The notes under the pieces are model-generated. The model was not told where the DNA came from, did no database searches, and was given only the letters and a program-made list of their open reading frames with translations. A stretch of DNA of 51,693 nucleotides, taken from NCBI GenBank assembly GCA_031292145.1, contig JARLHR010000188.1:1-51693 (forward strand), in the 5' to 3' direction. The stretch's first letter is position 1. Each line of letters opens with the position of its first letter. This stretch comes from Clostridium sp. (GTDB lineage: Bacteria > Bacillota > Clostridia > Clostridiales > Clostridiaceae). Positions 1 to 51,693 of the stretch are shown here, in pieces. The position numbers and the translations under genes are program-made.

Positions 1-50
1 AATTCATCCATATATCCTTTATGTAAACAAAGTAAAGGAGGTAACAAAAC

Positions 51-2935
51 ATGGCTGTAACAAAAACTATCGACTCACTTTCTCTTAGCATTGAAGTTCA
101 AAAAGGTGTAGATAAAGCCGGTGGTGCGACTTGTTGCTAGACAAAGGTAAGCGTGGGTTTACTACAAAACTAGCCTAGTTAAATAATTTAACTAGAACTG
201 TTATTACGAAAGGTAGAATGATTGGGTAACGCCTTGAAATGCCTTCCCAAAATTACGAATAGCATTTAATTAAGTAAATAATTATTTGTTATAAGCTCGT
301 TAAAAGGCTTGAGAGCCACCGTAAGTGAATATTTATATCACACGAAATGCGAACCAGAGGTGGTCGAGTGGTGATAGAGCTTGGGTCTATAAAATATCTA
401 TGGTTAGGATGTTCCAGCAGGAACTGACGAAATTGGGAATGTACGGGTCTAAACTTTGTATATTTAGAAATGGATATAACACATGCGTGTCGTAAGTGTG
501 GATTAGTAAAACTCTCCGGTATGAAAATCCATATAGTGTTATAGGCACTATCAAGCTTACAGGCTCATACCAATGACCTAAGGATATATGTAAAGATAGT
601 AATAACGGAACAAGGAAAGCTTGGAATATGGAGGTTTTACTACCTATGAAGTAGTGATAAGGAAAATGTAAACACATATAACTTATCTTAATCCAAGTGA
701 GAGCGGTGGCATGAAGCTATGATAATTACTGTAATAGTAATTTAAGCAATAGCCACTAGACAATTGTTATTTGATAATTAAATACTGAATAATTCAAGGT
801 TCGGGTAAGACTAAGAGATATGAAACTTACTTTGTATTTATACAAAGGAGGAAGTAGTAGACTTGAAGGAAAGCATACAATTAGAGAAAAGACAACTACT
901 AAGAAATAATGAATATTACGCTATGCAAAGCACTTTTGACGAACTTTATAAGCAATCATGTAGTAATTATGAATTTAGAAATCTAATGCAATATATAATT
1001 TCTGATAATAATATCTTATTAGCATACAGAAATATCAAGAGAAATAGAGGCTCAACTACCGTTGGGACGGACAAGCGTGATATAACTTACTTTGAAGATA
1101 TGGAATCAAGTAAATTTATTGATTATATACAAAGAAAATTTACTAACTATACACCTAAAAGTGTTAGAAGAGTTGAAATTCCTAAACAAAATGGTAAGTT
1201 AAGACCACTTGGAATCCCTTGTATGGATGATAGAATTATTCAACAATGTATTAAACAGGTTTTAGAACCTATATGCGAAGCTAAATTTCATAAATATAGC
1301 TATGGATTTAGACCAAACAGGTCAACTGAACATGCTATAGCTAGAAGTATGCAATTAATAAATTTTGCTAAATTACATTATGTCGTGGATATTGATATAA
1401 AAGGGTTCTTTGATAATGTAAATCATAGCAAACTCAAAAAGCAATTATGGAATCTTGGCATACAGGATAAAAACTTAATTAGTATATTAGGTAAAATTCT
1501 AAAATCTGAGATTGAAGGTATAGGTATTCCAACAAAAGGTACTCCCCAAGGTGGTATAATAAGTCCTTTACTATCTAATATTGTCCTTAACGAATTAGAT
1601 TGGTGGATAAGCTCCCAATGGGAAACTTTTAAGTCAAAACGTAACTATAAACGTAAAGAAAGAAAACATACTGCACTTAGAAAAACCAATCTAAAAGAAG
1701 TTTGGCTAGTAAGATATGCTGATGATTTTAAACTGTTTTGCAAGGATTATAAAACTGCACAAAAAATATATAATGCTACGAGATTATGGTTAAAAGATAG
1801 ATTAGATTTAGAAATAAGTCCTGATAAATCTAAAGTAACTAATCTAAGAAAAAATTATACTGAATTTTTAGGCTTCAAACTAACTGTTAAACCTAAAAGA
1901 GATAAGTATGTTTGTCAAAGTCGAATGTGCGATAAAGCAGTAAAATCGACCATTAGTAATATTAAAACTCAAATAAAAGTAATTCAAAAATCAAGAAACG
2001 GCAAAGAAGTTTCAAGACTGAATTCTATAATATTGGGTAGCCATAATTATTATAGCATTGCTACCTATGTAAATATAGATTTTAATAGAATTAATTTCTT
2101 AGTTACAAAAACCTTGGAAATAAGATTAAGGAATATAATAACCAATAAACTTAATTTTACTGAAACCTATATGCGTTTATATGGTAATTATAATGGCAAG
2201 GTACGCACCGTTTGCAACGTGTCGGTCTTCCCCATTTATGGTTGTAAAACTAAACCACCCATGAATTTTAGCCAAGAGATATGCAACTACACCGAACAAG
2301 GTAGAATTGCAATTCACAGTAAACTAAGAGGATACTCCTACTTAATTAAGTATCTATTAGAGACTGTGAACAATAGTAAATCTGCTGAATTCAACGATAA
2401 TCGAATATCTCTTCTTGTAGGGCAAAAAGGAAAATGCTACATAACAGGTTTAGATTTAGAAACTGATAATATGGAATGTCATCATAAGATGCTGAAAAGC
2501 AAAGGTGGAACAGATAAGTATGAAAATCTTGTTTGGCTGTGTGGCGAAGCTCATAAACTAGTACATGCTATAGAACAAGATGTTATTAATAACTATCTAG
2601 GTTTATTGTCCCTTGATAAAAAAGGGTTAAAACGTGTTAATTCTTTAAGAATGTTAGTAGGAAATTCAGTTATTTAATTAAACGATAATTATTGTTGGAG
2701 CGCCGTATGAGCTGGAAACTCTCACGTACGGTGCGAAGGAGGGGAAAAGGTAGAGATTACTTCAAAGCCTTACCTATTCCTATACGCAATTTACACTAAA
2801 AAGGCTTTTTCAGGCATCAGAACAGATGCTTCACCTGAAAATATCTATGCTGTTGCGGATGCAATCAAAGGTGTTTTAGAAGCTAAAACTAGAGATTACT
2901 TTATAAATGAATCTTCTAGCTTGGCAAATGCTTAA
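51..2935 (+). CDS. DUF1659 family protein, split by a group II intron
   Basis: Small clostridial protein of unknown function (DUF1659), usually about 73 residues and usually encoded just before a DUF2922 gene, as here. Exon 1 is 51-123 (begins MAVTKTIDSLSLSIEV) after a strong AAAGGAGG site at 34-41. Exon 2 is 2784-2935 (IYTKKAFSGIRTD, ends SSLANA). Joining position 123 to 2784 gives a GAC codon and one unbroken 74-residue frame, so splicing would restore a normal-length protein. Without splicing translation stops at 138-140. Family assignment is from recognition of the sequence pattern and of the DUF2922 neighbour. The exon limits are inferred from intron consensus ends plus the reading frame. 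Confidence 0.8.
863..2677 (+). CDS. ltrA: Group II intron reverse transcriptase/maturase with HNH domain
   Basis: Intron-encoded protein of 604 residues that assists RNA splicing and, with the lariat RNA, target-primed reverse transcription into DNA. The reverse transcriptase domain covers roughly residues 60-340, with GTPQGGIISPLLSN and the catalytic RYADDFKLF box. A maturase (X) region follows, and a C-terminal HNH endonuclease domain at about 530-575 has CYITG, ECHHK and ENLVWLC. The length and complete domain set suggest an intact protein. The start is a TTG at 863 preceded by AAAGGAGG at 844-851. It resembles the ltrA family; the gene symbol is used in that broad sense. Confidence 0.93.
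   Translation: MKESIQLEKRQLLRNNEYYAMQSTFDELYKQSCSNYEFRNLMQYIISDNNILLAYRNIKRNRGSTTVGTDKRDITYFEDMESSKFIDYIQRKFTNYTPKSVRRVEIPKQNGKLRPLGIPCMDDRIIQQCIKQVLEPICEAKFHKYSYGFRPNRSTEHAIARSMQLINFAKLHYVVDIDIKGFFDNVNHSKLKKQLWNLGIQDKNLISILGKILKSEIEGIGIPTKGTPQGGIISPLLSNIVLNELDWWISSQWETFKSKRNYKRKERKHTALRKTNLKEVWLVRYADDFKLFCKDYKTAQKIYNATRLWLKDRLDLEISPDKSKVTNLRKNYTEFLGFKLTVKPKRDKYVCQSRMCDKAVKSTISNIKTQIKVIQKSRNGKEVSRLNSIILGSHNYYSIATYVNIDFNRINFLVTKTLEIRLRNIITNKLNFTETYMRLYGNYNGKVRTVCNVSVFPIYGCKTKPPMNFSQEICNYTEQGRIAIHSKLRGYSYLIKYLLETVNNSKSAEFNDNRISLLVGQKGKCYITGLDLETDNMECHHKMLKSKGGTDKYENLVWLCGEAHKLVHAIEQDVINNYLGLLSLDKKGLKRVNSLRMLVGNSVI
2700..2734 (+). ncRNA. Group II intron domain V catalytic hairpin
   Basis: Most conserved part of the ribozyme. 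The lower stem pairs GCGCCGTA (2700-2707) with TACGGTGC (2727-2734), including the characteristic G-U wobble at the third pair. The catalytic triad therefore reads CGC rather than the commoner AGC. Confidence 0.75.
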
Positions 2936-2982
2936 GCAGATAGCCAAAAGCTTGTCTTTTGTGCGAATCGGTTAAGCAGGCA

Positions 2983-3036
2983 TATCAAATCTATGATTTG
3001 ATAATGATCGCTTACTCCTACGACGCTAGGAGTAAG
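2983..3036 (+). other. Two adjacent hairpins between DUF1659 and DUF2922
   Basis: Perfect inverted repeats TATCAAATC/GATTTGATA (2983-3003) and CTTACTCCTA/TAGGAGTAAG (3011-3036) lie between the two genes. Neither is followed by a good T tract, so they look more like an RNA processing or stability element than a terminator. The function is not known. Confidence 0.55.
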
Positions 3037-3078
3037 AGTTTCCTTAACTCTTATTTAAACAGAAAAGGAGGGATTTAA

Positions 3079-3297
3079 ATGGAATATACTTTATCAATGA
3101 CTTTCTTAACTGAAAATGGTGAAAAATCTAATTTAAGTGTTTCAGGTGTTAAAACTGATCTTACTCAAGATCAGATAAATGCACTTATGAATACTATAAT
3201 TGCTAAGAATGTTTTTAAAACTAATTCTGGCAGTTTAGTTAAGAAATCTAGTGCTCAAGTAACTCAAAGAAAAGTTACTAAGTTTGAAATAGCTTAG
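3079..3297 (+). CDS. DUF2922 family protein
   Basis: A 72-residue protein of unknown function, a family usually found directly after DUF1659 in clostridia, as here. It begins MEYTLSMTFLTENGEKSNLS and has the typical pattern of an N-terminal beta region followed by TQDQINALMNTIIAKNVF. No signal peptide or membrane segment is visible. AAAAGGAGGG at 3062-3071 gives a strong start. A terminator follows 10 bases after the stop codon, so the DUF1659-DUF2922 pair is probably a complete operon. Confidence 0.85.
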   Translation: MEYTLSMTFLTENGEKSNLSVSGVKTDLTQDQINALMNTIIAKNVFKTNSGSLVKKSSAQVTQRKVTKFEIA

Positions 3298-3307
3298 TAA
3301 CAAATCC

Positions 3308-3346
3308 AAAAATAGGGGCTCTTTTATATGGAGCTTCTATTTTTTT
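3308..3346 (+). terminator. Rho-independent terminator after DUF2922
   Basis: Stem AAAAATAGGGGCTC / GAGCTTCTATTTTT followed by a run of T. Confidence 0.8.
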
Positions 3347-3351
3347 GTTAT

Positions 3352-3598
3352 TGCATATTGCTGTTCATCCACCTACTTGAATGACATGCTAAAGCTGGAT
3401 GAATACTCGCCATTTTTATTCCTCCCCAAAATCTCCTTTCAAAACTGTGTGGAACAAGACTTGGAACAAGCCCTGGAACAAGGGAATAAAAAACCCTTAC
3501 GCGTGTACATATACGCATACAGGTGCATTTACTACTTTATTTATTATTATTTTTCTAAATAGACATTCTTGTACCTTGTTCCAGCTATAGATAAACAA
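3352..3598. repeat. Direct repeat copy A with TGGAACAAG units
   Basis: About 245 bp nearly identical to 3668-3914, offset by 318 bp. It contains an internal inverted repeat (GTTCATCCA ... TGGATGAA), three close TGGAACAAG units at about 3449-3482 and reverse copies (CTTGTTCC) near its end. Short open frames exist in both copies, but they are identical low-complexity readings without good ribosome-binding sites, so I treat this as non-coding. It could be a replication origin or the remains of a gene. Confidence 0.7.
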
Positions 3599-3608
3599 TT
3601 TAGACTTA

Positions 3609-3665
3609 GGCACATAAAAAAAATAATAGGCAAGCATACTGGTCTATTATTTTTTTGATTGTGCC
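3609..3665. terminator. Long hairpin, probable bidirectional terminator
   Basis: GGCACA ... TGTGCC enclose AAAAAAATAATAG / CTATTATTTTTTT. The A-rich and T-rich arms would act as terminators in both directions. It separates the two direct-repeat copies. Confidence 0.6.
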
Positions 3666-3667
3666 TT

Positions 3668-3914
3668 ATTACATATTGTTGTTCATCCACCTGTTTGAAT
3701 GACCTGCTGAAGCTGGATGAATACTCGCCATTTTTATTCCTCCCAAAAATCTCCTTTCAAAACTGTGTGGAACAAGACTTGGAACAAGCCCTGGAACAAG
3801 GGAATAAAAAACCCTTACGCGTGTACATATACGCATACAGGTGCATTTACTACTTTATTTATTATTATTTTTCTAAATAGAAATTCTTGTTCCTTGTTCC
3901 AGCATATAGACAAA
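3668..3914. repeat. Direct repeat copy B with TGGAACAAG units
   Basis: Second copy of the repeat at 3352-3598, with few differences. It is followed at 3940-3990 by further forward and reverse TGGAACAAG units and a third partial copy of the tail (GCTATAGATAAACAATTTA). The cluster of about a dozen units within 550 bp, downstream of the primase-helicase gene, is iteron-like. Confidence 0.7.
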
Positions 3915-4045
3915 CTGGCATTATAACTAACTTTGTCTACTGGAACAAGCCTTGGAACAACCTAGCAGCTCGTTCCTCTTGTTCCAGCTATAGATAAACA
4001 ATTTAAGAAATAAACTTATAGCTGGAATGATTAAAGACATTAACC

Positions 4046-4260
4046 AAACTTAAGTAATTGCTACAGTAGAAATAAATAACATATTGTGTGGAGTGTTTCA
4101 TTGGAATTTTGATGGTAATGATTCTTGACTAGAAGTTGTTCCATTTTTGCTTGTCCTCAGCGTGTCTGAGGAGCATGCAGAAATGGGCACAACTTCTAGT
4201 CTTAGAATTATCCATCAAAATTCCTAGAAACCGGAACACAATATGTTATTTATTTCGGTT
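4046..4260. repeat. Left palindromic inverted repeat bounding the replication module
   Basis: About 215 bp that match 9248-9462 in inverted orientation at roughly 90 % identity, starting AAACTTAAGT and ending TTTCGGT. Each copy is itself a long imperfect palindrome: a 20-base arm at 4070-4089 is exactly complementary to 4236-4255, and 13-base arms (GGAATTTTGATGG / CCATCAAAATTCC) and others lie inside. It ends 10 bp from the stop codon of the primase-helicase gene. It could be a MITE-like element, a transposon end, or a very long hairpin terminator. Confidence 0.85.
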
Positions 4261-4269
4261 AGCAATCAC

Positions 4270-5397
4270 CTAAATCCAAATTTCTTCTTCCACCCTCATA
4301 AATGCTCTTTGCTTGTTATAAATTTGAAATCTTGTTGTTCCACTTTTGGCTCCATCATATGGTTTCCAATTTTCAATTCTAGCCATTATTGCAGTTATCT
4401 CATAAGAATCCGCTTTTCTAAGATTAGCAGAATCCTTGCCAAAACACTCGCACCAAATCTCCATAGGACAAACAAGACTACGCTTTACAGTACCAGCTGA
4501 AGCCTCATCAAAATCTCCACCATTTAAAAAATTTCTACGTTCATATAAATCCATGGAACTCCAATTATCGGGTAACAATTTTTCAAGATATTCTCGCACT
4601 AAGCCCTCACGATCATCTGTTTCCATAGCATTTGCCTGTTCTGAAATAGCTATTTGCGCTTCCTCTCCCTTTAAGAATAAATCTTCACCTTTTCTGTAAA
4701 TACACAATGCTTCTGCCCATATTTGATCTATATCCTTAAGTTCCCAAGCCTTTTTTACACTATCCCCACTAACTCTAACTGGCCAAAATCTACGATTTCC
4801 TGTTATATCTCTTAAAAAACCACTTTCACTATTGGTACTGCCAACTATTACACACTGTCTTGGATGACTTTCAACATTAACTCCATAGCTTGCACGATAC
4901 TTATCATCAGTTCTTGAAACAAAGGATTTTACAGTTTCCACATCCATTTTCTTTATTCCTGCTAGTTCCCCAAGCTCTAAAAGCCAATATCCCTGCAACT
5001 TTTCAGCTGCTGCTTTATCTCTCATATCACTTATGGTCAAACTGTCTGAAAACCACTTAGTACCAAGCCTTTCAAAAAATGTACTTTTCCCTATACCTTG
5101 TGGTCCATTAAGTATTAGAACATTATCAAATTTAATACCTGGCTCATAAATTCTTGCTACTGCTGCTACAAGTGTTTTTCTTATAACTGCTTTTGAATAA
5201 TCATTGTCCTCTGCTCCTAAATAATCAATTAAAAGTGTATTGAGCCGCTGCCTCTCATCCCACTTTGGTAAACTGTTTAAGTACTCTTTTACAGGATGAT
5301 AAGCCCTCTCTGCTGCAACTGCAATAAGTGCCTCTCTCAACTTTGTTGGTGACCAAATACCATAAGCCCTATCAAAGTACACTTTAATGGCCGACAT
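4270..5397 (-). CDS. VirE/DUF5906-type helicase, C-terminal part of a gene split by an amber codon
   Basis: Superfamily 3-like ATPase of the virulence-associated E family, which in prophages acts as replicative helicase joined to a primase domain. Residues 90-115 carry the Walker A motif LNGPQGIGKSTF, followed by an acidic Walker B-like LLELGELAG and a GSTNSESGF box with the arginine-rich GNRRFWPV. The frame continues upstream without interruption from ATG 5397 to a TAG at 5470-5472, beyond which lies the N-terminal part. Together the two parts (4270-6657) would make a 795-residue protein, the usual length of the family. This part could be made separately only if an internal start is used; I see no convincing ribosome-binding site at 5397. 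Confidence 0.8.
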   Translation of the reverse strand: MSAIKVYFDRAYGIWSPTKLREALIAVAAERAYHPVKEYLNSLPKWDERQRLNTLLIDYLGAEDNDYSKAVIRKTLVAAVARIYEPGIKFDNVLILNGPQGIGKSTFFERLGTKWFSDSLTISDMRDKAAAEKLQGYWLLELGELAGIKKMDVETVKSFVSRTDDKYRASYGVNVESHPRQCVIVGSTNSESGFLRDITGNRRFWPVRVSGDSVKKAWELKDIDQIWAEALCIYRKGEDLFLKGEEAQIAISEQANAMETDDREGLVREYLEKLLPDNWSSMDLYERRNFLNGGDFDEASAGTVKRSLVCPMEIWCECFGKDSANLRKADSYEITAIMARIENWKPYDGAKSGTTRFQIYNKQRAFMRVEEEIWI

Positions 5398-5469
5398 ATC
5401 AGAATCATTCCATCCATTTTTAACCTGCTTCCAAGGTAAATTTCCTTTTACATCAATTCCATCACGATG

Positions 5470-6657
5470 CTAATTATAAGCTATCCCTTCTAAATTCTCA
5501 TCATTTTGCATAATAATAACTAAGTTTTGCAAATCATCTTTAATTTGGCCGCTTTTATTTATAGAAAGCTTTTCCTGCCAATTTTCATCGTTAGGTTTAA
5601 ATTCAGTATTAGCTTGCTCTATTCGCTCCTTTGCTAGATGTTTTTTAATATTTTCATCTGCTATGCATAACTCCTGCATTGCCTTAAAAGATGGAAGTTT
5701 TGAAGGTGATATATCTTCATCTACTTTACCATCAAGCTCTCCAAATTTATGAATCCTCACTAGATCAAAGGCATTACACAGCTTACTACAAGCAGGATCT
5801 GTAGCATGATGTGAAAAAGCAAACTTATCCTCATAAATAAGCACACCTGCAGTTGAATCAGCTGGAATATAATCATATCTACCTTCAAGTAAACTTTCCT
5901 GGTATACATTAGCTAGGAATGTATCAATAGCATCTCTTATAGTATAAGTTCTGCAAAATACTCCTATAAGTCCCTCTTTTTCTAAAGGATCTGCCTGCTT
6001 TAAAATACTATGTTTTACAATGCTTGTCTGTCTTGAAGACACCGGCCATTTACTGCTGTCATGCCAGTCTTTGTATCTTGAAAGTATAGTATCTGGATTA
6101 AGTAACGCCCCTTCCTGCTTTTCAAAAACAAACTCTCCATCACTTGAAGTTGATGGCCAATACATTAATCTTGTTGGTTCATAAGTAGTGTCATCAAATT
6201 GCTCTATGCCAATATCTGAAGCTACCATTCTTCCTATAGCTGTATATTCATCTGCTGTAACATCTCTTGATAAAGGTATGATTAATCTAAGTCTTGGCTT
6301 TTCAGAAGTGTGTTTATGAGTTGAATAAATGCAGCAAGTGAAATCATAAAACAAAGTGATTTGCTCCCAAAGTTCTGGTTCAGCATAATCCATATCAAGA
6401 GTTAACATGGTTCTATATTCAACATATCCATTCTTACGCTTTCCATCTTTAAGCTCTCCTCCAACAAATCCACCAACATCTTTTATTTCATCCTGTTTTA
6501 CCTTTGAAAGTTTTTTATATTCTTCAACAGTTTCAGCAGTTCTTATGGTGTTTTTAACTTTGTCTAAAAATTCATCCCAAGTGATATTTATAGATTTCCA
6601 ATACTTCGAAGTTCTACTATTTGCAACTGATATTATCATTTTAATGACTCTCCTCAC
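5470..6657 (-). CDS. Primase-helicase (VirE family), N-terminal part ending at an amber codon
   Basis: N-terminal 395 residues of a prophage primase-helicase. The region TLDMDYAEPELWEQITLFYD with SEKPRLRLIIPL is typical of the primase-polymerase-like domain that precedes VirE helicases. The protein ends LEGIAYN at TAG (5470-5472), and the same frame then resumes HRDGIDVKGNLPWKQV, a stretch normally continuous in this family. A single CAG-to-TAG change is the simplest explanation. The gene follows the sigma-like gene by 4 bases and lies in the same leftward operon. It is either a recent pseudogene or depends on amber suppression. Confidence 0.8.
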   Translation of the reverse strand: MRRVIKMIISVANSRTSKYWKSINITWDEFLDKVKNTIRTAETVEEYKKLSKVKQDEIKDVGGFVGGELKDGKRKNGYVEYRTMLTLDMDYAEPELWEQITLFYDFTCCIYSTHKHTSEKPRLRLIIPLSRDVTADEYTAIGRMVASDIGIEQFDDTTYEPTRLMYWPSTSSDGEFVFEKQEGALLNPDTILSRYKDWHDSSKWPVSSRQTSIVKHSILKQADPLEKEGLIGVFCRTYTIRDAIDTFLANVYQESLLEGRYDYIPADSTAGVLIYEDKFAFSHHATDPACSKLCNAFDLVRIHKFGELDGKVDEDISPSKLPSFKAMQELCIADENIKKHLAKERIEQANTEFKPNDENWQEKLSINKSGQIKDDLQNLVIIMQNDENLEGIAYN

Positions 6658-6661
6658 TTTT

Positions 6662-7228
6662 TTAATTTAAAGCTCCCTTTTCATAAGTGATTTTTAATTC
6701 TAAGCATATCTTTTTAATAAGCCTGCCAACATAAGCTGCATTTAAATTAAGTTCTTGTCCAATATCCTTATATTTTGTTCCAAGCAAGTATAATCTGAGA
6801 ACTTCTTGTTTCTTTGGTGATAACTTTTTAGCTATCATTAAGATTTCTTCAGTAACAATTAAATTAATTACTTCATCCATAGTATCTTTTGGTGAAGGAA
6901 TTATCTCTTGAATTGTTGATACATTTTGATTACTATCTTTACAAATAACTGTTTCTATAGAAATTGCTTGTACCTCTCTATTTCTCTTGCGATTTACCAT
7001 CAATATTTCATTTGTCATTACCCTACTAAAAAAAGTTGCCCATTTACTCTTATGGGGATTAAAACTTTTAATAGCCCTAACAAATGCTAAATCTCCGCAT
7101 TCAATAAGATCATCCTCTTCTAATTTGAGATTGGAAAATTTATTAGCTATATGATACATAAGATGTTTGTTACTTTTATATAAATTATCTATATCCCCTG
7201 ATATAAATAATTCTTCATTACTGACCAT
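6662..7228 (-). CDS. Sigma-70 family RNA polymerase sigma factor (phage type)
   Basis: A 188-residue sigma-like protein. The N-terminal half has a region 2 pattern (LEEDDLIECGDLAFVRAIKS, then KWATFFSRVMTNEILM), and the C-terminal half a region 4 helix-turn-helix (LSPKKQEVLRLYLLGTKYKD, AAYVGRLIKKIC). Small sigma factors of this kind sit in clostridial prophage replication modules and may direct transcription of later phage genes. It lies between the polymerase and primase genes, separated by 49 and 4 bases. The start is preceded by GGAGGATAAAGT. The role is inferred from the family; no target promoter was identified. Confidence 0.85.
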   Translation of the reverse strand: MVSNEELFISGDIDNLYKSNKHLMYHIANKFSNLKLEEDDLIECGDLAFVRAIKSFNPHKSKWATFFSRVMTNEILMVNRKRNREVQAISIETVICKDSNQNVSTIQEIIPSPKDTMDEVINLIVTEEILMIAKKLSPKKQEVLRLYLLGTKYKDIGQELNLNAAYVGRLIKKICLELKITYEKGALN

Positions 7229-7277
7229 ACTTTATCCTCCACTAATCCTTTACTAATTACCAGCTTTCATTCCTCTA

Positions 7278-9212
7278 TTAATCTTTTTTATAATACTCAC
7301 ATTCATAACCATCAGCTCTTAAAAATAATCCTTCTGCCCACTTAGGAGCAATCCCCATAATATCGCATACTTCTTTTAAAGAACCTTTATTAATAGGCAC
7401 TTCAATTACAACCTCATCATGGATATGCATAACAATTTCATATCCTGCTTTATCTAATCTAAGCATTGCTTCGGCTAATAAATCACGTGCTATAGCCTGC
7501 ACTATATTTTCTACAAGCTTTGGACCATAAGTATCTATTCTCTCCCACTTTTTAGCTGTTCCAATTCCTTCATAAGTGATTCCTTCTCTATCAAATTTGT
7601 TTAATTCCATTCTTGGTTTTATATAAGACAACTCTCTACCAGATGGCAGTGTAATAAATAGAATCCCACTTTTATATTTGAATTTAATATTATTAACCTG
7701 TGTTTCAGTTCTTTCCCTTACTGCTTTTATTGCAGCTCTATCAACTTCCCACCATAATGAAACAATACTCGGATTAGCATTCCTCCAAACTGTAACTAAT
7801 GGTTTTAATTCTTCTTCCTTTACTCCCATTTCTACCGCACCCATAGATGTAAGAGCTCCAACACTTCCCCCATATCCAAGGGCAAGCTCTGCAATCTTTC
7901 CCTTTTGTCTAAGTGGTGATGTTTTAGTTATTGTATCTATAGGTACACGAAACATTTGACTTGCACTTGCTTCATATATCTTTCCATGAGTTGCAAATAC
8001 GTCCATACGCCATTTTTCCCGTGCAAGCCATGCAATGACTCTGGCTTCTATTGCGCTAAAGTCAGCTACAATAAATCTATGCTTAGGTTTTGGTATGAAA
8101 GCTGTTCTAATAAGCTCTGACAAAACCTTTGATGCACTATCATAAAATAATTGAAGTTCACTAACTCCTCCTTCTTTAACTAAATTTCTTGCAAGAGTTA
8201 AATCTTTTATATGGTTTTGAGGAAGATTTTGAACCTGCACAAGCCTCCCAGCCCATCTAGCAGTCCTGTTTGCACCATAAAATTGAAATAATCCTCTTAC
8301 TCTGCCATCACTACAAACAGATCTTTCAATTGCTTCATATTTCTTTATTGATGTTTTGGACATTTCCATTCTTAACTTTAGAAGTGCTTCTACTTCTCCA
8401 TCACTATCTTTTGAAAGATCACTTACAACCTTCTTTGAAAGATTTTCTATTTCTAACCCATTTTCAATTAACCACACTTTTAGCTGTGCTACTGAATTCG
8501 GATTATCTAAGCCCGTTATATTCTGGGCCTTTATTGCATTTTCTTCTTTTAAAATCCTGTAACATTTAATTGCTTGTTTTACTAACTCTTCATCAATAAA
8601 TATTCCCCTATCATTTATCTTCTGATCCAGTTCATAATACTGCTGCTCTTTTTCTGGTATTGGATATTTTTCAAGTTTTACTTTTATAGCTTTTTCCACA
8701 ACTACATCTCTTTTGCAGTAAGTTTTAAACAATTCCCACTTATCTTGTGCATGAATTGGTAAGTTTCTAGTTCTCATATCATTATTTTTTGCTGGCTTAC
8801 AAGGCATACAAAAATATCTTATTAATTCTTTGCCTTCCTTCATTTTTTGTTTCTCTAATCCAAGAACAGCGGAAGCACCTTCAAGTGATAAAGGAAGCCC
8901 CAGCATTGCAACTTTAACTGCTGTACATCTCCATGCTTTAGGCTTCAAATATTTATCAAGATATTTTGATAAACAAGTTCTTTCAAAATTAGCATTAAAA
9001 GCTGTTTTTATAACATCCTCATCTTCCAATGCTTCTACTATTTCCTTAGATAACTTTTCTCCTGAAGCTAAATCTATAATTTTTGTTTCTTCATCATCAA
9101 TGCTGTATGCAAATAGTAAAATTTCAAAATCATCAGAATGTGTATATGCATAAACTCCACATTTCACCAAATCCACACTAGAAAATGTCTCAATATCTAT
9201 ACTCAATTCCAT
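7278..9212 (-). CDS. Family A DNA polymerase with 3'-5' exonuclease domain (phage type)
   Basis: Replicative DNA polymerase of 644 residues. The N-terminus has the DnaQ-like exonuclease motif LSIDIETFS (residues 3-11). The polymerase domain has motif A DFSAIEARVIAWLA (about 385), motif B RQKGKIAELALGYGG (about 435) and motif C HIHDEVVIEV (about 605). All catalytic aspartates are present, so it should be active. It lies between the DUF2815 gene and the sigma-like gene, an order common in Gram-positive prophages. The right palindromic repeat occupies the short gap upstream of its start, so its transcription must pass the hairpin or start within about 40 bp. Confidence 0.93.
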   Translation of the reverse strand: MELSIDIETFSSVDLVKCGVYAYTHSDDFEILLFAYSIDDEETKIIDLASGEKLSKEIVEALEDEDVIKTAFNANFERTCLSKYLDKYLKPKAWRCTAVKVAMLGLPLSLEGASAVLGLEKQKMKEGKELIRYFCMPCKPAKNNDMRTRNLPIHAQDKWELFKTYCKRDVVVEKAIKVKLEKYPIPEKEQQYYELDQKINDRGIFIDEELVKQAIKCYRILKEENAIKAQNITGLDNPNSVAQLKVWLIENGLEIENLSKKVVSDLSKDSDGEVEALLKLRMEMSKTSIKKYEAIERSVCSDGRVRGLFQFYGANRTARWAGRLVQVQNLPQNHIKDLTLARNLVKEGGVSELQLFYDSASKVLSELIRTAFIPKPKHRFIVADFSAIEARVIAWLAREKWRMDVFATHGKIYEASASQMFRVPIDTITKTSPLRQKGKIAELALGYGGSVGALTSMGAVEMGVKEEELKPLVTVWRNANPSIVSLWWEVDRAAIKAVRERTETQVNNIKFKYKSGILFITLPSGRELSYIKPRMELNKFDREGITYEGIGTAKKWERIDTYGPKLVENIVQAIARDLLAEAMLRLDKAGYEIVMHIHDEVVIEVPINKGSLKEVCDIMGIAPKWAEGLFLRADGYECEYYKKD

Positions 9213-9247
9213 TAGTAATTTCCTCCATATATTTTTAGTGATAATTC

Positions 9248-9462
9248 ACCGAAATAAGTAACATATAGTGTTCCGGTTTCTAGGAATTTTGATGGATGAT
9301 TCTACGGCCAGAAGTTGTACCCATTTCTGCTTGCTCCTCAGACAAGCTGAGGACAAGCAAAAATGTGACAACTTCTAGTCAAGAATCATTACCATCAAAA
9401 TTCCAATGAAACACTCCACACAATATGTTACTTATTTCTACTGTAGAGATACACTTAAGTTT
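9248..9462. repeat. Right palindromic inverted repeat bounding the replication module
   Basis: Inverted copy of 4046-4260. It lies between the polymerase start (9212) and the DUF2815 stop codon (9465), so it exactly fills this intergenic space. It has the same internal palindrome, with arms GGAATTTTGATGG and CCATCAAAATTCC around a loop with a CCTCAG..CTGAGG stem. Similarity to the left copy continues a few bases into the end of the DUF2815 gene. Confidence 0.85.
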
Positions 9463-9464
9463 AT

Positions 9465-10016
9465 TTAACTCAAGAAATCATCTTCTTCAGGTGTAAAATC
9501 ATCACTTGCATTTGAACGTTCACTTAATGCTTCCCCATCTTTTATTTTTTGAAGATTTCCAAGACCACACGCTACCCCCTTATTTCCATCGCTGTTGAAT
9601 GCATAAAAAGTAATTGATGCTCTTCCGTAGCAGCCTGAATATACTTCACTTTGATCCAATATAGTTGCTACAGCTTTATCTACAATTTGAGGCTTATCCT
9701 TACTGTTTGCATTAACAAAGTAGCTATTTTTATATGCTTCATCATCTGGTCTTTCAATATCGCCATCTCTAAGTGGAAGTTTTAAATTTGCTGGTATCTT
9801 TCCTCCAAATTTTGAAATCCAACTTCTCTTAGCTTGTTCAACTGCTTTATTAATTGCATCTATGGTTTTTTTATCATCCTTTGGAATGATAAGAGATACT
9901 GAATATTTTTCATCACTGCCATTGATTGATTTTGGCTCCCATATATTTGCGTAACTGAATCGCACAACTCCTGTTACAACCTTAGTCACTTGATTTTTAC
10001 TATTGTTTGTACCCAT
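9465..10016 (-). CDS. DUF2815 family, phage ssDNA-binding-like protein
   Basis: A 183-residue protein recognised as DUF2815, a prophage family with a predicted OB-fold that is thought to act as the single-stranded DNA-binding protein beside the phage polymerase. Visible family features are VVRFSYANIWEP near residue 17, the KYSVSLIIPKDD strand, SEVYSGCYGRASITFYAF near 130, and an acidic tail (FTPEEDDFLS) like that of other SSBs. AAGGAGGAATTTTA precedes the ATG. The Cas4-like DUF2800 nuclease gene often found upstream is absent here, suggesting that the module has lost parts. Confidence 0.88.
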   Translation of the reverse strand: MGTNNSKNQVTKVVTGVVRFSYANIWEPKSINGSDEKYSVSLIIPKDDKKTIDAINKAVEQAKRSWISKFGGKIPANLKLPLRDGDIERPDDEAYKNSYFVNANSKDKPQIVDKAVATILDQSEVYSGCYGRASITFYAFNSDGNKGVACGLGNLQKIKDGEALSERSNASDDFTPEEDDFLS

Positions 10017-10063
10017 AATTAAAATTCCTCCTTAAAATCTGCTTTTGCAGTATTGTCTAAAAA

Positions 10064-10432
10064 TTAAAGTCCCTCTGCTTCTTTCAAAAGTTTTTCATAA
10101 CAGGCTGAATCAATGTCAGTAAGTTTTTTTGCTCCATATTTAGTTATTAGTGCTTTCACTTCTTTTTGTTTACCTTCCTTTAAAAGTGATGCAAGTTTTT
10201 CCCTGACCTCTTCTAACTCAATTGTTTTAACATCTTCTTTTTTAGTTTCTTTCTTTGATGACTCTTTGTTTATGGTTGTATTTACAACAGCAGGCTCCTC
10301 ACTTTCCATCGAGTTTTTATCCATTTCTGAAGTAACTTCACCTAACTTTATTTTTGGTAAGGCTTCAGCAAGTGCTAATATAGCTGCCATTAATTCTGGC
10401 GACTCTAATCTGACATTTACGTTAATATCCAT
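10064..10432 (-). CDS. Hypothetical prophage protein
   Basis: A 122-residue protein of a type seen beside DUF2815 genes in clostridial prophages; no function is known to me. It begins MDINVNVRLESPELMAAILA, has a low-complexity Lys/Glu/Ser linker (about residues 45-80) and a charged C-terminal helical region with REKLASLLKEGKQKEVKALI. That tail resembles the short helical segment of phage proteins that handle SSB or recombination partners, but this is only a resemblance. AAAGAGGTGCC precedes the start. Operator 10482-10495 lies 50 bp upstream, so the CI/Cro-like regulators probably control this gene and the replication module after it. Confidence 0.7.
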   Translation of the reverse strand: MDINVNVRLESPELMAAILALAEALPKIKLGEVTSEMDKNSMESEEPAVVNTTINKESSKKETKKEDVKTIELEEVREKLASLLKEGKQKEVKALITKYGAKKLTDIDSACYEKLLKEAEGL

Positions 10433-10481
10433 CTACGGCACCTCTTTCCTAATTTTTTCTTTTATTGTAGTTGTTACTTCG

Positions 10482-10495
10482 CTACCATTTGGTAG
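10482..10495. promoter_or_regulatory. Operator 1, palindrome CTACCATTTGGTAG
   Basis: Near-perfect palindrome that recurs at 10722 and 10793. It lies directly after the Cro-like gene and 50 bp upstream of the next leftward gene. Confidence 0.7.
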
Positions 10496-10702
10496 CTAAT
10501 TAGATAAAAAAAATAGTTTTTCTAATGGTTCATCTGGAAATGCTTGTCTTATCCCAACTAAAGCTCTAGTTCCAGCTCCCCTTTTTCCTGATATAATACG
10601 TGAAACAGTAGCAGAAGACAGACCTGACTTCATAGCAAGCTGCCGTTCTGACCATCCTTTTTTCTTCATGAGAATTTGAAGATATTTTACATTTAAAAGC
10701 AT
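10496..10702 (-). CDS. XRE-family (Cro-like) helix-turn-helix regulator
   Basis: A 68-residue DNA-binding protein consisting of little more than a helix-turn-helix: WSERQLAMKSGLSSATVSRI at residues 18-37. Its position, divergent from the CI-like gene with shared operators between them, is that of a Cro-type lytic regulator. The start at 10702 is preceded by AGTAGGGGGAAAGTAA. Function is inferred from size and arrangement. Confidence 0.85.
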   Translation of the reverse strand: MLLNVKYLQILMKKKGWSERQLAMKSGLSSATVSRIISGKRGAGTRALVGIRQAFPDEPLEKLFFLSN

Positions 10703-10721
10703 TTACTTTCCCCCTACTCTG

Positions 10722-10736
10722 TTACCATTCGGTATC
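10722..10736. promoter_or_regulatory. Operator 2, TTACCATTCGGTATC
   Basis: Second copy of the TACCATTYGGTA palindrome, 20 bp upstream of the Cro-like gene start. It probably overlaps that gene's promoter. Confidence 0.7.
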
Positions 10737-10792
10737 TAAATTAATATTATCATTTACCACAATCAATTGTCAATTAATTCCATTAAATTCTA

Positions 10793-10806
10793 TTGCCATT
10801 TGGTAA
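10793..10806. promoter_or_regulatory. Operator 3, TTGCCATTTGGTAA
   Basis: Third copy of the palindrome, about 38 bp upstream of the CI-like gene start. The three copies with one consensus indicate a phage-type genetic switch. Confidence 0.7.
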
Positions 10807-10843
10807 CACTTTTTATATAATTATCTTAAAAGGATGTGATACT

Positions 10844-11278
10844 ATGATTTTTGGTGAATATATAAAAAATTTAAGAAATGAAGCAAGACTTTCTCAAAGA
10901 GAACTTGCTGAAAAATCTGGGGTTAGTAATGCAGAAATATCTAGACTTGAAACTGGTGAAAGGAAAAAACCTTCTCCTATAGTTCTTAAATCCATTGCTC
11001 CTTTTTTAGATGTAACTTATGAAGACCTATTGCAAAAGGCAGGATACATCGAAGAAGTTATAGACCATAAAGGTTTTACTGAAAATATTTATAAAGATGA
11101 AGATGGAAATCTAATTGACATAATAAGACAAATAAAAGATATGTATGAAAAGGACAGTAAATGGGCTAATCTTGCCTATAGAGTTTCTGCTTCAAATCTT
11201 TCAGAAACTGAATTGGAAATAATTAAAGCTCAAACTGAAGTTTTACTTGAACAATTTTTAAAAAATAAAAATAAATAA
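10844..11278 (+). CDS. CI-like XRE-family repressor
   Basis: A 144-residue regulator with an N-terminal helix-turn-helix (LSQRELAEKSGVSNAEISRL, residues 19-38) and a helical C-terminal part with no LexA-type protease domain. ATG 10844 is chosen over the upstream in-frame ATG 10793 because AAAAGGATGTGA precedes it at normal spacing and because operator 3 would otherwise lie inside the gene. It is divergent from the Cro-like gene and followed 89 bp later by an ImmA-like gene, the pairing used in ICEBs1-type elements where a metalloprotease cleaves the repressor. Confidence 0.85.
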   Translation: MIFGEYIKNLRNEARLSQRELAEKSGVSNAEISRLETGERKKPSPIVLKSIAPFLDVTYEDLLQKAGYIEEVIDHKGFTENIYKDEDGNLIDIIRQIKDMYEKDSKWANLAYRVSASNLSETELEIIKAQTEVLLEQFLKNKNK

Positions 11279-11367
11279 AAGTAAACTCTTGTAAAACAAC
11301 TTCCATAATTGTATAATTTTAGTCACATACCCATTTTGCGAATACATGTTTGTTATGGAGGTTACAT

Positions 11368-12042
11368 ATGCAAGAAAATAATGATAAAGAACACAACACT
11401 TTTAATCTTATTCCAAAATATCGTCAAGATTACATTACTCTTAGATTATCCTGGTTAATTGAGTTATTAGAATTAAATAATAACCACTGGCCTATTGATT
11501 ATATCCAACTTTTAGAAAAGATAAAAATCCTTCAGCCTGTACCCTTTGAATACGAATTCATTGATTTACCTGAAAAATTTGATGCAATAACAGAATACGT
11601 TGAAGAATATAGTTTATATATTATTTTTGTAAACAAAAATAAGGTACTCTTCCCTTGCGAACATCCTATTCATATTAAATTGAACTTCGTTATTGCCCTT
11701 GAATTAGCACATATAGCACTTGGGCATCTACTAATTCCACAAATTTTAAAAACTCCTGAAGAACTTAATTTAGAAAAAATAGAATCTCATGAATTTGCTT
11801 CAAGATTTCTAAATATTAAAAATGTACCATTATCGTGTTACAATGATTCCGTAATTCTTCCTACTGAACATTTTAATACATCAAAAGCTGCTTCTTGCAA
11901 AAGATCTAATGATTTAAACATAAATTTATCTAATTCAAAGCTGTCTAAAATTTATAAAAAAGCTATAAATATTCTATTATTATCTTTATTAAGTACTATT
12001 GATTTTACATCATTACTTTCTACCGTGGACCTAATTGGTTAA
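11368..12042 (+). CDS. ImmA/IrrE-like protein with a degenerate metalloprotease motif
   Basis: A 224-residue protein that follows the CI-like repressor, where ImmA-type metalloproteases that cleave such repressors are normally encoded. The expected HELxH zinc site appears as FVIALELAHIALGH (about residues 107-120): the glutamate and second histidine remain, but leucine (CTT) replaces the first histidine, and the EFASRFL segment corresponds to the downstream helix. Zinc catalysis is therefore doubtful. The C-terminal 60 residues are rich in Ser, Asn and Leu. GGAGG at 11357-11361 supports ATG 11368. Confidence 0.7.
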   Translation: MQENNDKEHNTFNLIPKYRQDYITLRLSWLIELLELNNNHWPIDYIQLLEKIKILQPVPFEYEFIDLPEKFDAITEYVEEYSLYIIFVNKNKVLFPCEHPIHIKLNFVIALELAHIALGHLLIPQILKTPEELNLEKIESHEFASRFLNIKNVPLSCYNDSVILPTEHFNTSKAASCKRSNDLNINLSNSKLSKIYKKAINILLLSLLSTIDFTSLLSTVDLIG

Positions 12043-12098
12043 TTGGGAGCAATATAATGAACTCAGACAAGTTTTTCTAGCCCTATTAAGAATAATAA

Positions 12099-12139
12099 AG
12101 CATCAAGTGATTTTTGTACAAAATCATTTGGTGCTTTTT
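12099..12139. terminator. Bidirectional terminator between ImmA-like and PIN genes
   Basis: Stem AAGCATCAAGTGATTTT / AAAATCATTTGGTGCTT with T-rich flanks in both directions, placed between converging genes. Confidence 0.75.
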
Positions 12140-12147
12140 CTTATAAT

Positions 12148-12402
12148 TCATATTTTAGTTAATTTTGAATATATTTTATATTCTTCTGTACCCATCTCTA
12201 TATTTTCAATTGATATATCTCCATTGTTCTTTAAGTTATCAGTTATTGTCTTCAGATGTGGTATTCTAGGATGTGATAATTCTGAGTAAACCTGTTCAGG
12301 CAATATAATTTTTCCACCATAAAGTTTTATTAAAAGATTCTCATTCCTTACCCAAAGGAAAGCAGATAAGCAATCAGTATCAAAAAAATACTTATCAGTC
12401 AT
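12148..12402 (-). CDS. PIN-domain toxin-like protein, C-terminally truncated
   Basis: An 84-residue protein that begins like PIN-domain RNases of toxin-antitoxin pairs: FFDTDCLSAFLWV supplies the first conserved aspartate, and LPEQVYSEL the second-helix acidic residue. Family members are about 150-180 residues and carry further Asp/Glu residues in their second half; here the frame ends at KIYSKLTKI just before a terminator. It is probably inactive. The start overlaps the end of the upstream partner gene by 8 bases, typical of toxin-antitoxin operons. Confidence 0.65.
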   Translation of the reverse strand: MTDKYFFDTDCLSAFLWVRNENLLIKLYGGKIILPEQVYSELSHPRIPHLKTITDNLKNNGDISIENIEMGTEEYKIYSKLTKI

Positions 12403-12622
12403 TTAATTCTGCCCCTTCACTTCCTAGGTTATAAACTATGTCCGCTCTAAAGGCATCAAGCAATAACTCCTCATACTTTCCGTTTGAAATTAAAGCTCTT
12501 TCCTTTAACGCTTCTACCTTTTGTACATACTCACCGATTGAAAAATACTTCTTTTCTTCTAGTGTTGCTTTATATAATTTATCATCATATCCTAATCTCA
12601 TAGCTTTTTGTGAAACTGCCAT
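12395..12622 (-). CDS. Putative antitoxin partner of the PIN-like protein
   Basis: A 75-residue protein (MAVSQKAMRLGYDDKLYKAT) that is largely helical and charged, with no motif I can name. It is translationally coupled to the truncated PIN gene by an 8-base overlap, so by arrangement it is the likely antitoxin. GGAGGAAAATTAGCTAAAA precedes the start. The function is inferred only from context. Confidence 0.6.
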   Translation of the reverse strand: MAVSQKAMRLGYDDKLYKATLEEKKYFSIGEYVQKVEALKERALISNGKYEELLLDAFRADIVYNLGSEGAELND

Positions 12623-12788
12623 TTTTAGCTAATTTTCCTCCATTCCTTTAAAGAATATCACAGGATCATTTTGATAACAATTATCTTACTAGTATATTGC
12701 CAATATAGGCATGCAAAATGCCTGAAATAATAATTTATACTTTAATACTTAAGAATAGTTTTCAAATAAAATATTTTAAAAGTCTAAT

Positions 12789-12850
12789 AGACAGTATATT
12801 GACTTTTAAAAAATATAGTGTTATTGTATTTTTAGACAGTATATTGTCTT
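12789..12850 (+). promoter_or_regulatory. Promoter and paired operators of the MarR operon
   Basis: TTGACT at 12799-12804 and TATTGT at 12822-12827 with a 17-bp spacer form a good promoter. Two copies of AGACAGTATATTG(A/T)CT (12789-12805 and 12834-12850) overlap the -35 box and lie just after the -10 box. The second is nearly palindromic, as expected for autorepression by the MarR protein. Confidence 0.75.
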
Positions 12851-12867
12851 ATACAAAGGAGGCCTTT

Positions 12868-13416
12868 ATGAATAATTACAAAGAACTATTTTTAATACAA
12901 CAAATTTATGCAACACTCTTTTCTCTTACAAATAAGCTTCAGATAAAAGGTGATGAATTTTGTGACTCAATAACAAGTAGGCAGTTTATGGCATTAGTAG
13001 CGGTTATTCATTTACCCGAAAATGAAACAACCCTTAATAATATTGCCAGAAAACTTGGTACAACAAAGCAAAGTGTAAAACAAATGATTACTATTTTAGA
13101 AAACAAAGGATTTGTACTTACCGTGCCAAGCCCATACGATAAACGTGCAGTTAATGTTAAAATCACTGAATCTGGAACAAAGGCTATGACAGTATGTGCT
13201 GAAAAATCAATGAGTTTTTTTGCAAATCTATCTAGGGATTTTTCTATTGAAGAAATGGAAAATTTGTGGTCATCATTAAAGAAATTATACAGGTTTGATG
13301 GTGAAGAACAAGATGGTTTTGAAGAAAATGCTGATTTTGATATGGGTGAAGATACACATGAAATTCAAGAAAGATCATTAAAGGAATTTGAAAGAATAAG
13401 AAATGAAAAAAGATAA
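12868..13416 (+). CDS. MarR-family transcriptional regulator
   Basis: A 182-residue winged helix protein. The recognition region is TTLNNIARKLGTTKQSVKQM (about residues 60-79), followed by the wing VPSPYDKRAVNVKITESG. An acidic C-terminal tail of about 40 residues is unusual for the family. AAAGGAGG at 12855-12862 fixes the start at ATG 12868; a longer frame from 12718 would run over the promoter and operators. It precedes the serine hydrolase gene by 33 bases, so the pair is probably one autoregulated operon. Confidence 0.9.
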   Translation: MNNYKELFLIQQIYATLFSLTNKLQIKGDEFCDSITSRQFMALVAVIHLPENETTLNNIARKLGTTKQSVKQMITILENKGFVLTVPSPYDKRAVNVKITESGTKAMTVCAEKSMSFFANLSRDFSIEEMENLWSSLKKLYRFDGEEQDGFEENADFDMGEDTHEIQERSLKEFERIRNEKR

Positions 13417-13449
13417 AAATGGAATAAAAAATAAAGGTGTTGCAATATT

Positions 13450-14895
13450 ATGACAAATAAAACATCTAATAATTTTGAGAATTTAACTGGCTTTTTATCA
13501 GAAAAAATGAAAGAATGGAATATTCCTGGAATGGCTGTAGGTATTATTAAAGATGGTGAAATAATATACTCAGGCGGATTAGGATTACGAGATGTTAATA
13601 AAAATTTAGAAACAACCGAAGACACTTTATTTGCAATAGGCTCTGCTAGTAAGGCTTTTACTACACTTGCAATAGGTATATTAGTAGACGAAGGTAAACT
13701 TGATCTAGATACTCCTATAAAACAATACATGCCTAATTTTGAATTAAGCAACAAGTATGCTGAAGAGCATCTAACTTTAAGAGACATGCTTTGCCACCGT
13801 TCTGGATTACCTAGACATGATTTATTATGGTATAACAACTCTTCTTTAAGCAGAAAAGAACTGGTAGAGAAAATTAAATACTTGGAATTTAGTAAAGATT
13901 TCAGAGAAACATGGCAATATAATAATTTAATGTATGCTACCGCTGGTTATCTTATTGAATTAGTTTCTGGAATTACTTGGGAGGAATTTGTAAAAATAAA
14001 AATTCTTGAACCATTAGGCATGAATAACACAAACTTTTCAGTAGAAGTTTCAAAAAAGTCTACTGATTACAGCCAGCCATATGCACAAAAAGGAAAAGAC
14101 ATTAATCAAATAAACTTTAGAAAAATGGATTCTATTGGTCCTGCTGGTTCTATAAATTCAAATTTGACTGACATGCTGAAATGGGTTAACCTTCATTTAA
14201 ATAAAGGTATGGTAAACAGAAAACAAATTATATCAGAAAAAACTATAGGTGAGTTACATTCACCTCAAATCCCTTGTCAACTAATCCCTTTGAAATTTGA
14301 TGAATTGCAATTTTCATCTTATGGCTTGGGCTGGTTTATTGAAGCATATAGAGGCCGAAAACATGTTAATCATGGTGGAAATATAGATGGATTTTGTTCT
14401 TATACAAGCTTTCTTCCAGATGATAATATTGGTATAGTTATTCTTACTAATTTAAATAATCCTGTCTGTGCAATGCCTATAGCTTACTATATATATGACA
14501 AGCTTTTAGGCTATGATTATACTGCTTTTTATAAAAAACTTCAAAATGAAGGAGAAAAAATGTTAAAAGCAATGGAATCTGATAATGAAGCAGGAAGAAA
14601 CTCTAAAAAAGAAGAACTAATTCCTTCCCACTCCCTTGAAGAATACGTAGGTATATATGAAAATCCAGGGTATGGATCTTTAAAAATCGAAATAAACGAT
14701 AATAGCTTAAAATTAACTTATAATAATATGAAATTTACACTTACTCATAAATGCTATGACAATTTTAATATGACATTCATGGAATTTCACGTAATTCCTG
14801 TTACATTTAATTATGATGGCAATGGAACAATAACAAGTGTTTCAATACCTTTCGAGCAAAGTGTAAAAGAAATTATGTTTACAAAGTGTAACTAA
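13450..14895 (+). CDS. Beta-lactamase-fold serine hydrolase (class C-like)
   Basis: A 481-residue enzyme of the penicillin-binding-protein/AmpC fold. Catalytic SASK (about residue 60) gives the nucleophile and lysine, YNN (about 157) the second motif, and HGG (about 309) replaces KTG, the pattern of esterases and D-aminopeptidase-like members rather than typical AmpC. The C-terminal 100 residues (SLEEYVGIYENPGYGSLKIE) form a DUF3471-type beta domain. No signal peptide is visible, so it is likely cytoplasmic. Drug resistance should not be assumed. The MarR protein encoded just upstream probably controls it. Confidence 0.9.
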   Translation: MTNKTSNNFENLTGFLSEKMKEWNIPGMAVGIIKDGEIIYSGGLGLRDVNKNLETTEDTLFAIGSASKAFTTLAIGILVDEGKLDLDTPIKQYMPNFELSNKYAEEHLTLRDMLCHRSGLPRHDLLWYNNSSLSRKELVEKIKYLEFSKDFRETWQYNNLMYATAGYLIELVSGITWEEFVKIKILEPLGMNNTNFSVEVSKKSTDYSQPYAQKGKDINQINFRKMDSIGPAGSINSNLTDMLKWVNLHLNKGMVNRKQIISEKTIGELHSPQIPCQLIPLKFDELQFSSYGLGWFIEAYRGRKHVNHGGNIDGFCSYTSFLPDDNIGIVILTNLNNPVCAMPIAYYIYDKLLGYDYTAFYKKLQNEGEKMLKAMESDNEAGRNSKKEELIPSHSLEEYVGIYENPGYGSLKIEINDNSLKLTYNNMKFTLTHKCYDNFNMTFMEFHVIPVTFNYDGNGTITSVSIPFEQSVKEIMFTKCN

Positions 14896-15568
14896 AAATA
14901 ATATGAAATTACATATAACTTTAGTCAATAAAACATTAGCATTTGTCAAAGTTACATGTAATTTTCAAATACATGTTAAAATTAGAAATATACCATTGTT
15001 AATTCTAACATATATACTATAATTGAACCTTCTAAATTTTTATCCCCTTCAAATTTTATATCTACTTTTTATATAGGAGAATCACTGTCTCCACGTGCTT
15101 TGTTTGTAGATATCGCATATACAAGATATCTTGTATTAAATCATAGTACATCATATTAACCCTTAATAATAGGCACTTTCAAGGAAACTAAAAACTATTT
15201 TAAATTGCAACATATTAAAGTATATTTTTATATAATTTATACACGGGTGGCAAATTGGTGGCAAGTTAATGTTTTGCCACCACATAATAAATAATCATTA
15301 CATTATATATATTAAAATGATCTAAAAAATCAATAATTATTAATTAAAACTATATAATTAGTTGTCACTTTGTCACATAGTCTTAATACAAGTTATATCA
15401 ATAGCTTGAAGTAGACAAATTAGTTAGTCACATATTTATCACTATAATTTATTCTCAATAGTATTTGCATTTTATAGATTCAAAAAACCAAGAACTTTAA
15501 TTATCTTGGTCCTTTGAAATTCATTCTAAAAATTAATAACGTTATTATTTGGTTTAAATCATTAACAG
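14896..15568. other. AT-rich non-coding region
   Basis: No credible gene. A compact repeat lies at 15245-15283: GGTGGCAA occurs twice, 3 bases apart, then reappears inverted as TTGCCACC, giving a strong hairpin. Such paired repeats occur beside tyrosine-integrase attachment sites, but no intact integrase is adjacent here. Confidence 0.6.
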
Positions 15569-16669
15569 TTAACTCTCAACCTGTTTTTGTTTACTCATGA
15601 TAAAATTTGTTTCTTTTTCTTCGTAGTATTTCTTTAACTCTTTGTTTTGATTTATATAACTTTGCTTTGTAATTTCATCATTTAAAACTACTTTATAAAA
15701 ATATTCAGTTTCTTTCTCTGTAAAACTTTCGTTCAATATTTCTGTAAATCTATTTTCTTTAATCATTGGTGATAACATCTCTCTAAATCCTACTAATTCA
15801 ATTTTATCCTTAAATAATTTATCTAACTTCTTGAATGCAACTTCCTTTTTATTTAATTCATAATCACATAGCAAATCAAAACAATCAAATGTTATTTTAT
15901 GCTCTACATATTTATTTATATTTTTCTTTATAAAATCCTGACACAATTTATAATTTTTATTGCAATAATAATATCGTATTATATCTACTACAATACTTGA
16001 GTCCTTAAAATACTTATTAGAAAATATAATTCTTTGAAGTTGTAAAAATAATTTATATATTGTAAATATCCCATCTGTCATATAAGACAAATTGGGATTA
16101 ATCGGAGAACCATATGGACTTTGCGCATTTGCCTTAAATTCATAAACAGAAAGCTTTTCTCTTATCTTCTCCAATAGTAAAATCTCGTCTACAGATAGAA
16201 ATTGATTAAATAAAAATATTCTTTCAATTTCATTATTTATTTTACTTGCTCTATCAACTAATAGATTTCCTATTACAATAAATTTAGAATGGTTTTCATC
16301 ATATAAATATGTATTATTTGCACACTTATTTTGTAATCCCAATTCAAAATCTTCTTTTTCAAGAATACCTCCCTTAAGCTGAAATTGAAAAAAGGTAGAT
16401 GTATTTATATTATACGCTAAAATATAATCCAAATAATAAATTAACTCCTTATAGATAGTAAACATATTAAATTCTATTTTAGGTCTAATTTTACTTTTTC
16501 TATTTTTATCCGGAAAGTAATTAAATATAAGCCAAAATATTATTCCAGCCACAACAGAAAGTAATATTGGAATTATTATATCTTTAACAATATTTAAACT
16601 ACTCCCCATAGTCACACTATCCCAAAATACAGCACTTGGAGTTGTCGTTGTTTCACTGAAATTATTCAT
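15569..16669 (-). CDS. Unrecognised membrane-anchored protein
   Basis: A 366-residue protein I do not recognise. One hydrophobic segment near the N-terminus (IIIPILLSVVAGIIFWLIF, about residues 29-47) is followed by a basic stretch (PDKNRKSKIRPK), so the large helical remainder probably faces the cytoplasm. The C-terminal half, with several CYEL- and FDCFDLLCDY-like helices, could be a helical-repeat domain. The start at 16669 has AGGAGGAAAA directly upstream; a longer in-frame start at 16705 has none. It lies alone between two gaps, in a region of orphan genes beside a broken integrase. Confidence 0.75.
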   Translation of the reverse strand: MNNFSETTTTPSAVFWDSVTMGSSLNIVKDIIIPILLSVVAGIIFWLIFNYFPDKNRKSKIRPKIEFNMFTIYKELIYYLDYILAYNINTSTFFQFQLKGGILEKEDFELGLQNKCANNTYLYDENHSKFIVIGNLLVDRASKINNEIERIFLFNQFLSVDEILLLEKIREKLSVYEFKANAQSPYGSPINPNLSYMTDGIFTIYKLFLQLQRIIFSNKYFKDSSIVVDIIRYYYCNKNYKLCQDFIKKNINKYVEHKITFDCFDLLCDYELNKKEVAFKKLDKLFKDKIELVGFREMLSPMIKENRFTEILNESFTEKETEYFYKVVLNDEITKQSYINQNKELKKYYEEKETNFIMSKQKQVES

Positions 16670-16854
16670 TTTTCCTCCTACATTATACATAACTTCATCA
16701 TACAACTTATATAAAATATTCTTTATATAGTATATTAAGTAATTTGTTATAATTATAGCACAATAATCAGTGAAATATTGACCCGTCTTTGAAATTATAA
16801 TTCTTAATGCTATATTTTAGATATTTGTAACATAGAGAAAATAGAACTATACTT

Positions 16855-17098
16855 CAAATTCCTAAAACTAAAGGCTCTGTAAGAACTATACCTCTGCCAA
16901 TAACTCTAAGACCTATATTTTATAAAATAAAAATAAATAGAAATTGGTGAAAGTTATAATAAAGAAAATGAAGGTTATGTATTCCTAACTGAAAATGGTA
17001 ACTTAATCAATAGCAGCACACAAATAACTTCAAATATTTATACACATGTTCTAAAAAAGGAAAAAGAAAAAAGCATTGATATTCTTAATGTGTTAATA
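16855..17098 (+). pseudogene. Tyrosine recombinase (phage integrase) remnant
   Basis: The frame from 16855 reads QIPKTKGSVRTIPLP, the typical integrase segment after the first catalytic arginine. It breaks near 16945 and resumes in another frame as NKENEGYVFLTENGNLIN followed directly by SNIYTHVLKKEKEKSID, the extreme C-terminus. The HxLRH box and following histidine are deleted, so no active enzyme can be made. The piece ends about 55 bp before a tRNA-like scar, as expected for an integrase next to its attachment site. Confidence 0.75.
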
Positions 17099-17151
17099 TG
17101 GCTAAATATTAAGCAAAACATTTTCCACAATCCTAGTAATATCAATGCATT

Positions 17152-17195
17152 TGGTGCACTTGGTGAGATTCGAACCTACGACTTCTGGATTCAAT
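17152..17195 (-). other. tRNA 3'-end-like attachment-site scar
   Basis: On the minus strand this reads as the 3' part of a tRNA: GTAGGTTCGAATCTCAC and then an acceptor end with CACCA. The arm pairs poorly (GTAGG against CTCAC), and no 5' half exists upstream. This looks like a recombined or decayed attachment site rather than a tRNA gene. Beyond it, GTTGTAGTA occurs twice at 17300-17320. Confidence 0.55.
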
Positions 17196-17617
17196 GCCAT
17201 CTAGTCTACTTATATATTAATATAGTCTTAACCCGGTTTGTTTCCTCGTTTCATTGTCTATAATAAATAGTCATTGTGCTATTAATATTATCCTATTGGT
17301 TGTAGTAGCGGTTGTAGTACGACCTAAATTCCTTTATTAATTGTTTAATATATATTTCTTTTTTTATTTAATATTAATATAAAAAAATATTAACCTTTTT
17401 AACCTAACATATGTTTAAGTAAGTAATATCAACGATTTTTATAGGTTAGATTTTAAAGTAAAAACTTAACATAGGTTAATATAAATCTTAACCTATGTTA
17501 TACTTCCCCATATTTCTTATGAAACCTCATTAAGCATTCCAATACCTCAACACCCTCAACTGCACGCAAAAAACCTGTAAAATGAAATTTTGAGAAGTAT
17601 GACAATATTAAGTTCAA
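17196..17617. other. Non-coding region with inverted repeat
   Basis: No gene. A perfect 13-bp inverted repeat (TAACATAGGTTAA at 17467-17479, TTAACCTATGTTA at 17488-17500) with an 8-bp loop has partial copies at 17400-17415 and 17445. It may be an operator for an unseen regulator or a terminator of the leftward gene upstream. Confidence 0.5.
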
Positions 17618-18118
17618 TTAATTAGCATGTAAAAGTATTTTGAAATAATTACTGCAAAAGCCATTAACAACACCAAGTATAATTGCACTTAGAATAAAAC
17701 TAATAAGCCTATTAATTTCTGATTCAGCTTCTTTATAAAATTGGTTATAATATTCATTTCTAATATTAAGGAAATTCTTAAAATTCACATTCTCTCCAGA
17801 TATGCCAATCTCTGATAAATCTATCCCTAACTTATTTAACTCAATATCATTAGAAGGACATAATTTTTTCAATACATATGCTAAATCATGTTTTTTAATA
17901 AACCTTTTTATATGCCCATTACCTTCTTTTTCAACATATTGAATCATTATTTGAATATATAATTTGTTAAAGTTACAATCATAGTATCTCAAAAATTTCT
18001 GACTCATGATCCTTCTTATAAAAAATCTTTTCATAAGATAATACCAATTTATAGGGTTAATAAAACTCAAGACTATTTTAATTTTTAATCGTGATCTATG
18101 TATGTAATTTCTATCCAT
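17618..18118 (-). CDS. Unrecognised protein with a C-terminal membrane segment
   Basis: A 166-residue basic protein without recognised motifs. Its N-terminus has a moderately hydrophobic stretch (VLSFINPINWYYLM), and a clear transmembrane helix lies near the C-terminus (LISFILSAIILGVVNGF, about residues 138-154), leaving a short tail. It could be a tail-anchored partner of a neighbouring product. The start is preceded by GGGAGATTTTTAAA. It is not obviously in an operon: 209 bp separate it from the next leftward gene upstream. Confidence 0.65.
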   Translation of the reverse strand: MDRNYIHRSRLKIKIVLSFINPINWYYLMKRFFIRRIMSQKFLRYYDCNFNKLYIQIMIQYVEKEGNGHIKRFIKKHDLAYVLKKLCPSNDIELNKLGIDLSEIGISGENVNFKNFLNIRNEYYNQFYKEAESEINRLISFILSAIILGVVNGFCSNYFKILLHAN

Positions 18119-18327
18119 TTTAAAAATCTCCCTATTGACTTATGTAATACATTAATTAGATTCATACTTATTCTGCCAATATAAACATTGGTTATAACTA
18201 TATGCTATCAGTTTACTTATATATGAAATTATTATACATATCATAAAAGTTAGCGTAGCTTTTGTTAAGTCGCGCCAAATGCTTCGCCCTCCTTTCATAA
18301 TAATTTAAATAAGTAGTGGTTCACAAA

Positions 18328-18924
18328 TTATTTATTAATCAATAAACTTGTAAGCATTGGTACAAATGGAGCAAATAAAGTCATATGATTTGCTGCACTT
18401 TGTATAAACGAATTATACTTATCTGCAAATCCATCTTTTCCGCAACTCTCTTGCATATCATTTATGCTTTGAATTATATCTGAACGATATTCTTCTGGAA
18501 TATTGCATGTAAGTTTCTTTAATTCACTAAAAATCTCATTTTGATTATTATAATTATTTACTGAATTATCAACTGAATTTAAATTTGTTTTAGAATGTTC
18601 ACCATTATTATTTATTATAATTGTTTGCGGTGACATCTTTGGCAAACTTTCTTCGCATTCTTTTCTTACTTTTGAATGATAAGATGGTGGAATTGTATAC
18701 CCTCCATTACTAAAACCTCTATCAATTATTGTATATACTTCTAATAATCCATTAGGTAAACTTCTTATAAATTTATCCCCTTCTTCTAAAGGTAAACTCA
18801 TATCTTCAGTAGTTATAGTATTTGTTGTTAAACTAACAAGTGCCACTATTCCACTAATAATTTGTCCATTTTGTTTTCTTAATTCTACTATTTCAGTTGG
18901 CATATTTCCTAGAATACTTCTCAT
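18328..18924 (-). CDS. Unrecognised genomic-island protein with Asn-rich linker
   Basis: A 198-residue protein. The N-terminal half (residues 1-90) looks like a beta-rich domain with LPLEEGDKFIRSLPNGLLE and IDRGFSNGGYTIPPSYHSKV. A linker rich in Asn, Ser and Thr (about 97-130, including IIINNNGEHSKTNLNS) leads to a helical C-terminal part ending in a hydrophobic helix. I recall similar architectures in island-encoded hypothetical proteins but know no function. The start has GGAGGGGAATTT upstream. Confidence 0.7.
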   Translation of the reverse strand: MRSILGNMPTEIVELRKQNGQIISGIVALVSLTTNTITTEDMSLPLEEGDKFIRSLPNGLLEVYTIIDRGFSNGGYTIPPSYHSKVRKECEESLPKMSPQTIIINNNGEHSKTNLNSVDNSVNNYNNQNEIFSELKKLTCNIPEEYRSDIIQSINDMQESCGKDGFADKYNSFIQSAANHMTLFAPFVPMLTSLLINK

Positions 18925-19048
18925 AAATTCCCCTCCATTATGTAATATTACAGTTTTTATTACAATTATATCATAATCCCCATTTAAATTTCACTTAAGG
19001 AAAAAATTATAAACTACTGAGAACCTTATGGCATCAACCTTCCCAATA

Positions 19049-19075
19049 AAAAATCCCCCAAAATAGGGGGATTTA
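19049..19075 (-). terminator. Terminator of the leftward membrane protein gene
   Basis: AAATCCCCC / GGGGGATTT stem; on the minus strand it is followed by TTTTTTATT. Confidence 0.8.
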
Positions 19076-19122
19076 AATCTATTAATAATTTAACAACAGT
19101 ATAATCTGCTAACTATCATAAC

Positions 19123-20211
19123 TTATGAATTACTGGATTCATTTTTTTCATCTGCAGTAAAATAATATCCCCAAACAAGATCAATTTTTTTTGATTTTAA
19201 AGAAACTTCAAGTATAATTCTATGCATATCATTATAATCCATGTTTTTAAAATCTTTAATATTACTTTTCAAATATTCGCTTACTTTTTTATTAATGAAA
19301 TTTGAATCCTGTTCTTTTGAATCTGTTACTCCATCAACTAACGCATATATTTTGTTTTCTATCATACTTGAATACTTTTCTTTTATTTCTTTAATCTTGA
19401 TTTCCTTAATCAGGTTACGTATTAATTTAGGCCTTACATTTTTATTTTTCTTTAACTTATAGAACGCTTCTAATAAATCAGCATAACTTATAGTATCTAT
19501 ATCTCTAAATGCAATTGTTTCAAACTTTTTATCATAACGTCTAAATTCTTCTACTGTATCTATATACTGATTAATATTTTTATTATCTATACATAAGTTA
19601 ACTCTTTCAACCAAATTATATAGCTCTACAATTTTGTCATAATATATATTCGATAACTTGTCCGTTAAATAACTATAATACTCCCTCCATCTACTATCAA
19701 AACTAATTTTCCTTGCCAATTTTTCAAATACTTCACTATTATTATCTTTATGTAAGTTTGTAGTGCTACAATATAACTCCAATTTTTTTATTGTATAATT
19801 TAAATCATTGTATAATAACCTACTATATTTAATTTGATCTTTTCTCTTATTATTTATACTTATTGCTACTTGCGTCATTATCCCTAAAAGAGAAGCACAC
19901 AAAGCTCCTACTACAGGACTAAAGATTTGTGTATTTTCCTTAACCCATTGTTTAAATGCATATACATACTGCATTAATCCACTAAAAAATGTACTTACAT
20001 ATATATAATTGGCAATCAATAAAACTAGTAAAACAAATATAATCTTTATTAATATTTTTCTTATTTGTTTCAATATAGTATTTTCATAAAATTTTATATT
20101 ATAATCCGGATGATCTAACTTTGGAGGATTTGTGGCAACACATAGAGCTGATACTATAATTATAGCAGTAAAAATTATATAGAATATGTTATTCAATATT
20201 TTATCCATCAT
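19123..20211 (-). CDS. Unrecognised multi-spanning membrane protein
   Basis: A 362-residue protein with three predicted membrane segments in its first 130 residues (about 8-25, 52-70 and 95-115), followed by a long charged helical cytoplasmic domain. No catalytic motif is visible. The form (N-terminal membrane anchor, large cytoplasmic helical part) is shared with the protein at 15569-16669, though I see no clear sequence similarity. AGAAGGATATAATA precedes ATG-ATG. It has its own terminator downstream and lies 316 bp after the HIRAN gene, so it may or may not belong to that operon. Confidence 0.75.
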   Translation of the reverse strand: MMDKILNNIFYIIFTAIIIVSALCVATNPPKLDHPDYNIKFYENTILKQIRKILIKIIFVLLVLLIANYIYVSTFFSGLMQYVYAFKQWVKENTQIFSPVVGALCASLLGIMTQVAISINNKRKDQIKYSRLLYNDLNYTIKKLELYCSTTNLHKDNNSEVFEKLARKISFDSRWREYYSYLTDKLSNIYYDKIVELYNLVERVNLCIDNKNINQYIDTVEEFRRYDKKFETIAFRDIDTISYADLLEAFYKLKKNKNVRPKLIRNLIKEIKIKEIKEKYSSMIENKIYALVDGVTDSKEQDSNFINKKVSEYLKSNIKDFKNMDYNDMHRIILEVSLKSKKIDLVWGYYFTADEKNESSNS

Positions 20212-20527
20212 TATTATATCCTTCTTAATTTAATAGTTTAGATTTTATCTTTATACTTTCAAAATATATCCCATTATACCATATTAAGTAGTTTTTCTAC
20301 TATTAATCATAATAAAAAAAGTGAATGGTTTCCCATACACCCATTAATAATATTAAGTTGTTGCATTAACTAAACTTATACCTTTTTCATTTACTATTTC
20401 CTAATCATATCTTATATAAATTCTTAATGCTTTTATCATTCTCCAAACTCATCTCACGTTCAAATTAATTTCATAATTATTTAATATATTTTTGTTTTTT
20501 AAGATTGATTAGTATAAAAATGAATTA
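20212..20527. other. AT-rich gap
   Basis: No gene, strong hairpin or repeat seen between the HIRAN gene stop and the membrane protein start. Confidence 0.6.
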
Positions 20528-21166
20528 TTAATTAAAACAATCTATATTGGTCTCAATTAGAATGACTTTCAGTTTTTTTTCTATAATCTTCGCCATATTT
20601 GTATCTCCCACATTTAACTTATTAACATATAAAACAGCCCATTCTTTTGAGATATATCCTAACATATTGTCATCACAATCTAAAACCTTAATAGCGTTCT
20701 TATCATATGGATTATTAGGCTCTCTCAACAATCTAACATTTTCTCCAATATTAATTTTCTTTACATATTGTTTTCTCTCTTTTATAGTTATACCTACTAC
20801 AGGCAAAATACCTGGTTTATACAAGGGATCTTTCATTAATCTTAATATAGGACGTACTGTAATTTTTGAAACTTCAACATTATCATTTAAACCAATATAA
20901 AATTTAAACGCATCTCTACCTTCAAATTTATCTGCTTCTAACTTTACCTCTTGCTCGATTATTAAATTCTTTAACTCATCATAAACACTTGTTGATATTA
21001 ATATATCATAATTCAAAATATCACCGATGATTTCACCAACAATAAATATATATCTTTTATCATATCGTGACTCTAGATACGCATTAAATGATATTTCAAT
21101 ATTAAATGCTTTTTCTAATTCTTTAACTCTTTCTAATTTTGTTCTGTCAAACTTATAACATTCCAT
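20528..21166 (-). CDS. HIRAN-domain protein with an N-terminal domain shared with the operon's first gene
   Basis: A 212-residue protein. The C-terminal part (about residues 120-205) is a HIRAN domain, a fold that binds DNA ends in HLTF: VVGITIKERKQYV, then VRLLREPNNPYDKNAIKVLD and LGYISKEWAVLYVN. The N-terminal 115 residues align with the whole product at 23381-23728: LEK..xIEI..NA(Y/F)(L/I)E, (D/E)(K/E)RY, GD.LN and KFEGRDAF / IFEGIDSF. It is the last gene of the operon, 69 bp after the ATPase gene. By family and context it may recognise damaged or foreign DNA for the ATPase/nuclease. Confidence 0.85.
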   Translation of the reverse strand: MECYKFDRTKLERVKELEKAFNIEISFNAYLESRYDKRYIFIVGEIIGDILNYDILISTSVYDELKNLIIEQEVKLEADKFEGRDAFKFYIGLNDNVEVSKITVRPILRLMKDPLYKPGILPVVGITIKERKQYVKKINIGENVRLLREPNNPYDKNAIKVLDCDDNMLGYISKEWAVLYVNKLNVGDTNMAKIIEKKLKVILIETNIDCFN

Positions 21167-21235
21167 AGTTATCCTCCATAGAACACTCTCTATTTAATTA
21201 GTTGTTTACTTACTGTCTGAACCTTCTAATAAAAA

Positions 21236-23347
21236 TTATTCCTCAAATTTATATTCTTTTACAACTCCTGAATAATTATCACATATCCATTCCCATCTTG
21301 TAACACGTTTTATTAGATTTAATGTTTCTATAGGGTTTTTGATAAAGCAAACTTCCAAACTTTCCACAGATTGCTTTACAATAGCCAGTATATAATGGTT
21401 CTTATATTCATTAGCAGTAGAATATTCGTTATTAGTAAGCGAAATTGCTGCTCCAGTATTTTCTATGCTTTTAACCTCAACATATTCAACACAATTATCT
21501 CTATGCACTTCTAAATCATAACCTAAATTACTCTTGCTAACATCAATAACTTTTTTAACAGTGCTCTCCATCTCAAGAAAATATGCTAAATTAGTTTCAG
21601 CACTACGCCAACGGCTAATAGACGTAGTAAAACTCACTTTAGTAGTATTTGTTTTTTTGAATAATATTTCACTTGTAGTACTTAATGACTCACTATCATT
21701 TTTTTTCTCCTGTAAAGCTTCATTATTCTCACTTTCCATATACTGTTCTATATCATAATCAATATTTAATCTCTTAAAAAACCATTTCAAATCATTAAAG
21801 TCGCAACTTTGCTCATTTAGACATCTAATATATTCTACATGTATTTTTTCATTTTTAGTAATATTACGTAAAGAAATAAAACCATTCGTAAACTTTATTA
21901 AATTAGCATCTTTTATAATATTACTGATTTGTTCGTCAAAATTATATCTATATTTTTTAAGGCAATATAATAGAATTTCAACTCCCCCTTTAATTGAAGG
22001 AATTATTTTCTCAGATGCACGTAATGCATCAATTACAGTAAATTCTTCTGCCCCGAATTTTCTAGCAAAGTTAATTATACCTGGATACTGACTTTCATAA
22101 CTTTTGTCTAAAGGTATCATAATTCTTTCTTCACATAATTTTAAAAAATCAATTTTATTTAACCACTCTGGATTAACTTTAAGCTTATTCATAGGTACCT
22201 TATACTTATCTTTATATGTAAACCACTCTATTTCATTTAACTTTTGTTTCAATTCATTAATAAATATATCTTTAAATTTATTTGTACTCATAAACTTATG
22301 CAAAGAGTTATCTTCTAGTTCACATAAGACATTAAATATATCAGAAACACAATTGTTTTCCTTTGAATTCAAGCATTCTTGAATAATAGATATAATTAAT
22401 TCACTACATTTTTGCAAAGATCTCTGTGTTAATTCATCATATGTTACTTTTGTTCTTGACGGATCTGTTGAAAAATCCCCATTAATTTTTAATGGTAATC
22501 CTACAAAATCTTTAGTTGGCATAAATGAATGAACCACTGAACGTTCTTTTTGTAACGGGATAATACGAGTATTCTCATTTAATAAAAATGCTAGAACTTC
22601 TACCTTGTTCTCCTGTCCCTTGGAATAATATGTAAGCCAATTTTCATATTTTCCATCTTCAGAGATTTTTACTATTTCCATATCATTTCTTAAAGATCTA
22701 TCTACTGTAATAATTTTGGATGTATTCGAATAAAATTCAACTTGCCTCACACTCTTTAAAAATAGTAATGAGCTTGAGTCAAACTGTTCAATCTCCTGAA
22801 CTAAATTATTGAGTTTACAGTTCTCAAAAATAAATAATGTTGTAAATTTATTTTCAATCATATCATTTATTATATAATTATAATCACTTAGCGGAGTATA
22901 CTTGTGCGGAATTCTAATCAATGGAACTTCTATATCACTTTGAAGTAGATTGATTGTTAACTCCCTTGAGAAAGTCATCTTCAATTCACTACTTATAATG
23001 TGTACCCTATCTCCAAGATTAACAACTGACTTAAAGCCGATTCCACGATATCCAATAGTTTTTGAATTTCTTTGTTTTGTTGATGAACCGCTACGACATA
23101 TTGAAATAACATCCTCGTCAGTAAACGCCCTACCATTATTACCTACAATTATTGTATTGCCAATCTGTTTGATAATAAATTTCTTAGCTAAAGCATCATC
23201 GGCATTTTGTAATAGTTCAACTAAAGAGCGTTCTTGATAACTTTCAGCAATATATGTTTCCATACTTGCCAAATCTGAAAGTAAGATTGGAGAGTTTAAA
23301 GCTTCTTGTAAAAATTGCTTTTGGATAGTGTCTATCAACCTATTCAC
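21236..23347 (-). CDS. Sacsin-type GHKL ATPase with C-terminal DUF3883 nuclease-like domain
   Basis: A 703-residue protein. The N-terminal Hsp90/sacsin-like ATPase has the N box LVELLQNADDA (about residue 42), a GNNGRAFTDEDV box in which Asn replaces the usual first Asp, and the lid motif TIGYRGIGFKSV (about 96). The middle 350 residues are not recognised. The C-terminus (about 590-690) is DUF3883-like, with NLGYDLEV and VEYVEVKS giving a D...ExK pattern as in PD-(D/E)xK nucleases. Related ATPase-DUF3883 proteins occur in bacterial defence islands. It lies between two genes sharing a domain, with gaps of 33 and 69 bp, so the three probably act together. Confidence 0.85.
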   Translation of the reverse strand: MNRLIDTIQKQFLQEALNSPILLSDLASMETYIAESYQERSLVELLQNADDALAKKFIIKQIGNTIIVGNNGRAFTDEDVISICRSGSSTKQRNSKTIGYRGIGFKSVVNLGDRVHIISSELKMTFSRELTINLLQSDIEVPLIRIPHKYTPLSDYNYIINDMIENKFTTLFIFENCKLNNLVQEIEQFDSSSLLFLKSVRQVEFYSNTSKIITVDRSLRNDMEIVKISEDGKYENWLTYYSKGQENKVEVLAFLLNENTRIIPLQKERSVVHSFMPTKDFVGLPLKINGDFSTDPSRTKVTYDELTQRSLQKCSELIISIIQECLNSKENNCVSDIFNVLCELEDNSLHKFMSTNKFKDIFINELKQKLNEIEWFTYKDKYKVPMNKLKVNPEWLNKIDFLKLCEERIMIPLDKSYESQYPGIINFARKFGAEEFTVIDALRASEKIIPSIKGGVEILLYCLKKYRYNFDEQISNIIKDANLIKFTNGFISLRNITKNEKIHVEYIRCLNEQSCDFNDLKWFFKRLNIDYDIEQYMESENNEALQEKKNDSESLSTTSEILFKKTNTTKVSFTTSISRWRSAETNLAYFLEMESTVKKVIDVSKSNLGYDLEVHRDNCVEYVEVKSIENTGAAISLTNNEYSTANEYKNHYILAIVKQSVESLEVCFIKNPIETLNLIKRVTRWEWICDNYSGVVKEYKFEE

Positions 23348-23380
23348 CTTTGATCCTCCTTGAAATTATTAGAACATAAT

Positions 23381-23728
23381 TTATCGTTTTTGGGGAAATA
23401 ATAAAACTTTTGCTATCTTCTCTCCTTTAGGTGCACTTAATGAATCTTGAAACGAATCGATGCCTTCAAATATATCCTTTGAAATAGAACACGATTGACT
23501 ATTGCCTATAATTTCTCCCACTTCATTATATATGTTTATAATAAACTTTATATTGTCGTTAAGTGTATCTCCAAAAACTTCACATACTACCTTAACTGTA
23601 TATCGCTCATTATACTCTTCATATTCTATAAAAGCATTGGCCTTAATTTCAATACCATGCTTTTTTTCTAACCCTTCAAGTCTATCTACTACAATACGAT
23701 TTGATGAATTTTTCAACTCTGTACTCAT
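23381..23728 (-). CDS. Small protein homologous to the N-terminus of the HIRAN protein
   Basis: A 115-residue protein that is the first gene of the three-gene operon. It matches residues 1-115 of the HIRAN protein along its length (RLEGLEKKHGIEIKANAFIE against RVKELEKAFNIEISFNAYLE), with a predicted beta-rich fold. No enzyme motif is visible. Having the same domain alone and fused to HIRAN suggests a hetero-oligomer or a docking domain for the ATPase. The start is preceded by AGGAGGAGTTCC. Confidence 0.75.
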   Translation of the reverse strand: MSTELKNSSNRIVVDRLEGLEKKHGIEIKANAFIEYEEYNERYTVKVVCEVFGDTLNDNIKFIINIYNEVGEIIGNSQSCSISKDIFEGIDSFQDSLSAPKGEKIAKVLLFPQKR

Positions 23729-24026
23729 GGAACTCCTCCTGTTTATTTCATTTATTGATTGTACAATTATTTATTATCTAAAATAAAAACCCAAATTATT
23801 CTAACAAAATATAATAAAATAGACTTTAGAATTCTTATAATTAGATATCCCATATAAAATTTTACTACTCTATTAATTTTATAAAATATCTTACTTCTAT
23901 TTAATTATATTACCTCGGGTTCCAAATAACAATTATGTAAACAAATTTATACGTAATAAAAGAACTTAATTAATATTGTTATTAAATGCTTGCAAATATA
24001 AATTATATATACACTAAAAGGAGCTT

Positions 24027-24662
24027 TTATACTTCTTTATGTTCTAAAATCTTAACATATTTATAAAGTGTACTTCTGCCTATCCCTAGCATCTTGGCAA
24101 ATGCCATAGCTGACATATCACCATAGCCACCATTTTTGAACTTATTGTATTCTTTAATAAAGTCTTTAGGTAGTTCAGCCTTGGGCCTCCCTAATTGTTT
24201 TCCCTTGGAACGTGCCACGGCTAACCCTTGATTGATACGTGACACCGTCTTTTCTCTTTCCTGTTGGGCCATATGTGCCTTAAGAGTGATAAATATATCA
24301 GATATCATATTATATAAGCTGCTATCTTGAACCTTTTCCCATTCATTTAAATATGGAGTATCAAGGGCAATAACTCTGACACCATTAGCATTAAGCTTTT
24401 TAAATTCCATGATTACATCATCGGCACTTCTTCCAAGTCTATCAATATCAGTAATAATTAATATATCATCTTTTCTAAGCTTAGATTTTAAATTATTATA
24501 TTGTGGTCTATGATCCGCTTGGATCGTTCCTGATATTCTTTCCTCGATTAATTCATCAAACTGAAATTTGTTAGTTACTGCGTATTGCTCTAAAGTAATT
24601 CTTTGACGATCTGTAGTTTGCTTTTCCTTTTGTGTACTTATTCTCATATATCCAAATATCAT
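24027..24662 (-). CDS. Serine recombinase (resolvase/invertase)
   Basis: A 211-residue small serine recombinase. The catalytic region starts IFGYMRISTQKEKQTTDRQR with the nucleophilic serine in RIST, followed by LIITDIDRLGRSADDV and the long E helix. The C-terminal helix-turn-helix is AFAKMLGIGRSTLYKYVK. Length and motifs are those of an active resolvase or invertase. It is a plasmid- or transposon-type gene in a zone of mobile DNA. The start has a weak ribosome-binding site. Confidence 0.92.
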   Translation of the reverse strand: MIFGYMRISTQKEKQTTDRQRITLEQYAVTNKFQFDELIEERISGTIQADHRPQYNNLKSKLRKDDILIITDIDRLGRSADDVIMEFKKLNANGVRVIALDTPYLNEWEKVQDSSLYNMISDIFITLKAHMAQQEREKTVSRINQGLAVARSKGKQLGRPKAELPKDFIKEYNKFKNGGYGDMSAMAFAKMLGIGRSTLYKYVKILEHKEV

Positions 24663-24872
24663 AATTAATCAACTCATTTCATTAGTTTATCTATGATATT
24701 ATTATACATGTCTACAAAATCGCATTCAAATTACATAGACATAATCTACACCTGGTTATCCCATTTTAGCTTTATCTTTTATCATATATCTTGTGTTTAT
24801 GCAATCATATGATTAATAAACACTAATTTTTTACATAAATATTTATTTGAAATATTTAGACCCCAGAGGTCG

Positions 24873-25088
24873 TTGCACGACTTAGGCGTGCTTGCTAGTT
24901 TCGTGGCTATATATATTCCTAGAGACTTGTATCAAGCACTTTCTAACAAAACTGGTAATGGACATCCTGTTACAAATGTCAAAAATATCTACGGTAATCC
25001 GTTTTTAAGAGATATTGCTGACCTCTCCAATGATCTTAAAAAGGTCGTCAATTCAACAAATGTACTTTTAAACATTGAAAATTTCTAA
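24873..25088 (+). CDS. Hypothetical protein or gene fragment
   Basis: A 71-residue frame (LGVLASFVAIYIPRDLYQAL) with no recognised domain, but with plausible protein composition, unlike the antisense frames nearby, and a terminator directly after it. Upstream, GC-richer hairpins (GACC..GGTC and GCACG..CGTGC at about 24861-24893) occupy the place where a ribosome-binding site should be, and I see none. It is probably the C-terminal remnant of a longer gene whose front part was lost. Confidence 0.4.
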   Translation: MHDLGVLASFVAIYIPRDLYQALSNKTGNGHPVTNVKNIYGNPFLRDIADLSNDLKKVVNSTNVLLNIENF

Positions 25089-25090
25089 AT

Positions 25091-25140
25091 AATAAAAGGC
25101 AAGGTTATACTAAAATGTAGCCTTGCCTTTTATTATTTTT
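25091..25140. terminator. Bidirectional terminator
   Basis: AATAAAAGGCAAGG / CCTTGCCTTTTATT stem with T run, between converging genes. It overlaps the end of the methyltransferase fragment. Confidence 0.8.
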
Positions 25141-25654
25141 GCAGCCTTTTCATCTCACTAATCAGTTGCTTTGCAACTGCTCTTACTACTGGAACTGCTA
25201 CTGAATTTCCAAATTGCTTATATGCTTGTGTATCAGAAACTGGAATTATAAAATTTTCTGGAAACCCTTGCAATCTTGCACATTCCCTTGGTGTAAGTTT
25301 TCTTGGATTATGCCCTTCACCTTGATCAATTAAAATTTCACTTCCGTCTTTATAATATCTATCACTAATTGTATTTGTATATGGAGACTCTGCATTATAA
25401 AGTGAAAATCCAAAACCATTTCCATTTTCCTGATGCTCCCTTTTTCTCCTCAAATGACCTTCCCATAAACTATCGCTTATTGTATATTTTTCATCCACAT
25501 CATTTTCAAGAATATCACCTAATCTTGTTTTTTGATATGTTGGTTTTGGATAAGGGAATCTATAATTTTCGTCAATGTTAATTTGTCTTGTATAAAATCC
25601 AACAATAATTTCTATTTTATATCTAGTTCTAAACCTTACCGCAAATATCCTCAA
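25133..25654 (-). pseudogene. DNA (cytosine-5) methyltransferase, C-terminal fragment
   Basis: About 173 residues with the end of the target-recognition region and conserved motifs IX-X of Dcm-type enzymes: RKLTPRECARLQGFPENF and QAYKQFGNSVAVPVV. The SAM-binding GxG, catalytic PC and ENV motifs, normally the first two thirds of the gene, are missing. The frame starts abruptly near 25640-25654, about 115 bp from the end of the large serine recombinase gene. The gene was probably cut by insertion of the element on its right. Confidence 0.85.
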
Positions 25655-25689
25655 TTATACGTAAAAGTTAGACCCCCTAAAACAAAAAA

Positions 25690-25712
25690 TTCCCCAAAAC
25701 AACTTTGGGGAA
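25690..25712 (-). terminator. Terminator of the large serine recombinase gene
   Basis: TTCCCCAAA / TTTGGGGAA stem, followed on the minus strand by TTTTTTGTTTT. Confidence 0.85.
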
Positions 25713-25768
25713 CATATAAAACACATTTCAATATTCACTTAAAATCCTAGAAACCCTTTGATATCAGC

Positions 25769-27466
25769 CTATTTGCGTACTAGCTTAACCACTGTCTCAA
25801 CGTGTGGTTCATTATCCCACAAAATCTTATTACCTGTCTCACCACCGTAGCTAACGGGAAAATTAAAAGTTATTGACCTAAGCTTACTTCTATCCCTCGG
25901 TTTAGCTTTCTTATAAACTTCTACTGTGTCAATCAGATATGAAACCATCTTTTTTTGTTCGGTGTCTGACATCTTACCGTAAAGTTTATCAAAGCTCAAA
26001 ATTATTTGATAAACTTGCTCTAAATTTAGGGCATTTGTTTCTACGGCTCGTCTCTTTTTAATTAAATCATCTATTTTTTCTTCTAAGTCATATATTTCGT
26101 CGTATAACTTATTTAAACGCTTGATTTTATCTTGTCGCTTACGCTCTCTGTGAGGCTCGTCCAAAGGCATTGTGTCTATCTCTTCCCCTAAGCTATTCTT
26201 AGCAGTTTCGCATAGCTTCAAGCTTTTCTTGTACTCTTTTAGCTCTTTATCAATCTCAGCAGTATCAACTTCCTTACCAATCTTAGACTTAATATCCTCC
26301 GCAAACTTTTCATTTCTAGCTAAGTTTCGAATTTCGCTGATTATTAAAGGCTCTATGTCGTCTTTACGATAGCTCGTAGAATAGCTACAACTAACACCCC
26401 GCTCTGACTTATTTCGAGAGCATACATAATAGAACACTTCTGTTACTGCACAACCTTTTCTTTTAGCATTGTTCTTGTTTGTGTACATGGGACTGCCACA
26501 CTCAGGATAACGAAGGATACCCGCAAATAAATGCACCCTATCTCTACCCACAGTTGATGGTGACCTAACGCCTGTTTCACTTCTTTTTGCTCTTACTTTT
26601 TTCCAATCCTCACTTGAAATTATCTCTTTGTGTATACCCTCAGATAAAATACATTTCTCTGTATCTTGCAGCACAGTGTGATACTCGTCCTCTGTACCTT
26701 CTTTAAGCTCTTTAGTACGACGACCATATGCAATTTGTCCTGAATAGACAGGGTTATCCAACACATCCTTAATAAATTTTTGACTCCATCTAGTCAACTT
26801 ACCGTTTTTACGAGGTCTTTTCTCAATACCTTGTTGATTTAAGTATTTGGCAATGCCGTTATAACCCATATCAGAATTAATATATTTAGAAAATATAAGT
26901 TCTATTACCTTCACCTCGGTGGGTTCGATTTCTAAACTTCCATTCTCCAATTTATAACCGTAGGGAGCAAATCCACCGTTCCACTTTCCGTCAAGTGCCT
27001 TTTGTCGACGACCAGACATAGTTTGCTCAAGAATATTCACACGCTCTATCTCTGCCACTGAGGATAAGACAGTTATCATAAATTTACCACTACCCGTAGC
27101 AGAACTCATTGCGTCGTCAGTACATATAAGATTTGTCTTATGCTTTTGAAGTTTCTGTACAGATGTTAAGACATCAGCCGCATTTCTTCCGAAACGGGAT
27201 AGCTTATAAACCAGTACATAGTCTACACTTATTTTAGATGATGCTATGTCTTCTAACATCAACGAAAAGTTTGGTCTTGATTTTACACTTTTACCTGATT
27301 TACCCTTATCCTCATATGTGTTGATAATGTCTATATCATAAGCATTTGCATACTTTTTAATATTAGTCAGTTGAGCATCAAGACTATATCCATCAACCTG
27401 CATTTCAGTTGATACACGCAAGTAGGCTACCGCTGTCTTCTTTATCTCCAATAAATTCACCCCCAC
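25769..27466 (-). CDS. Large serine recombinase (integrase)
   Basis: A 565-residue site-specific recombinase of the TnpX/phiC31 type that integrates and excises elements between short att sites. The catalytic domain begins AVAYLRVSTEMQVDGYSLDA, with KLSRFGRNAADVL near residue 90. A recombinase domain follows, then a zinc-ribbon region where the first cysteine pair reads RYPECG (one cysteine replaced) and later YYVCS and GVSCSYS, and a coiled coil at about 410-490. GTG 27466, GTG 27460 and TTG 27451 are all possible starts; the last gives the usual MEIKKTAV. It lies beside the truncated methyltransferase gene, probably at the edge of its own element. Confidence 0.93.
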   Translation of the reverse strand: MGVNLLEIKKTAVAYLRVSTEMQVDGYSLDAQLTNIKKYANAYDIDIINTYEDKGKSGKSVKSRPNFSLMLEDIASSKISVDYVLVYKLSRFGRNAADVLTSVQKLQKHKTNLICTDDAMSSATGSGKFMITVLSSVAEIERVNILEQTMSGRRQKALDGKWNGGFAPYGYKLENGSLEIEPTEVKVIELIFSKYINSDMGYNGIAKYLNQQGIEKRPRKNGKLTRWSQKFIKDVLDNPVYSGQIAYGRRTKELKEGTEDEYHTVLQDTEKCILSEGIHKEIISSEDWKKVRAKRSETGVRSPSTVGRDRVHLFAGILRYPECGSPMYTNKNNAKRKGCAVTEVFYYVCSRNKSERGVSCSYSTSYRKDDIEPLIISEIRNLARNEKFAEDIKSKIGKEVDTAEIDKELKEYKKSLKLCETAKNSLGEEIDTMPLDEPHRERKRQDKIKRLNKLYDEIYDLEEKIDDLIKKRRAVETNALNLEQVYQIILSFDKLYGKMSDTEQKKMVSYLIDTVEVYKKAKPRDRSKLRSITFNFPVSYGGETGNKILWDNEPHVETVVKLVRK

Positions 27467-27546
27467 TACTACCCTTAGTAAATAGGGTGATTATACCACA
27501 AATTCGTCGTTTACTCAATGATTGCAGTACACTTTAGGTTGCAAAT

Positions 27547-27576
27547 AAAAGAGGACTGCTAATTAGCAATCCTTTT
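27547..27576 (-). terminator. Terminator overlapping the end of the 42-residue gene
   Basis: AAAGGATTGCTAATTAGCAGTCCTCTTTT on the minus strand consists of two arms, each shorter than the whole, around TAATTA, and it ends in a T-rich tract. Confidence 0.7.
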
Positions 27577-27691
27577 GAACTTCACTATTTTCTGCTTCTA
27601 GTTCTGCAAGCACTTCCGCACCGTACTTCTGCACCATTTCCGCCATAAAAGTTATAAAATTGTTATAATTCTTATTCTCCATATCATTCAT
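27563..27691 (-). CDS. Small hypothetical protein (42 residues)
   Basis: Begins MNDMENKNYNNFITFMAEMV and ends EVQKDC. AAGGTGG lies 8 bases before ATG 27691. It is an amphipathic, acidic, helical product with no known family. It sits between the recombinase and the Cys-rich pair and could be a small regulatory or excision-directing factor of the element, but nothing in the sequence shows that. Confidence 0.55.
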   Translation of the reverse strand: MNDMENKNYNNFITFMAEMVQKYGAEVLAELEAENSEVQKDC

Positions 27692-27774
27692 ATCAAATAC
27701 CACCTTAAATCATCAAATTTAAGTAGTTTTCCGATAGGCTTGATTTTGTGGCTAATAAAGAGATATTTAATTTT

Positions 27775-28014
27775 CTATTCAGTTTCTCTATATTGGCTGC
27801 AACGATAGCTTAGTTGGGCGTAATCCTCCTCCAATTCTCGTATGATTTTGTACTGTTTTGTAGTCATTGCACCATATCTATATAGCTGTCTGTACACATC
27901 CAATCCATTATCTGCGCTTTTTAGAGCTTGTTTATACAGACAATAGTTGCAGTCACCATTACAGATTAATGCTCCCATTTTTTCTAACTTTTTTAATCCT
28001 TTATACATTAACAT
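27775..28014 (-). CDS. Small CX3CX2C protein, copy 2 of a tandem pair
   Basis: A 79-residue protein paralogous to the one at 28034-28279: KGL(K/R)(K/R)LE.MG....CNGDC..CLYK, then a helix containing YGA(M/I)(T/S)T. The three cysteines (CNGDCNYC) plus one further C-terminal cysteine (SYRCSQY) could bind zinc. The preceding gene ends 19 bp upstream, so the two form an operon. Confidence 0.75.
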   Translation of the reverse strand: MLMYKGLKKLEKMGALICNGDCNYCLYKQALKSADNGLDVYRQLYRYGAMTTKQYKIIRELEEDYAQLSYRCSQYRETE

Positions 28015-28033
28015 TTATATACCTCCAATATAA

Positions 28034-28279
28034 TTAATCTCTACCTTCGCTAAGCTCTTTACATCTAATAAATAACAACAAATGCTCTACTGCCATCTCC
28101 CTTCTCCCTGCCTCATATGTCCTAGTGGAGATTGCACCGTAGTGGTGCAATACATCATACATAGCTAGTATCTTTGCAAACCCATCTTTGGCGTGCTTGT
28201 ACAAGCAACGGTCACAATCACCGTTACACTCAATCTCTCCCATATTTTCTAACCTTCTCAATCCTTTTGTAATTCTCAT
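28034..28279 (-). CDS. Small CX3CX2C protein, copy 1 of a tandem pair
   Basis: An 81-residue protein beginning MRITKGLRRLENMGEIECNG. It shares length, the cysteine motif (CNGDCDRCLYK) and the following helix with its downstream paralogue, so the pair arose by tandem duplication. Function unknown; a zinc-binding regulatory or adaptor role is a guess. AGGAGGAATAAATT precedes the start. Confidence 0.75.
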   Translation of the reverse strand: MRITKGLRRLENMGEIECNGDCDRCLYKHAKDGFAKILAMYDVLHHYGAISTRTYEAGRREMAVEHLLLFIRCKELSEGRD

Positions 28280-28366
28280 AATTTATTCCTCCTAAAATTT
28301 AATATTTATAAAATTTTGATTTTTTTTGCGATTTAATTCCAGATAAAACTACTTCATAAGAAGTTT

Positions 28367-28759
28367 TTACTTAGCTTTAAGTAATGCTTGTTTATCTTTT
28401 AGCACTTGCGTAGCTGTGCGCTGTACTTCTTGTGCGTCTTTTATAGTTTTCTCAGCTGCTATGCAATTAGCATCTGTTTTGCACACTGCTTGACCTATGT
28501 TAAGGTACACCCTATGTGCAATTATCTCGTCTTTATAATCGGGATTTATGTTTTCTAAGTCTAATGGTTCTAAATCTAATGTTTCTAAGTCCACCTTTCT
28601 TGGGTCAAAGTTTAACCAAAAGTTGTTAAATGGCTCTTGAGCTGCTCTTATTGTCATTAATAAAGCTTCATCGGCTTCTTTTACTGCTTGCTTAGCTACT
28701 CTTACCTCAGTTTGTAGCTCATTTACCTCTTTGTTTAATAATTTGTTGTTGTTTTTCAT
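28367..28759 (-). CDS. Hypothetical coiled-coil protein
   Basis: A 130-residue protein, predominantly helical with heptad-like Lys/Glu/Ala/Leu stretches at both ends (NKEVNELQTEVRVAKQAVKE and the C-terminal VLKDKQALLKAK). A central segment has three tandem LDLE-type repeats (VDLETLDLEPLDLENINP). No family recognised. ATG 28759 is chosen because GGAGGAA lies 7 bases upstream; a longer frame reaching 28831 lacks such a site. Confidence 0.65.
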   Translation of the reverse strand: MKNNNKLLNKEVNELQTEVRVAKQAVKEADEALLMTIRAAQEPFNNFWLNFDPRKVDLETLDLEPLDLENINPDYKDEIIAHRVYLNIGQAVCKTDANCIAAEKTIKDAQEVQRTATQVLKDKQALLKAK

Positions 28760-28911
28760 ATTCCATTCCTCCATATTAATTAAATTTATATTTCTACTGT
28801 GAAATATATGTAGTATTGAACGAGGCTTCAATATTGCAAATAAAGGTACAGCTAAAGAGCAACTTTATGCTAAAATGGTGTTATCGGCCTAATTAATGGA
28901 GGATTATATTT

Positions 28912-29958
28912 ATGGCAAAGCATTTAAAACAAATGACTCTAAAGGATAAACAGAGCCTTATAAAATCTACACTTAGAAATAATCAAGGTCTTTCAAATAA
29001 AAAGATAGCTAAATTACTAGGTGTATCACCTACAAGCATAGCTAAATATAGATTAGAACTATTCGGAGAGTCCAAGTTGGACTCTATGCCCGAGAGCATT
29101 GAGGATTGGACTATGCACACTTGGGTTAAGCAACACCCTGAAATATTAGACAAGAAATTGTCAAATAGAACTTTGAAATGTCTTAAGACACCCGGTGTTT
29201 TAGATAAATTAGTAGAATTAGAGGGTGTTACAAAAAGCCCTAGGCTGGCACTGACACTACTCCGTAAAGAACAACGAGAATTGAATAAGAACCCTATAAT
29301 TACGGTAACTGAGGACGATGTGAAACTGTTTGTAGCTGACCTAAGAGTTGAGAGTGACTACGACCAAGTAAAACCCGAATCAATAGATTTGATATTAGTT
29401 GATATGATGTACAAAGCTGAATATGCAGAACTATATCCACACCTTGGTCATATAAGTAAAAAGCTATTAAAACCTAACGGCTCACTCGTTGTTGTATGTG
29501 GTCAACTACTCTTGCCAAAGGCAACTCAAGCACTTGGTGAATATTTAACTTATAACTGGGTCCATGCTTATTTGACACCTAATGGAACTCAATTAGTACA
29601 TCCAAAACGAGTTATTCCTAGGTGGAAAGCTATCCTACACTATGTTAAAGGTACACCTAATAAAACCCTAGCGTATACACCTGACCTACATATACCGCCA
29701 CCTCGTGTAGCAGAAGATACCGACCTCCACCCATACCAACAAAGTGTGGATGTTGAACTTATCAAAGCATTTAGTACTGAGGGTGACACGATTATGGATT
29801 GTTGTATGGGAAGTGCTACTACGATTATAGCAACGCTTTTAGCTGGTGGTCGTAAAATCCTCGGCTCGGACTGTAACCCTCAATATGTCGCTACTGCTAA
29901 ATCTAGGGTCAAAGAGTTTTGGACAAATAAAAACAACAATGGAAACACTGTCAGATAG
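28912..29958 (+). CDS. HTH plus DNA methyltransferase-like protein with altered motifs
   Basis: A 348-residue protein. Residues 10-50 form a helix-turn-helix (NQGLSNKKIAKLLGVSPTSI). Residues 140-340 resemble N4/N6 DNA methyltransferases of the ParB-associated type: ESIDLILVDMMYKAEY sits where DPPY is expected, and TIMDCCMGSATTIIATLLAG with KILGSDCNPQYVATA where the FxGxGTT SAM site and helix are expected. The catalytic DPPY is DMMY and the SAM motif DPFxGSGT is DCCMGSAT, so activity is uncertain; it could be a DNA-binding regulator derived from a methylase. GGAGGATTATATTT precedes the start. It is divergent from the leftward genes and faces the iteron region. Confidence 0.75.
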   Translation: MAKHLKQMTLKDKQSLIKSTLRNNQGLSNKKIAKLLGVSPTSIAKYRLELFGESKLDSMPESIEDWTMHTWVKQHPEILDKKLSNRTLKCLKTPGVLDKLVELEGVTKSPRLALTLLRKEQRELNKNPIITVTEDDVKLFVADLRVESDYDQVKPESIDLILVDMMYKAEYAELYPHLGHISKKLLKPNGSLVVVCGQLLLPKATQALGEYLTYNWVHAYLTPNGTQLVHPKRVIPRWKAILHYVKGTPNKTLAYTPDLHIPPPRVAEDTDLHPYQQSVDVELIKAFSTEGDTIMDCCMGSATTIIATLLAGGRKILGSDCNPQYVATAKSRVKEFWTNKNNNGNTVR

Positions 29959-30344
29959 GTAAGTTGTTACATAGATGGGTCAAGGCCACATTTAGAACTG
30001 CTCTATACTAAATATTAGGGGTTTATAAACAAAATTTGTTAAAGGCACAGATAATTTGGTCTACGGCACTTATAATTTAGTACGAACTTCAACAAGTAAA
30101 ACCACCTAGCTTACAAACCGAACAACTGTTTGAACAGTAAACGGAATAACACATATTAACAACAAGTACAGAGCTACTATATATTATTACAGGATTACTA
30201 TGCACAAGAACTGAGCTACTAGGTACTACTAAGGACTTAGTTTATACAACTATAAACCGTACTCTGTACAAACAGATTATCGGTATGAAGTGTTGCTATA
30301 ACTAGAATTAGTGGTCAAAGTCTCTGATAAAACCAACTGCGTTA

Positions 30345-30675
30345 TTTATGTATACTTTTGTATACATAGCATCAGTTTTTGTATACATAATAGTGGTGTT
30401 TTTAAATTAGTTATAAGCTCGCAGAACATATATAAACAGGGTTTTAGCGTGTAAGACAATTGTATGAAATTGCATACAAAGTAGTGGTAGTTGTATACAT
30501 TTTAGTGAAATTTATAGAAAATAAGGCTAAAATGTATACAAAAGATATTGTTTTTAATACAGCACATTATTTTTGTATACATTTTAATAAGATTGATAAG
30601 CCCGCTGAGTAGATACAGTAGGAATTTGGCGTGTATTTAATTTGTATACATTTTGTATTACAGTTTGTATACAAA
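30345..30675. repeat. Iteron-like cluster of TTTGTATACA(A/T) sites
   Basis: At least eight GTATAC-centred sites in about 330 bp (near 30349, 30359, 30380, 30492, 30534, 30574, 30643 and 30667), plus degenerate GCATAC and GTATGA forms. Most read TTTTGTATACAT and are near-palindromic. Dense near-identical palindromes in AT-rich DNA without genes are typical of plasmid origins, centromere-like partition sites or multi-operator control regions. The binding protein is not identified. Confidence 0.75.
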
Positions 30676-30813
30676 TTATAATATGCTAGGTGTGTGAAGC
30701 TTCAAAGGCCCTAAAGGTCGAATAAAACTACTCTGCGCCGTAGTCATCACACTACGTGTGAGACAGTCCACATTTGGATTTTAATTTAATAATGGATTTT
30801 AATATTAAATCCC

Positions 30814-31270
30814 GCATATTTGGATTGGAGTTCTGGGAGTTAGTTAAATTATATAGCTTATTCGCTCTGTGAGAAGTTCTGAGGGGGTTGTGAATGGGTT
30901 TTTGAGCATTTATACTCTGAGAGTGTAAAATCGCTTAGAGGGGCTTATTTTGAGGTTTAAAGTATGATGGGTTAGAAATATCCTATTTTACGGAGGGTTT
31001 GGGTTGGGACAGTTACAGAATAATAAAAAAACCCGCATTTATTACTAGGTTTGTAGACGGCTTTGTGAATTGTTGAGTTAAATACATAGTACAAATAAAA
31101 CCGTACTATTACTAGGGTTAAGTATGAGTTTGACAATTAAAAACCCCGCCATACTATGCGTGGTTATATACTGAAAGACAGTCCTCTGTTTAATTTTTGA
31201 ACACCCGCACTATACTGGCTAAATGGGCGTTATAAAAACTATATGATTGGTGCTATTGAAGTAACCCGCC
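30814..31270. repeat. Spaced ACCCGC-headed segments
   Basis: (A/T)CCCGC occurs at about 30815, 31032, 31144, 31204 and 31265 (again at 31830), mostly 60-110 bp apart, each followed by an AT-rich tract with short hairpins. The meaning is unclear; it could be a string of small structured RNAs or protein sites. Confidence 0.45.
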
Positions 31271-31332
31271 ACTATAAATTACAGGTTTGGTGGTCGGTCT
31301 ATAAATGGGGAGTAATGTGTTCCAGATAAAAT

Positions 31333-31704
31333 CTAACAAGTTCGTACTTCGAGGATTTCAAGGGTTTCACGGTCTATTATAAGGGTTTTACCTACGCTCA
31401 AACTGTGGGCTACTGTTGCTAACTCCGAGAGTGTGGAACACTTAATGTAACCTTCCACCTGTTGTGGGGTAAATCCATTTGTTGTAGGGTCAGGGAAATG
31501 AATTGTCGCATAAAGGCAAAGGTCTTTAAATACTTCTCGACGACTGATTATAGAGCCTACATAAACAGGATTGTTGTACTGTTCTTCTATTTTGGCGTTT
31601 GCATCGTGTTCGAGAGCAGTATAATCCTCGGGGGTTCTATATTTTATGTTATCCAATCCTAAATCACCATACGTTTCTTCGAGTTTATCCATAACATCAC
31701 TCAT
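31333..31704 (-). CDS. Hypothetical protein
   Basis: A 123-residue protein (begins MSDVMDKLEETYGDLGLDNI) without recognised motifs. The middle (VYVGSIISRREVFKDLCLYA) and the end (VGKTLIIDRETLEILEVRTC) look like a small alpha/beta fold. ATG 31704 is chosen because GGAGGTG lies 6 bases upstream; the frame extends to 31719 without a site. It borders the large non-coding region. Confidence 0.65.
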   Translation of the reverse strand: MSDVMDKLEETYGDLGLDNIKYRTPEDYTALEHDANAKIEEQYNNPVYVGSIISRREVFKDLCLYATIHFPDPTTNGFTPQQVEGYIKCSTLSELATVAHSLSVGKTLIIDRETLEILEVRTC

Positions 31705-31824
31705 AATATGCACCTCCATAATTTTATGTTAGAGTTATTATAAGGCTCATTACACGAGTGCGTCAAATAAAACTGAATGGGTTTAGAGCTTGTGGAATAG
31801 GTGTTGCAAGGGTAAGGGAATGGA

Positions 31825-31858
31825 ATAACCCCGCATCTTAGTATTAGTGCGGGGTTAT
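31825..31858. terminator. Strong hairpin after the 59-residue gene
   Basis: ATAACCCCGC / GCGGGGTTAT, a perfect 10-bp stem with a 14-base loop. It directly follows the stop codon of the leftward gene at 31862, although the T tract is weak. Confidence 0.6.
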
Positions 31859-31861
31859 ATG

Positions 31862-32041
31862 TTACAGATACTCGTCTAACTCTCTTTTTAATTTATCGTA
31901 TTGTGAGTTACTAATCTCATTAGCTTCATAAGCTTCGTAGATACGGGCTGAAAGGGTGTCGGTGTCTGCGTCTTGATAGAGCAAGTTATTGATTTCAGCC
32001 ATAAAGTCGTGGAATACTTCGTCTTGCGACCTATTACTCAT
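31862..32041 (-). CDS. Small hypothetical protein (59 residues)
   Basis: Begins MSNRSQDEVFHDFMAEINNL and ends LKRELDEYL. A very strong AAAGGAGGTG site lies 8 bases before the ATG at 32041. It is an acidic helical protein with no family recognised; LSARIYEAYEANEISNSQYD is reminiscent of short helical regulators. Although short, the ribosome-binding site and following hairpin make it a real gene. Confidence 0.65.
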   Translation of the reverse strand: MSNRSQDEVFHDFMAEINNLLYQDADTDTLSARIYEAYEANEISNSQYDKLKRELDEYL

Positions 32042-32225
32042 TTGGGTTCACCTCCTTTAATCTTTAGGTTCTTAGTTTCGCTAAAGGCTCTATTTTTATC
32101 ATCTTGATAATAGCACAAGTCATAGGATTACTAAGCCTAGTATTATCTCTACAAGTAAAAAATCAAAGCCAAAACTATGTATATTTATATAGGGCGATAT
32201 ACCCACCTGTGACATTTTTAATATC

Positions 32226-32270
32226 AAAACCTCTGAACTGCCTATAAACAGAGCGTTTCAGAGGTTTTTA
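32226..32270 (-). terminator. Terminator after the 992-residue gene
   Basis: AAAACCTCTGAA / TTTCAGAGGTTTTT with an imperfect central part, 14 bp downstream of the leftward stop codon. Confidence 0.8.
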
Positions 32271-32283
32271 GCTTCAATTTGTT

Positions 32284-35262
32284 TTAAATTGTAACAGTAA
32301 CTTTATTAGCTCCATTTAATGTAAACTTAAGTCCGTTGTAAACAAATTCCTTATCCCCATCTTTCTCAGCTCTACTAAGCCTTTTACGCAGAGCAGCAGC
32401 AGATTTAAGATTAGCTGCTTTGGCGAAATCTGATAAGTTAGGGTAACCCGTGCCATTAAAATCAACCTGTGTGCCTTGCTTTTGCGTAGTTTCACTGTCG
32501 GTGGCTGTAATCTTATTGGTATCTTTATCTATACTGTAATTTCTGCCCTTATAAGTTACTGTTCCTCCAATTTGTAACTTAAGTAAAGCTTGTTGAAGTT
32601 TAGTATAAACACCTGCATTTGTGGAATTACAATATTTAGTTATAGAAGGGTAGGTGTGACCATTGTATATAACTGGTATGCAGTTTCTTTTTAAATCGTC
32701 GTGTGTGTCTTTGTCATACACGATGAGGTTGTCAGGGTCATTGTTGCGAGGATTATAGTCATCATGATGTATTTGATATTCAATAATGTCATTTTCAACA
32801 TCAATTTGGACCTGAGCAAGCTTTTGTGCATATTCCTCCGTCTTATATACCCATACTGAAAGGTAAGCCTGACTTATAGAGTAGGTATTAACAAATGTCT
32901 TAGATAGACTATACACGAGAGCTTCTTTTTCCGTATCTTTATAACGTGTTTCAGCTGTAGCTTTTAGCTCATATAAAAACTTCACATCTTTGCAGTATTG
33001 GCGATAACGATTAGCTAAGCGTTCTTTACGAGAAACACCATAGCTATCAGAGTCATCAAAGCTTTGGCGTATACTAATTGTAGCGATAATATCTTCGTAC
33101 TCGTCAGTATCACGAAGTAAATCTGCATAACGATTTATAAGTGATTTTAAGGTATTCCAGTTAACTGTCATAAATTCATACTTAGCGTAACCTTCCTTAG
33201 GAGAGTAACTAGGTAATATTTTAAGGTATTCACCCTGTACTGTATGTGTATAAAGGTCGCCACGAAGCATATATGCTGTGCACTGTGTACCTGCAAATAA
33301 AGGCAATAAACGCTGTATAGCACGGTCATTTACAGGTTTTAGAGCTTTAACTTCGTCATCAGATAATGACTTTTCTACAAATCTTGTAAACATAGTATCT
33401 GGGCGTAATCCTTCTATGTGTACCCAGTATTTTTCAGCCCTATTGAAGTTTTTGTTTATATACTTTTCTGTATCTAACTGCGGTTCTGCATTTGTAGGCA
33501 CTACATTAGGAAGTGGTGATGGATTACACACTTTAACAATACCATAAGTAACATTATGCACTAAAAGGTCAGTAGGCTTTGCTAAAGAACTTACACGGTC
33601 TTGTATGTACTCTGTAGACATATCTTCAACAAGAATTAATTCGGCATCAGTTACCTTTAAGTAATTCGTGGTGTTGTTTGCTAAGGTGTGATACTGCATT
33701 TTATCACGTAATTCTTGTGCGAGCGACTTGTAATCAAAAGCAAGAGCTTTGCCCTCTGCTACAGCGATAAGCTTGGACTTAACTTGTTCACACCAGCTGA
33801 GCATACCCACTATTGCACCGTGTTCTAACGCTTCGGGTACTGGTGTCAGGTCGTTTAGAACTATAGCCAAACAGTCCGATAAAGGCTTTGCTATATTAGT
33901 ATAATCGTCAAACCAATTTTCAGTGTGACCATTACTAGCTAATAGTTCCAGCATTTCCTGTCTTTTCTGTGCTGTTTCTCTGAGTGTAATATTATAATTT
34001 TGGTATATAGCATTTTGGTCAGCTTTTTGAGATTCTGCTAGTGCATCATTTAGTATATCTTCTAGGGCAAAAATACTTATAGGCTCTAACTTTGAGTATT
34101 CACTTTCTACGTTCAGAGCAAAGCTACTGATAAAAAGTTTGTGAATATCTGCTGTCACGATGTGTATAGCTGACTGAGAGCTTAAAAGCTGTTTGGCTGA
34201 GTCGGGGGTCTTAGCATTTACAAGTTCTACATATGGAGTTAGAGCCGCACACTCTTGTTGTGTAGAATTGATATAGTGGGCTAGGTGACTTGCTATATCG
34301 ACTTTAGCACATAGTGCTTTATATTCGGGACTTGCTAAACAGGATACTGAGTTTACTTTATATAGGGCTATAATTCTGTCGGCATCTAAATTCCAGTCCG
34401 CTGTACTTTTAAGTAGTTGTTTAATAATAATATAATCTGCATCAGATAAAAGGTTCTTTGTCTTGCTGATTTCTCTGAGCTTTGGATGCTTAGCACTTAG
34501 CTTATGAGCATCTTTGATAAGCTTCTTTAGCTTAGTAAATGCACTTTTAGCTTTGGTGCTTAGGTTTTCAGATGCTAGTGCTTGCTCTACTATGGACCAT
34601 TCTTTCTGCGGCAAATTGGCTCTGTGTTTAGTGAGTTGTGTAATGTCTTTAGATGATAAGTTTAAGTAGTCTAGGCGAGATTTACACAGGCTTATATATT
34701 TTTTAGTTTCCTTGCTAATAAAGGCTTCGAGCTGACTGTCGTAAGTAGCCCTCATAGCGTCCACCTCTGCTATAAGGTCAAGCACTCGTGGGTCAGTCAC
34801 TGTATCCTTACGAAGCGGTGAGTATACATTACACAAAAAATCCAATACATCTGCATATAAATCTGAGTCATTACCAATTAAAAAGTTAGCAATCTGAGCG
34901 TATAGACAATCCCTAGGTGTGACTATAATGTTTGGGTCTGACTCAGCTATAGGGTGCATAACAATATCTATGATAGTACCAATAAAAGCTGGCTCTTTAG
35001 CTTTAAGCTGTAATTGTATAGCTGTGTATGGAGCAAGCCAAAGTGCCAAATATTCAGCTTCTGTAGTTGTTATAGTACCAAAGTGGGGCAGAATGTACCT
35101 GTAAATAGCACCTGCATACTCAGTTAATGCCTCTTTTGTGTACTTTAGAAGTGGTCGCTGTCCATATAGGTAATTATCTTGTCGACACTTACTGTCAATT
35201 CTTTCTAAAGTGGATATATCAAGTAGATTCAGCATTAATTCTAAATTCAGTTTTGTTAGCAT
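32284..35262 (-). CDS. Very large unrecognised protein with C-terminal tandem repeat
   Basis: A 992-residue, mostly helical protein I cannot assign. No signal peptide, membrane segment, Walker motif or relaxase HUH motif is evident. The C-terminal 135 residues hold two related units of about 55 residues: YNGHTYPSITKYCNSTNAG... ending YKGRNYSI, and FNGTGYPNLSDFAKAANLKS... ending YNGLKFTL. The pattern (beta hairpin, helix-turn-helix, beta hairpin) resembles small DNA-binding modules found on homing endonucleases. The gene starts 3 bp after a small RHH-like gene and ends in its own terminator. A role as a DNA-processing or structural protein of the element is inferred from size and position only. 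Confidence 0.75.
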   Translation of the reverse strand: MLTKLNLELMLNLLDISTLERIDSKCRQDNYLYGQRPLLKYTKEALTEYAGAIYRYILPHFGTITTTEAEYLALWLAPYTAIQLQLKAKEPAFIGTIIDIVMHPIAESDPNIIVTPRDCLYAQIANFLIGNDSDLYADVLDFLCNVYSPLRKDTVTDPRVLDLIAEVDAMRATYDSQLEAFISKETKKYISLCKSRLDYLNLSSKDITQLTKHRANLPQKEWSIVEQALASENLSTKAKSAFTKLKKLIKDAHKLSAKHPKLREISKTKNLLSDADYIIIKQLLKSTADWNLDADRIIALYKVNSVSCLASPEYKALCAKVDIASHLAHYINSTQQECAALTPYVELVNAKTPDSAKQLLSSQSAIHIVTADIHKLFISSFALNVESEYSKLEPISIFALEDILNDALAESQKADQNAIYQNYNITLRETAQKRQEMLELLASNGHTENWFDDYTNIAKPLSDCLAIVLNDLTPVPEALEHGAIVGMLSWCEQVKSKLIAVAEGKALAFDYKSLAQELRDKMQYHTLANNTTNYLKVTDAELILVEDMSTEYIQDRVSSLAKPTDLLVHNVTYGIVKVCNPSPLPNVVPTNAEPQLDTEKYINKNFNRAEKYWVHIEGLRPDTMFTRFVEKSLSDDEVKALKPVNDRAIQRLLPLFAGTQCTAYMLRGDLYTHTVQGEYLKILPSYSPKEGYAKYEFMTVNWNTLKSLINRYADLLRDTDEYEDIIATISIRQSFDDSDSYGVSRKERLANRYRQYCKDVKFLYELKATAETRYKDTEKEALVYSLSKTFVNTYSISQAYLSVWVYKTEEYAQKLAQVQIDVENDIIEYQIHHDDYNPRNNDPDNLIVYDKDTHDDLKRNCIPVIYNGHTYPSITKYCNSTNAGVYTKLQQALLKLQIGGTVTYKGRNYSIDKDTNKITATDSETTQKQGTQVDFNGTGYPNLSDFAKAANLKSAAALRKRLSRAEKDGDKEFVYNGLKFTLNGANKVTVTI

Positions 35263-35265
35263 AAA

Positions 35266-35649
35266 TTACGCCTCCTTACTAGGTCTTAATTCAAACTGAA
35301 ATCCGTCCTCATTACATACATATTGTTTCCAGCCACTTCCATCGTCAGCCTCACCCACCAAAGCAACCTCATTACAAGCTAGGGCTTTCTCTACCTTGGC
35401 TACCTGTTCAGGTGTAAGGCGTTTACCCCAAGTCGTATGTAAGGTGTAAGCTGGTTTCTTTACTGGCTCTTGCTCTGATAAAACTTCCTCTGTAGGTATG
35501 TTGACTGCTACACAAGCAAGTTTTCCAACCATACACAAATAAGCACTCACTGATAGTGACGCTGCTGCTGCTTTTCGCTCTATGAGTTCCCTGTCCTCTT
35601 GCGTAGGAGGGTAAATAGTCCAAGGTTTTACATCTCTATGTCTAGGCAT
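35266..35649 (-). CDS. Ribbon-helix-helix-like protein, possibly MobC-like
   Basis: A 127-residue protein beginning MPRHRDVKPWTIYPPTQEDR. Residues 15-45 (REQ-like start, then ELIERKAAAASLSVSAYLCM) match the helix-turn-helix part of ribbon-helix-helix DNA-binding proteins such as MobC or plasmid partition regulators. The C-terminal half is not recognised. It is immediately upstream of the 992-residue gene (3-bp gap), implying coupled translation and function. AAAGGAGGCTGTTAAA gives a strong start. Confidence 0.6.
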   Translation of the reverse strand: MPRHRDVKPWTIYPPTQEDRELIERKAAAASLSVSAYLCMVGKLACVAVNIPTEEVLSEQEPVKKPAYTLHTTWGKRLTPEQVAKVEKALACNEVALVGEADDGSGWKQYVCNEDGFQFELRPSKEA

Positions 35650-35974
35650 TTTAACAGCCTCCTTTAAATTAATTTTAGTGTACCATTACAATAATGGTAT
35701 CACTATCGTAAAAGTATGTCAATTGGTGCATATTTTAACAATAATTAGGACTTCTTGTTGCTGTGACGAGTAGAACTCCTCAAAACTTCTCATTTTTTTC
35801 GAAAAAAAATATTTTAAAAATATTTTATATAGAAGTCAATATAAAAAGTTTGAGAGTGAAGTCTTACTTCACTCCGTAACTCTCTCATAAGTTCTGTGAG
35901 CCTTTAATTTACTTTGATGAGGGATTTATACCTATCACAAATAAAAGCATTGTGTAGGTCTTAATATGAGCTAA
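35650..35974. other. Intergenic region with hairpins
   Basis: Contains TACCATTACAATAATGGTA (about 35682-35700), a run of A/T (35793-35830), a GAGTGAAG..CTTCACTC hairpin (about 35855-35875) and one dispersed nonamer copy at 35938. The promoter of the RHH-like and 992-residue genes probably lies here. No gene seen. Confidence 0.5.
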
Positions 35975-36418
35975 TTATTTAATTATTTCAATTTGGTCAG
36001 GATAAAAAGCTATTGCCACAAAAAATCCTCGCATTATTAAAACCATCCCGTCATAGCCTTTATCGCACAGGTAGTCCCGAAATTTAAAACTAAGAACTTG
36101 ACTTAAGCTATACCCTGCACTACAGAAACAGTCGCTATAGTAGGCAGTAAACAGGTCATCTCTAAAATCCTCGTAGTAAAACGGATTCCTTATGTCTAAA
36201 TAAACCTTTAAAAGCTTATCACCATAACAAACAGCACACTTTTCACTTTCGGCAAACCAAAACCCCGGCTCAGCTTTTATGAAATCAGTTGAAAATTGTT
36301 CAAAATTATGCTTAGTTCCATGATAAAAAACTTTCAAAGTATTGTCTGGATTTCTCAGTTTGCTATGCTTAAAACGCTCAATCTGTGCTAGTGATATACA
36401 ATCAGTATTTAATTCCAT
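35975..36418 (-). CDS. ADP-ribosyltransferase-like (PolyVal type) protein
   Basis: A 147-residue protein that resembles the ADP-ribosyltransferase domain found in phage polyvalent proteins: LKVFYHGTKHNFEQF (about residue 29, the H-G core), PGFWFAESEKCAVCYG, VYLDIRNPFYY, a GYDGMV box and a final VAIAFYPDQIEII strand. In the family this fold modifies host targets using NAD+. Here it stands alone. AAAGGAGGCATTACTT supports ATG 36418 over an upstream in-frame ATG. Family assignment is by motif order; catalytic activity is not established. Confidence 0.7.
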   Translation of the reverse strand: MELNTDCISLAQIERFKHSKLRNPDNTLKVFYHGTKHNFEQFSTDFIKAEPGFWFAESEKCAVCYGDKLLKVYLDIRNPFYYEDFRDDLFTAYYSDCFCSAGYSLSQVLSFKFRDYLCDKGYDGMVLIMRGFFVAIAFYPDQIEIIK

Positions 36419-36450
36419 AAGTAATGCCTCCTTTACAAATAAAAAATGAG

Positions 36451-36474
36451 AAAAACTCCCCAAAGTAGGGAGTC
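36451..36474 (-). terminator. Terminator after the leftward gene at 36475
   Basis: GACTCCC / GGGAGT stem; on the minus strand it is followed by TTTTTC and T-rich DNA. Confidence 0.7.
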
Positions 36475-36843
36475 TTAAAATCCTAACGCTTCATTTATCT
36501 CGTCAATTGTAACCTCACGCTCTGCCTCAGCTGCTGCCTTAGCTTTATTAAGTCCATTGTACTTCTCTGCTATAAATTCATCAATCATTCTGAATATGCT
36601 TTCGTGCAAGTCAGTACAGCCCTCATAGTGCTTATATCCAAAACTATCAGAAGTTATATCATAATAGTATTTGCAATTTCTTAGGCTGTTAGAGCTGTAA
36701 TAATTGGCTTCTGAGCCTAGTATAAGGCGTAATTCATCTTCGTTGATATAAATACGATTCATTCCATTTTTGCTCCACACCTTGCAGCCAATAGATGCAA
36801 GGATATTAACTTTCTCTTTTTGCGTTATAGCTGGATTTAACAT
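36475..36843 (-). CDS. Hypothetical protein
   Basis: A 122-residue protein with no recognised family. NILASIGCKVWSKNGMNRIY and INEDELRLILG suggest a small alpha/beta domain of the type seen in phage and plasmid hypotheticals; the C-terminus is helical, with an Ala/Glu-rich segment. Its start overlaps the stop of the upstream gene by 7 bases, so it is translationally coupled to it. Confidence 0.65.
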   Translation of the reverse strand: MLNPAITQKEKVNILASIGCKVWSKNGMNRIYINEDELRLILGSEANYYSSNSLRNCKYYYDITSDSFGYKHYEGCTDLHESIFRMIDEFIAEKYNGLNKAKAAAEAEREVTIDEINEALGF

Positions 36844-37370
36844 AATTCTTCGCCTCCTTTAAAAAGTTGATTTAAACTTAATTTCCAACCATATGCACCC
36901 GCACCACCTGTGCGAACAGTGTTTCTGCCCCAATCGTCGCCATCAGCTCCGTTATTTATTAAGTACCAGTATTCTGTTCCAGTTTCGATTAATCGTTCCC
37001 CTGAGCCATAAATATCGAAACTGTCGAATAAAACTGCTCCTTCTGGTTGAGGTACAAACTCACCATTCACACGCTCAATGGGAGTTCCCATAGATTTAAT
37101 CTTTAGTTTTAAGCCACGGATAGTCCTAAGCTTGTCTTGCTTAGTAGCTTCATCTGTGATTAGTAGCTGACCTTCCTCAGTTCTAGTGACATCTTGGACT
37201 TCAACTTCGAGGTGTTCTGGTTGGTAACCATAGATTTCTTCCTCGTCCTCGTCAGTTTCAGGTATAAAGGTGCTGGATACAATCTTATACACAAGTCCTT
37301 TATATAACATTAATTCTCCAATTGGGGGTACAGGGTAGTAGGCATCTAAATTTAGTGTCATATGTAACAT
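36837..37370 (-). CDS. Hypothetical protein
   Basis: A 177-residue acidic protein with no family recognised. The N-terminus (YYPVPPIGELMLYKGLVYKI) is followed by an acidic loop (ETDEDEEEIYG) and strands rich in Val, Leu and Thr; the C-terminus has TEYWYLINNGADGDDW. GGGAGGATTAAAACT precedes ATG 37370. The overlap with the downstream gene makes a two-gene unit. Confidence 0.65.
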   Translation of the reverse strand: MLHMTLNLDAYYPVPPIGELMLYKGLVYKIVSSTFIPETDEDEEEIYGYQPEHLEVEVQDVTRTEEGQLLITDEATKQDKLRTIRGLKLKIKSMGTPIERVNGEFVPQPEGAVLFDSFDIYGSGERLIETGTEYWYLINNGADGDDWGRNTVRTGGAGAYGWKLSLNQLFKGGEELC

Positions 37371-37409
37371 AGTTTTAATCCTCCCTTTTCTTTTTATATT
37401 TATACATTT

Positions 37410-38204
37410 TTATTGAACTATGCTAATAGCTCTTGAATTATAAAGGGCAGTTAAAAGCTGGTAGATGCTCATACCCTCAATATTTATAAGCGAAATGTGA
37501 TTTTGTACAGTCTTTACCTTTAGGGATTGTGTGTTTACAGGTAGGTTACATACTGATAGCTGAGTCAGCATATGTTGAATGTAGCTTTTCCCTTGAATTT
37601 TTGCTGTATATACTCCGCCACCATCCCCATAGTCAAAGTAATCAGTATCATAAATAGAGTGTACAAGTTCCGCACCTAAAGCAGTTACAAGTGCATCGTA
37701 GGTGGATGCTCCACGTCTAAGGGCATTGTGTATAGCGAAATGCTCACTATCCGTAACTGGCAGTAGGTTATAAATGGCGTTGTTCCGCTTATTTTCTAAA
37801 TGATGGATGTGTACTGTAGCCTCAGATAGGTCACACCCATCTTGCTCAGCTGCTCTTTGCAGTGCTGAATTAAATAAATCCCTGTGGTATGCTGATAAAA
37901 CTACATTTAGTATATGCACTTTGCCGTGGCGATAGAGTGGCTCGCTACTGTCTTGATTATCAAAGTAAACAGGCGTAATCTCGTATTCCTTGGGGTTGTC
38001 ATTGACCTTGTTGTGCTTAGGTTGCTTGCGATAGCGAGATTTATAGCTCACTACACCTGTGCATAAGTCTATAATGCTATGATTGCCATTGGGATAAGTA
38101 ATCTTTGATTGCAATAAACCCAGAGTATCTACTGCACTAGAAGTAGCTAAAGCTAGGCAATTACGGGTTAATGCCATTGTTGATGCGTTTGTTGTATATA
38201 CCAT
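37410..38204 (-). CDS. HNH endonuclease-like protein
   Basis: A 264-residue protein with an HNH-type motif at about residues 130-165: VHIHHLENKRNNAIYNLLPV and TDSEHFAIHN, giving HH..N..N..H..H as in free-standing homing endonucleases. The rest is not recognised. Free-standing HNH proteins in phages and plasmids often cut related elements. Start is supported by GGAGGTTGTATCACT. Activity and target are unknown. Confidence 0.7.
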   Translation of the reverse strand: MVYTTNASTMALTRNCLALATSSAVDTLGLLQSKITYPNGNHSIIDLCTGVVSYKSRYRKQPKHNKVNDNPKEYEITPVYFDNQDSSEPLYRHGKVHILNVVLSAYHRDLFNSALQRAAEQDGCDLSEATVHIHHLENKRNNAIYNLLPVTDSEHFAIHNALRRGASTYDALVTALGAELVHSIYDTDYFDYGDGGGVYTAKIQGKSYIQHMLTQLSVCNLPVNTQSLKVKTVQNHISLINIEGMSIYQLLTALYNSRAISIVQ

Positions 38205-38311
38205 AGTGATACAACCTCCTTCAAATTTTAATTAAAAATTAGTTGAAATTAGGGAAAAAATCAAAGGCCGCATCAACATTACAAATAAAACTATCTTAAA
38301 ATCAGCATATC

Positions 38312-38788
38312 TTAAATAACGTAACCTACAAGCTCAAGCACTCCTTCTTTGTTTCTACGACATATCGAAACAAAAGGTATATCAGTAGCTGTCTGTGTAC
38401 AAAATTTGCGTATCTGCTCAAGAGTGCCACAGTGTCTTCGCCATTTGATGACCTCGGGGTACTCAAAGCGATAATTAATTCTGCAGGTACGGGTACAGCC
38501 ACCATAAACATATAATTTTTTGCCGTTAGGGTCTGTGTCATAAGGCTTTAACTTAACACAAGTCACTGTACCTGTTCGACAAAGCCAAACCCAAGGGCTA
38601 ACTTTCGCACGTATAGCAGCCTTTGCCTCCTCCAGCGTCACATTATATTCTTTGCTGTACAATATAGCACTTTCAGCATATAAGTTATCAATCAACTCTG
38701 AATCAATAAAACCATCTTTGATGAGTGATTTTACTGCTGCTTTAAAACTTAAATCATAAACCCCAAATTCTGGATGATACTTTAACAT
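38312..38788 (-). CDS. Hypothetical protein
   Basis: A 158-residue protein with six cysteines (RTGTVTCVKL, GGCTRTCRI, RRHCGT, KFCTQT, SICRRN) that could bind metal or, if oxidised, form disulfides; no signal peptide is seen. No family recognised. Its ATG lies 4 bp after the stop codon of the upstream small gene, and its ribosome-binding site is inside the end of that gene (GAGGAGGAATAAGATT), implying coupling. Confidence 0.65.
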   Translation of the reverse strand: MLKYHPEFGVYDLSFKAAVKSLIKDGFIDSELIDNLYAESAILYSKEYNVTLEEAKAAIRAKVSPWVWLCRTGTVTCVKLKPYDTDPNGKKLYVYGGCTRTCRINYRFEYPEVIKWRRHCGTLEQIRKFCTQTATDIPFVSICRRNKEGVLELVGYVI

Positions 38789-38792
38789 AATC

Positions 38793-38948
38793 TTATTCCT
38801 CCTCTGTATCGTCTATGTAGATGTGAGTTACTTCTTGGTTACACTCACATATCGGACAGTCTGGCTCTGCGTGGTCTACAAGATTATGACTGTCAGCATC
38901 GAAATCAGTGTCACACACATCGCAGTGGTAACCTACAAATATTTTCAT
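38793..38948 (-). CDS. Small zinc-ribbon-like protein (51 residues)
   Basis: MKIFVGYHCDVCDTDFDADS with a second pair in CPICEC: two CxxC pairs, the spacing of a rubredoxin or zinc-ribbon knuckle, then an acidic tail (DDTEEE). AAAGGAGGTTTTACTGT precedes the start at 38948. It is coupled to the following 158-residue gene. Confidence 0.65.
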   Translation of the reverse strand: MKIFVGYHCDVCDTDFDADSHNLVDHAEPDCPICECNQEVTHIYIDDTEEE

Positions 38949-39018
38949 ACAGTAAAACCTCCTTTGGCTGCTTCATTTAATAAGCTAACGCCAGATAAAA
39001 ATGTCTTAAATCCTTGTA

Positions 39019-39282
39019 CTAACCTTTAAGTAGCTTTCGTGCAGCTCTTAGTGTACTCTCGACAGTGTTGCGTCTTAAAGTAAAATCACAAGTTCCTTCA
39101 AGTTGTTTATAATCCCAGTCCCACAGTCCATCAAGTTCACCGTTAACATAGTAACCGTGCCATTTACCAGTTCCGTCAATCATCTGGATAGGTACAAAAT
39201 CACTACCTTTACGCTCATTTCTAGGTGTTTCTCTAGCTGATTTCAATTCGTTTAGAAAGTATGTACAATTCTTTTTGCTCAT
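39019..39282 (-). CDS. Hypothetical protein
   Basis: An 87-residue protein (MSKKNCTYFLNELKSARETP) with no recognised family. The middle (GTGKWHGYYVNGELDGLWDW) resembles a short MORN-like repeat, and the C-terminus is a basic helix (STLRAARKLLKG). AAAGGAGGTTTTTACT supports ATG 39282. Confidence 0.6.
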   Translation of the reverse strand: MSKKNCTYFLNELKSARETPRNERKGSDFVPIQMIDGTGKWHGYYVNGELDGLWDWDYKQLEGTCDFTLRRNTVESTLRAARKLLKG

Positions 39283-39387
39283 AGTAAAAACCTCCTTTAA
39301 AATTTTATTACTGTGGATTTCCACTACACCTCACACACACGAGAGAGGTGTTTCGGGAAGTAGCCAGCTCCTCATCGTCAGGTGGAC

Positions 39388-39870
39388 CTACTTTAAAACA
39401 CTATATAATTCAGTTAAGCCAGTTGAACCAAATGTAAGAGAACCGTTAATGTCATCCTCATCCACAAAACCGCCTTTCCATTCCAATCCGTCTTCACTGC
39501 CATATTCTTCACCGCACGGTATTTCTAGTACATAGCAAGGTATGCTAGTCCATTTCATAGAGTCTGCTGCAATAATCCTATGCCAACCTTCAATTACTCT
39601 ATAAGTATCATCAGTGTGCTTATTCACTAGGATTGGTGTAAATTCCAATGGTCTAAAGTTGTCACATATTTCTTTTATGTACTTCATATTTATGGTTGCA
39701 TAAGTAGTTTTAATATACTGAGTACCATCTGCTTTAGTAACCATATGTTTAGTGGTCTTAAAAACCACGGTTTTTAAATTATCTTCTGTCATCAAGCTAC
39801 TCAATGGTAGCACCGTAAGGTTTTTATAAAGTTTGTGTGTTAATTCTTGCAGTTGTAATTCATTTAGCAT
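39388..39870 (-). CDS. ParB/Srx-fold nuclease-like protein
   Basis: A 160-residue protein with a ParB N-terminal-type domain at residues 70-115: RPLEFTPILVNKHTDDTYRV, then EGWHRIIAADSMKWTSIPCY, where GxHR is the signature of this fold. No helix-turn-helix follows, unlike partition ParB proteins, so it is probably a stand-alone ParB-like NTPase/nuclease domain protein as found in phages and plasmids. GGAGAAATGAAAT precedes the start. Confidence 0.75.
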   Translation of the reverse strand: MLNELQLQELTHKLYKNLTVLPLSSLMTEDNLKTVVFKTTKHMVTKADGTQYIKTTYATINMKYIKEICDNFRPLEFTPILVNKHTDDTYRVIEGWHRIIAADSMKWTSIPCYVLEIPCGEEYGSEDGLEWKGGFVDEDDINGSLTFGSTGLTELYSVLK

Positions 39871-40066
39871 ATTTCATTTCTCCTTTATCAAATAAAATAA
39901 TTTTATATTTTAAAACACCTTGCTCCTAGAATACTCACTAACGCTTTCATATCCGCAAGATTGCATTTCAAAGAGTGCAGTTTCAGCACTGAAACTCTCA
40001 TTCTCACTCAGTTTGTAGAGCGCAAATTGATTGATTTTGTTTAAAATTAATCTTAATCTAGCTTGG

Positions 40067-40246
40067 CTATTGTTCATTTATAATTGCCATTGACTGACGT
40101 ACTGTATGTCCGAGCCAACGAAGTTCGCAAAAACGCTTTGCATTATCCCATACTTCTGTGGAAAACTGGTTATAGAAATCATAACCGTGTACTTTAACCC
40201 AATCAACTGCGTTCATAAACTCGCCATTGTACTTTTGCTTCTTCAT
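40067..40246 (-). CDS. Small hypothetical protein (59 residues)
   Basis: Begins MKKQKYNGEFMNAVDWVKVH and has a C-terminal helix with TVRQSMAIINEQ. ATG 40246 follows AGGAGATGTTAAAA at proper spacing; an in-frame ATG at 40255 overlaps that site. No family recognised. It lies 22 bp after the next small gene, in the same direction. Confidence 0.55.
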   Translation of the reverse strand: MKKQKYNGEFMNAVDWVKVHGYDFYNQFSTEVWDNAKRFCELRWLGHTVRQSMAIINEQ

Positions 40247-40267
40247 TTTTAACATCTCCTAACTATA

Positions 40268-40450
40268 TTATTTATTATCTTTAACTTTGCTGTATTTACT
40301 GCGACAGTGAGGTTCAGATTTAATTATTGTTCCATCCTCTGATACCCAATCTATACGTTTCCCGCCGCTGCAGCTTGATAACACCACTTTAGTAGTAATC
40401 CACTTATTTTCAACCCTCAGCATTACATTTTCTTCAAGCACCTTGTACAT
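40268..40450 (-). CDS. Small hypothetical protein (60 residues)
   Basis: Begins MYKVLEENVMLRVENKWITT; short beta-rich protein with SSCSGGKRIDWVSEDGTII, no family recognised. GGAGGTGTAGACCT precedes the start. It probably forms an operon with the next small gene. Confidence 0.55.
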   Translation of the reverse strand: MYKVLEENVMLRVENKWITTKVVLSSCSGGKRIDWVSEDGTIIKSEPHCRSKYSKVKDNK

Positions 40451-40906
40451 AGGTCTACACCTCCATAGTTTATTTTTGTATTAAGCTTGTCGTTTTCTGT
40501 AATTTCATAATATCATAAATTTTCTCACTTGTAAATTGTTACCATATTTAGTAAAAACTACTTACTTTCCGTAGTTATTCGTCGAAGGTAATTAGTAACT
40601 GATTACTTTCCGTAGAGTTGGAAAATTATGTTAGAGAGTTTCGACAGGAATGTCGAAATGTGTCTGACGAAACTTCAATCATATTTTATAAAAATATGGT
40701 TTATGTGTTGAAGTTTGAGGCTGAAACGGCTTGTTATCAGATAAAACCTACCTAAATCAGGTGTAGGAAATTATTTAGCTATAAAAATAGGAAGTACCAT
40801 TTGATGTACTTCCTACATTAAAAGCTCTTGTAAGAGCTTCTAAGGGTTCTTAGAATTGTTTTTAATGTATTTGTATTAGCTACATTTTCACATAGCTAGA
40901 AACGCT
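40451..40906. other. Intergenic region with repeats and three hairpins
   Basis: TTACTTTCCGTAG occurs twice (about 40562 and 40604). A long AT-rich hairpin pairs AAACTTCAA (about 40669) with TTGAAGTTT (about 40709). After these come AAGCTCTT/AAGAGCTT (40821-40838) and CTAAG/CTTAG (40840-40853). No gene seen; one nonamer copy is at 40738. Confidence 0.5.
40788..40815 (-). terminator. Terminator after the exported-protein gene
   Basis: TAGGAAGTAC / GTACTTCCTA stem; on the minus strand it is followed by TTTTTAT. Confidence 0.8.
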
Positions 40907-41515
40907 TTATACAGAGCCAGTAATACCAAAAAAATCAGCAGAGGAAGTATTATACTGCATAAGATACGAGCAAAAAGTAAATATCTGAATAGTTGCATTT
41001 CCTGACTGCACCACTACCACCGTGTAGTCACCAAAGTGACTATCATACTTGTCACCTTGTGTAACTAGCTCACGGAGATTGTAAAGACCGTCGCTTAAGC
41101 CATCTAAAGGAATAGTCAACTCGATGGATTTGTCGCCCTTACACTCAGCACTACGAGTCACGGGAATTGTTTCCTCCAGCGCCCAGCTTCGACTCGCTGA
41201 TTTGAGCATACGGTTACCTAGGTACGCACTAGCAAGACCGTCACCGTCGACACTTGGACTTGTATAAAGTATAGCTGGAGTAAGTTGAAGTGCTACATTG
41301 TAGGCAGTAGGGTCAGCCCTTCGTAGCCAGTTACCCTTAGCTATAAGCTTATTATTTACGATGCTAAGGTCATAGTAGTAGTCTCCGTCGAGCCTACAAG
41401 TTTCTACTTTTATACCTTTGTCAGGTGGGGGAGAATCATAGGCGTGAGCTGGTGTGGGTGCTACTGCAAATAAAACCATTGTTGCTACTAATAGTGATAA
41501 TAACTTTTTCTTCAT
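40907..41515 (-). CDS. Exported protein, unknown function
   Basis: A 202-residue protein with a clear signal peptide (MKKKLLSLLVATMVLFAVAP, cleavage likely after AHA at about residue 25). The mature part has several beta strands and an NLRELVTQGD segment reminiscent of the bacterial Ig-like domains of its neighbour at 44493-45857 (YELRTLKSAKG). Start has GGAGGGATTTTTTT upstream. It is the most downstream of the exported proteins. Confidence 0.75.
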   Translation of the reverse strand: MKKKLLSLLVATMVLFAVAPTPAHAYDSPPPDKGIKVETCRLDGDYYYDLSIVNNKLIAKGNWLRRADPTAYNVALQLTPAILYTSPSVDGDGLASAYLGNRMLKSASRSWALEETIPVTRSAECKGDKSIELTIPLDGLSDGLYNLRELVTQGDKYDSHFGDYTVVVVQSGNATIQIFTFCSYLMQYNTSSADFFGITGSV

Positions 41516-41561
41516 AAAAAAATCCCTCCATTATATAGTTATATAGTATTTGTGCTATACA

Positions 41562-42068
41562 CTATAGGTTAAGTGCGGCGTATAGCTCTTTATTGTTGGC
41601 GTAAGACCCCGCTAATCCTAGTGTACCGTCTTGTTTGACTGTGTAATACACGCCTTCGCCTTCTTCTTTGTCCGGCTTATAGCCAGCTGGAAAAGGAATT
41701 AGCCAACTACTCAATGTAAATATATCATCTTTGACATTTCCGCATCGGTACAGAGCGACTAGCTCTCTTTGACTGTTAAGCTCTTGTAGTAATGCTACTG
41801 CTTTTTGCTGTATAGCTGTGGGTATTGCACCTGAAACCCCTGAAAGTGTCAAAGATGGGGAATTTGAGTGACTGGCCCATACTAACTGCAAAGGAGCGAC
41901 TGGAATATCACTTGAACACCAGTAAAACTCATAATCTGAGTAGATGTTGCCCCTGTCATAGCGAATAATCGGGTAATGCTCTTGATTAAATTTCAATGCT
42001 TGCAAATTGCGGTGAATATTAAAAAGGTTATTTCCGTGCTTTTTTAATAATGATTTAAAATCTACCAT
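41562..42068 (-). CDS. Hypothetical protein
   Basis: A 168-residue protein without signal peptide or recognised motif. It contains PSLTLSGVSGAIPTAIQQKA and a C-terminal VYYTVKQDGTLGLAGSYANN. AGGAGGTAAAAAATT precedes the start. Confidence 0.65.
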   Translation of the reverse strand: MVDFKSLLKKHGNNLFNIHRNLQALKFNQEHYPIIRYDRGNIYSDYEFYWCSSDIPVAPLQLVWASHSNSPSLTLSGVSGAIPTAIQQKAVALLQELNSQRELVALYRCGNVKDDIFTLSSWLIPFPAGYKPDKEEGEGVYYTVKQDGTLGLAGSYANNKELYAALNL

Positions 42069-42118
42069 AATTTTTTACCTCCTATTATATAAGTAGTAAG
42101 TACCCAGATAAAACCTAG

Positions 42119-42628
42119 TTAAATTGGGGGCTTCTGAGGCTTAATTAAGCCTTTGCGATTTAAGGTATAGTAAGCTATTAAGTACCAATGTGAGAGCTTA
42201 AAGCACCCAGTGCTTTGCATCGCTGCTATGTAGCTCTCATAATAATCAACCTCAGATTTACCAAAAGAATTGAAGTATTGTTGTACAAATATGCTACTCC
42301 AGACTTCTTCGAGTGTGGAGTATTCTTCCATCACGCAACCTTTAAAGTGTGCTCCATAAGCATCGTAAGCATAGATAATGCGATATGCTAGTGGTTTAGT
42401 CAAATCCTCTAGCACTATGTGTGCATAGGGTGCTACTATTGCCGTTATGTCAGGATATTTGCGACACCACCTGTACATAGTGTCCGTCTGAATATCGAGG
42501 ATACGGGCAATCTTACTGAGTGATAGACCAGATACTAGCCATTCCTCTAGTTGCTGACCGCCTGCGGAAGTATGTAAAACTGCCAATTTCTCACTTGTGG
42601 ATAAGGTTTTTAGGTTTGTTAAAGCCAT
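42119..42628 (-). CDS. HTH-domain protein
   Basis: A 169-residue protein with a helix-turn-helix of the transposase/terminase small-subunit type at residues 25-60 (WLVSGLSLSKIARILDIQTD, then MYRWCRKYPD). The C-terminal two thirds are not recognised. GGAGGTGAACA lies upstream of the start. Its position, after two small HTH genes, suggests a regulatory cluster. The stop codon lies next to a nonamer copy at 42105. Confidence 0.7.
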   Translation of the reverse strand: MALTNLKTLSTSEKLAVLHTSAGGQQLEEWLVSGLSLSKIARILDIQTDTMYRWCRKYPDITAIVAPYAHIVLEDLTKPLAYRIIYAYDAYGAHFKGCVMEEYSTLEEVWSSIFVQQYFNSFGKSEVDYYESYIAAMQSTGCFKLSHWYLIAYYTLNRKGLIKPQKPPI

Positions 42629-42652
42629 TCATTGTTCACCTCCAAATAAAAC

Positions 42653-43081
42653 CTACTTTACATCAAACCCGCTCGGGTATCTACCAGTTGTTGACTGACT
42701 TACAAAGCCTCTAACAGCTGGTTCAGGTGCTTTTGCTGTACTTGCTCTCTTAGCTTTTATAGCTGCAATCTGTATTTGTGCAGCTTCCCACTCCATTTTA
42801 AACTGTCGTCTTCTTTCTTCTTCGTCAGCTGCGCTGTCAAACCCACACTCGTCAGCTGGTGGCCCTACATAAACTGGTCCTTCGGGTTCAGCTGTTTTAA
42901 GCTTTTGCGGACCACGCTCTGATTCAGGTATGTAGTCTAAGTCTGACTCTTTAATTCGCCTCGAACCCCCTATCTTAGTACAAGGTAGGTGGCCAGAATC
43001 ACACCATTTTATAACTTGCAGTGGACTAACTTTCAATATTATTGATACATCATCAACCCTAAGTAGTCTGTCTGATAACAT
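42653..43081 (-). CDS. Excisionase-like (HTH_17) DNA-binding protein
   Basis: A 142-residue protein with an N-terminal MerR/excisionase-type winged helix: LLRVDDVSIILKVSPLQVIK, WCDSGHLPCTKIGGSRRIKE. A proline- and glutamate-rich linker and a charged C-terminal tail follow. Candidates for such domains are excision factors or plasmid regulators. AAAGGAGTGATTATT supports ATG 43081. It follows the other HTH gene by 13 bp. Confidence 0.75.
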   Translation of the reverse strand: MLSDRLLRVDDVSIILKVSPLQVIKWCDSGHLPCTKIGGSRRIKESDLDYIPESERGPQKLKTAEPEGPVYVGPPADECGFDSAADEEERRRQFKMEWEAAQIQIAAIKAKRASTAKAPEPAVRGFVSQSTTGRYPSGFDVK

Positions 43082-43094
43082 AATAATCACTCCT

Positions 43095-43295
43095 TTATTT
43101 AGCTTGCTTTATACTAGCCATAGCCTCATTTGTGAGGACTTGTGCTAGTGATTCTAGGTCAAATAAAATCTTTCCGTTTGTAGTTCCACCAGCTCTTATC
43201 GCTGGAAATCTTCCTTCTTTTGCTCCTTTACGCAAAGCGTAGGTTGAAAGTCCTGTTAATTTTGATGCTAAAGTTATGTTTACTATTTGTGCCAT
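43095..43295 (-). CDS. Small excisionase-like HTH protein
   Basis: A 66-residue protein (MAQIVNITLASKLTGLSTYA) with an excisionase-type helix-turn-helix, LRKGAKEGRFPAIRAGG being the wing. Proteins of this size are typically recombination directionality factors or small regulators. It precedes a second gene of the same fold, so the two may act together. GAGGTTTAGACAA precedes ATG 43295. Confidence 0.75.
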   Translation of the reverse strand: MAQIVNITLASKLTGLSTYALRKGAKEGRFPAIRAGGTTNGKILFDLESLAQVLTNEAMASIKQAK

Positions 43296-43397
43296 TTGTC
43301 TAAACCTCCTCAAACTTATTCAAACTTATATAAACTTGATGTGTAAGGCCCAAGACATATTTCAAATGGAACTCAATTTTTTATAATTCTACAACAT

Positions 43398-43426
43398 AGA
43401 AAAACCCCCTCATACGAGGGGGTTAG
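43398..43426 (-). terminator. Terminator of the exported-protein operon
   Basis: AACCCCCTC / GAGGGGGTT stem with a 4-base loop, followed on the minus strand by TTTTTC. Confidence 0.85.
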
Positions 43427-43476
43427 TTATACGAGAGGGTTTATGTATCAAAAATATTTAATTAGCAAATAAAAAG

Positions 43477-44400
43477 TTAGTTAATCCAAGCTCCATTTGA
43501 ATCTAATGTGTAGCCATCTATTACAGTATTACTTGCCATAGCTCCACTATCATTTAGGTAGTACCAAGTTGCATTGTCATTAAGCCAACCTGTTCTCATA
43601 GACCCATCTGCATTTAAGTAGTACCATATACCACTATCTTTAATCCAACCTGTCTTCATAGCTCCATTATTGTCATAATAATACCATAGGCCATTTGACT
43701 TAGTCCATCCAGTCACTTTAGGAGCAGCTGTAGGTGCTGGAGTAGGAGCAGTTGCAGTAGATGTATTAGTAGTTGTAGTAGCTCCGACATTTACACATAC
43801 AACATTTAGAGGACTTTGGTCTATACCACCTGCGTCGTGAACTACAAATAGATATTTTCCTGCTTTAGTTACATTTTCGGCTGTACCGGGTGCATATAAC
43901 CAAGCACCAGTAGGCTGAGTATCATAAATCTTTGTAGTAGCACCACCAGTTTTTATAAAGTCACTTTGCAAATAAAACTTAGGTGCAAAAGCAACCTTTG
44001 TAGTGTCATCACCTTTCCAAAAGCTCATAAACGCTGTCATAGGTGTTTTTGCAGTTATACTAGGCATACTGCTTGCAGTATAAACTGGTACACCACCTTT
44101 AGCATTTTGAGCTTGGACAATACTGTTAATTGACCATCCCTTGCCTACTTCATCTGTATAAATAATTTTATTTATTGTTCCATCATCATCAAGATAGGTC
44201 ATAAGCTCCTTAGTATCCATTTTTACAAGCGATTGTGAGTCTATGTTTGTTAAATCTAGTTTGATTGTGCCGGGTTTTCCTTGCTCCGTCTGATAAATAT
44301 GACCTCCGTTGAATGTAACTGTGTCAGCTGCAAATGCGGGAATACACGCTGCACCTGTTGTTAATGTTGTTACTAATAATGTTAATGCTAATTTTTTCAT
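43477..44400 (-). CDS. Exported protein with C-terminal cell-wall-binding repeats
   Basis: A 307-residue protein with signal peptide (MKKLALTLLVTTLTTGAACI, cleavage after AFA). The middle domain (about 27-205) is not recognised. A linker of Thr/Pro/Ala leads to at least three CW_binding-type repeats of about 20 residues (WTKSNGLWYYYDNNGAMKTG, WIKDSGIWYYLNADGSMRTG, WLNDNATWYYLN), which attach clostridial proteins to teichoic acid or choline in the wall. So it is probably displayed at the surface. AAAAGGAGAGATAAACA precedes the start. Confidence 0.85.
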   Translation of the reverse strand: MKKLALTLLVTTLTTGAACIPAFAADTVTFNGGHIYQTEQGKPGTIKLDLTNIDSQSLVKMDTKELMTYLDDDGTINKIIYTDEVGKGWSINSIVQAQNAKGGVPVYTASSMPSITAKTPMTAFMSFWKGDDTTKVAFAPKFYLQSDFIKTGGATTKIYDTQPTGAWLYAPGTAENVTKAGKYLFVVHDAGGIDQSPLNVVCVNVGATTTTNTSTATAPTPAPTAAPKVTGWTKSNGLWYYYDNNGAMKTGWIKDSGIWYYLNADGSMRTGWLNDNATWYYLNDSGAMASNTVIDGYTLDSNGAWIN

Positions 44401-44492
44401 TGTTTATCTCTCCTTTTAAATCGTATTTATTATTATATGAAACAAGGGCAAATAAAAAATACCCTTATTACTTTGTGGATTATTCTAAAGTT

Positions 44493-45857
44493 TTAGTTCT
44501 GTTGCCACTTCGCATACATTGTACGGTCATACTGGATTACATTAGTGTTAAAATCCCACACCTTTGAGTTATAAGGATTATCTACAACCCAACCTACAAA
44601 AGTGTATCCATCTTTTGTAGGTGTTGCTGGTTCAGTTACCTTACCATAACCATTAGCCTCAGGAGTTACCGTCTCGCTATCAACTGATGTACCATCTTGC
44701 GAATCAAATTTTACAGTAAATCCATAGGTCTTTACAAAAACTTTAGCCCCATGACTACTTATTTTATCTGTGGTAAAGTTCCAAAGTTTTGTAAACTGAG
44801 GGTCACTATACAAATCAGCAGCATTATAACCGTAGGTTTCAGTTAATAAGCTACCAGCAGGGATATTCTTTATTTCTTGAAGCACTTTGTTTTGTTTTGG
44901 GTCAATAAAGTATACAGTTCCATCCCACACTTTAGCGTCTTCATTAGTTATAGAGTCTGCGCTGTCGTAGGCTACTGACCAAGATGCGATTGGCATATCA
45001 AACCGCACAAATGTGCTATCAACAAACACCCATCTCCCATCAACATAAACTTCATTCCATGCGTGAGCGTCACCATGTTCATATCCTACGATGTATTTTG
45101 CTGGTAAACCAGCACCCTCAAAAAGGGCGTAGGTTGCTGCTGCGAAAACACCACACTGACCGTGGTCAGAAATTCCTGAGCCGGGGTAAAGTTCCGTTGT
45201 AGAACCATTAGCAGAGTAAGTCATATGACTTGCAACCCACCCATATATGGCCTTTGCTTTATCATAGTCATTGGTAATACCAGCTGTTATTAAGTTAGCT
45301 TGTTTGATACTGGCTTGGTTAGCTGAATCTGCGTAATAGTCAATTGCAACGGCATCCGTTCTTTCAGTTGCTGTATCCTTTAAGTCGGAACTGTACCTAA
45401 AACGTGGTTTAAAAGTTCCAACTCCACCTTTTACTTCGACTGTGAAAGCGTACATCAAAGGTCTATTTCCTACACCCTTAGCTGATTTTAAAGTTCTGAG
45501 CTCGTATGAACCGTCGGATAAATCAGCTAAATCAATGGTAGCTCCATTAACCTCACCTTTTTTATAATTATATGTTTCTACAACTTTGTCTTTGTTGGTA
45601 TCCATTAAGGTAATGATTATGCTATCATATGTTTCACGGGTTGAGATGCTATTAAATACCAGTAAATTTGATTTTAGTTCCACCGAAAGACTAACACTAT
45701 CATCAAGTGAAATCTTAGTTGGCGTGTCTTTTACAAAAGTTGAACTTACCGTAGAACTGTCAAGCGAAACATTAGTTGGTGTGTCTGCGGCATAAGTAAT
45801 GGTAGAGCTTAGCGTAATTGCTGTAGTGGCCAATAAAACTGTTAATAATTTTTTCAT
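44493..45857 (-). CDS. Exported transglutaminase-like protein with InlB-type repeat
   Basis: A 454-residue protein with signal peptide (cleavage after TYA). Two short repeats with PT(N/K)(V/I)SL follow. The transglutaminase-like cysteine protease fold has its triad in HGQCGVFAAATYALF (Cys), GDAHAWNEVYVDG (His) and FVDSTF (Asp). The C-terminus (about 385-454) is an InlB/Listeria-Bacteroides repeat (GYTFVGWVVDN, MYAKW). Such proteins cross-link or cleave wall or surface proteins. AGGGGGTACAAAAATA precedes the start. It lies between a lipoprotein gene and the wall-binding gene. Confidence 0.85.
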   Translation of the reverse strand: MKKLLTVLLATTAITLSSTITYAADTPTNVSLDSSTVSSTFVKDTPTKISLDDSVSLSVELKSNLLVFNSISTRETYDSIIITLMDTNKDKVVETYNYKKGEVNGATIDLADLSDGSYELRTLKSAKGVGNRPLMYAFTVEVKGGVGTFKPRFRYSSDLKDTATERTDAVAIDYYADSANQASIKQANLITAGITNDYDKAKAIYGWVASHMTYSANGSTTELYPGSGISDHGQCGVFAAATYALFEGAGLPAKYIVGYEHGDAHAWNEVYVDGRWVFVDSTFVRFDMPIASWSVAYDSADSITNEDAKVWDGTVYFIDPKQNKVLQEIKNIPAGSLLTETYGYNAADLYSDPQFTKLWNFTTDKISSHGAKVFVKTYGFTVKFDSQDGTSVDSETVTPEANGYGKVTEPATPTKDGYTFVGWVVDNPYNSKVWDFNTNVIQYDRTMYAKWQQN

Positions 45858-45910
45858 TATTTTTGTACCCCCTAAAATTTTTTTTATTAATCAATGCTTG
45901 TATCTTGTTT

Positions 45911-46588
45911 TTATGGTTTCTTAAAAATCTTCTCAAGACCTGTTACAGTCAATCCTTTCAGACAATTAGGTAGTGTACCATCCTGCGCATATTGCACTGC
46001 TTCATCTTTTGAGATAACAACTGCGAGCATATTAAATTCCTTCTCCGAGAATACATTTTTACTTTTCCTCCAATCAATATGTAAGTATGAAAGCTTATTA
46101 ATCACTAATGATTGATTACGGTTGTAATGGCACTCAGATAAAGAGCTGTAAATATCATTTTTATCAAATGGATACTTAACAGCATCACCCGCTTTTGTTC
46201 CGTAAAATTGGTTTTTGTACGAGAAGCCAGCATCTGCAAATACTATGTCTATCCCTGCACTTCCACCGTTATCATCAGACACAAATAAAGCGTATGTACC
46301 CTGTAAATCATTGGATGCACCATCAACATAGCTCCGTTTTCCTACAGTTATCTCACCATAATAATTAGGCTTGGACGATTTAACCTGAAATGCGCCGCCA
46401 CCACTGACAAAATAATTGGGTTTCGCTACAACAATTTGCTCGAATGTAAAGCTTGGAGTTGATTTAGGCGTTTGTGTAGGTGTTTGCGTAGGATTTGTTG
46501 ACGTGCTTGTGTCTACCTTTGTAGCACAACCAGTTAGTAGTGACACGCTTAAAAGACATATGGACAATGTTTTGATAACTATTTTCAT
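45911..46588 (-). CDS. Lipoprotein, unknown function
   Basis: A 225-residue protein with a lipoprotein signal ending in the lipobox LLTGC (cysteine 21), so it should be anchored to the outer face of the membrane. A Thr/Pro linker (TNPTQTPTQTPKSTPS) precedes a beta-rich domain with FVSGGGAFQVKSSKPNYYGE. A C-terminal segment has EFNMLAVVISKDEAVQYAQD. TAGGGGGATTTAT precedes the start. First gene of the leftward exported-protein run. Confidence 0.8.
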   Translation of the reverse strand: MKIVIKTLSICLLSVSLLTGCATKVDTSTSTNPTQTPTQTPKSTPSFTFEQIVVAKPNYFVSGGGAFQVKSSKPNYYGEITVGKRSYVDGASNDLQGTYALFVSDDNGGSAGIDIVFADAGFSYKNQFYGTKAGDAVKYPFDKNDIYSSLSECHYNRNQSLVINKLSYLHIDWRKSKNVFSEKEFNMLAVVISKDEAVQYAQDGTLPNCLKGLTVTGLEKIFKKP

Positions 46589-46708
46589 ATAAATCCCCCT
46601 AATATGTATAATTTCGGCTGAACATCTATTATTTTCTATATTTTAATAATGAGTAATATTTTTTCATAGATTTTTACTCCCTTCTTTTTTTCTACAGCAA
46701 CTCTCAAC

Positions 46709-46722
46709 AAGTGTACATTTTG
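46709..46722 (+). repeat. Inverted repeat, left arm (AAGTGTACATTTTG)
   Basis: Exactly complementary to 46894-46907. The two arms are 171 bp apart, around the terminator, just downstream of a serine recombinase gene. Candidate recombinase binding site. Confidence 0.6.
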
Positions 46723-46740
46723 CAATAAGTCATATCTCAT

Positions 46741-46801
46741 AAAAAAATCTCACCCATTCACTATCAATTTTACATTTGACAGTGAATAGGTGAGATTTTT
46801 T
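46741..46801. terminator. Bidirectional terminator
   Basis: AAAAAAATCTCACC..ATTCACT / AGTGAAT..GGTGAGATTTTTT stem with T runs on both strands. Confidence 0.85.
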
Positions 46802-46893
46802 ATATGCCTATGTAGATTTTTTGCGTTTTTGGAAGGATTTTATTGTATAATTTTAGGTAAATGTTATAATAATATCATTACTGTAGCTACTAT

Positions 46894-46907
46894 CAAAATG
46901 TACACTT
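46894..46907 (-). repeat. Inverted repeat, right arm (CAAAATGTACACTT)
   Basis: Partner of 46709-46722; 13 bp from the stop codon of the recombinase gene. Confidence 0.6.
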
Positions 46908-46919
46908 TCTGATAGCAAA

Positions 46920-47528
46920 TTATCTCTTTTTCATTACCCGGTGTTCTCTTAAACGTCTGTAAAATGTGGCTTCCTTTAGCCCTGTTTTCTCTAATAAATC
47001 CTTAAACTGCAACTCTCCATGCTCCCATTGCTTAATCAGATTTCCAAAGTTTTCAGGAGGTGTTTTGATAGGACGACCGAATCGAACACCTTTAGCACGT
47101 GCGGCTGCAATGCCCTGAGATTGGCGTATATGGATGCTTTCATATTCTTTCTGTGCTGCAAACGATAGTAACTGCAACACTACATCTGCAACAACCTTTC
47201 CCATTAAATCGCCTTGATGCCTTCCACGGGTATCTAACATTGGCATATCAATAACCACAATATCAACATCTTTATCAGTAGTTATTACCCTCCATTGGTT
47301 TAAAATCTCATCATAATTTCTACCAAGTCTGTCAATGCTCAATATGTATAGTAAATCACCTGCTTGCAGCTTACTCAGCATATCAAGATAATTCGGTCTA
47401 TTGAAGTCCTTGCCACTCTGTTTGTCAATAAAAATCTGTTCATCAGGTATTTGTAAATCATTAAATGCAACAATTTGTCTATCTTCGTTTTGTTCCTTAC
47501 TGCTCACTCTCACATAACCATATATCAT
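46920..47528 (-). CDS. Serine recombinase (resolvase/invertase)
   Basis: A 202-residue serine recombinase beginning IYGYVRVSSKEQNEDRQIVA, with the nucleophile in RVSS, SIDRLGRNYDEI and the E helix. The C-terminal helix-turn-helix is DLLEKTGLKEATFYRRLREH. It is divergent from a second recombinase gene across a 300-bp region, and inverted arms lie beyond its stop. Likely role: resolution of multimers or inversion within the element. GGGAGGTTTTTAAT precedes the start. Confidence 0.92.
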   Translation of the reverse strand: MIYGYVRVSSKEQNEDRQIVAFNDLQIPDEQIFIDKQSGKDFNRPNYLDMLSKLQAGDLLYILSIDRLGRNYDEILNQWRVITTDKDVDIVVIDMPMLDTRGRHQGDLMGKVVADVVLQLLSFAAQKEYESIHIRQSQGIAAARAKGVRFGRPIKTPPENFGNLIKQWEHGELQFKDLLEKTGLKEATFYRRLREHRVMKKR

Positions 47529-47725
47529 ATTAAAAACCTCCCATTAACTTTTTGATTGTATTTACATCATAAATCCTGTATGGCCTGACATAAAAAGCGA
47601 TTTGTTATATAAGTCGCATATAGACTAATTGATAAATATTATTTAAGTAGGTCAAAAACGGTCATTTTTGAAGCACTTTCAATGATGACGGTATAATCAG
47701 CGATTAGAATAGATGAAAGTGTGTC

Positions 47726-47764
47726 AAAAAAGGTGTCAAATTCTATTTACATTTTGACACCTTT
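47726..47764. promoter_or_regulatory. Palindromic operator region between divergent recombinase genes
   Basis: AAAGGTGTCAAA (47729-47740) is mirrored by TTTTGACACCTTT (47752-47764), with another GTGTCAAA just before. A possible promoter for the rightward genes is TTGACA at 47754-47759 with TATAAT at 47779-47784 (19-bp spacer, longer than ideal). The repeat overlaps the -35 box, so the recombinase may autoregulate. Confidence 0.55.
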
Positions 47765-47829
47765 ATGATACAGTATGTTATAATATGTTATAGTAAATTC
47801 CAGATAAAACCAGCAAGGAGGATTTAATT

Positions 47830-48390
47830 ATGTTAGTGAGCTATTTAAGAGTATCTAAATCAAATATGTGCCTAGACAGGCAGCTCGACGCTGTCATTGC
47901 TGCGGGAGTAGACATACGAAATGTATATCAAGAAAAAGAAACTGGCACTAAGCGAAATAGAACAGAACTTAATACAATGATTAGTGAACTGCAACCGGGT
48001 GACACTGTTATCATTTGCGAGCTGTCAAGGTTGTCGAGGTCTACAAGAGATTTGATTGAAATTGTTGAACTTATACACTCTAAAGGTGCTGATATTAAAA
48101 GCTTACGAGAACCGTGGTTAGATAGTACAACCCCACAAGGGAAGTTAATGTTCGTTATTTTTAGTGGCTTATGTCAATTTGAACGTGACTTACTCGCAGA
48201 GCGTACACGGGATGGACTTAAAGCCGCTAAATTACGAGGCAGAAATGGAGGAAGACCCAGCAAGCGTACAGATAAAGCAATTACGGTTCAAGCACTCTAT
48301 GGTAGCGGGGTTAAAATAGCTGAAATTGTTAGACAGACTGAGCTTAGCAGAAGTACAGTTAATAGAATTATTAGGGATATGGAGGTGTAA
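47830..48390 (+). CDS. Serine recombinase (resolvase/invertase)
   Basis: A 186-residue serine recombinase (MLVSYLRVSKSNMCLDRQLD) with the nucleophile in RVSK, ICELSRLSRSTRDL, and the C-terminal helix-turn-helix VKIAEIVRQTELSRSTVNRI. It differs from the divergent recombinase, so the element carries two distinct small recombinases. AAGGAGGATTTAATT precedes the start, and a nonamer copy lies at 47801 between promoter and start. First gene of a rightward four-gene operon. Confidence 0.92.
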   Translation: MLVSYLRVSKSNMCLDRQLDAVIAAGVDIRNVYQEKETGTKRNRTELNTMISELQPGDTVIICELSRLSRSTRDLIEIVELIHSKGADIKSLREPWLDSTTPQGKLMFVIFSGLCQFERDLLAERTRDGLKAAKLRGRNGGRPSKRTDKAITVQALYGSGVKIAEIVRQTELSRSTVNRIIRDMEV

Positions 48391-48393
48391 CCT

Positions 48394-48699
48394 ATGTTTG
48401 TTATACAACGAAATAGCTCTTTCTGGCTATGCACCACAACACAAAGTGCCTTTGTCGATGCTGTTCAGCTTAGACTACAAGGCAAGGACAAGGATTTTAA
48501 GGTCTTTGAACAACGGCTCAATAACGGAGAAATTATTGATGCGAGAGTCATTAAGGTTTATAAATGTGCTGATGCAACTACCTGTAAGGACTGCACGAAA
48601 TATACAGGGTGCGAAATTCGGCTAAAGGCGATTGATACTATAAATGCGCACAATAAATGGGTTAAATTAATTGAAGCTAATGATGGATATACATTTTAA
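48394..48699 (+). CDS. Hypothetical Cys-containing protein
   Basis: A 101-residue protein that follows the recombinase by 3 bp, hence coupled. The C-terminal half has a cysteine cluster, YKCADATTCKDCTKYTGCEI (C-x5-C-x2-C-x5-C), fit for metal binding. No family recognised. The start (ATG 48394) has GGAGGTGTAACCT upstream, within the end of the recombinase gene. Confidence 0.65.
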   Translation: MFVIQRNSSFWLCTTTQSAFVDAVQLRLQGKDKDFKVFEQRLNNGEIIDARVIKVYKCADATTCKDCTKYTGCEIRLKAIDTINAHNKWVKLIEANDGYTF

Positions 48700-48719
48700 T
48701 TATAAGGAGGATTTTTATT

Positions 48720-49049
48720 ATGGATAATAACAATAATCTTAATATCAGTTTTGTAGGATACGCTGGTGGCAGTATGAAAAAAGCACTTAAAAATCGAACA
48801 TATGCTATACACTTGGAAGACTTTTATAAGGCAGTAAATCAAGATACTACAAGTGGTTGTTGTAGTTGTTGTAAAAAAGAAACTATTATATATGCGATAC
48901 TACCAGTTTTACTGCCGATAAAAGCTACTGCACTTTCCATCTGCTACGAGTGTTTGAGGTCATTACCCTTAGAACTGACAGTAACAGGGGTCGACTGCAA
49001 CGGTGCTCCAGCACAACTTATTGATAGAAAATATGTAAGGTGGGTGTGA
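48720..49049 (+). CDS. Hypothetical zinc-ribbon-like protein
   Basis: A 109-residue protein. After an Asn-rich start it has SGCCSCCKKE and, 30 residues on, SICYECLRSL, two cysteine pairs that would make a zinc ribbon. Between them lies a hydrophobic stretch (IIYAILPVLLPIKATAL) that is probably the ribbon core rather than a membrane helix. AAGGAGGATTTTTATT precedes the start. Confidence 0.65.
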   Translation: MDNNNNLNISFVGYAGGSMKKALKNRTYAIHLEDFYKAVNQDTTSGCCSCCKKETIIYAILPVLLPIKATALSICYECLRSLPLELTVTGVDCNGAPAQLIDRKYVRWV

Positions 49050-49054
49050 TAGAT

Positions 49055-49510
49055 ATGCTGTATTGTCCTATTCATAGGGTGTTTGCAAGTAAAAGGCATC
49101 AATGTGATGCTCGCAAATTAGTGACAATAACAAAAGAATGTAAAGGTATAGTTGATAGACTATACGATGTAGTCGGGATTGGTGTCGGAGCATTAAGTGC
49201 TGCACACTTTATAACACCCGTGATTGGAGTGCTTAATGAATTTTATATCAATATTTACATTGATTTACCCAAAGACTATCCAATGGGTGTAATGGGAGAT
49301 TTTCCGATAGGCTGGGTCATACATACTGAAACAGTAAGTGAAGACCACCTCCCTATATTAGTAGTATCTTATAACGAAACATTTCGTTATGAGGGTACTA
49401 AGACTGTCAATACTAGGACTTTGGAAATTATAAGTGAGTTTGAAAATTACCTCGATACGCATTATGACCCACAGGCCATTAAAGCTGTATTAACTTTAAT
49501 GTATAGTTGA
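49055..49510 (+). CDS. Hypothetical protein
   Basis: A 151-residue protein from ATG 49055 (MLYCPIHRVFASKRHQCDAR), with AAGGTGGG 12 bases upstream. A GTG at 49040 in the same frame is an alternative that would overlap the previous gene by 10 bases. Cysteine and histidine near the start (CPIH, HQCD) could bind metal. The C-terminal helix is DPQAIKAVLTLMYS. Last gene of the rightward operon. Confidence 0.6.
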   Translation: MLYCPIHRVFASKRHQCDARKLVTITKECKGIVDRLYDVVGIGVGALSAAHFITPVIGVLNEFYINIYIDLPKDYPMGVMGDFPIGWVIHTETVSEDHLPILVVSYNETFRYEGTKTVNTRTLEIISEFENYLDTHYDPQAIKAVLTLMYS

Positions 49511-49519
49511 CCAAATAAA

Positions 49520-49550
49520 GACCACAAGGCTGATAAAAACCCTTGTGGTC
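49520..49550. terminator. Bidirectional terminator
   Basis: GACCACAAGG / CCTTGTGGTC stem between converging reading frames. The loop contains a nonamer copy. Confidence 0.8.
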
Positions 49551-49738
49551 TAAGTTATATACTGCGTCTGGCTGAGGTGTATAAGCTTGTCTAACTGTGT
49601 ACTAATGGTTAACACTTCATCATAACTGGATTTATAATCAGCACTCATTAAAGTGTTTAGTTTATCTCTAAGTGTATCTATATCATCATAATCTATATCT
49701 TTAGATATATCCCTCTCTATAACATTAAACCCCTTATT
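49550..49738 (-). pseudogene. Spo0E-like aspartyl-phosphatase remnant without start codon
   Basis: The minus-strand frame reads DIDTLRDKLNTLMSADYKSS, YDEVLTISTQLDKLIHLSQT. The pattern SxxLDxLI is the signature of Spo0E-type phosphatases, which dephosphorylate Spo0A~P and delay sporulation. An AAGGGG followed by ATG at about 49725 leads into a different frame that stops at once (ATG TTA TAG), so a one-base change seems to have separated the start from the body. The open frame has no other start codon upstream. Confidence 0.5.
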
Positions 49739-50153
49739 TTACCCTTAATATCACAATTTGTATAAATAGCATTTATACATAGTATACTATAATCATTTTT
49801 TAGCTTTGGAGTTTCTTCCTTAATATACGGCCTAAACTTGTACATATATTAATGAAGCAATTCCGCTAAAACATAATACAAAAATACCCCTACGGTATTT
49901 ACTAGGGCTATTTTAATTTATATGATGCTGATAAAACGGCTTGAACACTAGGGTTTGAGATACCTTGCTTCTGTACTATAACATTACAATGTTTAAATTG
50001 CAAGGGCTGTGGCACTAAGAATACCATACAACATATAGTATATGGTTTATTCTTAATGCCAAAGCCCATTAGCTCGTTAAATAAGAAGAATACATCTTAA
50101 ATGCAAAGATGAATTATACTCATATCCTCACCAATATATTGGAATTTATTCAC
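49739..50153. other. Intergenic region with a long hairpin
   Basis: At 50004-50067 a long imperfect hairpin pairs GGGCT, TGGCA, TAAGAATA and CCATA with their complements (TATGG, TATTCTTA, TGCCA, AGCCC). A short frame through it (LQCLNCKGCGTKN) has cysteine pairs but no start codon. It could be a small structured RNA, a transposon end or the remains of an insertion-sequence gene. Confidence 0.5.
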
Positions 50154-50579
50154 CTATTTATTCATTAGAAAAATCCCTATAATACATATCACAACACCAG
50201 TAGCTTTTTGTATAGTAAAGGCTTCTTTAAAAAATAGTGAACCAGCAATTAGAAGAAGCGTCGCTACGCATATATTGGATATAAGAGAACCTTTGCTTAT
50301 TTCCCATCCTAAACGATACATAATAATATATCCACCTTCAATACCAACTACAAGTAATCCTAATAAAATATTTGATATGTTGATACTTGAAATTTCCACA
50401 ATTAAGTTGCTTTTTGAAGTAACTAAAAATGTAATGATACTTATAAAACAAGCAACTCCATATGTTGCAACTAAACCAATAAATGGATTCGCATTGTTTG
50501 ACATATTCTTACTAGCTAAATGATAACAAACATTACATATAACCACCACTAAAAGTGGCATAAGAGAATTTACATTCAT
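50154..50579 (-). CDS. EamA/SMR-like small membrane transporter
   Basis: A 141-residue integral membrane protein with four predicted transmembrane helices (SLMPLLVVVICNVCYHLASK, a second near residue 40, LGLLVVGIEGGYIIMYRLGW, and a C-terminal TGVVICIIGIFLMNK), the size and form of half an EamA drug/metabolite transporter. Substrate unknown; such half-size members usually work as dimers. ATG 50579 is chosen because AGGAGACTTGTAAAA precedes it. It lies 36 bp after the acetyltransferase gene, so it is probably co-transcribed. Confidence 0.8.
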   Translation of the reverse strand: MNVNSLMPLLVVVICNVCYHLASKNMSNNANPFIGLVATYGVACFISIITFLVTSKSNLIVEISSINISNILLGLLVVGIEGGYIIMYRLGWEISKGSLISNICVATLLLIAGSLFFKEAFTIQKATGVVICIIGIFLMNK

Positions 50580-50615
50580 TTTTACAAGTCTCCTAAATCC
50601 TTTTTCATACATAAT

Positions 50616-51059
50616 TTATTTTTTATATAACATATCTATATGTGGAATATTATCCTCAAGATACTCCTCTGAAACTCCCTTAAAGCCAAGACTGCTATAA
50701 AAATTAAGTAAGTATGCTTGTGCTTGAATTTTAATAGTAGTTTCTTTTAAAGTGTTCTCTATAAACTCAATAGCTTTTAACATCATTTCTCTTGAAATTC
50801 CTTTACCACGATAATTTTTGTTTACAGTTACTCTGCCTATTGATATTTCATCGTAAGAAACTCCCTTTTCTAAAATTCTTACGTAAGCAACTACTTCTCC
50901 ATTTTCTTCACAAAATAAATGATATGAATTGAAGTCTTTATCATCACAGTCAAGATATGCACACTCCTGTTCCACAATAAATACTTTATTTCTTAATGCT
51001 AAAATTTTGTATAGTTCCTCCACCTTAAGTTGATTAAATTTTTTAATGTTCCAATTCAT
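50616..51059 (-). CDS. GNAT family N-acetyltransferase (ElaA-like)
   Basis: A 147-residue acetyltransferase. The ElaA-type start (LYKILALRNKVFIVEQECAY) is followed by VAYVRIL, then the acetyl-CoA-binding region IGRVTVNKNYRGKGISREMM (Q/RxxGxG/A pattern) and the C-terminal LLNFYSSLGF typical of GNAT enzymes. Substrate not predictable. GGAGGTAATTTA precedes the start. It and the transporter look like ordinary chromosomal genes and contain no copies of the dispersed nonamer. Confidence 0.9.
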   Translation of the reverse strand: MNWNIKKFNQLKVEELYKILALRNKVFIVEQECAYLDCDDKDFNSYHLFCEENGEVVAYVRILEKGVSYDEISIGRVTVNKNYRGKGISREMMLKAIEFIENTLKETTIKIQAQAYLLNFYSSLGFKGVSEEYLEDNIPHIDMLYKK

Positions 51060-51125
51060 TAAATTACCTCCATCTACATCATATATTAGATTTTAATATA
51101 ATACTTAAACGCTCCTAATAAAAAC

Positions 51126-51187
51126 AAAAGCACCGAATCTTATTCCTCCTTAAAAAGGCCCTAATGGAATAAGATTCGGTGCTTTTT
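51126..51187. terminator. Very strong bidirectional terminator
   Basis: A perfect 21-bp stem with first arm at 51126-51146 (AAAAGCACCGAATC...) and second at 51166-51186, loop of 19 bases, T run on each side. Confidence 0.9.
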
Positions 51188-51412
51188 AACATTCTTACCC
51201 GGGGATAAGAATAAGCATCATATTATTTAGTTACTATGTATAATATCATAGAATTATCTCTTAATCAATGGTGAATTTAAACTGAAAGACCCTCAGATAA
51301 AACCTTCTGATGGTCTTGGTTTAACCTATAAATAAGCAAATATAACTAGCTATAACCCTAGTAGTTTAAAGGGATATAGCTTTTTGGCTGCATACACAAT
51401 CGCTTATCTATA

Positions 51413-51661
51413 TTATATAACCTCAAAGTGCTTAAGTGCATCCTTAATTGCTTCAACTTTATGTTCCGGTGCTGATTGATGTGGGTACTTTAGCTCTTCT
51501 ACTGCGTTTGGTGCATCATACATAGGTAAACCAAGCGAACGCTTAACCTCAGCTATATAAGCTGTATGCACTTTAAATCCGTACTTTTCTTCTACATAGC
51601 TCTGTATCATTGAGTAAGTAACTCGCTTAGGTAGCCTATCAACACTCTCCTCATACTCCAT
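51413..51661 (-). CDS. Small protein resembling the C-terminal extension of clostridial RlmD
   Basis: An 82-residue protein. PKRVTYSMIQSYVEEKYGFK, VHTAYIAEVKRSLGL and a C-terminal HKVEAIKDALKHFEVI match the extra domain often found at the end of clostridial 23S rRNA (uracil-5-) methyltransferases, and also as a stand-alone protein in phages and plasmids. The function of the domain is unknown. The start at 51661 has a weak context, and the gene is preceded by a nonamer copy at 51669. Confidence 0.75.
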   Translation of the reverse strand: MEYEESVDRLPKRVTYSMIQSYVEEKYGFKVHTAYIAEVKRSLGLPMYDAPNAVEELKYPHQSAPEHKVEAIKDALKHFEVI

Positions 51662-51693
51662 TTTTACACTGATAAAACCATCTGCGTTTTTGT

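Follow-up and report, generated by a model that had tools for sequence, protein, structure and literature searches.

Polar DNA words such as Chi and KOPS are properties of the chromosome and are read by host motors. The single-strand initiation or primase sites of plasmids are strand-specific and may sit in hairpins, with one or a few per plasmid, the attC sites of integrons are repeated in one orientation along the gene array, and DNA uptake sequences form a dense motif without strand preference. AIMS, according to PMC5993296, are defined by the leading strand and by proximity to the chromosome replication terminus. All 36 EcoP15 sites of phage T7 lie on one strand (PMC3874151, excerpt), and the SCC-like islands of Bacillota can form tandem composites with conflict genes (PMC10061031, excerpt).

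The window analyzed here, a stretch of 51,693 nucleotides from Clostridium sp., contains a serine-recombinase island inserted in rlmD, along which a short motif, CNRATAAAA(C), recurs on one strand. Very probably the motif belongs to a family of integrative islands as a polar sequence of the recognition type, selected as DNA and with its polarity fixed relative to the gene of a protein designated A6.

The window island and its motif copies

The island begins at about 25.8 kb and ends near 51.72 kb, 28 bases past the window end, in the next contig (G000:C239), which shares an overlap of 141 identical bases with the window end. On the minus strand an 11-bp repeat, CACGTTGAGAC, occurs at 25804 and again, within C239, at window-coordinate 51721, and the 87-89% identity with the related island G175 ends near coordinate 51742. 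The reading frame of rlmD continues for 469 more codons in C239. The last codons of the large serine recombinase gene lie outside attL; its product covers residues 9-523 in a match to the NCBIfam CcrB-like profile, at 216.7 bits and below the 900-bit cut-off. The main features are:

25794..51693 in the window: integrative island; left end attL, right end at about 51711-51721 in C239
25794..25804, minus: attL core, CACGTTGAGAC, within the 3' end of the large serine recombinase gene
25769..27466, minus: large serine recombinase, 565 aa (Pfam Resolvase, Recombinase and Zn ribbon)
28912..29958, plus: orphan HTH-DNA-methyltransferase-like protein (Pfam N6_N4_Mtase, 6.7e-10)
32284..35262, minus: 992-aa protein, weak HNH-like stretch at the C-terminus
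35266..35649, minus: NikA-like protein, 127 aa (Pfam match under the cut-off)
46920..47528, minus: small serine resolvase, 202 aa
47830..48390, plus: small serine resolvase, 186 aa
48394..48699, plus: conserved 101-aa protein of the right-end module
49040..49510, plus: A6-family protein, 156 aa, candidate motif reader, relatives across islands
51413..51661, minus: island-borne rlmD 3' end; the G175 homologue matches RlmD (TIGR00479)

The preliminary description had reported C(A/T)(A/G)ATAAAA, the same pattern as CWRATAAAA, as repeated about 28 times on the plus strand of the right-hand part. The one-strand repeat is real and stronger than claimed, the figure itself being too low: between 27542 and 51677 there are 33 plus copies and one minus copy (44762). 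The excess over shuffled sequence holds as well: counting both strands, the window has 43 matches, whereas 100 dinucleotide shuffles average 9.4 and reach at most 17. Within 27467-51350, the plus strand has 32 copies (mean 1.2, maximum 4 in 100 shuffles) and the minus strand one (mean 1.4). Left of 25769, where three plus copies had been counted, there are actually six, together with two minus copies. The consensus can be widened to CNRATAAAA, in which the final A is partly replaceable and which is often followed by a C, and in this form the island part of the window (25794-51693) holds 39 plus copies and one minus copy, without conserved boxes flanking them:

26641..26649, plus, in the recombinase gene, i.e. 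within the island
27542..27550, plus
28340..28348, plus
28994..29002, plus, in the methyltransferase gene
29657..29665, plus, in the methyltransferase gene
29924..29932, plus, end of the methyltransferase ORF; kept in C. chromiireducens (C7:44090)
30324..30332, plus
30719..30727, plus, CGAATAAAA; counterpart CCAATAAAA at C7:44246
31092..31100, plus
31323..31331, plus
31764..31772, plus
34127..34135, plus, in the 992-aa gene
34443..34451, plus, in the 992-aa gene
34979..34987, plus, CCAATAAAA, in the 992-aa gene
35475..35483, plus
35938..35946, plus
36436..36444, plus
37025..37033, plus, CGAATAAAA
37892..37900, plus
38282..38290, plus
38992..39000, plus
39889..39897, plus
40738..40746, plus, kept at C7:48680
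41467..41475, plus
42105..42113, plus
42643..42651, plus
43160..43168, plus
43466..43474, plus
43969..43977, plus
44449..44457, plus
44762..44770, minus, the sole minus copy
45830..45838, plus, CCAATAAAA
47801..47809, plus
48915..48923, plus, CCGATAAAA
49530..49538, plus, hairpin loop
49928..49936, plus, kept at C7:54165
50360..50368, plus
51115..51123, plus
51294..51302, plus, hairpin
51669..51677, plus, in the island-borne rlmD 3' end

The last of these has a counterpart at the aligned place in G096C11, which is absent at G175.

Related islands and their hosts

Ten related islands, oriented by a conserved gene, hold 175 plus and 11 minus copies in total (148 and 10 without the near-duplicate G438), and the 208 kb of island flanks that were fetched hold 34 and 39. 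The same polarity is kept in related elements, so the lack of conservation that would have refuted the preliminary description is not seen, although G096C63 carries its copies only near the right end. The islands come from three families of the class and differ in integrase and insertion site: a large serine recombinase is present in several members, the integrase of some reads as a tyrosine recombinase, and the sites are rlmD (window island), the neighborhood of rlmH (G529), and comM and tRNA-Leu (others). Nine of the ten were found via a search for A6 or an A6 neighbor, while G529, with nine plus and two minus copies, was found via its methyltransferase and not A6; two of three short A6 contigs left out of the set have no strand bias. 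No primase common to all carriers was noticed.

Eight of the ten islands carry a copy on one strand about every 0.5-1.1 kb, the sparser ones being G529 (one per 1.5 kb) and G096C63 (one per 4.7 kb). Such density is not obligatory, because the stretch of G096C63 from 220.5 to 240.5 kb holds no plus copy and one minus copy. An unsupervised scan of seven islands for polar words ranked C..ATAAAA top in the window island, G096C14, G097, and G557, and a variant of it in C7 and G175, and returned no such polar word in G096C63. The control with the motif letters reversed gives 15 plus and 14 minus matches in nine islands.

The enrichment belongs to the islands and not to the hosts, and the equal density and strand ratio in the chromosome that would have refuted the preliminary description do not appear: host density is low and no strand ratio appears in the own genome (6.34 Mb; 837/860 for the motif, 621/581 for the letter-reversed control), in 180 kb of G557 (19/13), or in 200 kb of G097 (30/43). 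Counts on the G-rich versus the C-rich strand are equally unbiased, at 15:17 (G557, 180 kb) and 39:34 (G097, 200 kb).

Copies within genes and at homology edges

The statement that most copies lie between genes is partly right, since 15 of the 37 plus copies in 27467-51350 fall within ORFs encoding 80 aa or more. Across seven islands (157 plus copies), 71 plus and no minus copies lie outside ORFs and the other 86 plus copies inside, where they were compared with 300 shufflings of synonymous codons. Minus-strand ORFs contain 51 plus copies (shuffle mean 10.4, maximum 19) and plus-strand ORFs 35 (mean 12.3, maximum 20), while minus copies within ORFs stay at the neutral level (7 vs 7.9; 1 vs 1.0). 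Because plus copies exceed the synonymous shuffles in ORFs of both directions, selection acts on the DNA strand itself, and the earlier proposal that the motif tracks the DNA strand and not transcription is upheld.

These counts weigh on two explanations. The first, an integron-like boundary or crossover sequence in gene-cassette exchange, draws on individual cases: at the C7 copy at 48680, DNA in common with G096C14 gives way to DNA in common with the window island, the G096C11 copy at 4085 parts C7-like from G175-like DNA, and the window copy at 29924 marks where a block shared with C7 starts. As a general rule, however, the boundary role suggested in the preliminary description fails, with 86 of the 157 copies in ORFs and the edges of the recent swap of restriction-modification cargo between G557 and G438 (near 22.5-22.8 kb and past 31522) no closer than about 0.3 kb to any copy, and it is very improbable. 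The second holds that one-orientation sites evade type III restriction, for which phage T7 versus EcoP15 is the precedent (PMC3874151, excerpt), and genes of G175, G557, and G438 read by eye as type III-like Mod and Res. Evasion needs the loss of one orientation, but here plus copies are far above expectation and minus copies are not depleted; the counts contradict this explanation, which is hardly credible.

Despite the failure of the boundary rule, a copy lies no more than 10 bp away, in both partners, at five of 49 left homology-block edges and at one of 49 right edges, against 0.06 expected each. These coincidences would also suit a Chi- or KOPS-like guide on double-stranded DNA, whose orientation is read by a helicase-nuclease or an FtsK/SpoIIIE-type translocase; the excised or broken island would be the track, and protection, recombination, or direction the outcome. 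The copies are indeed dense, polar, and indifferent to genes, and the other strand is not avoided. On the other hand, the edge coincidences are inflated by the conserved motif, which lengthens alignments, and no FtsK-like or AddAB-like protein is found among the window-island ORFs scanned, a set without some short ORFs. Because hosts lack both strand bias and high density, the motif does not qualify as a Chi or KOPS of the host itself. Such a guide seems unlikely, although it deserves consideration.

Candidate readers and known systems

Two hairpins at the right end of the window island carry the motif:

49519..49551, plus: hairpin with the motif in the loop, directly after A6; stem score 12; included in the hairpin alignment
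51286..51317, plus: second right-end hairpin, motif at the tip; stem score 10

The second aligns with G096C14, G096C63, G557, and G097. Seven hairpins hand-picked from five islands all have ATAAAA at the tip while their stems vary, consistent with an exposed strand being recognized. Few copies have such a context: stem scores of at least 9 occur at eight of 268 CNRATAAA copies (2.0 expected), two of the eight being the same sites repeated in G438.

One conceivable reader is the orphan methyltransferase, which would methylate adenine in CNRATAAAA on one strand and so mark one daughter or transferred strand. In form the motif is like sites that are modified on one strand, and the HTH-methyltransferase-like gene is present in seven of the ten islands, always on the motif strand (relatives in G175, G097, G557, G438, G096C63, and G529). 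However, C. chromiireducens (G008) has a biased motif and no such gene genome-wide at E 1e-8, so that dependence of the bias on this enzyme is rejected. Moreover, G096C63 has the gene but no plus copies across its first 20 kb, and the presumed catalytic motif IV is altered (DMMY in the window island, DIPY in G175). A target role for the motif is quite improbable.

The best candidate reader is a protein of the A6 family (about 150 aa), a tentative and rather doubtful assignment. A6 is intact in nine of the ten islands, its gene lying on the motif strand every time; the tenth, G529, has two A6-like pieces on that strand (18.6 and 17.9 bits), and a search of the G529 genome gave no A6 match at E 0.01. 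These weak pieces make its role somewhat less likely, as does the position of the A6 gene in G097, away from the right end. The structure model (pLDDT 46) is too poor to hint at function.

The explanation we prefer, with a probability of roughly 0.45, is that the polar word would be read strand-specifically by a factor of the element's own, most likely on single-stranded DNA, while the excised island replicates or transfers as one strand, the copies providing repeated sites for landing or loading. The process served may be transfer, packaging, or recombination protection, roles already listed in the preliminary description. It is possible, if short of probable, that these are SCC-like clostridial islands with a strand-address system of their own, made of a dense one-strand word and a dedicated reader (A6). 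New cargo would then gain copies with time, and the island would be recognized as self, in one direction, during a single-stranded step of replication or transfer, whichever integrase it uses. We found no description of such an island family in the literature consulted.

An island-borne polar word, unenriched in hosts and kept between families, would point to islands with their own strand-reading machinery and offers a sequence handle to find them. Their movement becomes a testable question: complete transfer machinery was recognized in none, yet G557 and G438, which represent two genera, share a left part of 3.9 kb with 99.8% identity.

The likeness to SCC lies in the large serine recombinase of several members and in insertion at the 3' ends of rRNA methyltransferase genes. 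The window island is nevertheless in rlmD and not at the rlmH 3' end, which only G529 adjoins, and comM and tRNA-Leu insertions and integrases that read as tyrosine recombinases set other members apart. Cch/CcPol was not recognized among the scanned window-island ORFs, and the excerpt of PMC10061031 mentions no polar motif for SCC-like islands.

A DNA uptake sequence is spoken against by the strand preference of 175 to 11. Plasmid single-strand initiation sites are likewise strand-specific, but the island motif has dozens of copies, many in ORFs. As in integron attC arrays the orientation is constant, but the copies are not limited to gene ends and lack conserved flanking boxes. The T7 EcoP15 sites are the opposite case, one orientation being missing there and gained here. 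AIMS/KOPS and Chi are likewise short, degenerate, strand-biased words, and the island motif too is selected in coding and non-coding DNA; unlike theirs, its bias is tied to a mobile island, has the same polarity all along it, and is absent from the host.

A polar nonamer in the window island

The nonamer CWRATAAAA, first described as a repeat of the right-hand element alone, proved to be real and beyond chance: the window contains 43 matches, whereas 100 shuffled versions averaged 9.4 and none exceeded 17. Between 27467 and 51350 it occurs 32 times on the + strand and once on the - strand (shuffle means 1.2 and 1.4, respectively). When the motif was varied position by position, position 2 was free and position 9 accepted G and T, so the consensus was widened to CNRATAAAA, after which C or A, and then C, are favoured. 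The island part of the window (W, 25794-51693) holds 39 + copies and 1 - copy of this consensus. Copies in W are spaced more evenly than chance predicts (CV 0.67; 0.005 of simulations were as even). Regular spacing was rejected as a family trait, the other six islands tested being no more even than random.

The left end of W, attL (25794-25804), lies at the 3' end of the gene for a large serine recombinase, and the identical 11 bases recur at window coordinate 51721, inside rlmD on contig C239 of the same genome, a contig sharing 141 identical bases with the end of the window. The rlmD 3' end appears to be island-borne, since its 87-89% identity to G175, an island of another genus, extends up to coordinate 51742 and not past it. 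At 51413-51693 and on C239, W seems to swap the rlmD 3' end for its own version, a similar one lying beside the island of the other genus. A second copy resembling attL, or the old rlmD 3' end, is found on contig C2 (L010:5437), perhaps the displaced host end or the border of another island. Contig C2, with 8 + and 0 - CWRATAAAA copies in 15.6 kb, was rejected as a second element of this genome, its + strand genes reading like normal host genes. To the left of W, 20528-25654 looks, by reading only, like a further island, encoding an ATPase-type protein of 703 aa, a resolvase and a short fragment of a DNA cytosine methylase; the two islands together are possibly a tandem composite insertion.

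W encodes an orphan HTH-methyltransferase-like protein (hereafter the methyltransferase), a 992-aa protein, a NikA-like protein and two small resolvases, and its right end is a module of small + genes, including that for the 156-aa protein A6 (49040-49510, +). In the slot ahead of this module, some islands have a serine resolvase (47830-48390 in W) and others, by reading, a small tyrosine recombinase (L018:12499-13179). Secreted-looking cargo at 43477-45857 comprises a choline-binding-repeat protein and a transglutaminase with a Listeria-Bacteroides repeat; the latter has a counterpart, aligned at 60% identity, in the island of Clostridium chromiireducens. Eight of the 17 GTATAC sites of the window (TTTGTATACAT and variants) lie within 320 bp without long ORFs at 30350-30672, a cluster looking like an iteron-type origin. 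The DNA of W matched no phage, and its one plasmid match is confined to a GNAT acetyltransferase gene (50616-51059), 87% identical to a gene on the Clostridiaceae plasmid CP026601. The 992-aa protein had no match in phages, plasmids, genome_contigs or viral contigs.

Related islands and their hosts

C. chromiireducens DSM 23318 (G008) was reached through a relative of the 992-aa protein; there, a 12-kb serine-recombinase island (C7) splits a YifB-family gene (comM). A6 led to genomes G096 (three islands), G175, G097, G557 and G438, and the methyltransferase to G529. The carriers span three families within the class (f1, f55 and f72). Weak hits included, the A6 profile matched 6 of the 204 genomes sampled in the family (A2 alignment), 8 of 225 in the order and 6 of 391 in the class; the methyltransferase was matched in 4 of 391 sampled genomes at E 1e-25. 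Neither the A2 nor the methyltransferase query found a match in viral contigs.

The insertion site is rlmD in W and, by flank similarity, in G175 and G096C11; C7 lies in comM, G529 adjoins rlmH, and G557 and G438, as read from the gene that they split, occupy tRNA-Leu. W, C7 and G529 (family match) and G097 (similarity) have large serine recombinases as integrases; those of G557, G438, G096C14 and G096C63 read as tyrosine recombinases. G557 (C1:625440-644966) and G438 (C1:~2199979-2216470; L057-L061) are nearly identical islands in two genera, with RM-like cargo several percent different between almost identical core parts, a difference that, judged from the sequences, is a recent cargo swap.

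Islands were oriented for counting by the A6 gene, or by the methyltransferase in G529; the boundaries of C7, G096C14, G175, G097, G529 and G096C11 are approximate, drawn from gene content and homology. A6 hits on short contigs of G001 (3.4 kb, 1+/2-), G068 (9.0 kb, 2+/3-) and G408 (3.2 kb, 4+/1-), two of the three unbiased, were left out, as were weak hits in G034, G095, G549 and G097:C1:5159190.

CNRATAAAA copies in ten islands, by strand
W (27467-51350): 37 +, 1 -
C7: 17 +, 1 -
G096C14: 10 +, 0 -
G175: 12 +, 0 -
G097: 22 +, 3 -
G557: 32 +, 2 -
G438: 27 +, 1 -
G096C63: 5 +, 1 -
G529: 9 +, 2 -
G096C11: 4 +, 0 -

The motif is polar and conserved across these islands (175 + and 11 - in total; 148 and 10 without G438, nearly the same island as G557) and dense in most of them. 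No such enrichment exists in the host: fetched DNA outside the islands gave 34/39 in 208 kb, and random host pieces 19/13 (G557) and 30/43 (G097). Counted on both strands of the genome carrying W, as the preliminary description had proposed, CWRATAAAA is without strand bias (837/860; letter-reversed control 621/581). A host Chi or AIMS sequence was rejected on this count and on the G557 and G097 pieces. The letter-reversed motif gave 15/14 in nine islands; among 300 letter permutations, the six with the strongest skew were near variants of the motif itself. An unsupervised scan ranked C..ATAAAA first in W, G096C14, G097 and G557, and a variant first in C7 and G175; in G096C63 it returned no word of this type. 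The latter is an exception to island-wide density, with 0 + copies and 1 - copy at 220.5-240.5 kb. This island (L031, C63:223000-242999; L065) encodes a P4-family primase as well as a DNA polymerase-like protein and, alone among the ten, nearly lacks the motif outside its right end.

Selection on the DNA strand

Selection acts on the motif at the DNA level, as seen in seven islands, G438 included, in which synonymous codons were shuffled inside each ORF of 80 aa or more. Outside ORFs (25.5 kb) there are 71 + and 0 - copies. ORFs on the - strand contain 51 + copies against 10.4 expected (maximum 19 of 300 shuffles), and those on the + strand 35 against 12.3 (maximum 20), while the numbers of - copies inside ORFs are those expected (7 and 1 observed, 7.9 and 1.0 expected). 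The DNA has therefore gained copies in one orientation regardless of which way the genes run, with no avoidance of the other orientation. The swapped RM cargo of G557 (22818-31522) holds 6 + and 0 - copies in 8.7 kb; the remainder of the island, where an IS-like insert lacks the motif, has 26 + and 2 -. These counts suggest that cargo acquires the motif after arrival.

Where W and C7 align, four copies are conserved (29924, 30719, 40738 and 49928), the free base differing at 30719. Homology blocks have 49 left and 49 right edges; in both partners a copy lies within 10 bp of 5 left edges and of 1 right edge (0.06 expected each), weak evidence because a conserved motif also lengthens alignments. 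The RM cargo of G557 and G438, the most clear-cut recent exchange, has edges at least a few hundred bases away from copies. On these swap edges and on the copies inside ORFs, a cassette boundary was rejected as a general rule.

Hairpin loops were likewise rejected as a general context, only 8 of 268 CNRATAAA copies reaching a stem score of 9 or more (2.0 expected); two of the eight are G557 sites repeated in G438. Seven hairpins were hand-picked downstream of A6 (W, G096C14, G096C63 and G557) or of the resolvase module (G097). All have ATAAAA at the tip, and the inner stems differ; six of the seven start with AAGAC and finish with GTCT, and in that of G096C14 A replaces the first C. These picked hairpins are the sole hint of a possible single-strand reading of the word.

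A candidate reader and comparison with known systems

The motif would be an element-specific, strand-specific recognition sequence belonging to the island, its copies perhaps read on a single strand while the excised island is replicated or transferred. The candidate reader is A6, encoded near the right end in most islands and, in G097, beside the methyltransferase, well inside. Searches with a seven-member A6 alignment gave no hit under E 0.01 in PDB, Pfam or PHROGs, and the window protein had no match in NCBIfam or in plasmids; its predicted structure (pLDDT 46) is not usable. In G529, A6 consists of two weak pieces missed by the genome search; by reading, a transposase-like insertion splits an A6-like gene, with gene parts on both sides (L089-L090, reversed coordinates 18337-20070). 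The methyltransferase was rejected as an obligatory partner: G008 has the biased motif yet no such gene at E 1e-8, and G096C63 has the gene yet 0 + copies at 220.5-240.5 kb.

No such motif on islands was described in the titles, abstract beginnings and passages searched, which is no proof of absence. Chi and KOPS are likewise polar and density-selected; unlike them, this motif is a property of the island. AIMS, in the part of the source consulted, are defined by the leading strand and proximity to the terminus (PMC5993296), a definition that does not fit the island motif. With SCC-like islands, as the passages seen describe them, the family has in common a large serine recombinase in several members, insertion sites at rRNA methyltransferase genes and conflict cargo (PMC10061031), although W fails the SCC criterion of insertion in rlmH. 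One-orientation EcoP15 sites are known from phage T7, where, according to the portion consulted (PMC3874151), one orientation is absent, whereas in these islands one orientation has been gained.
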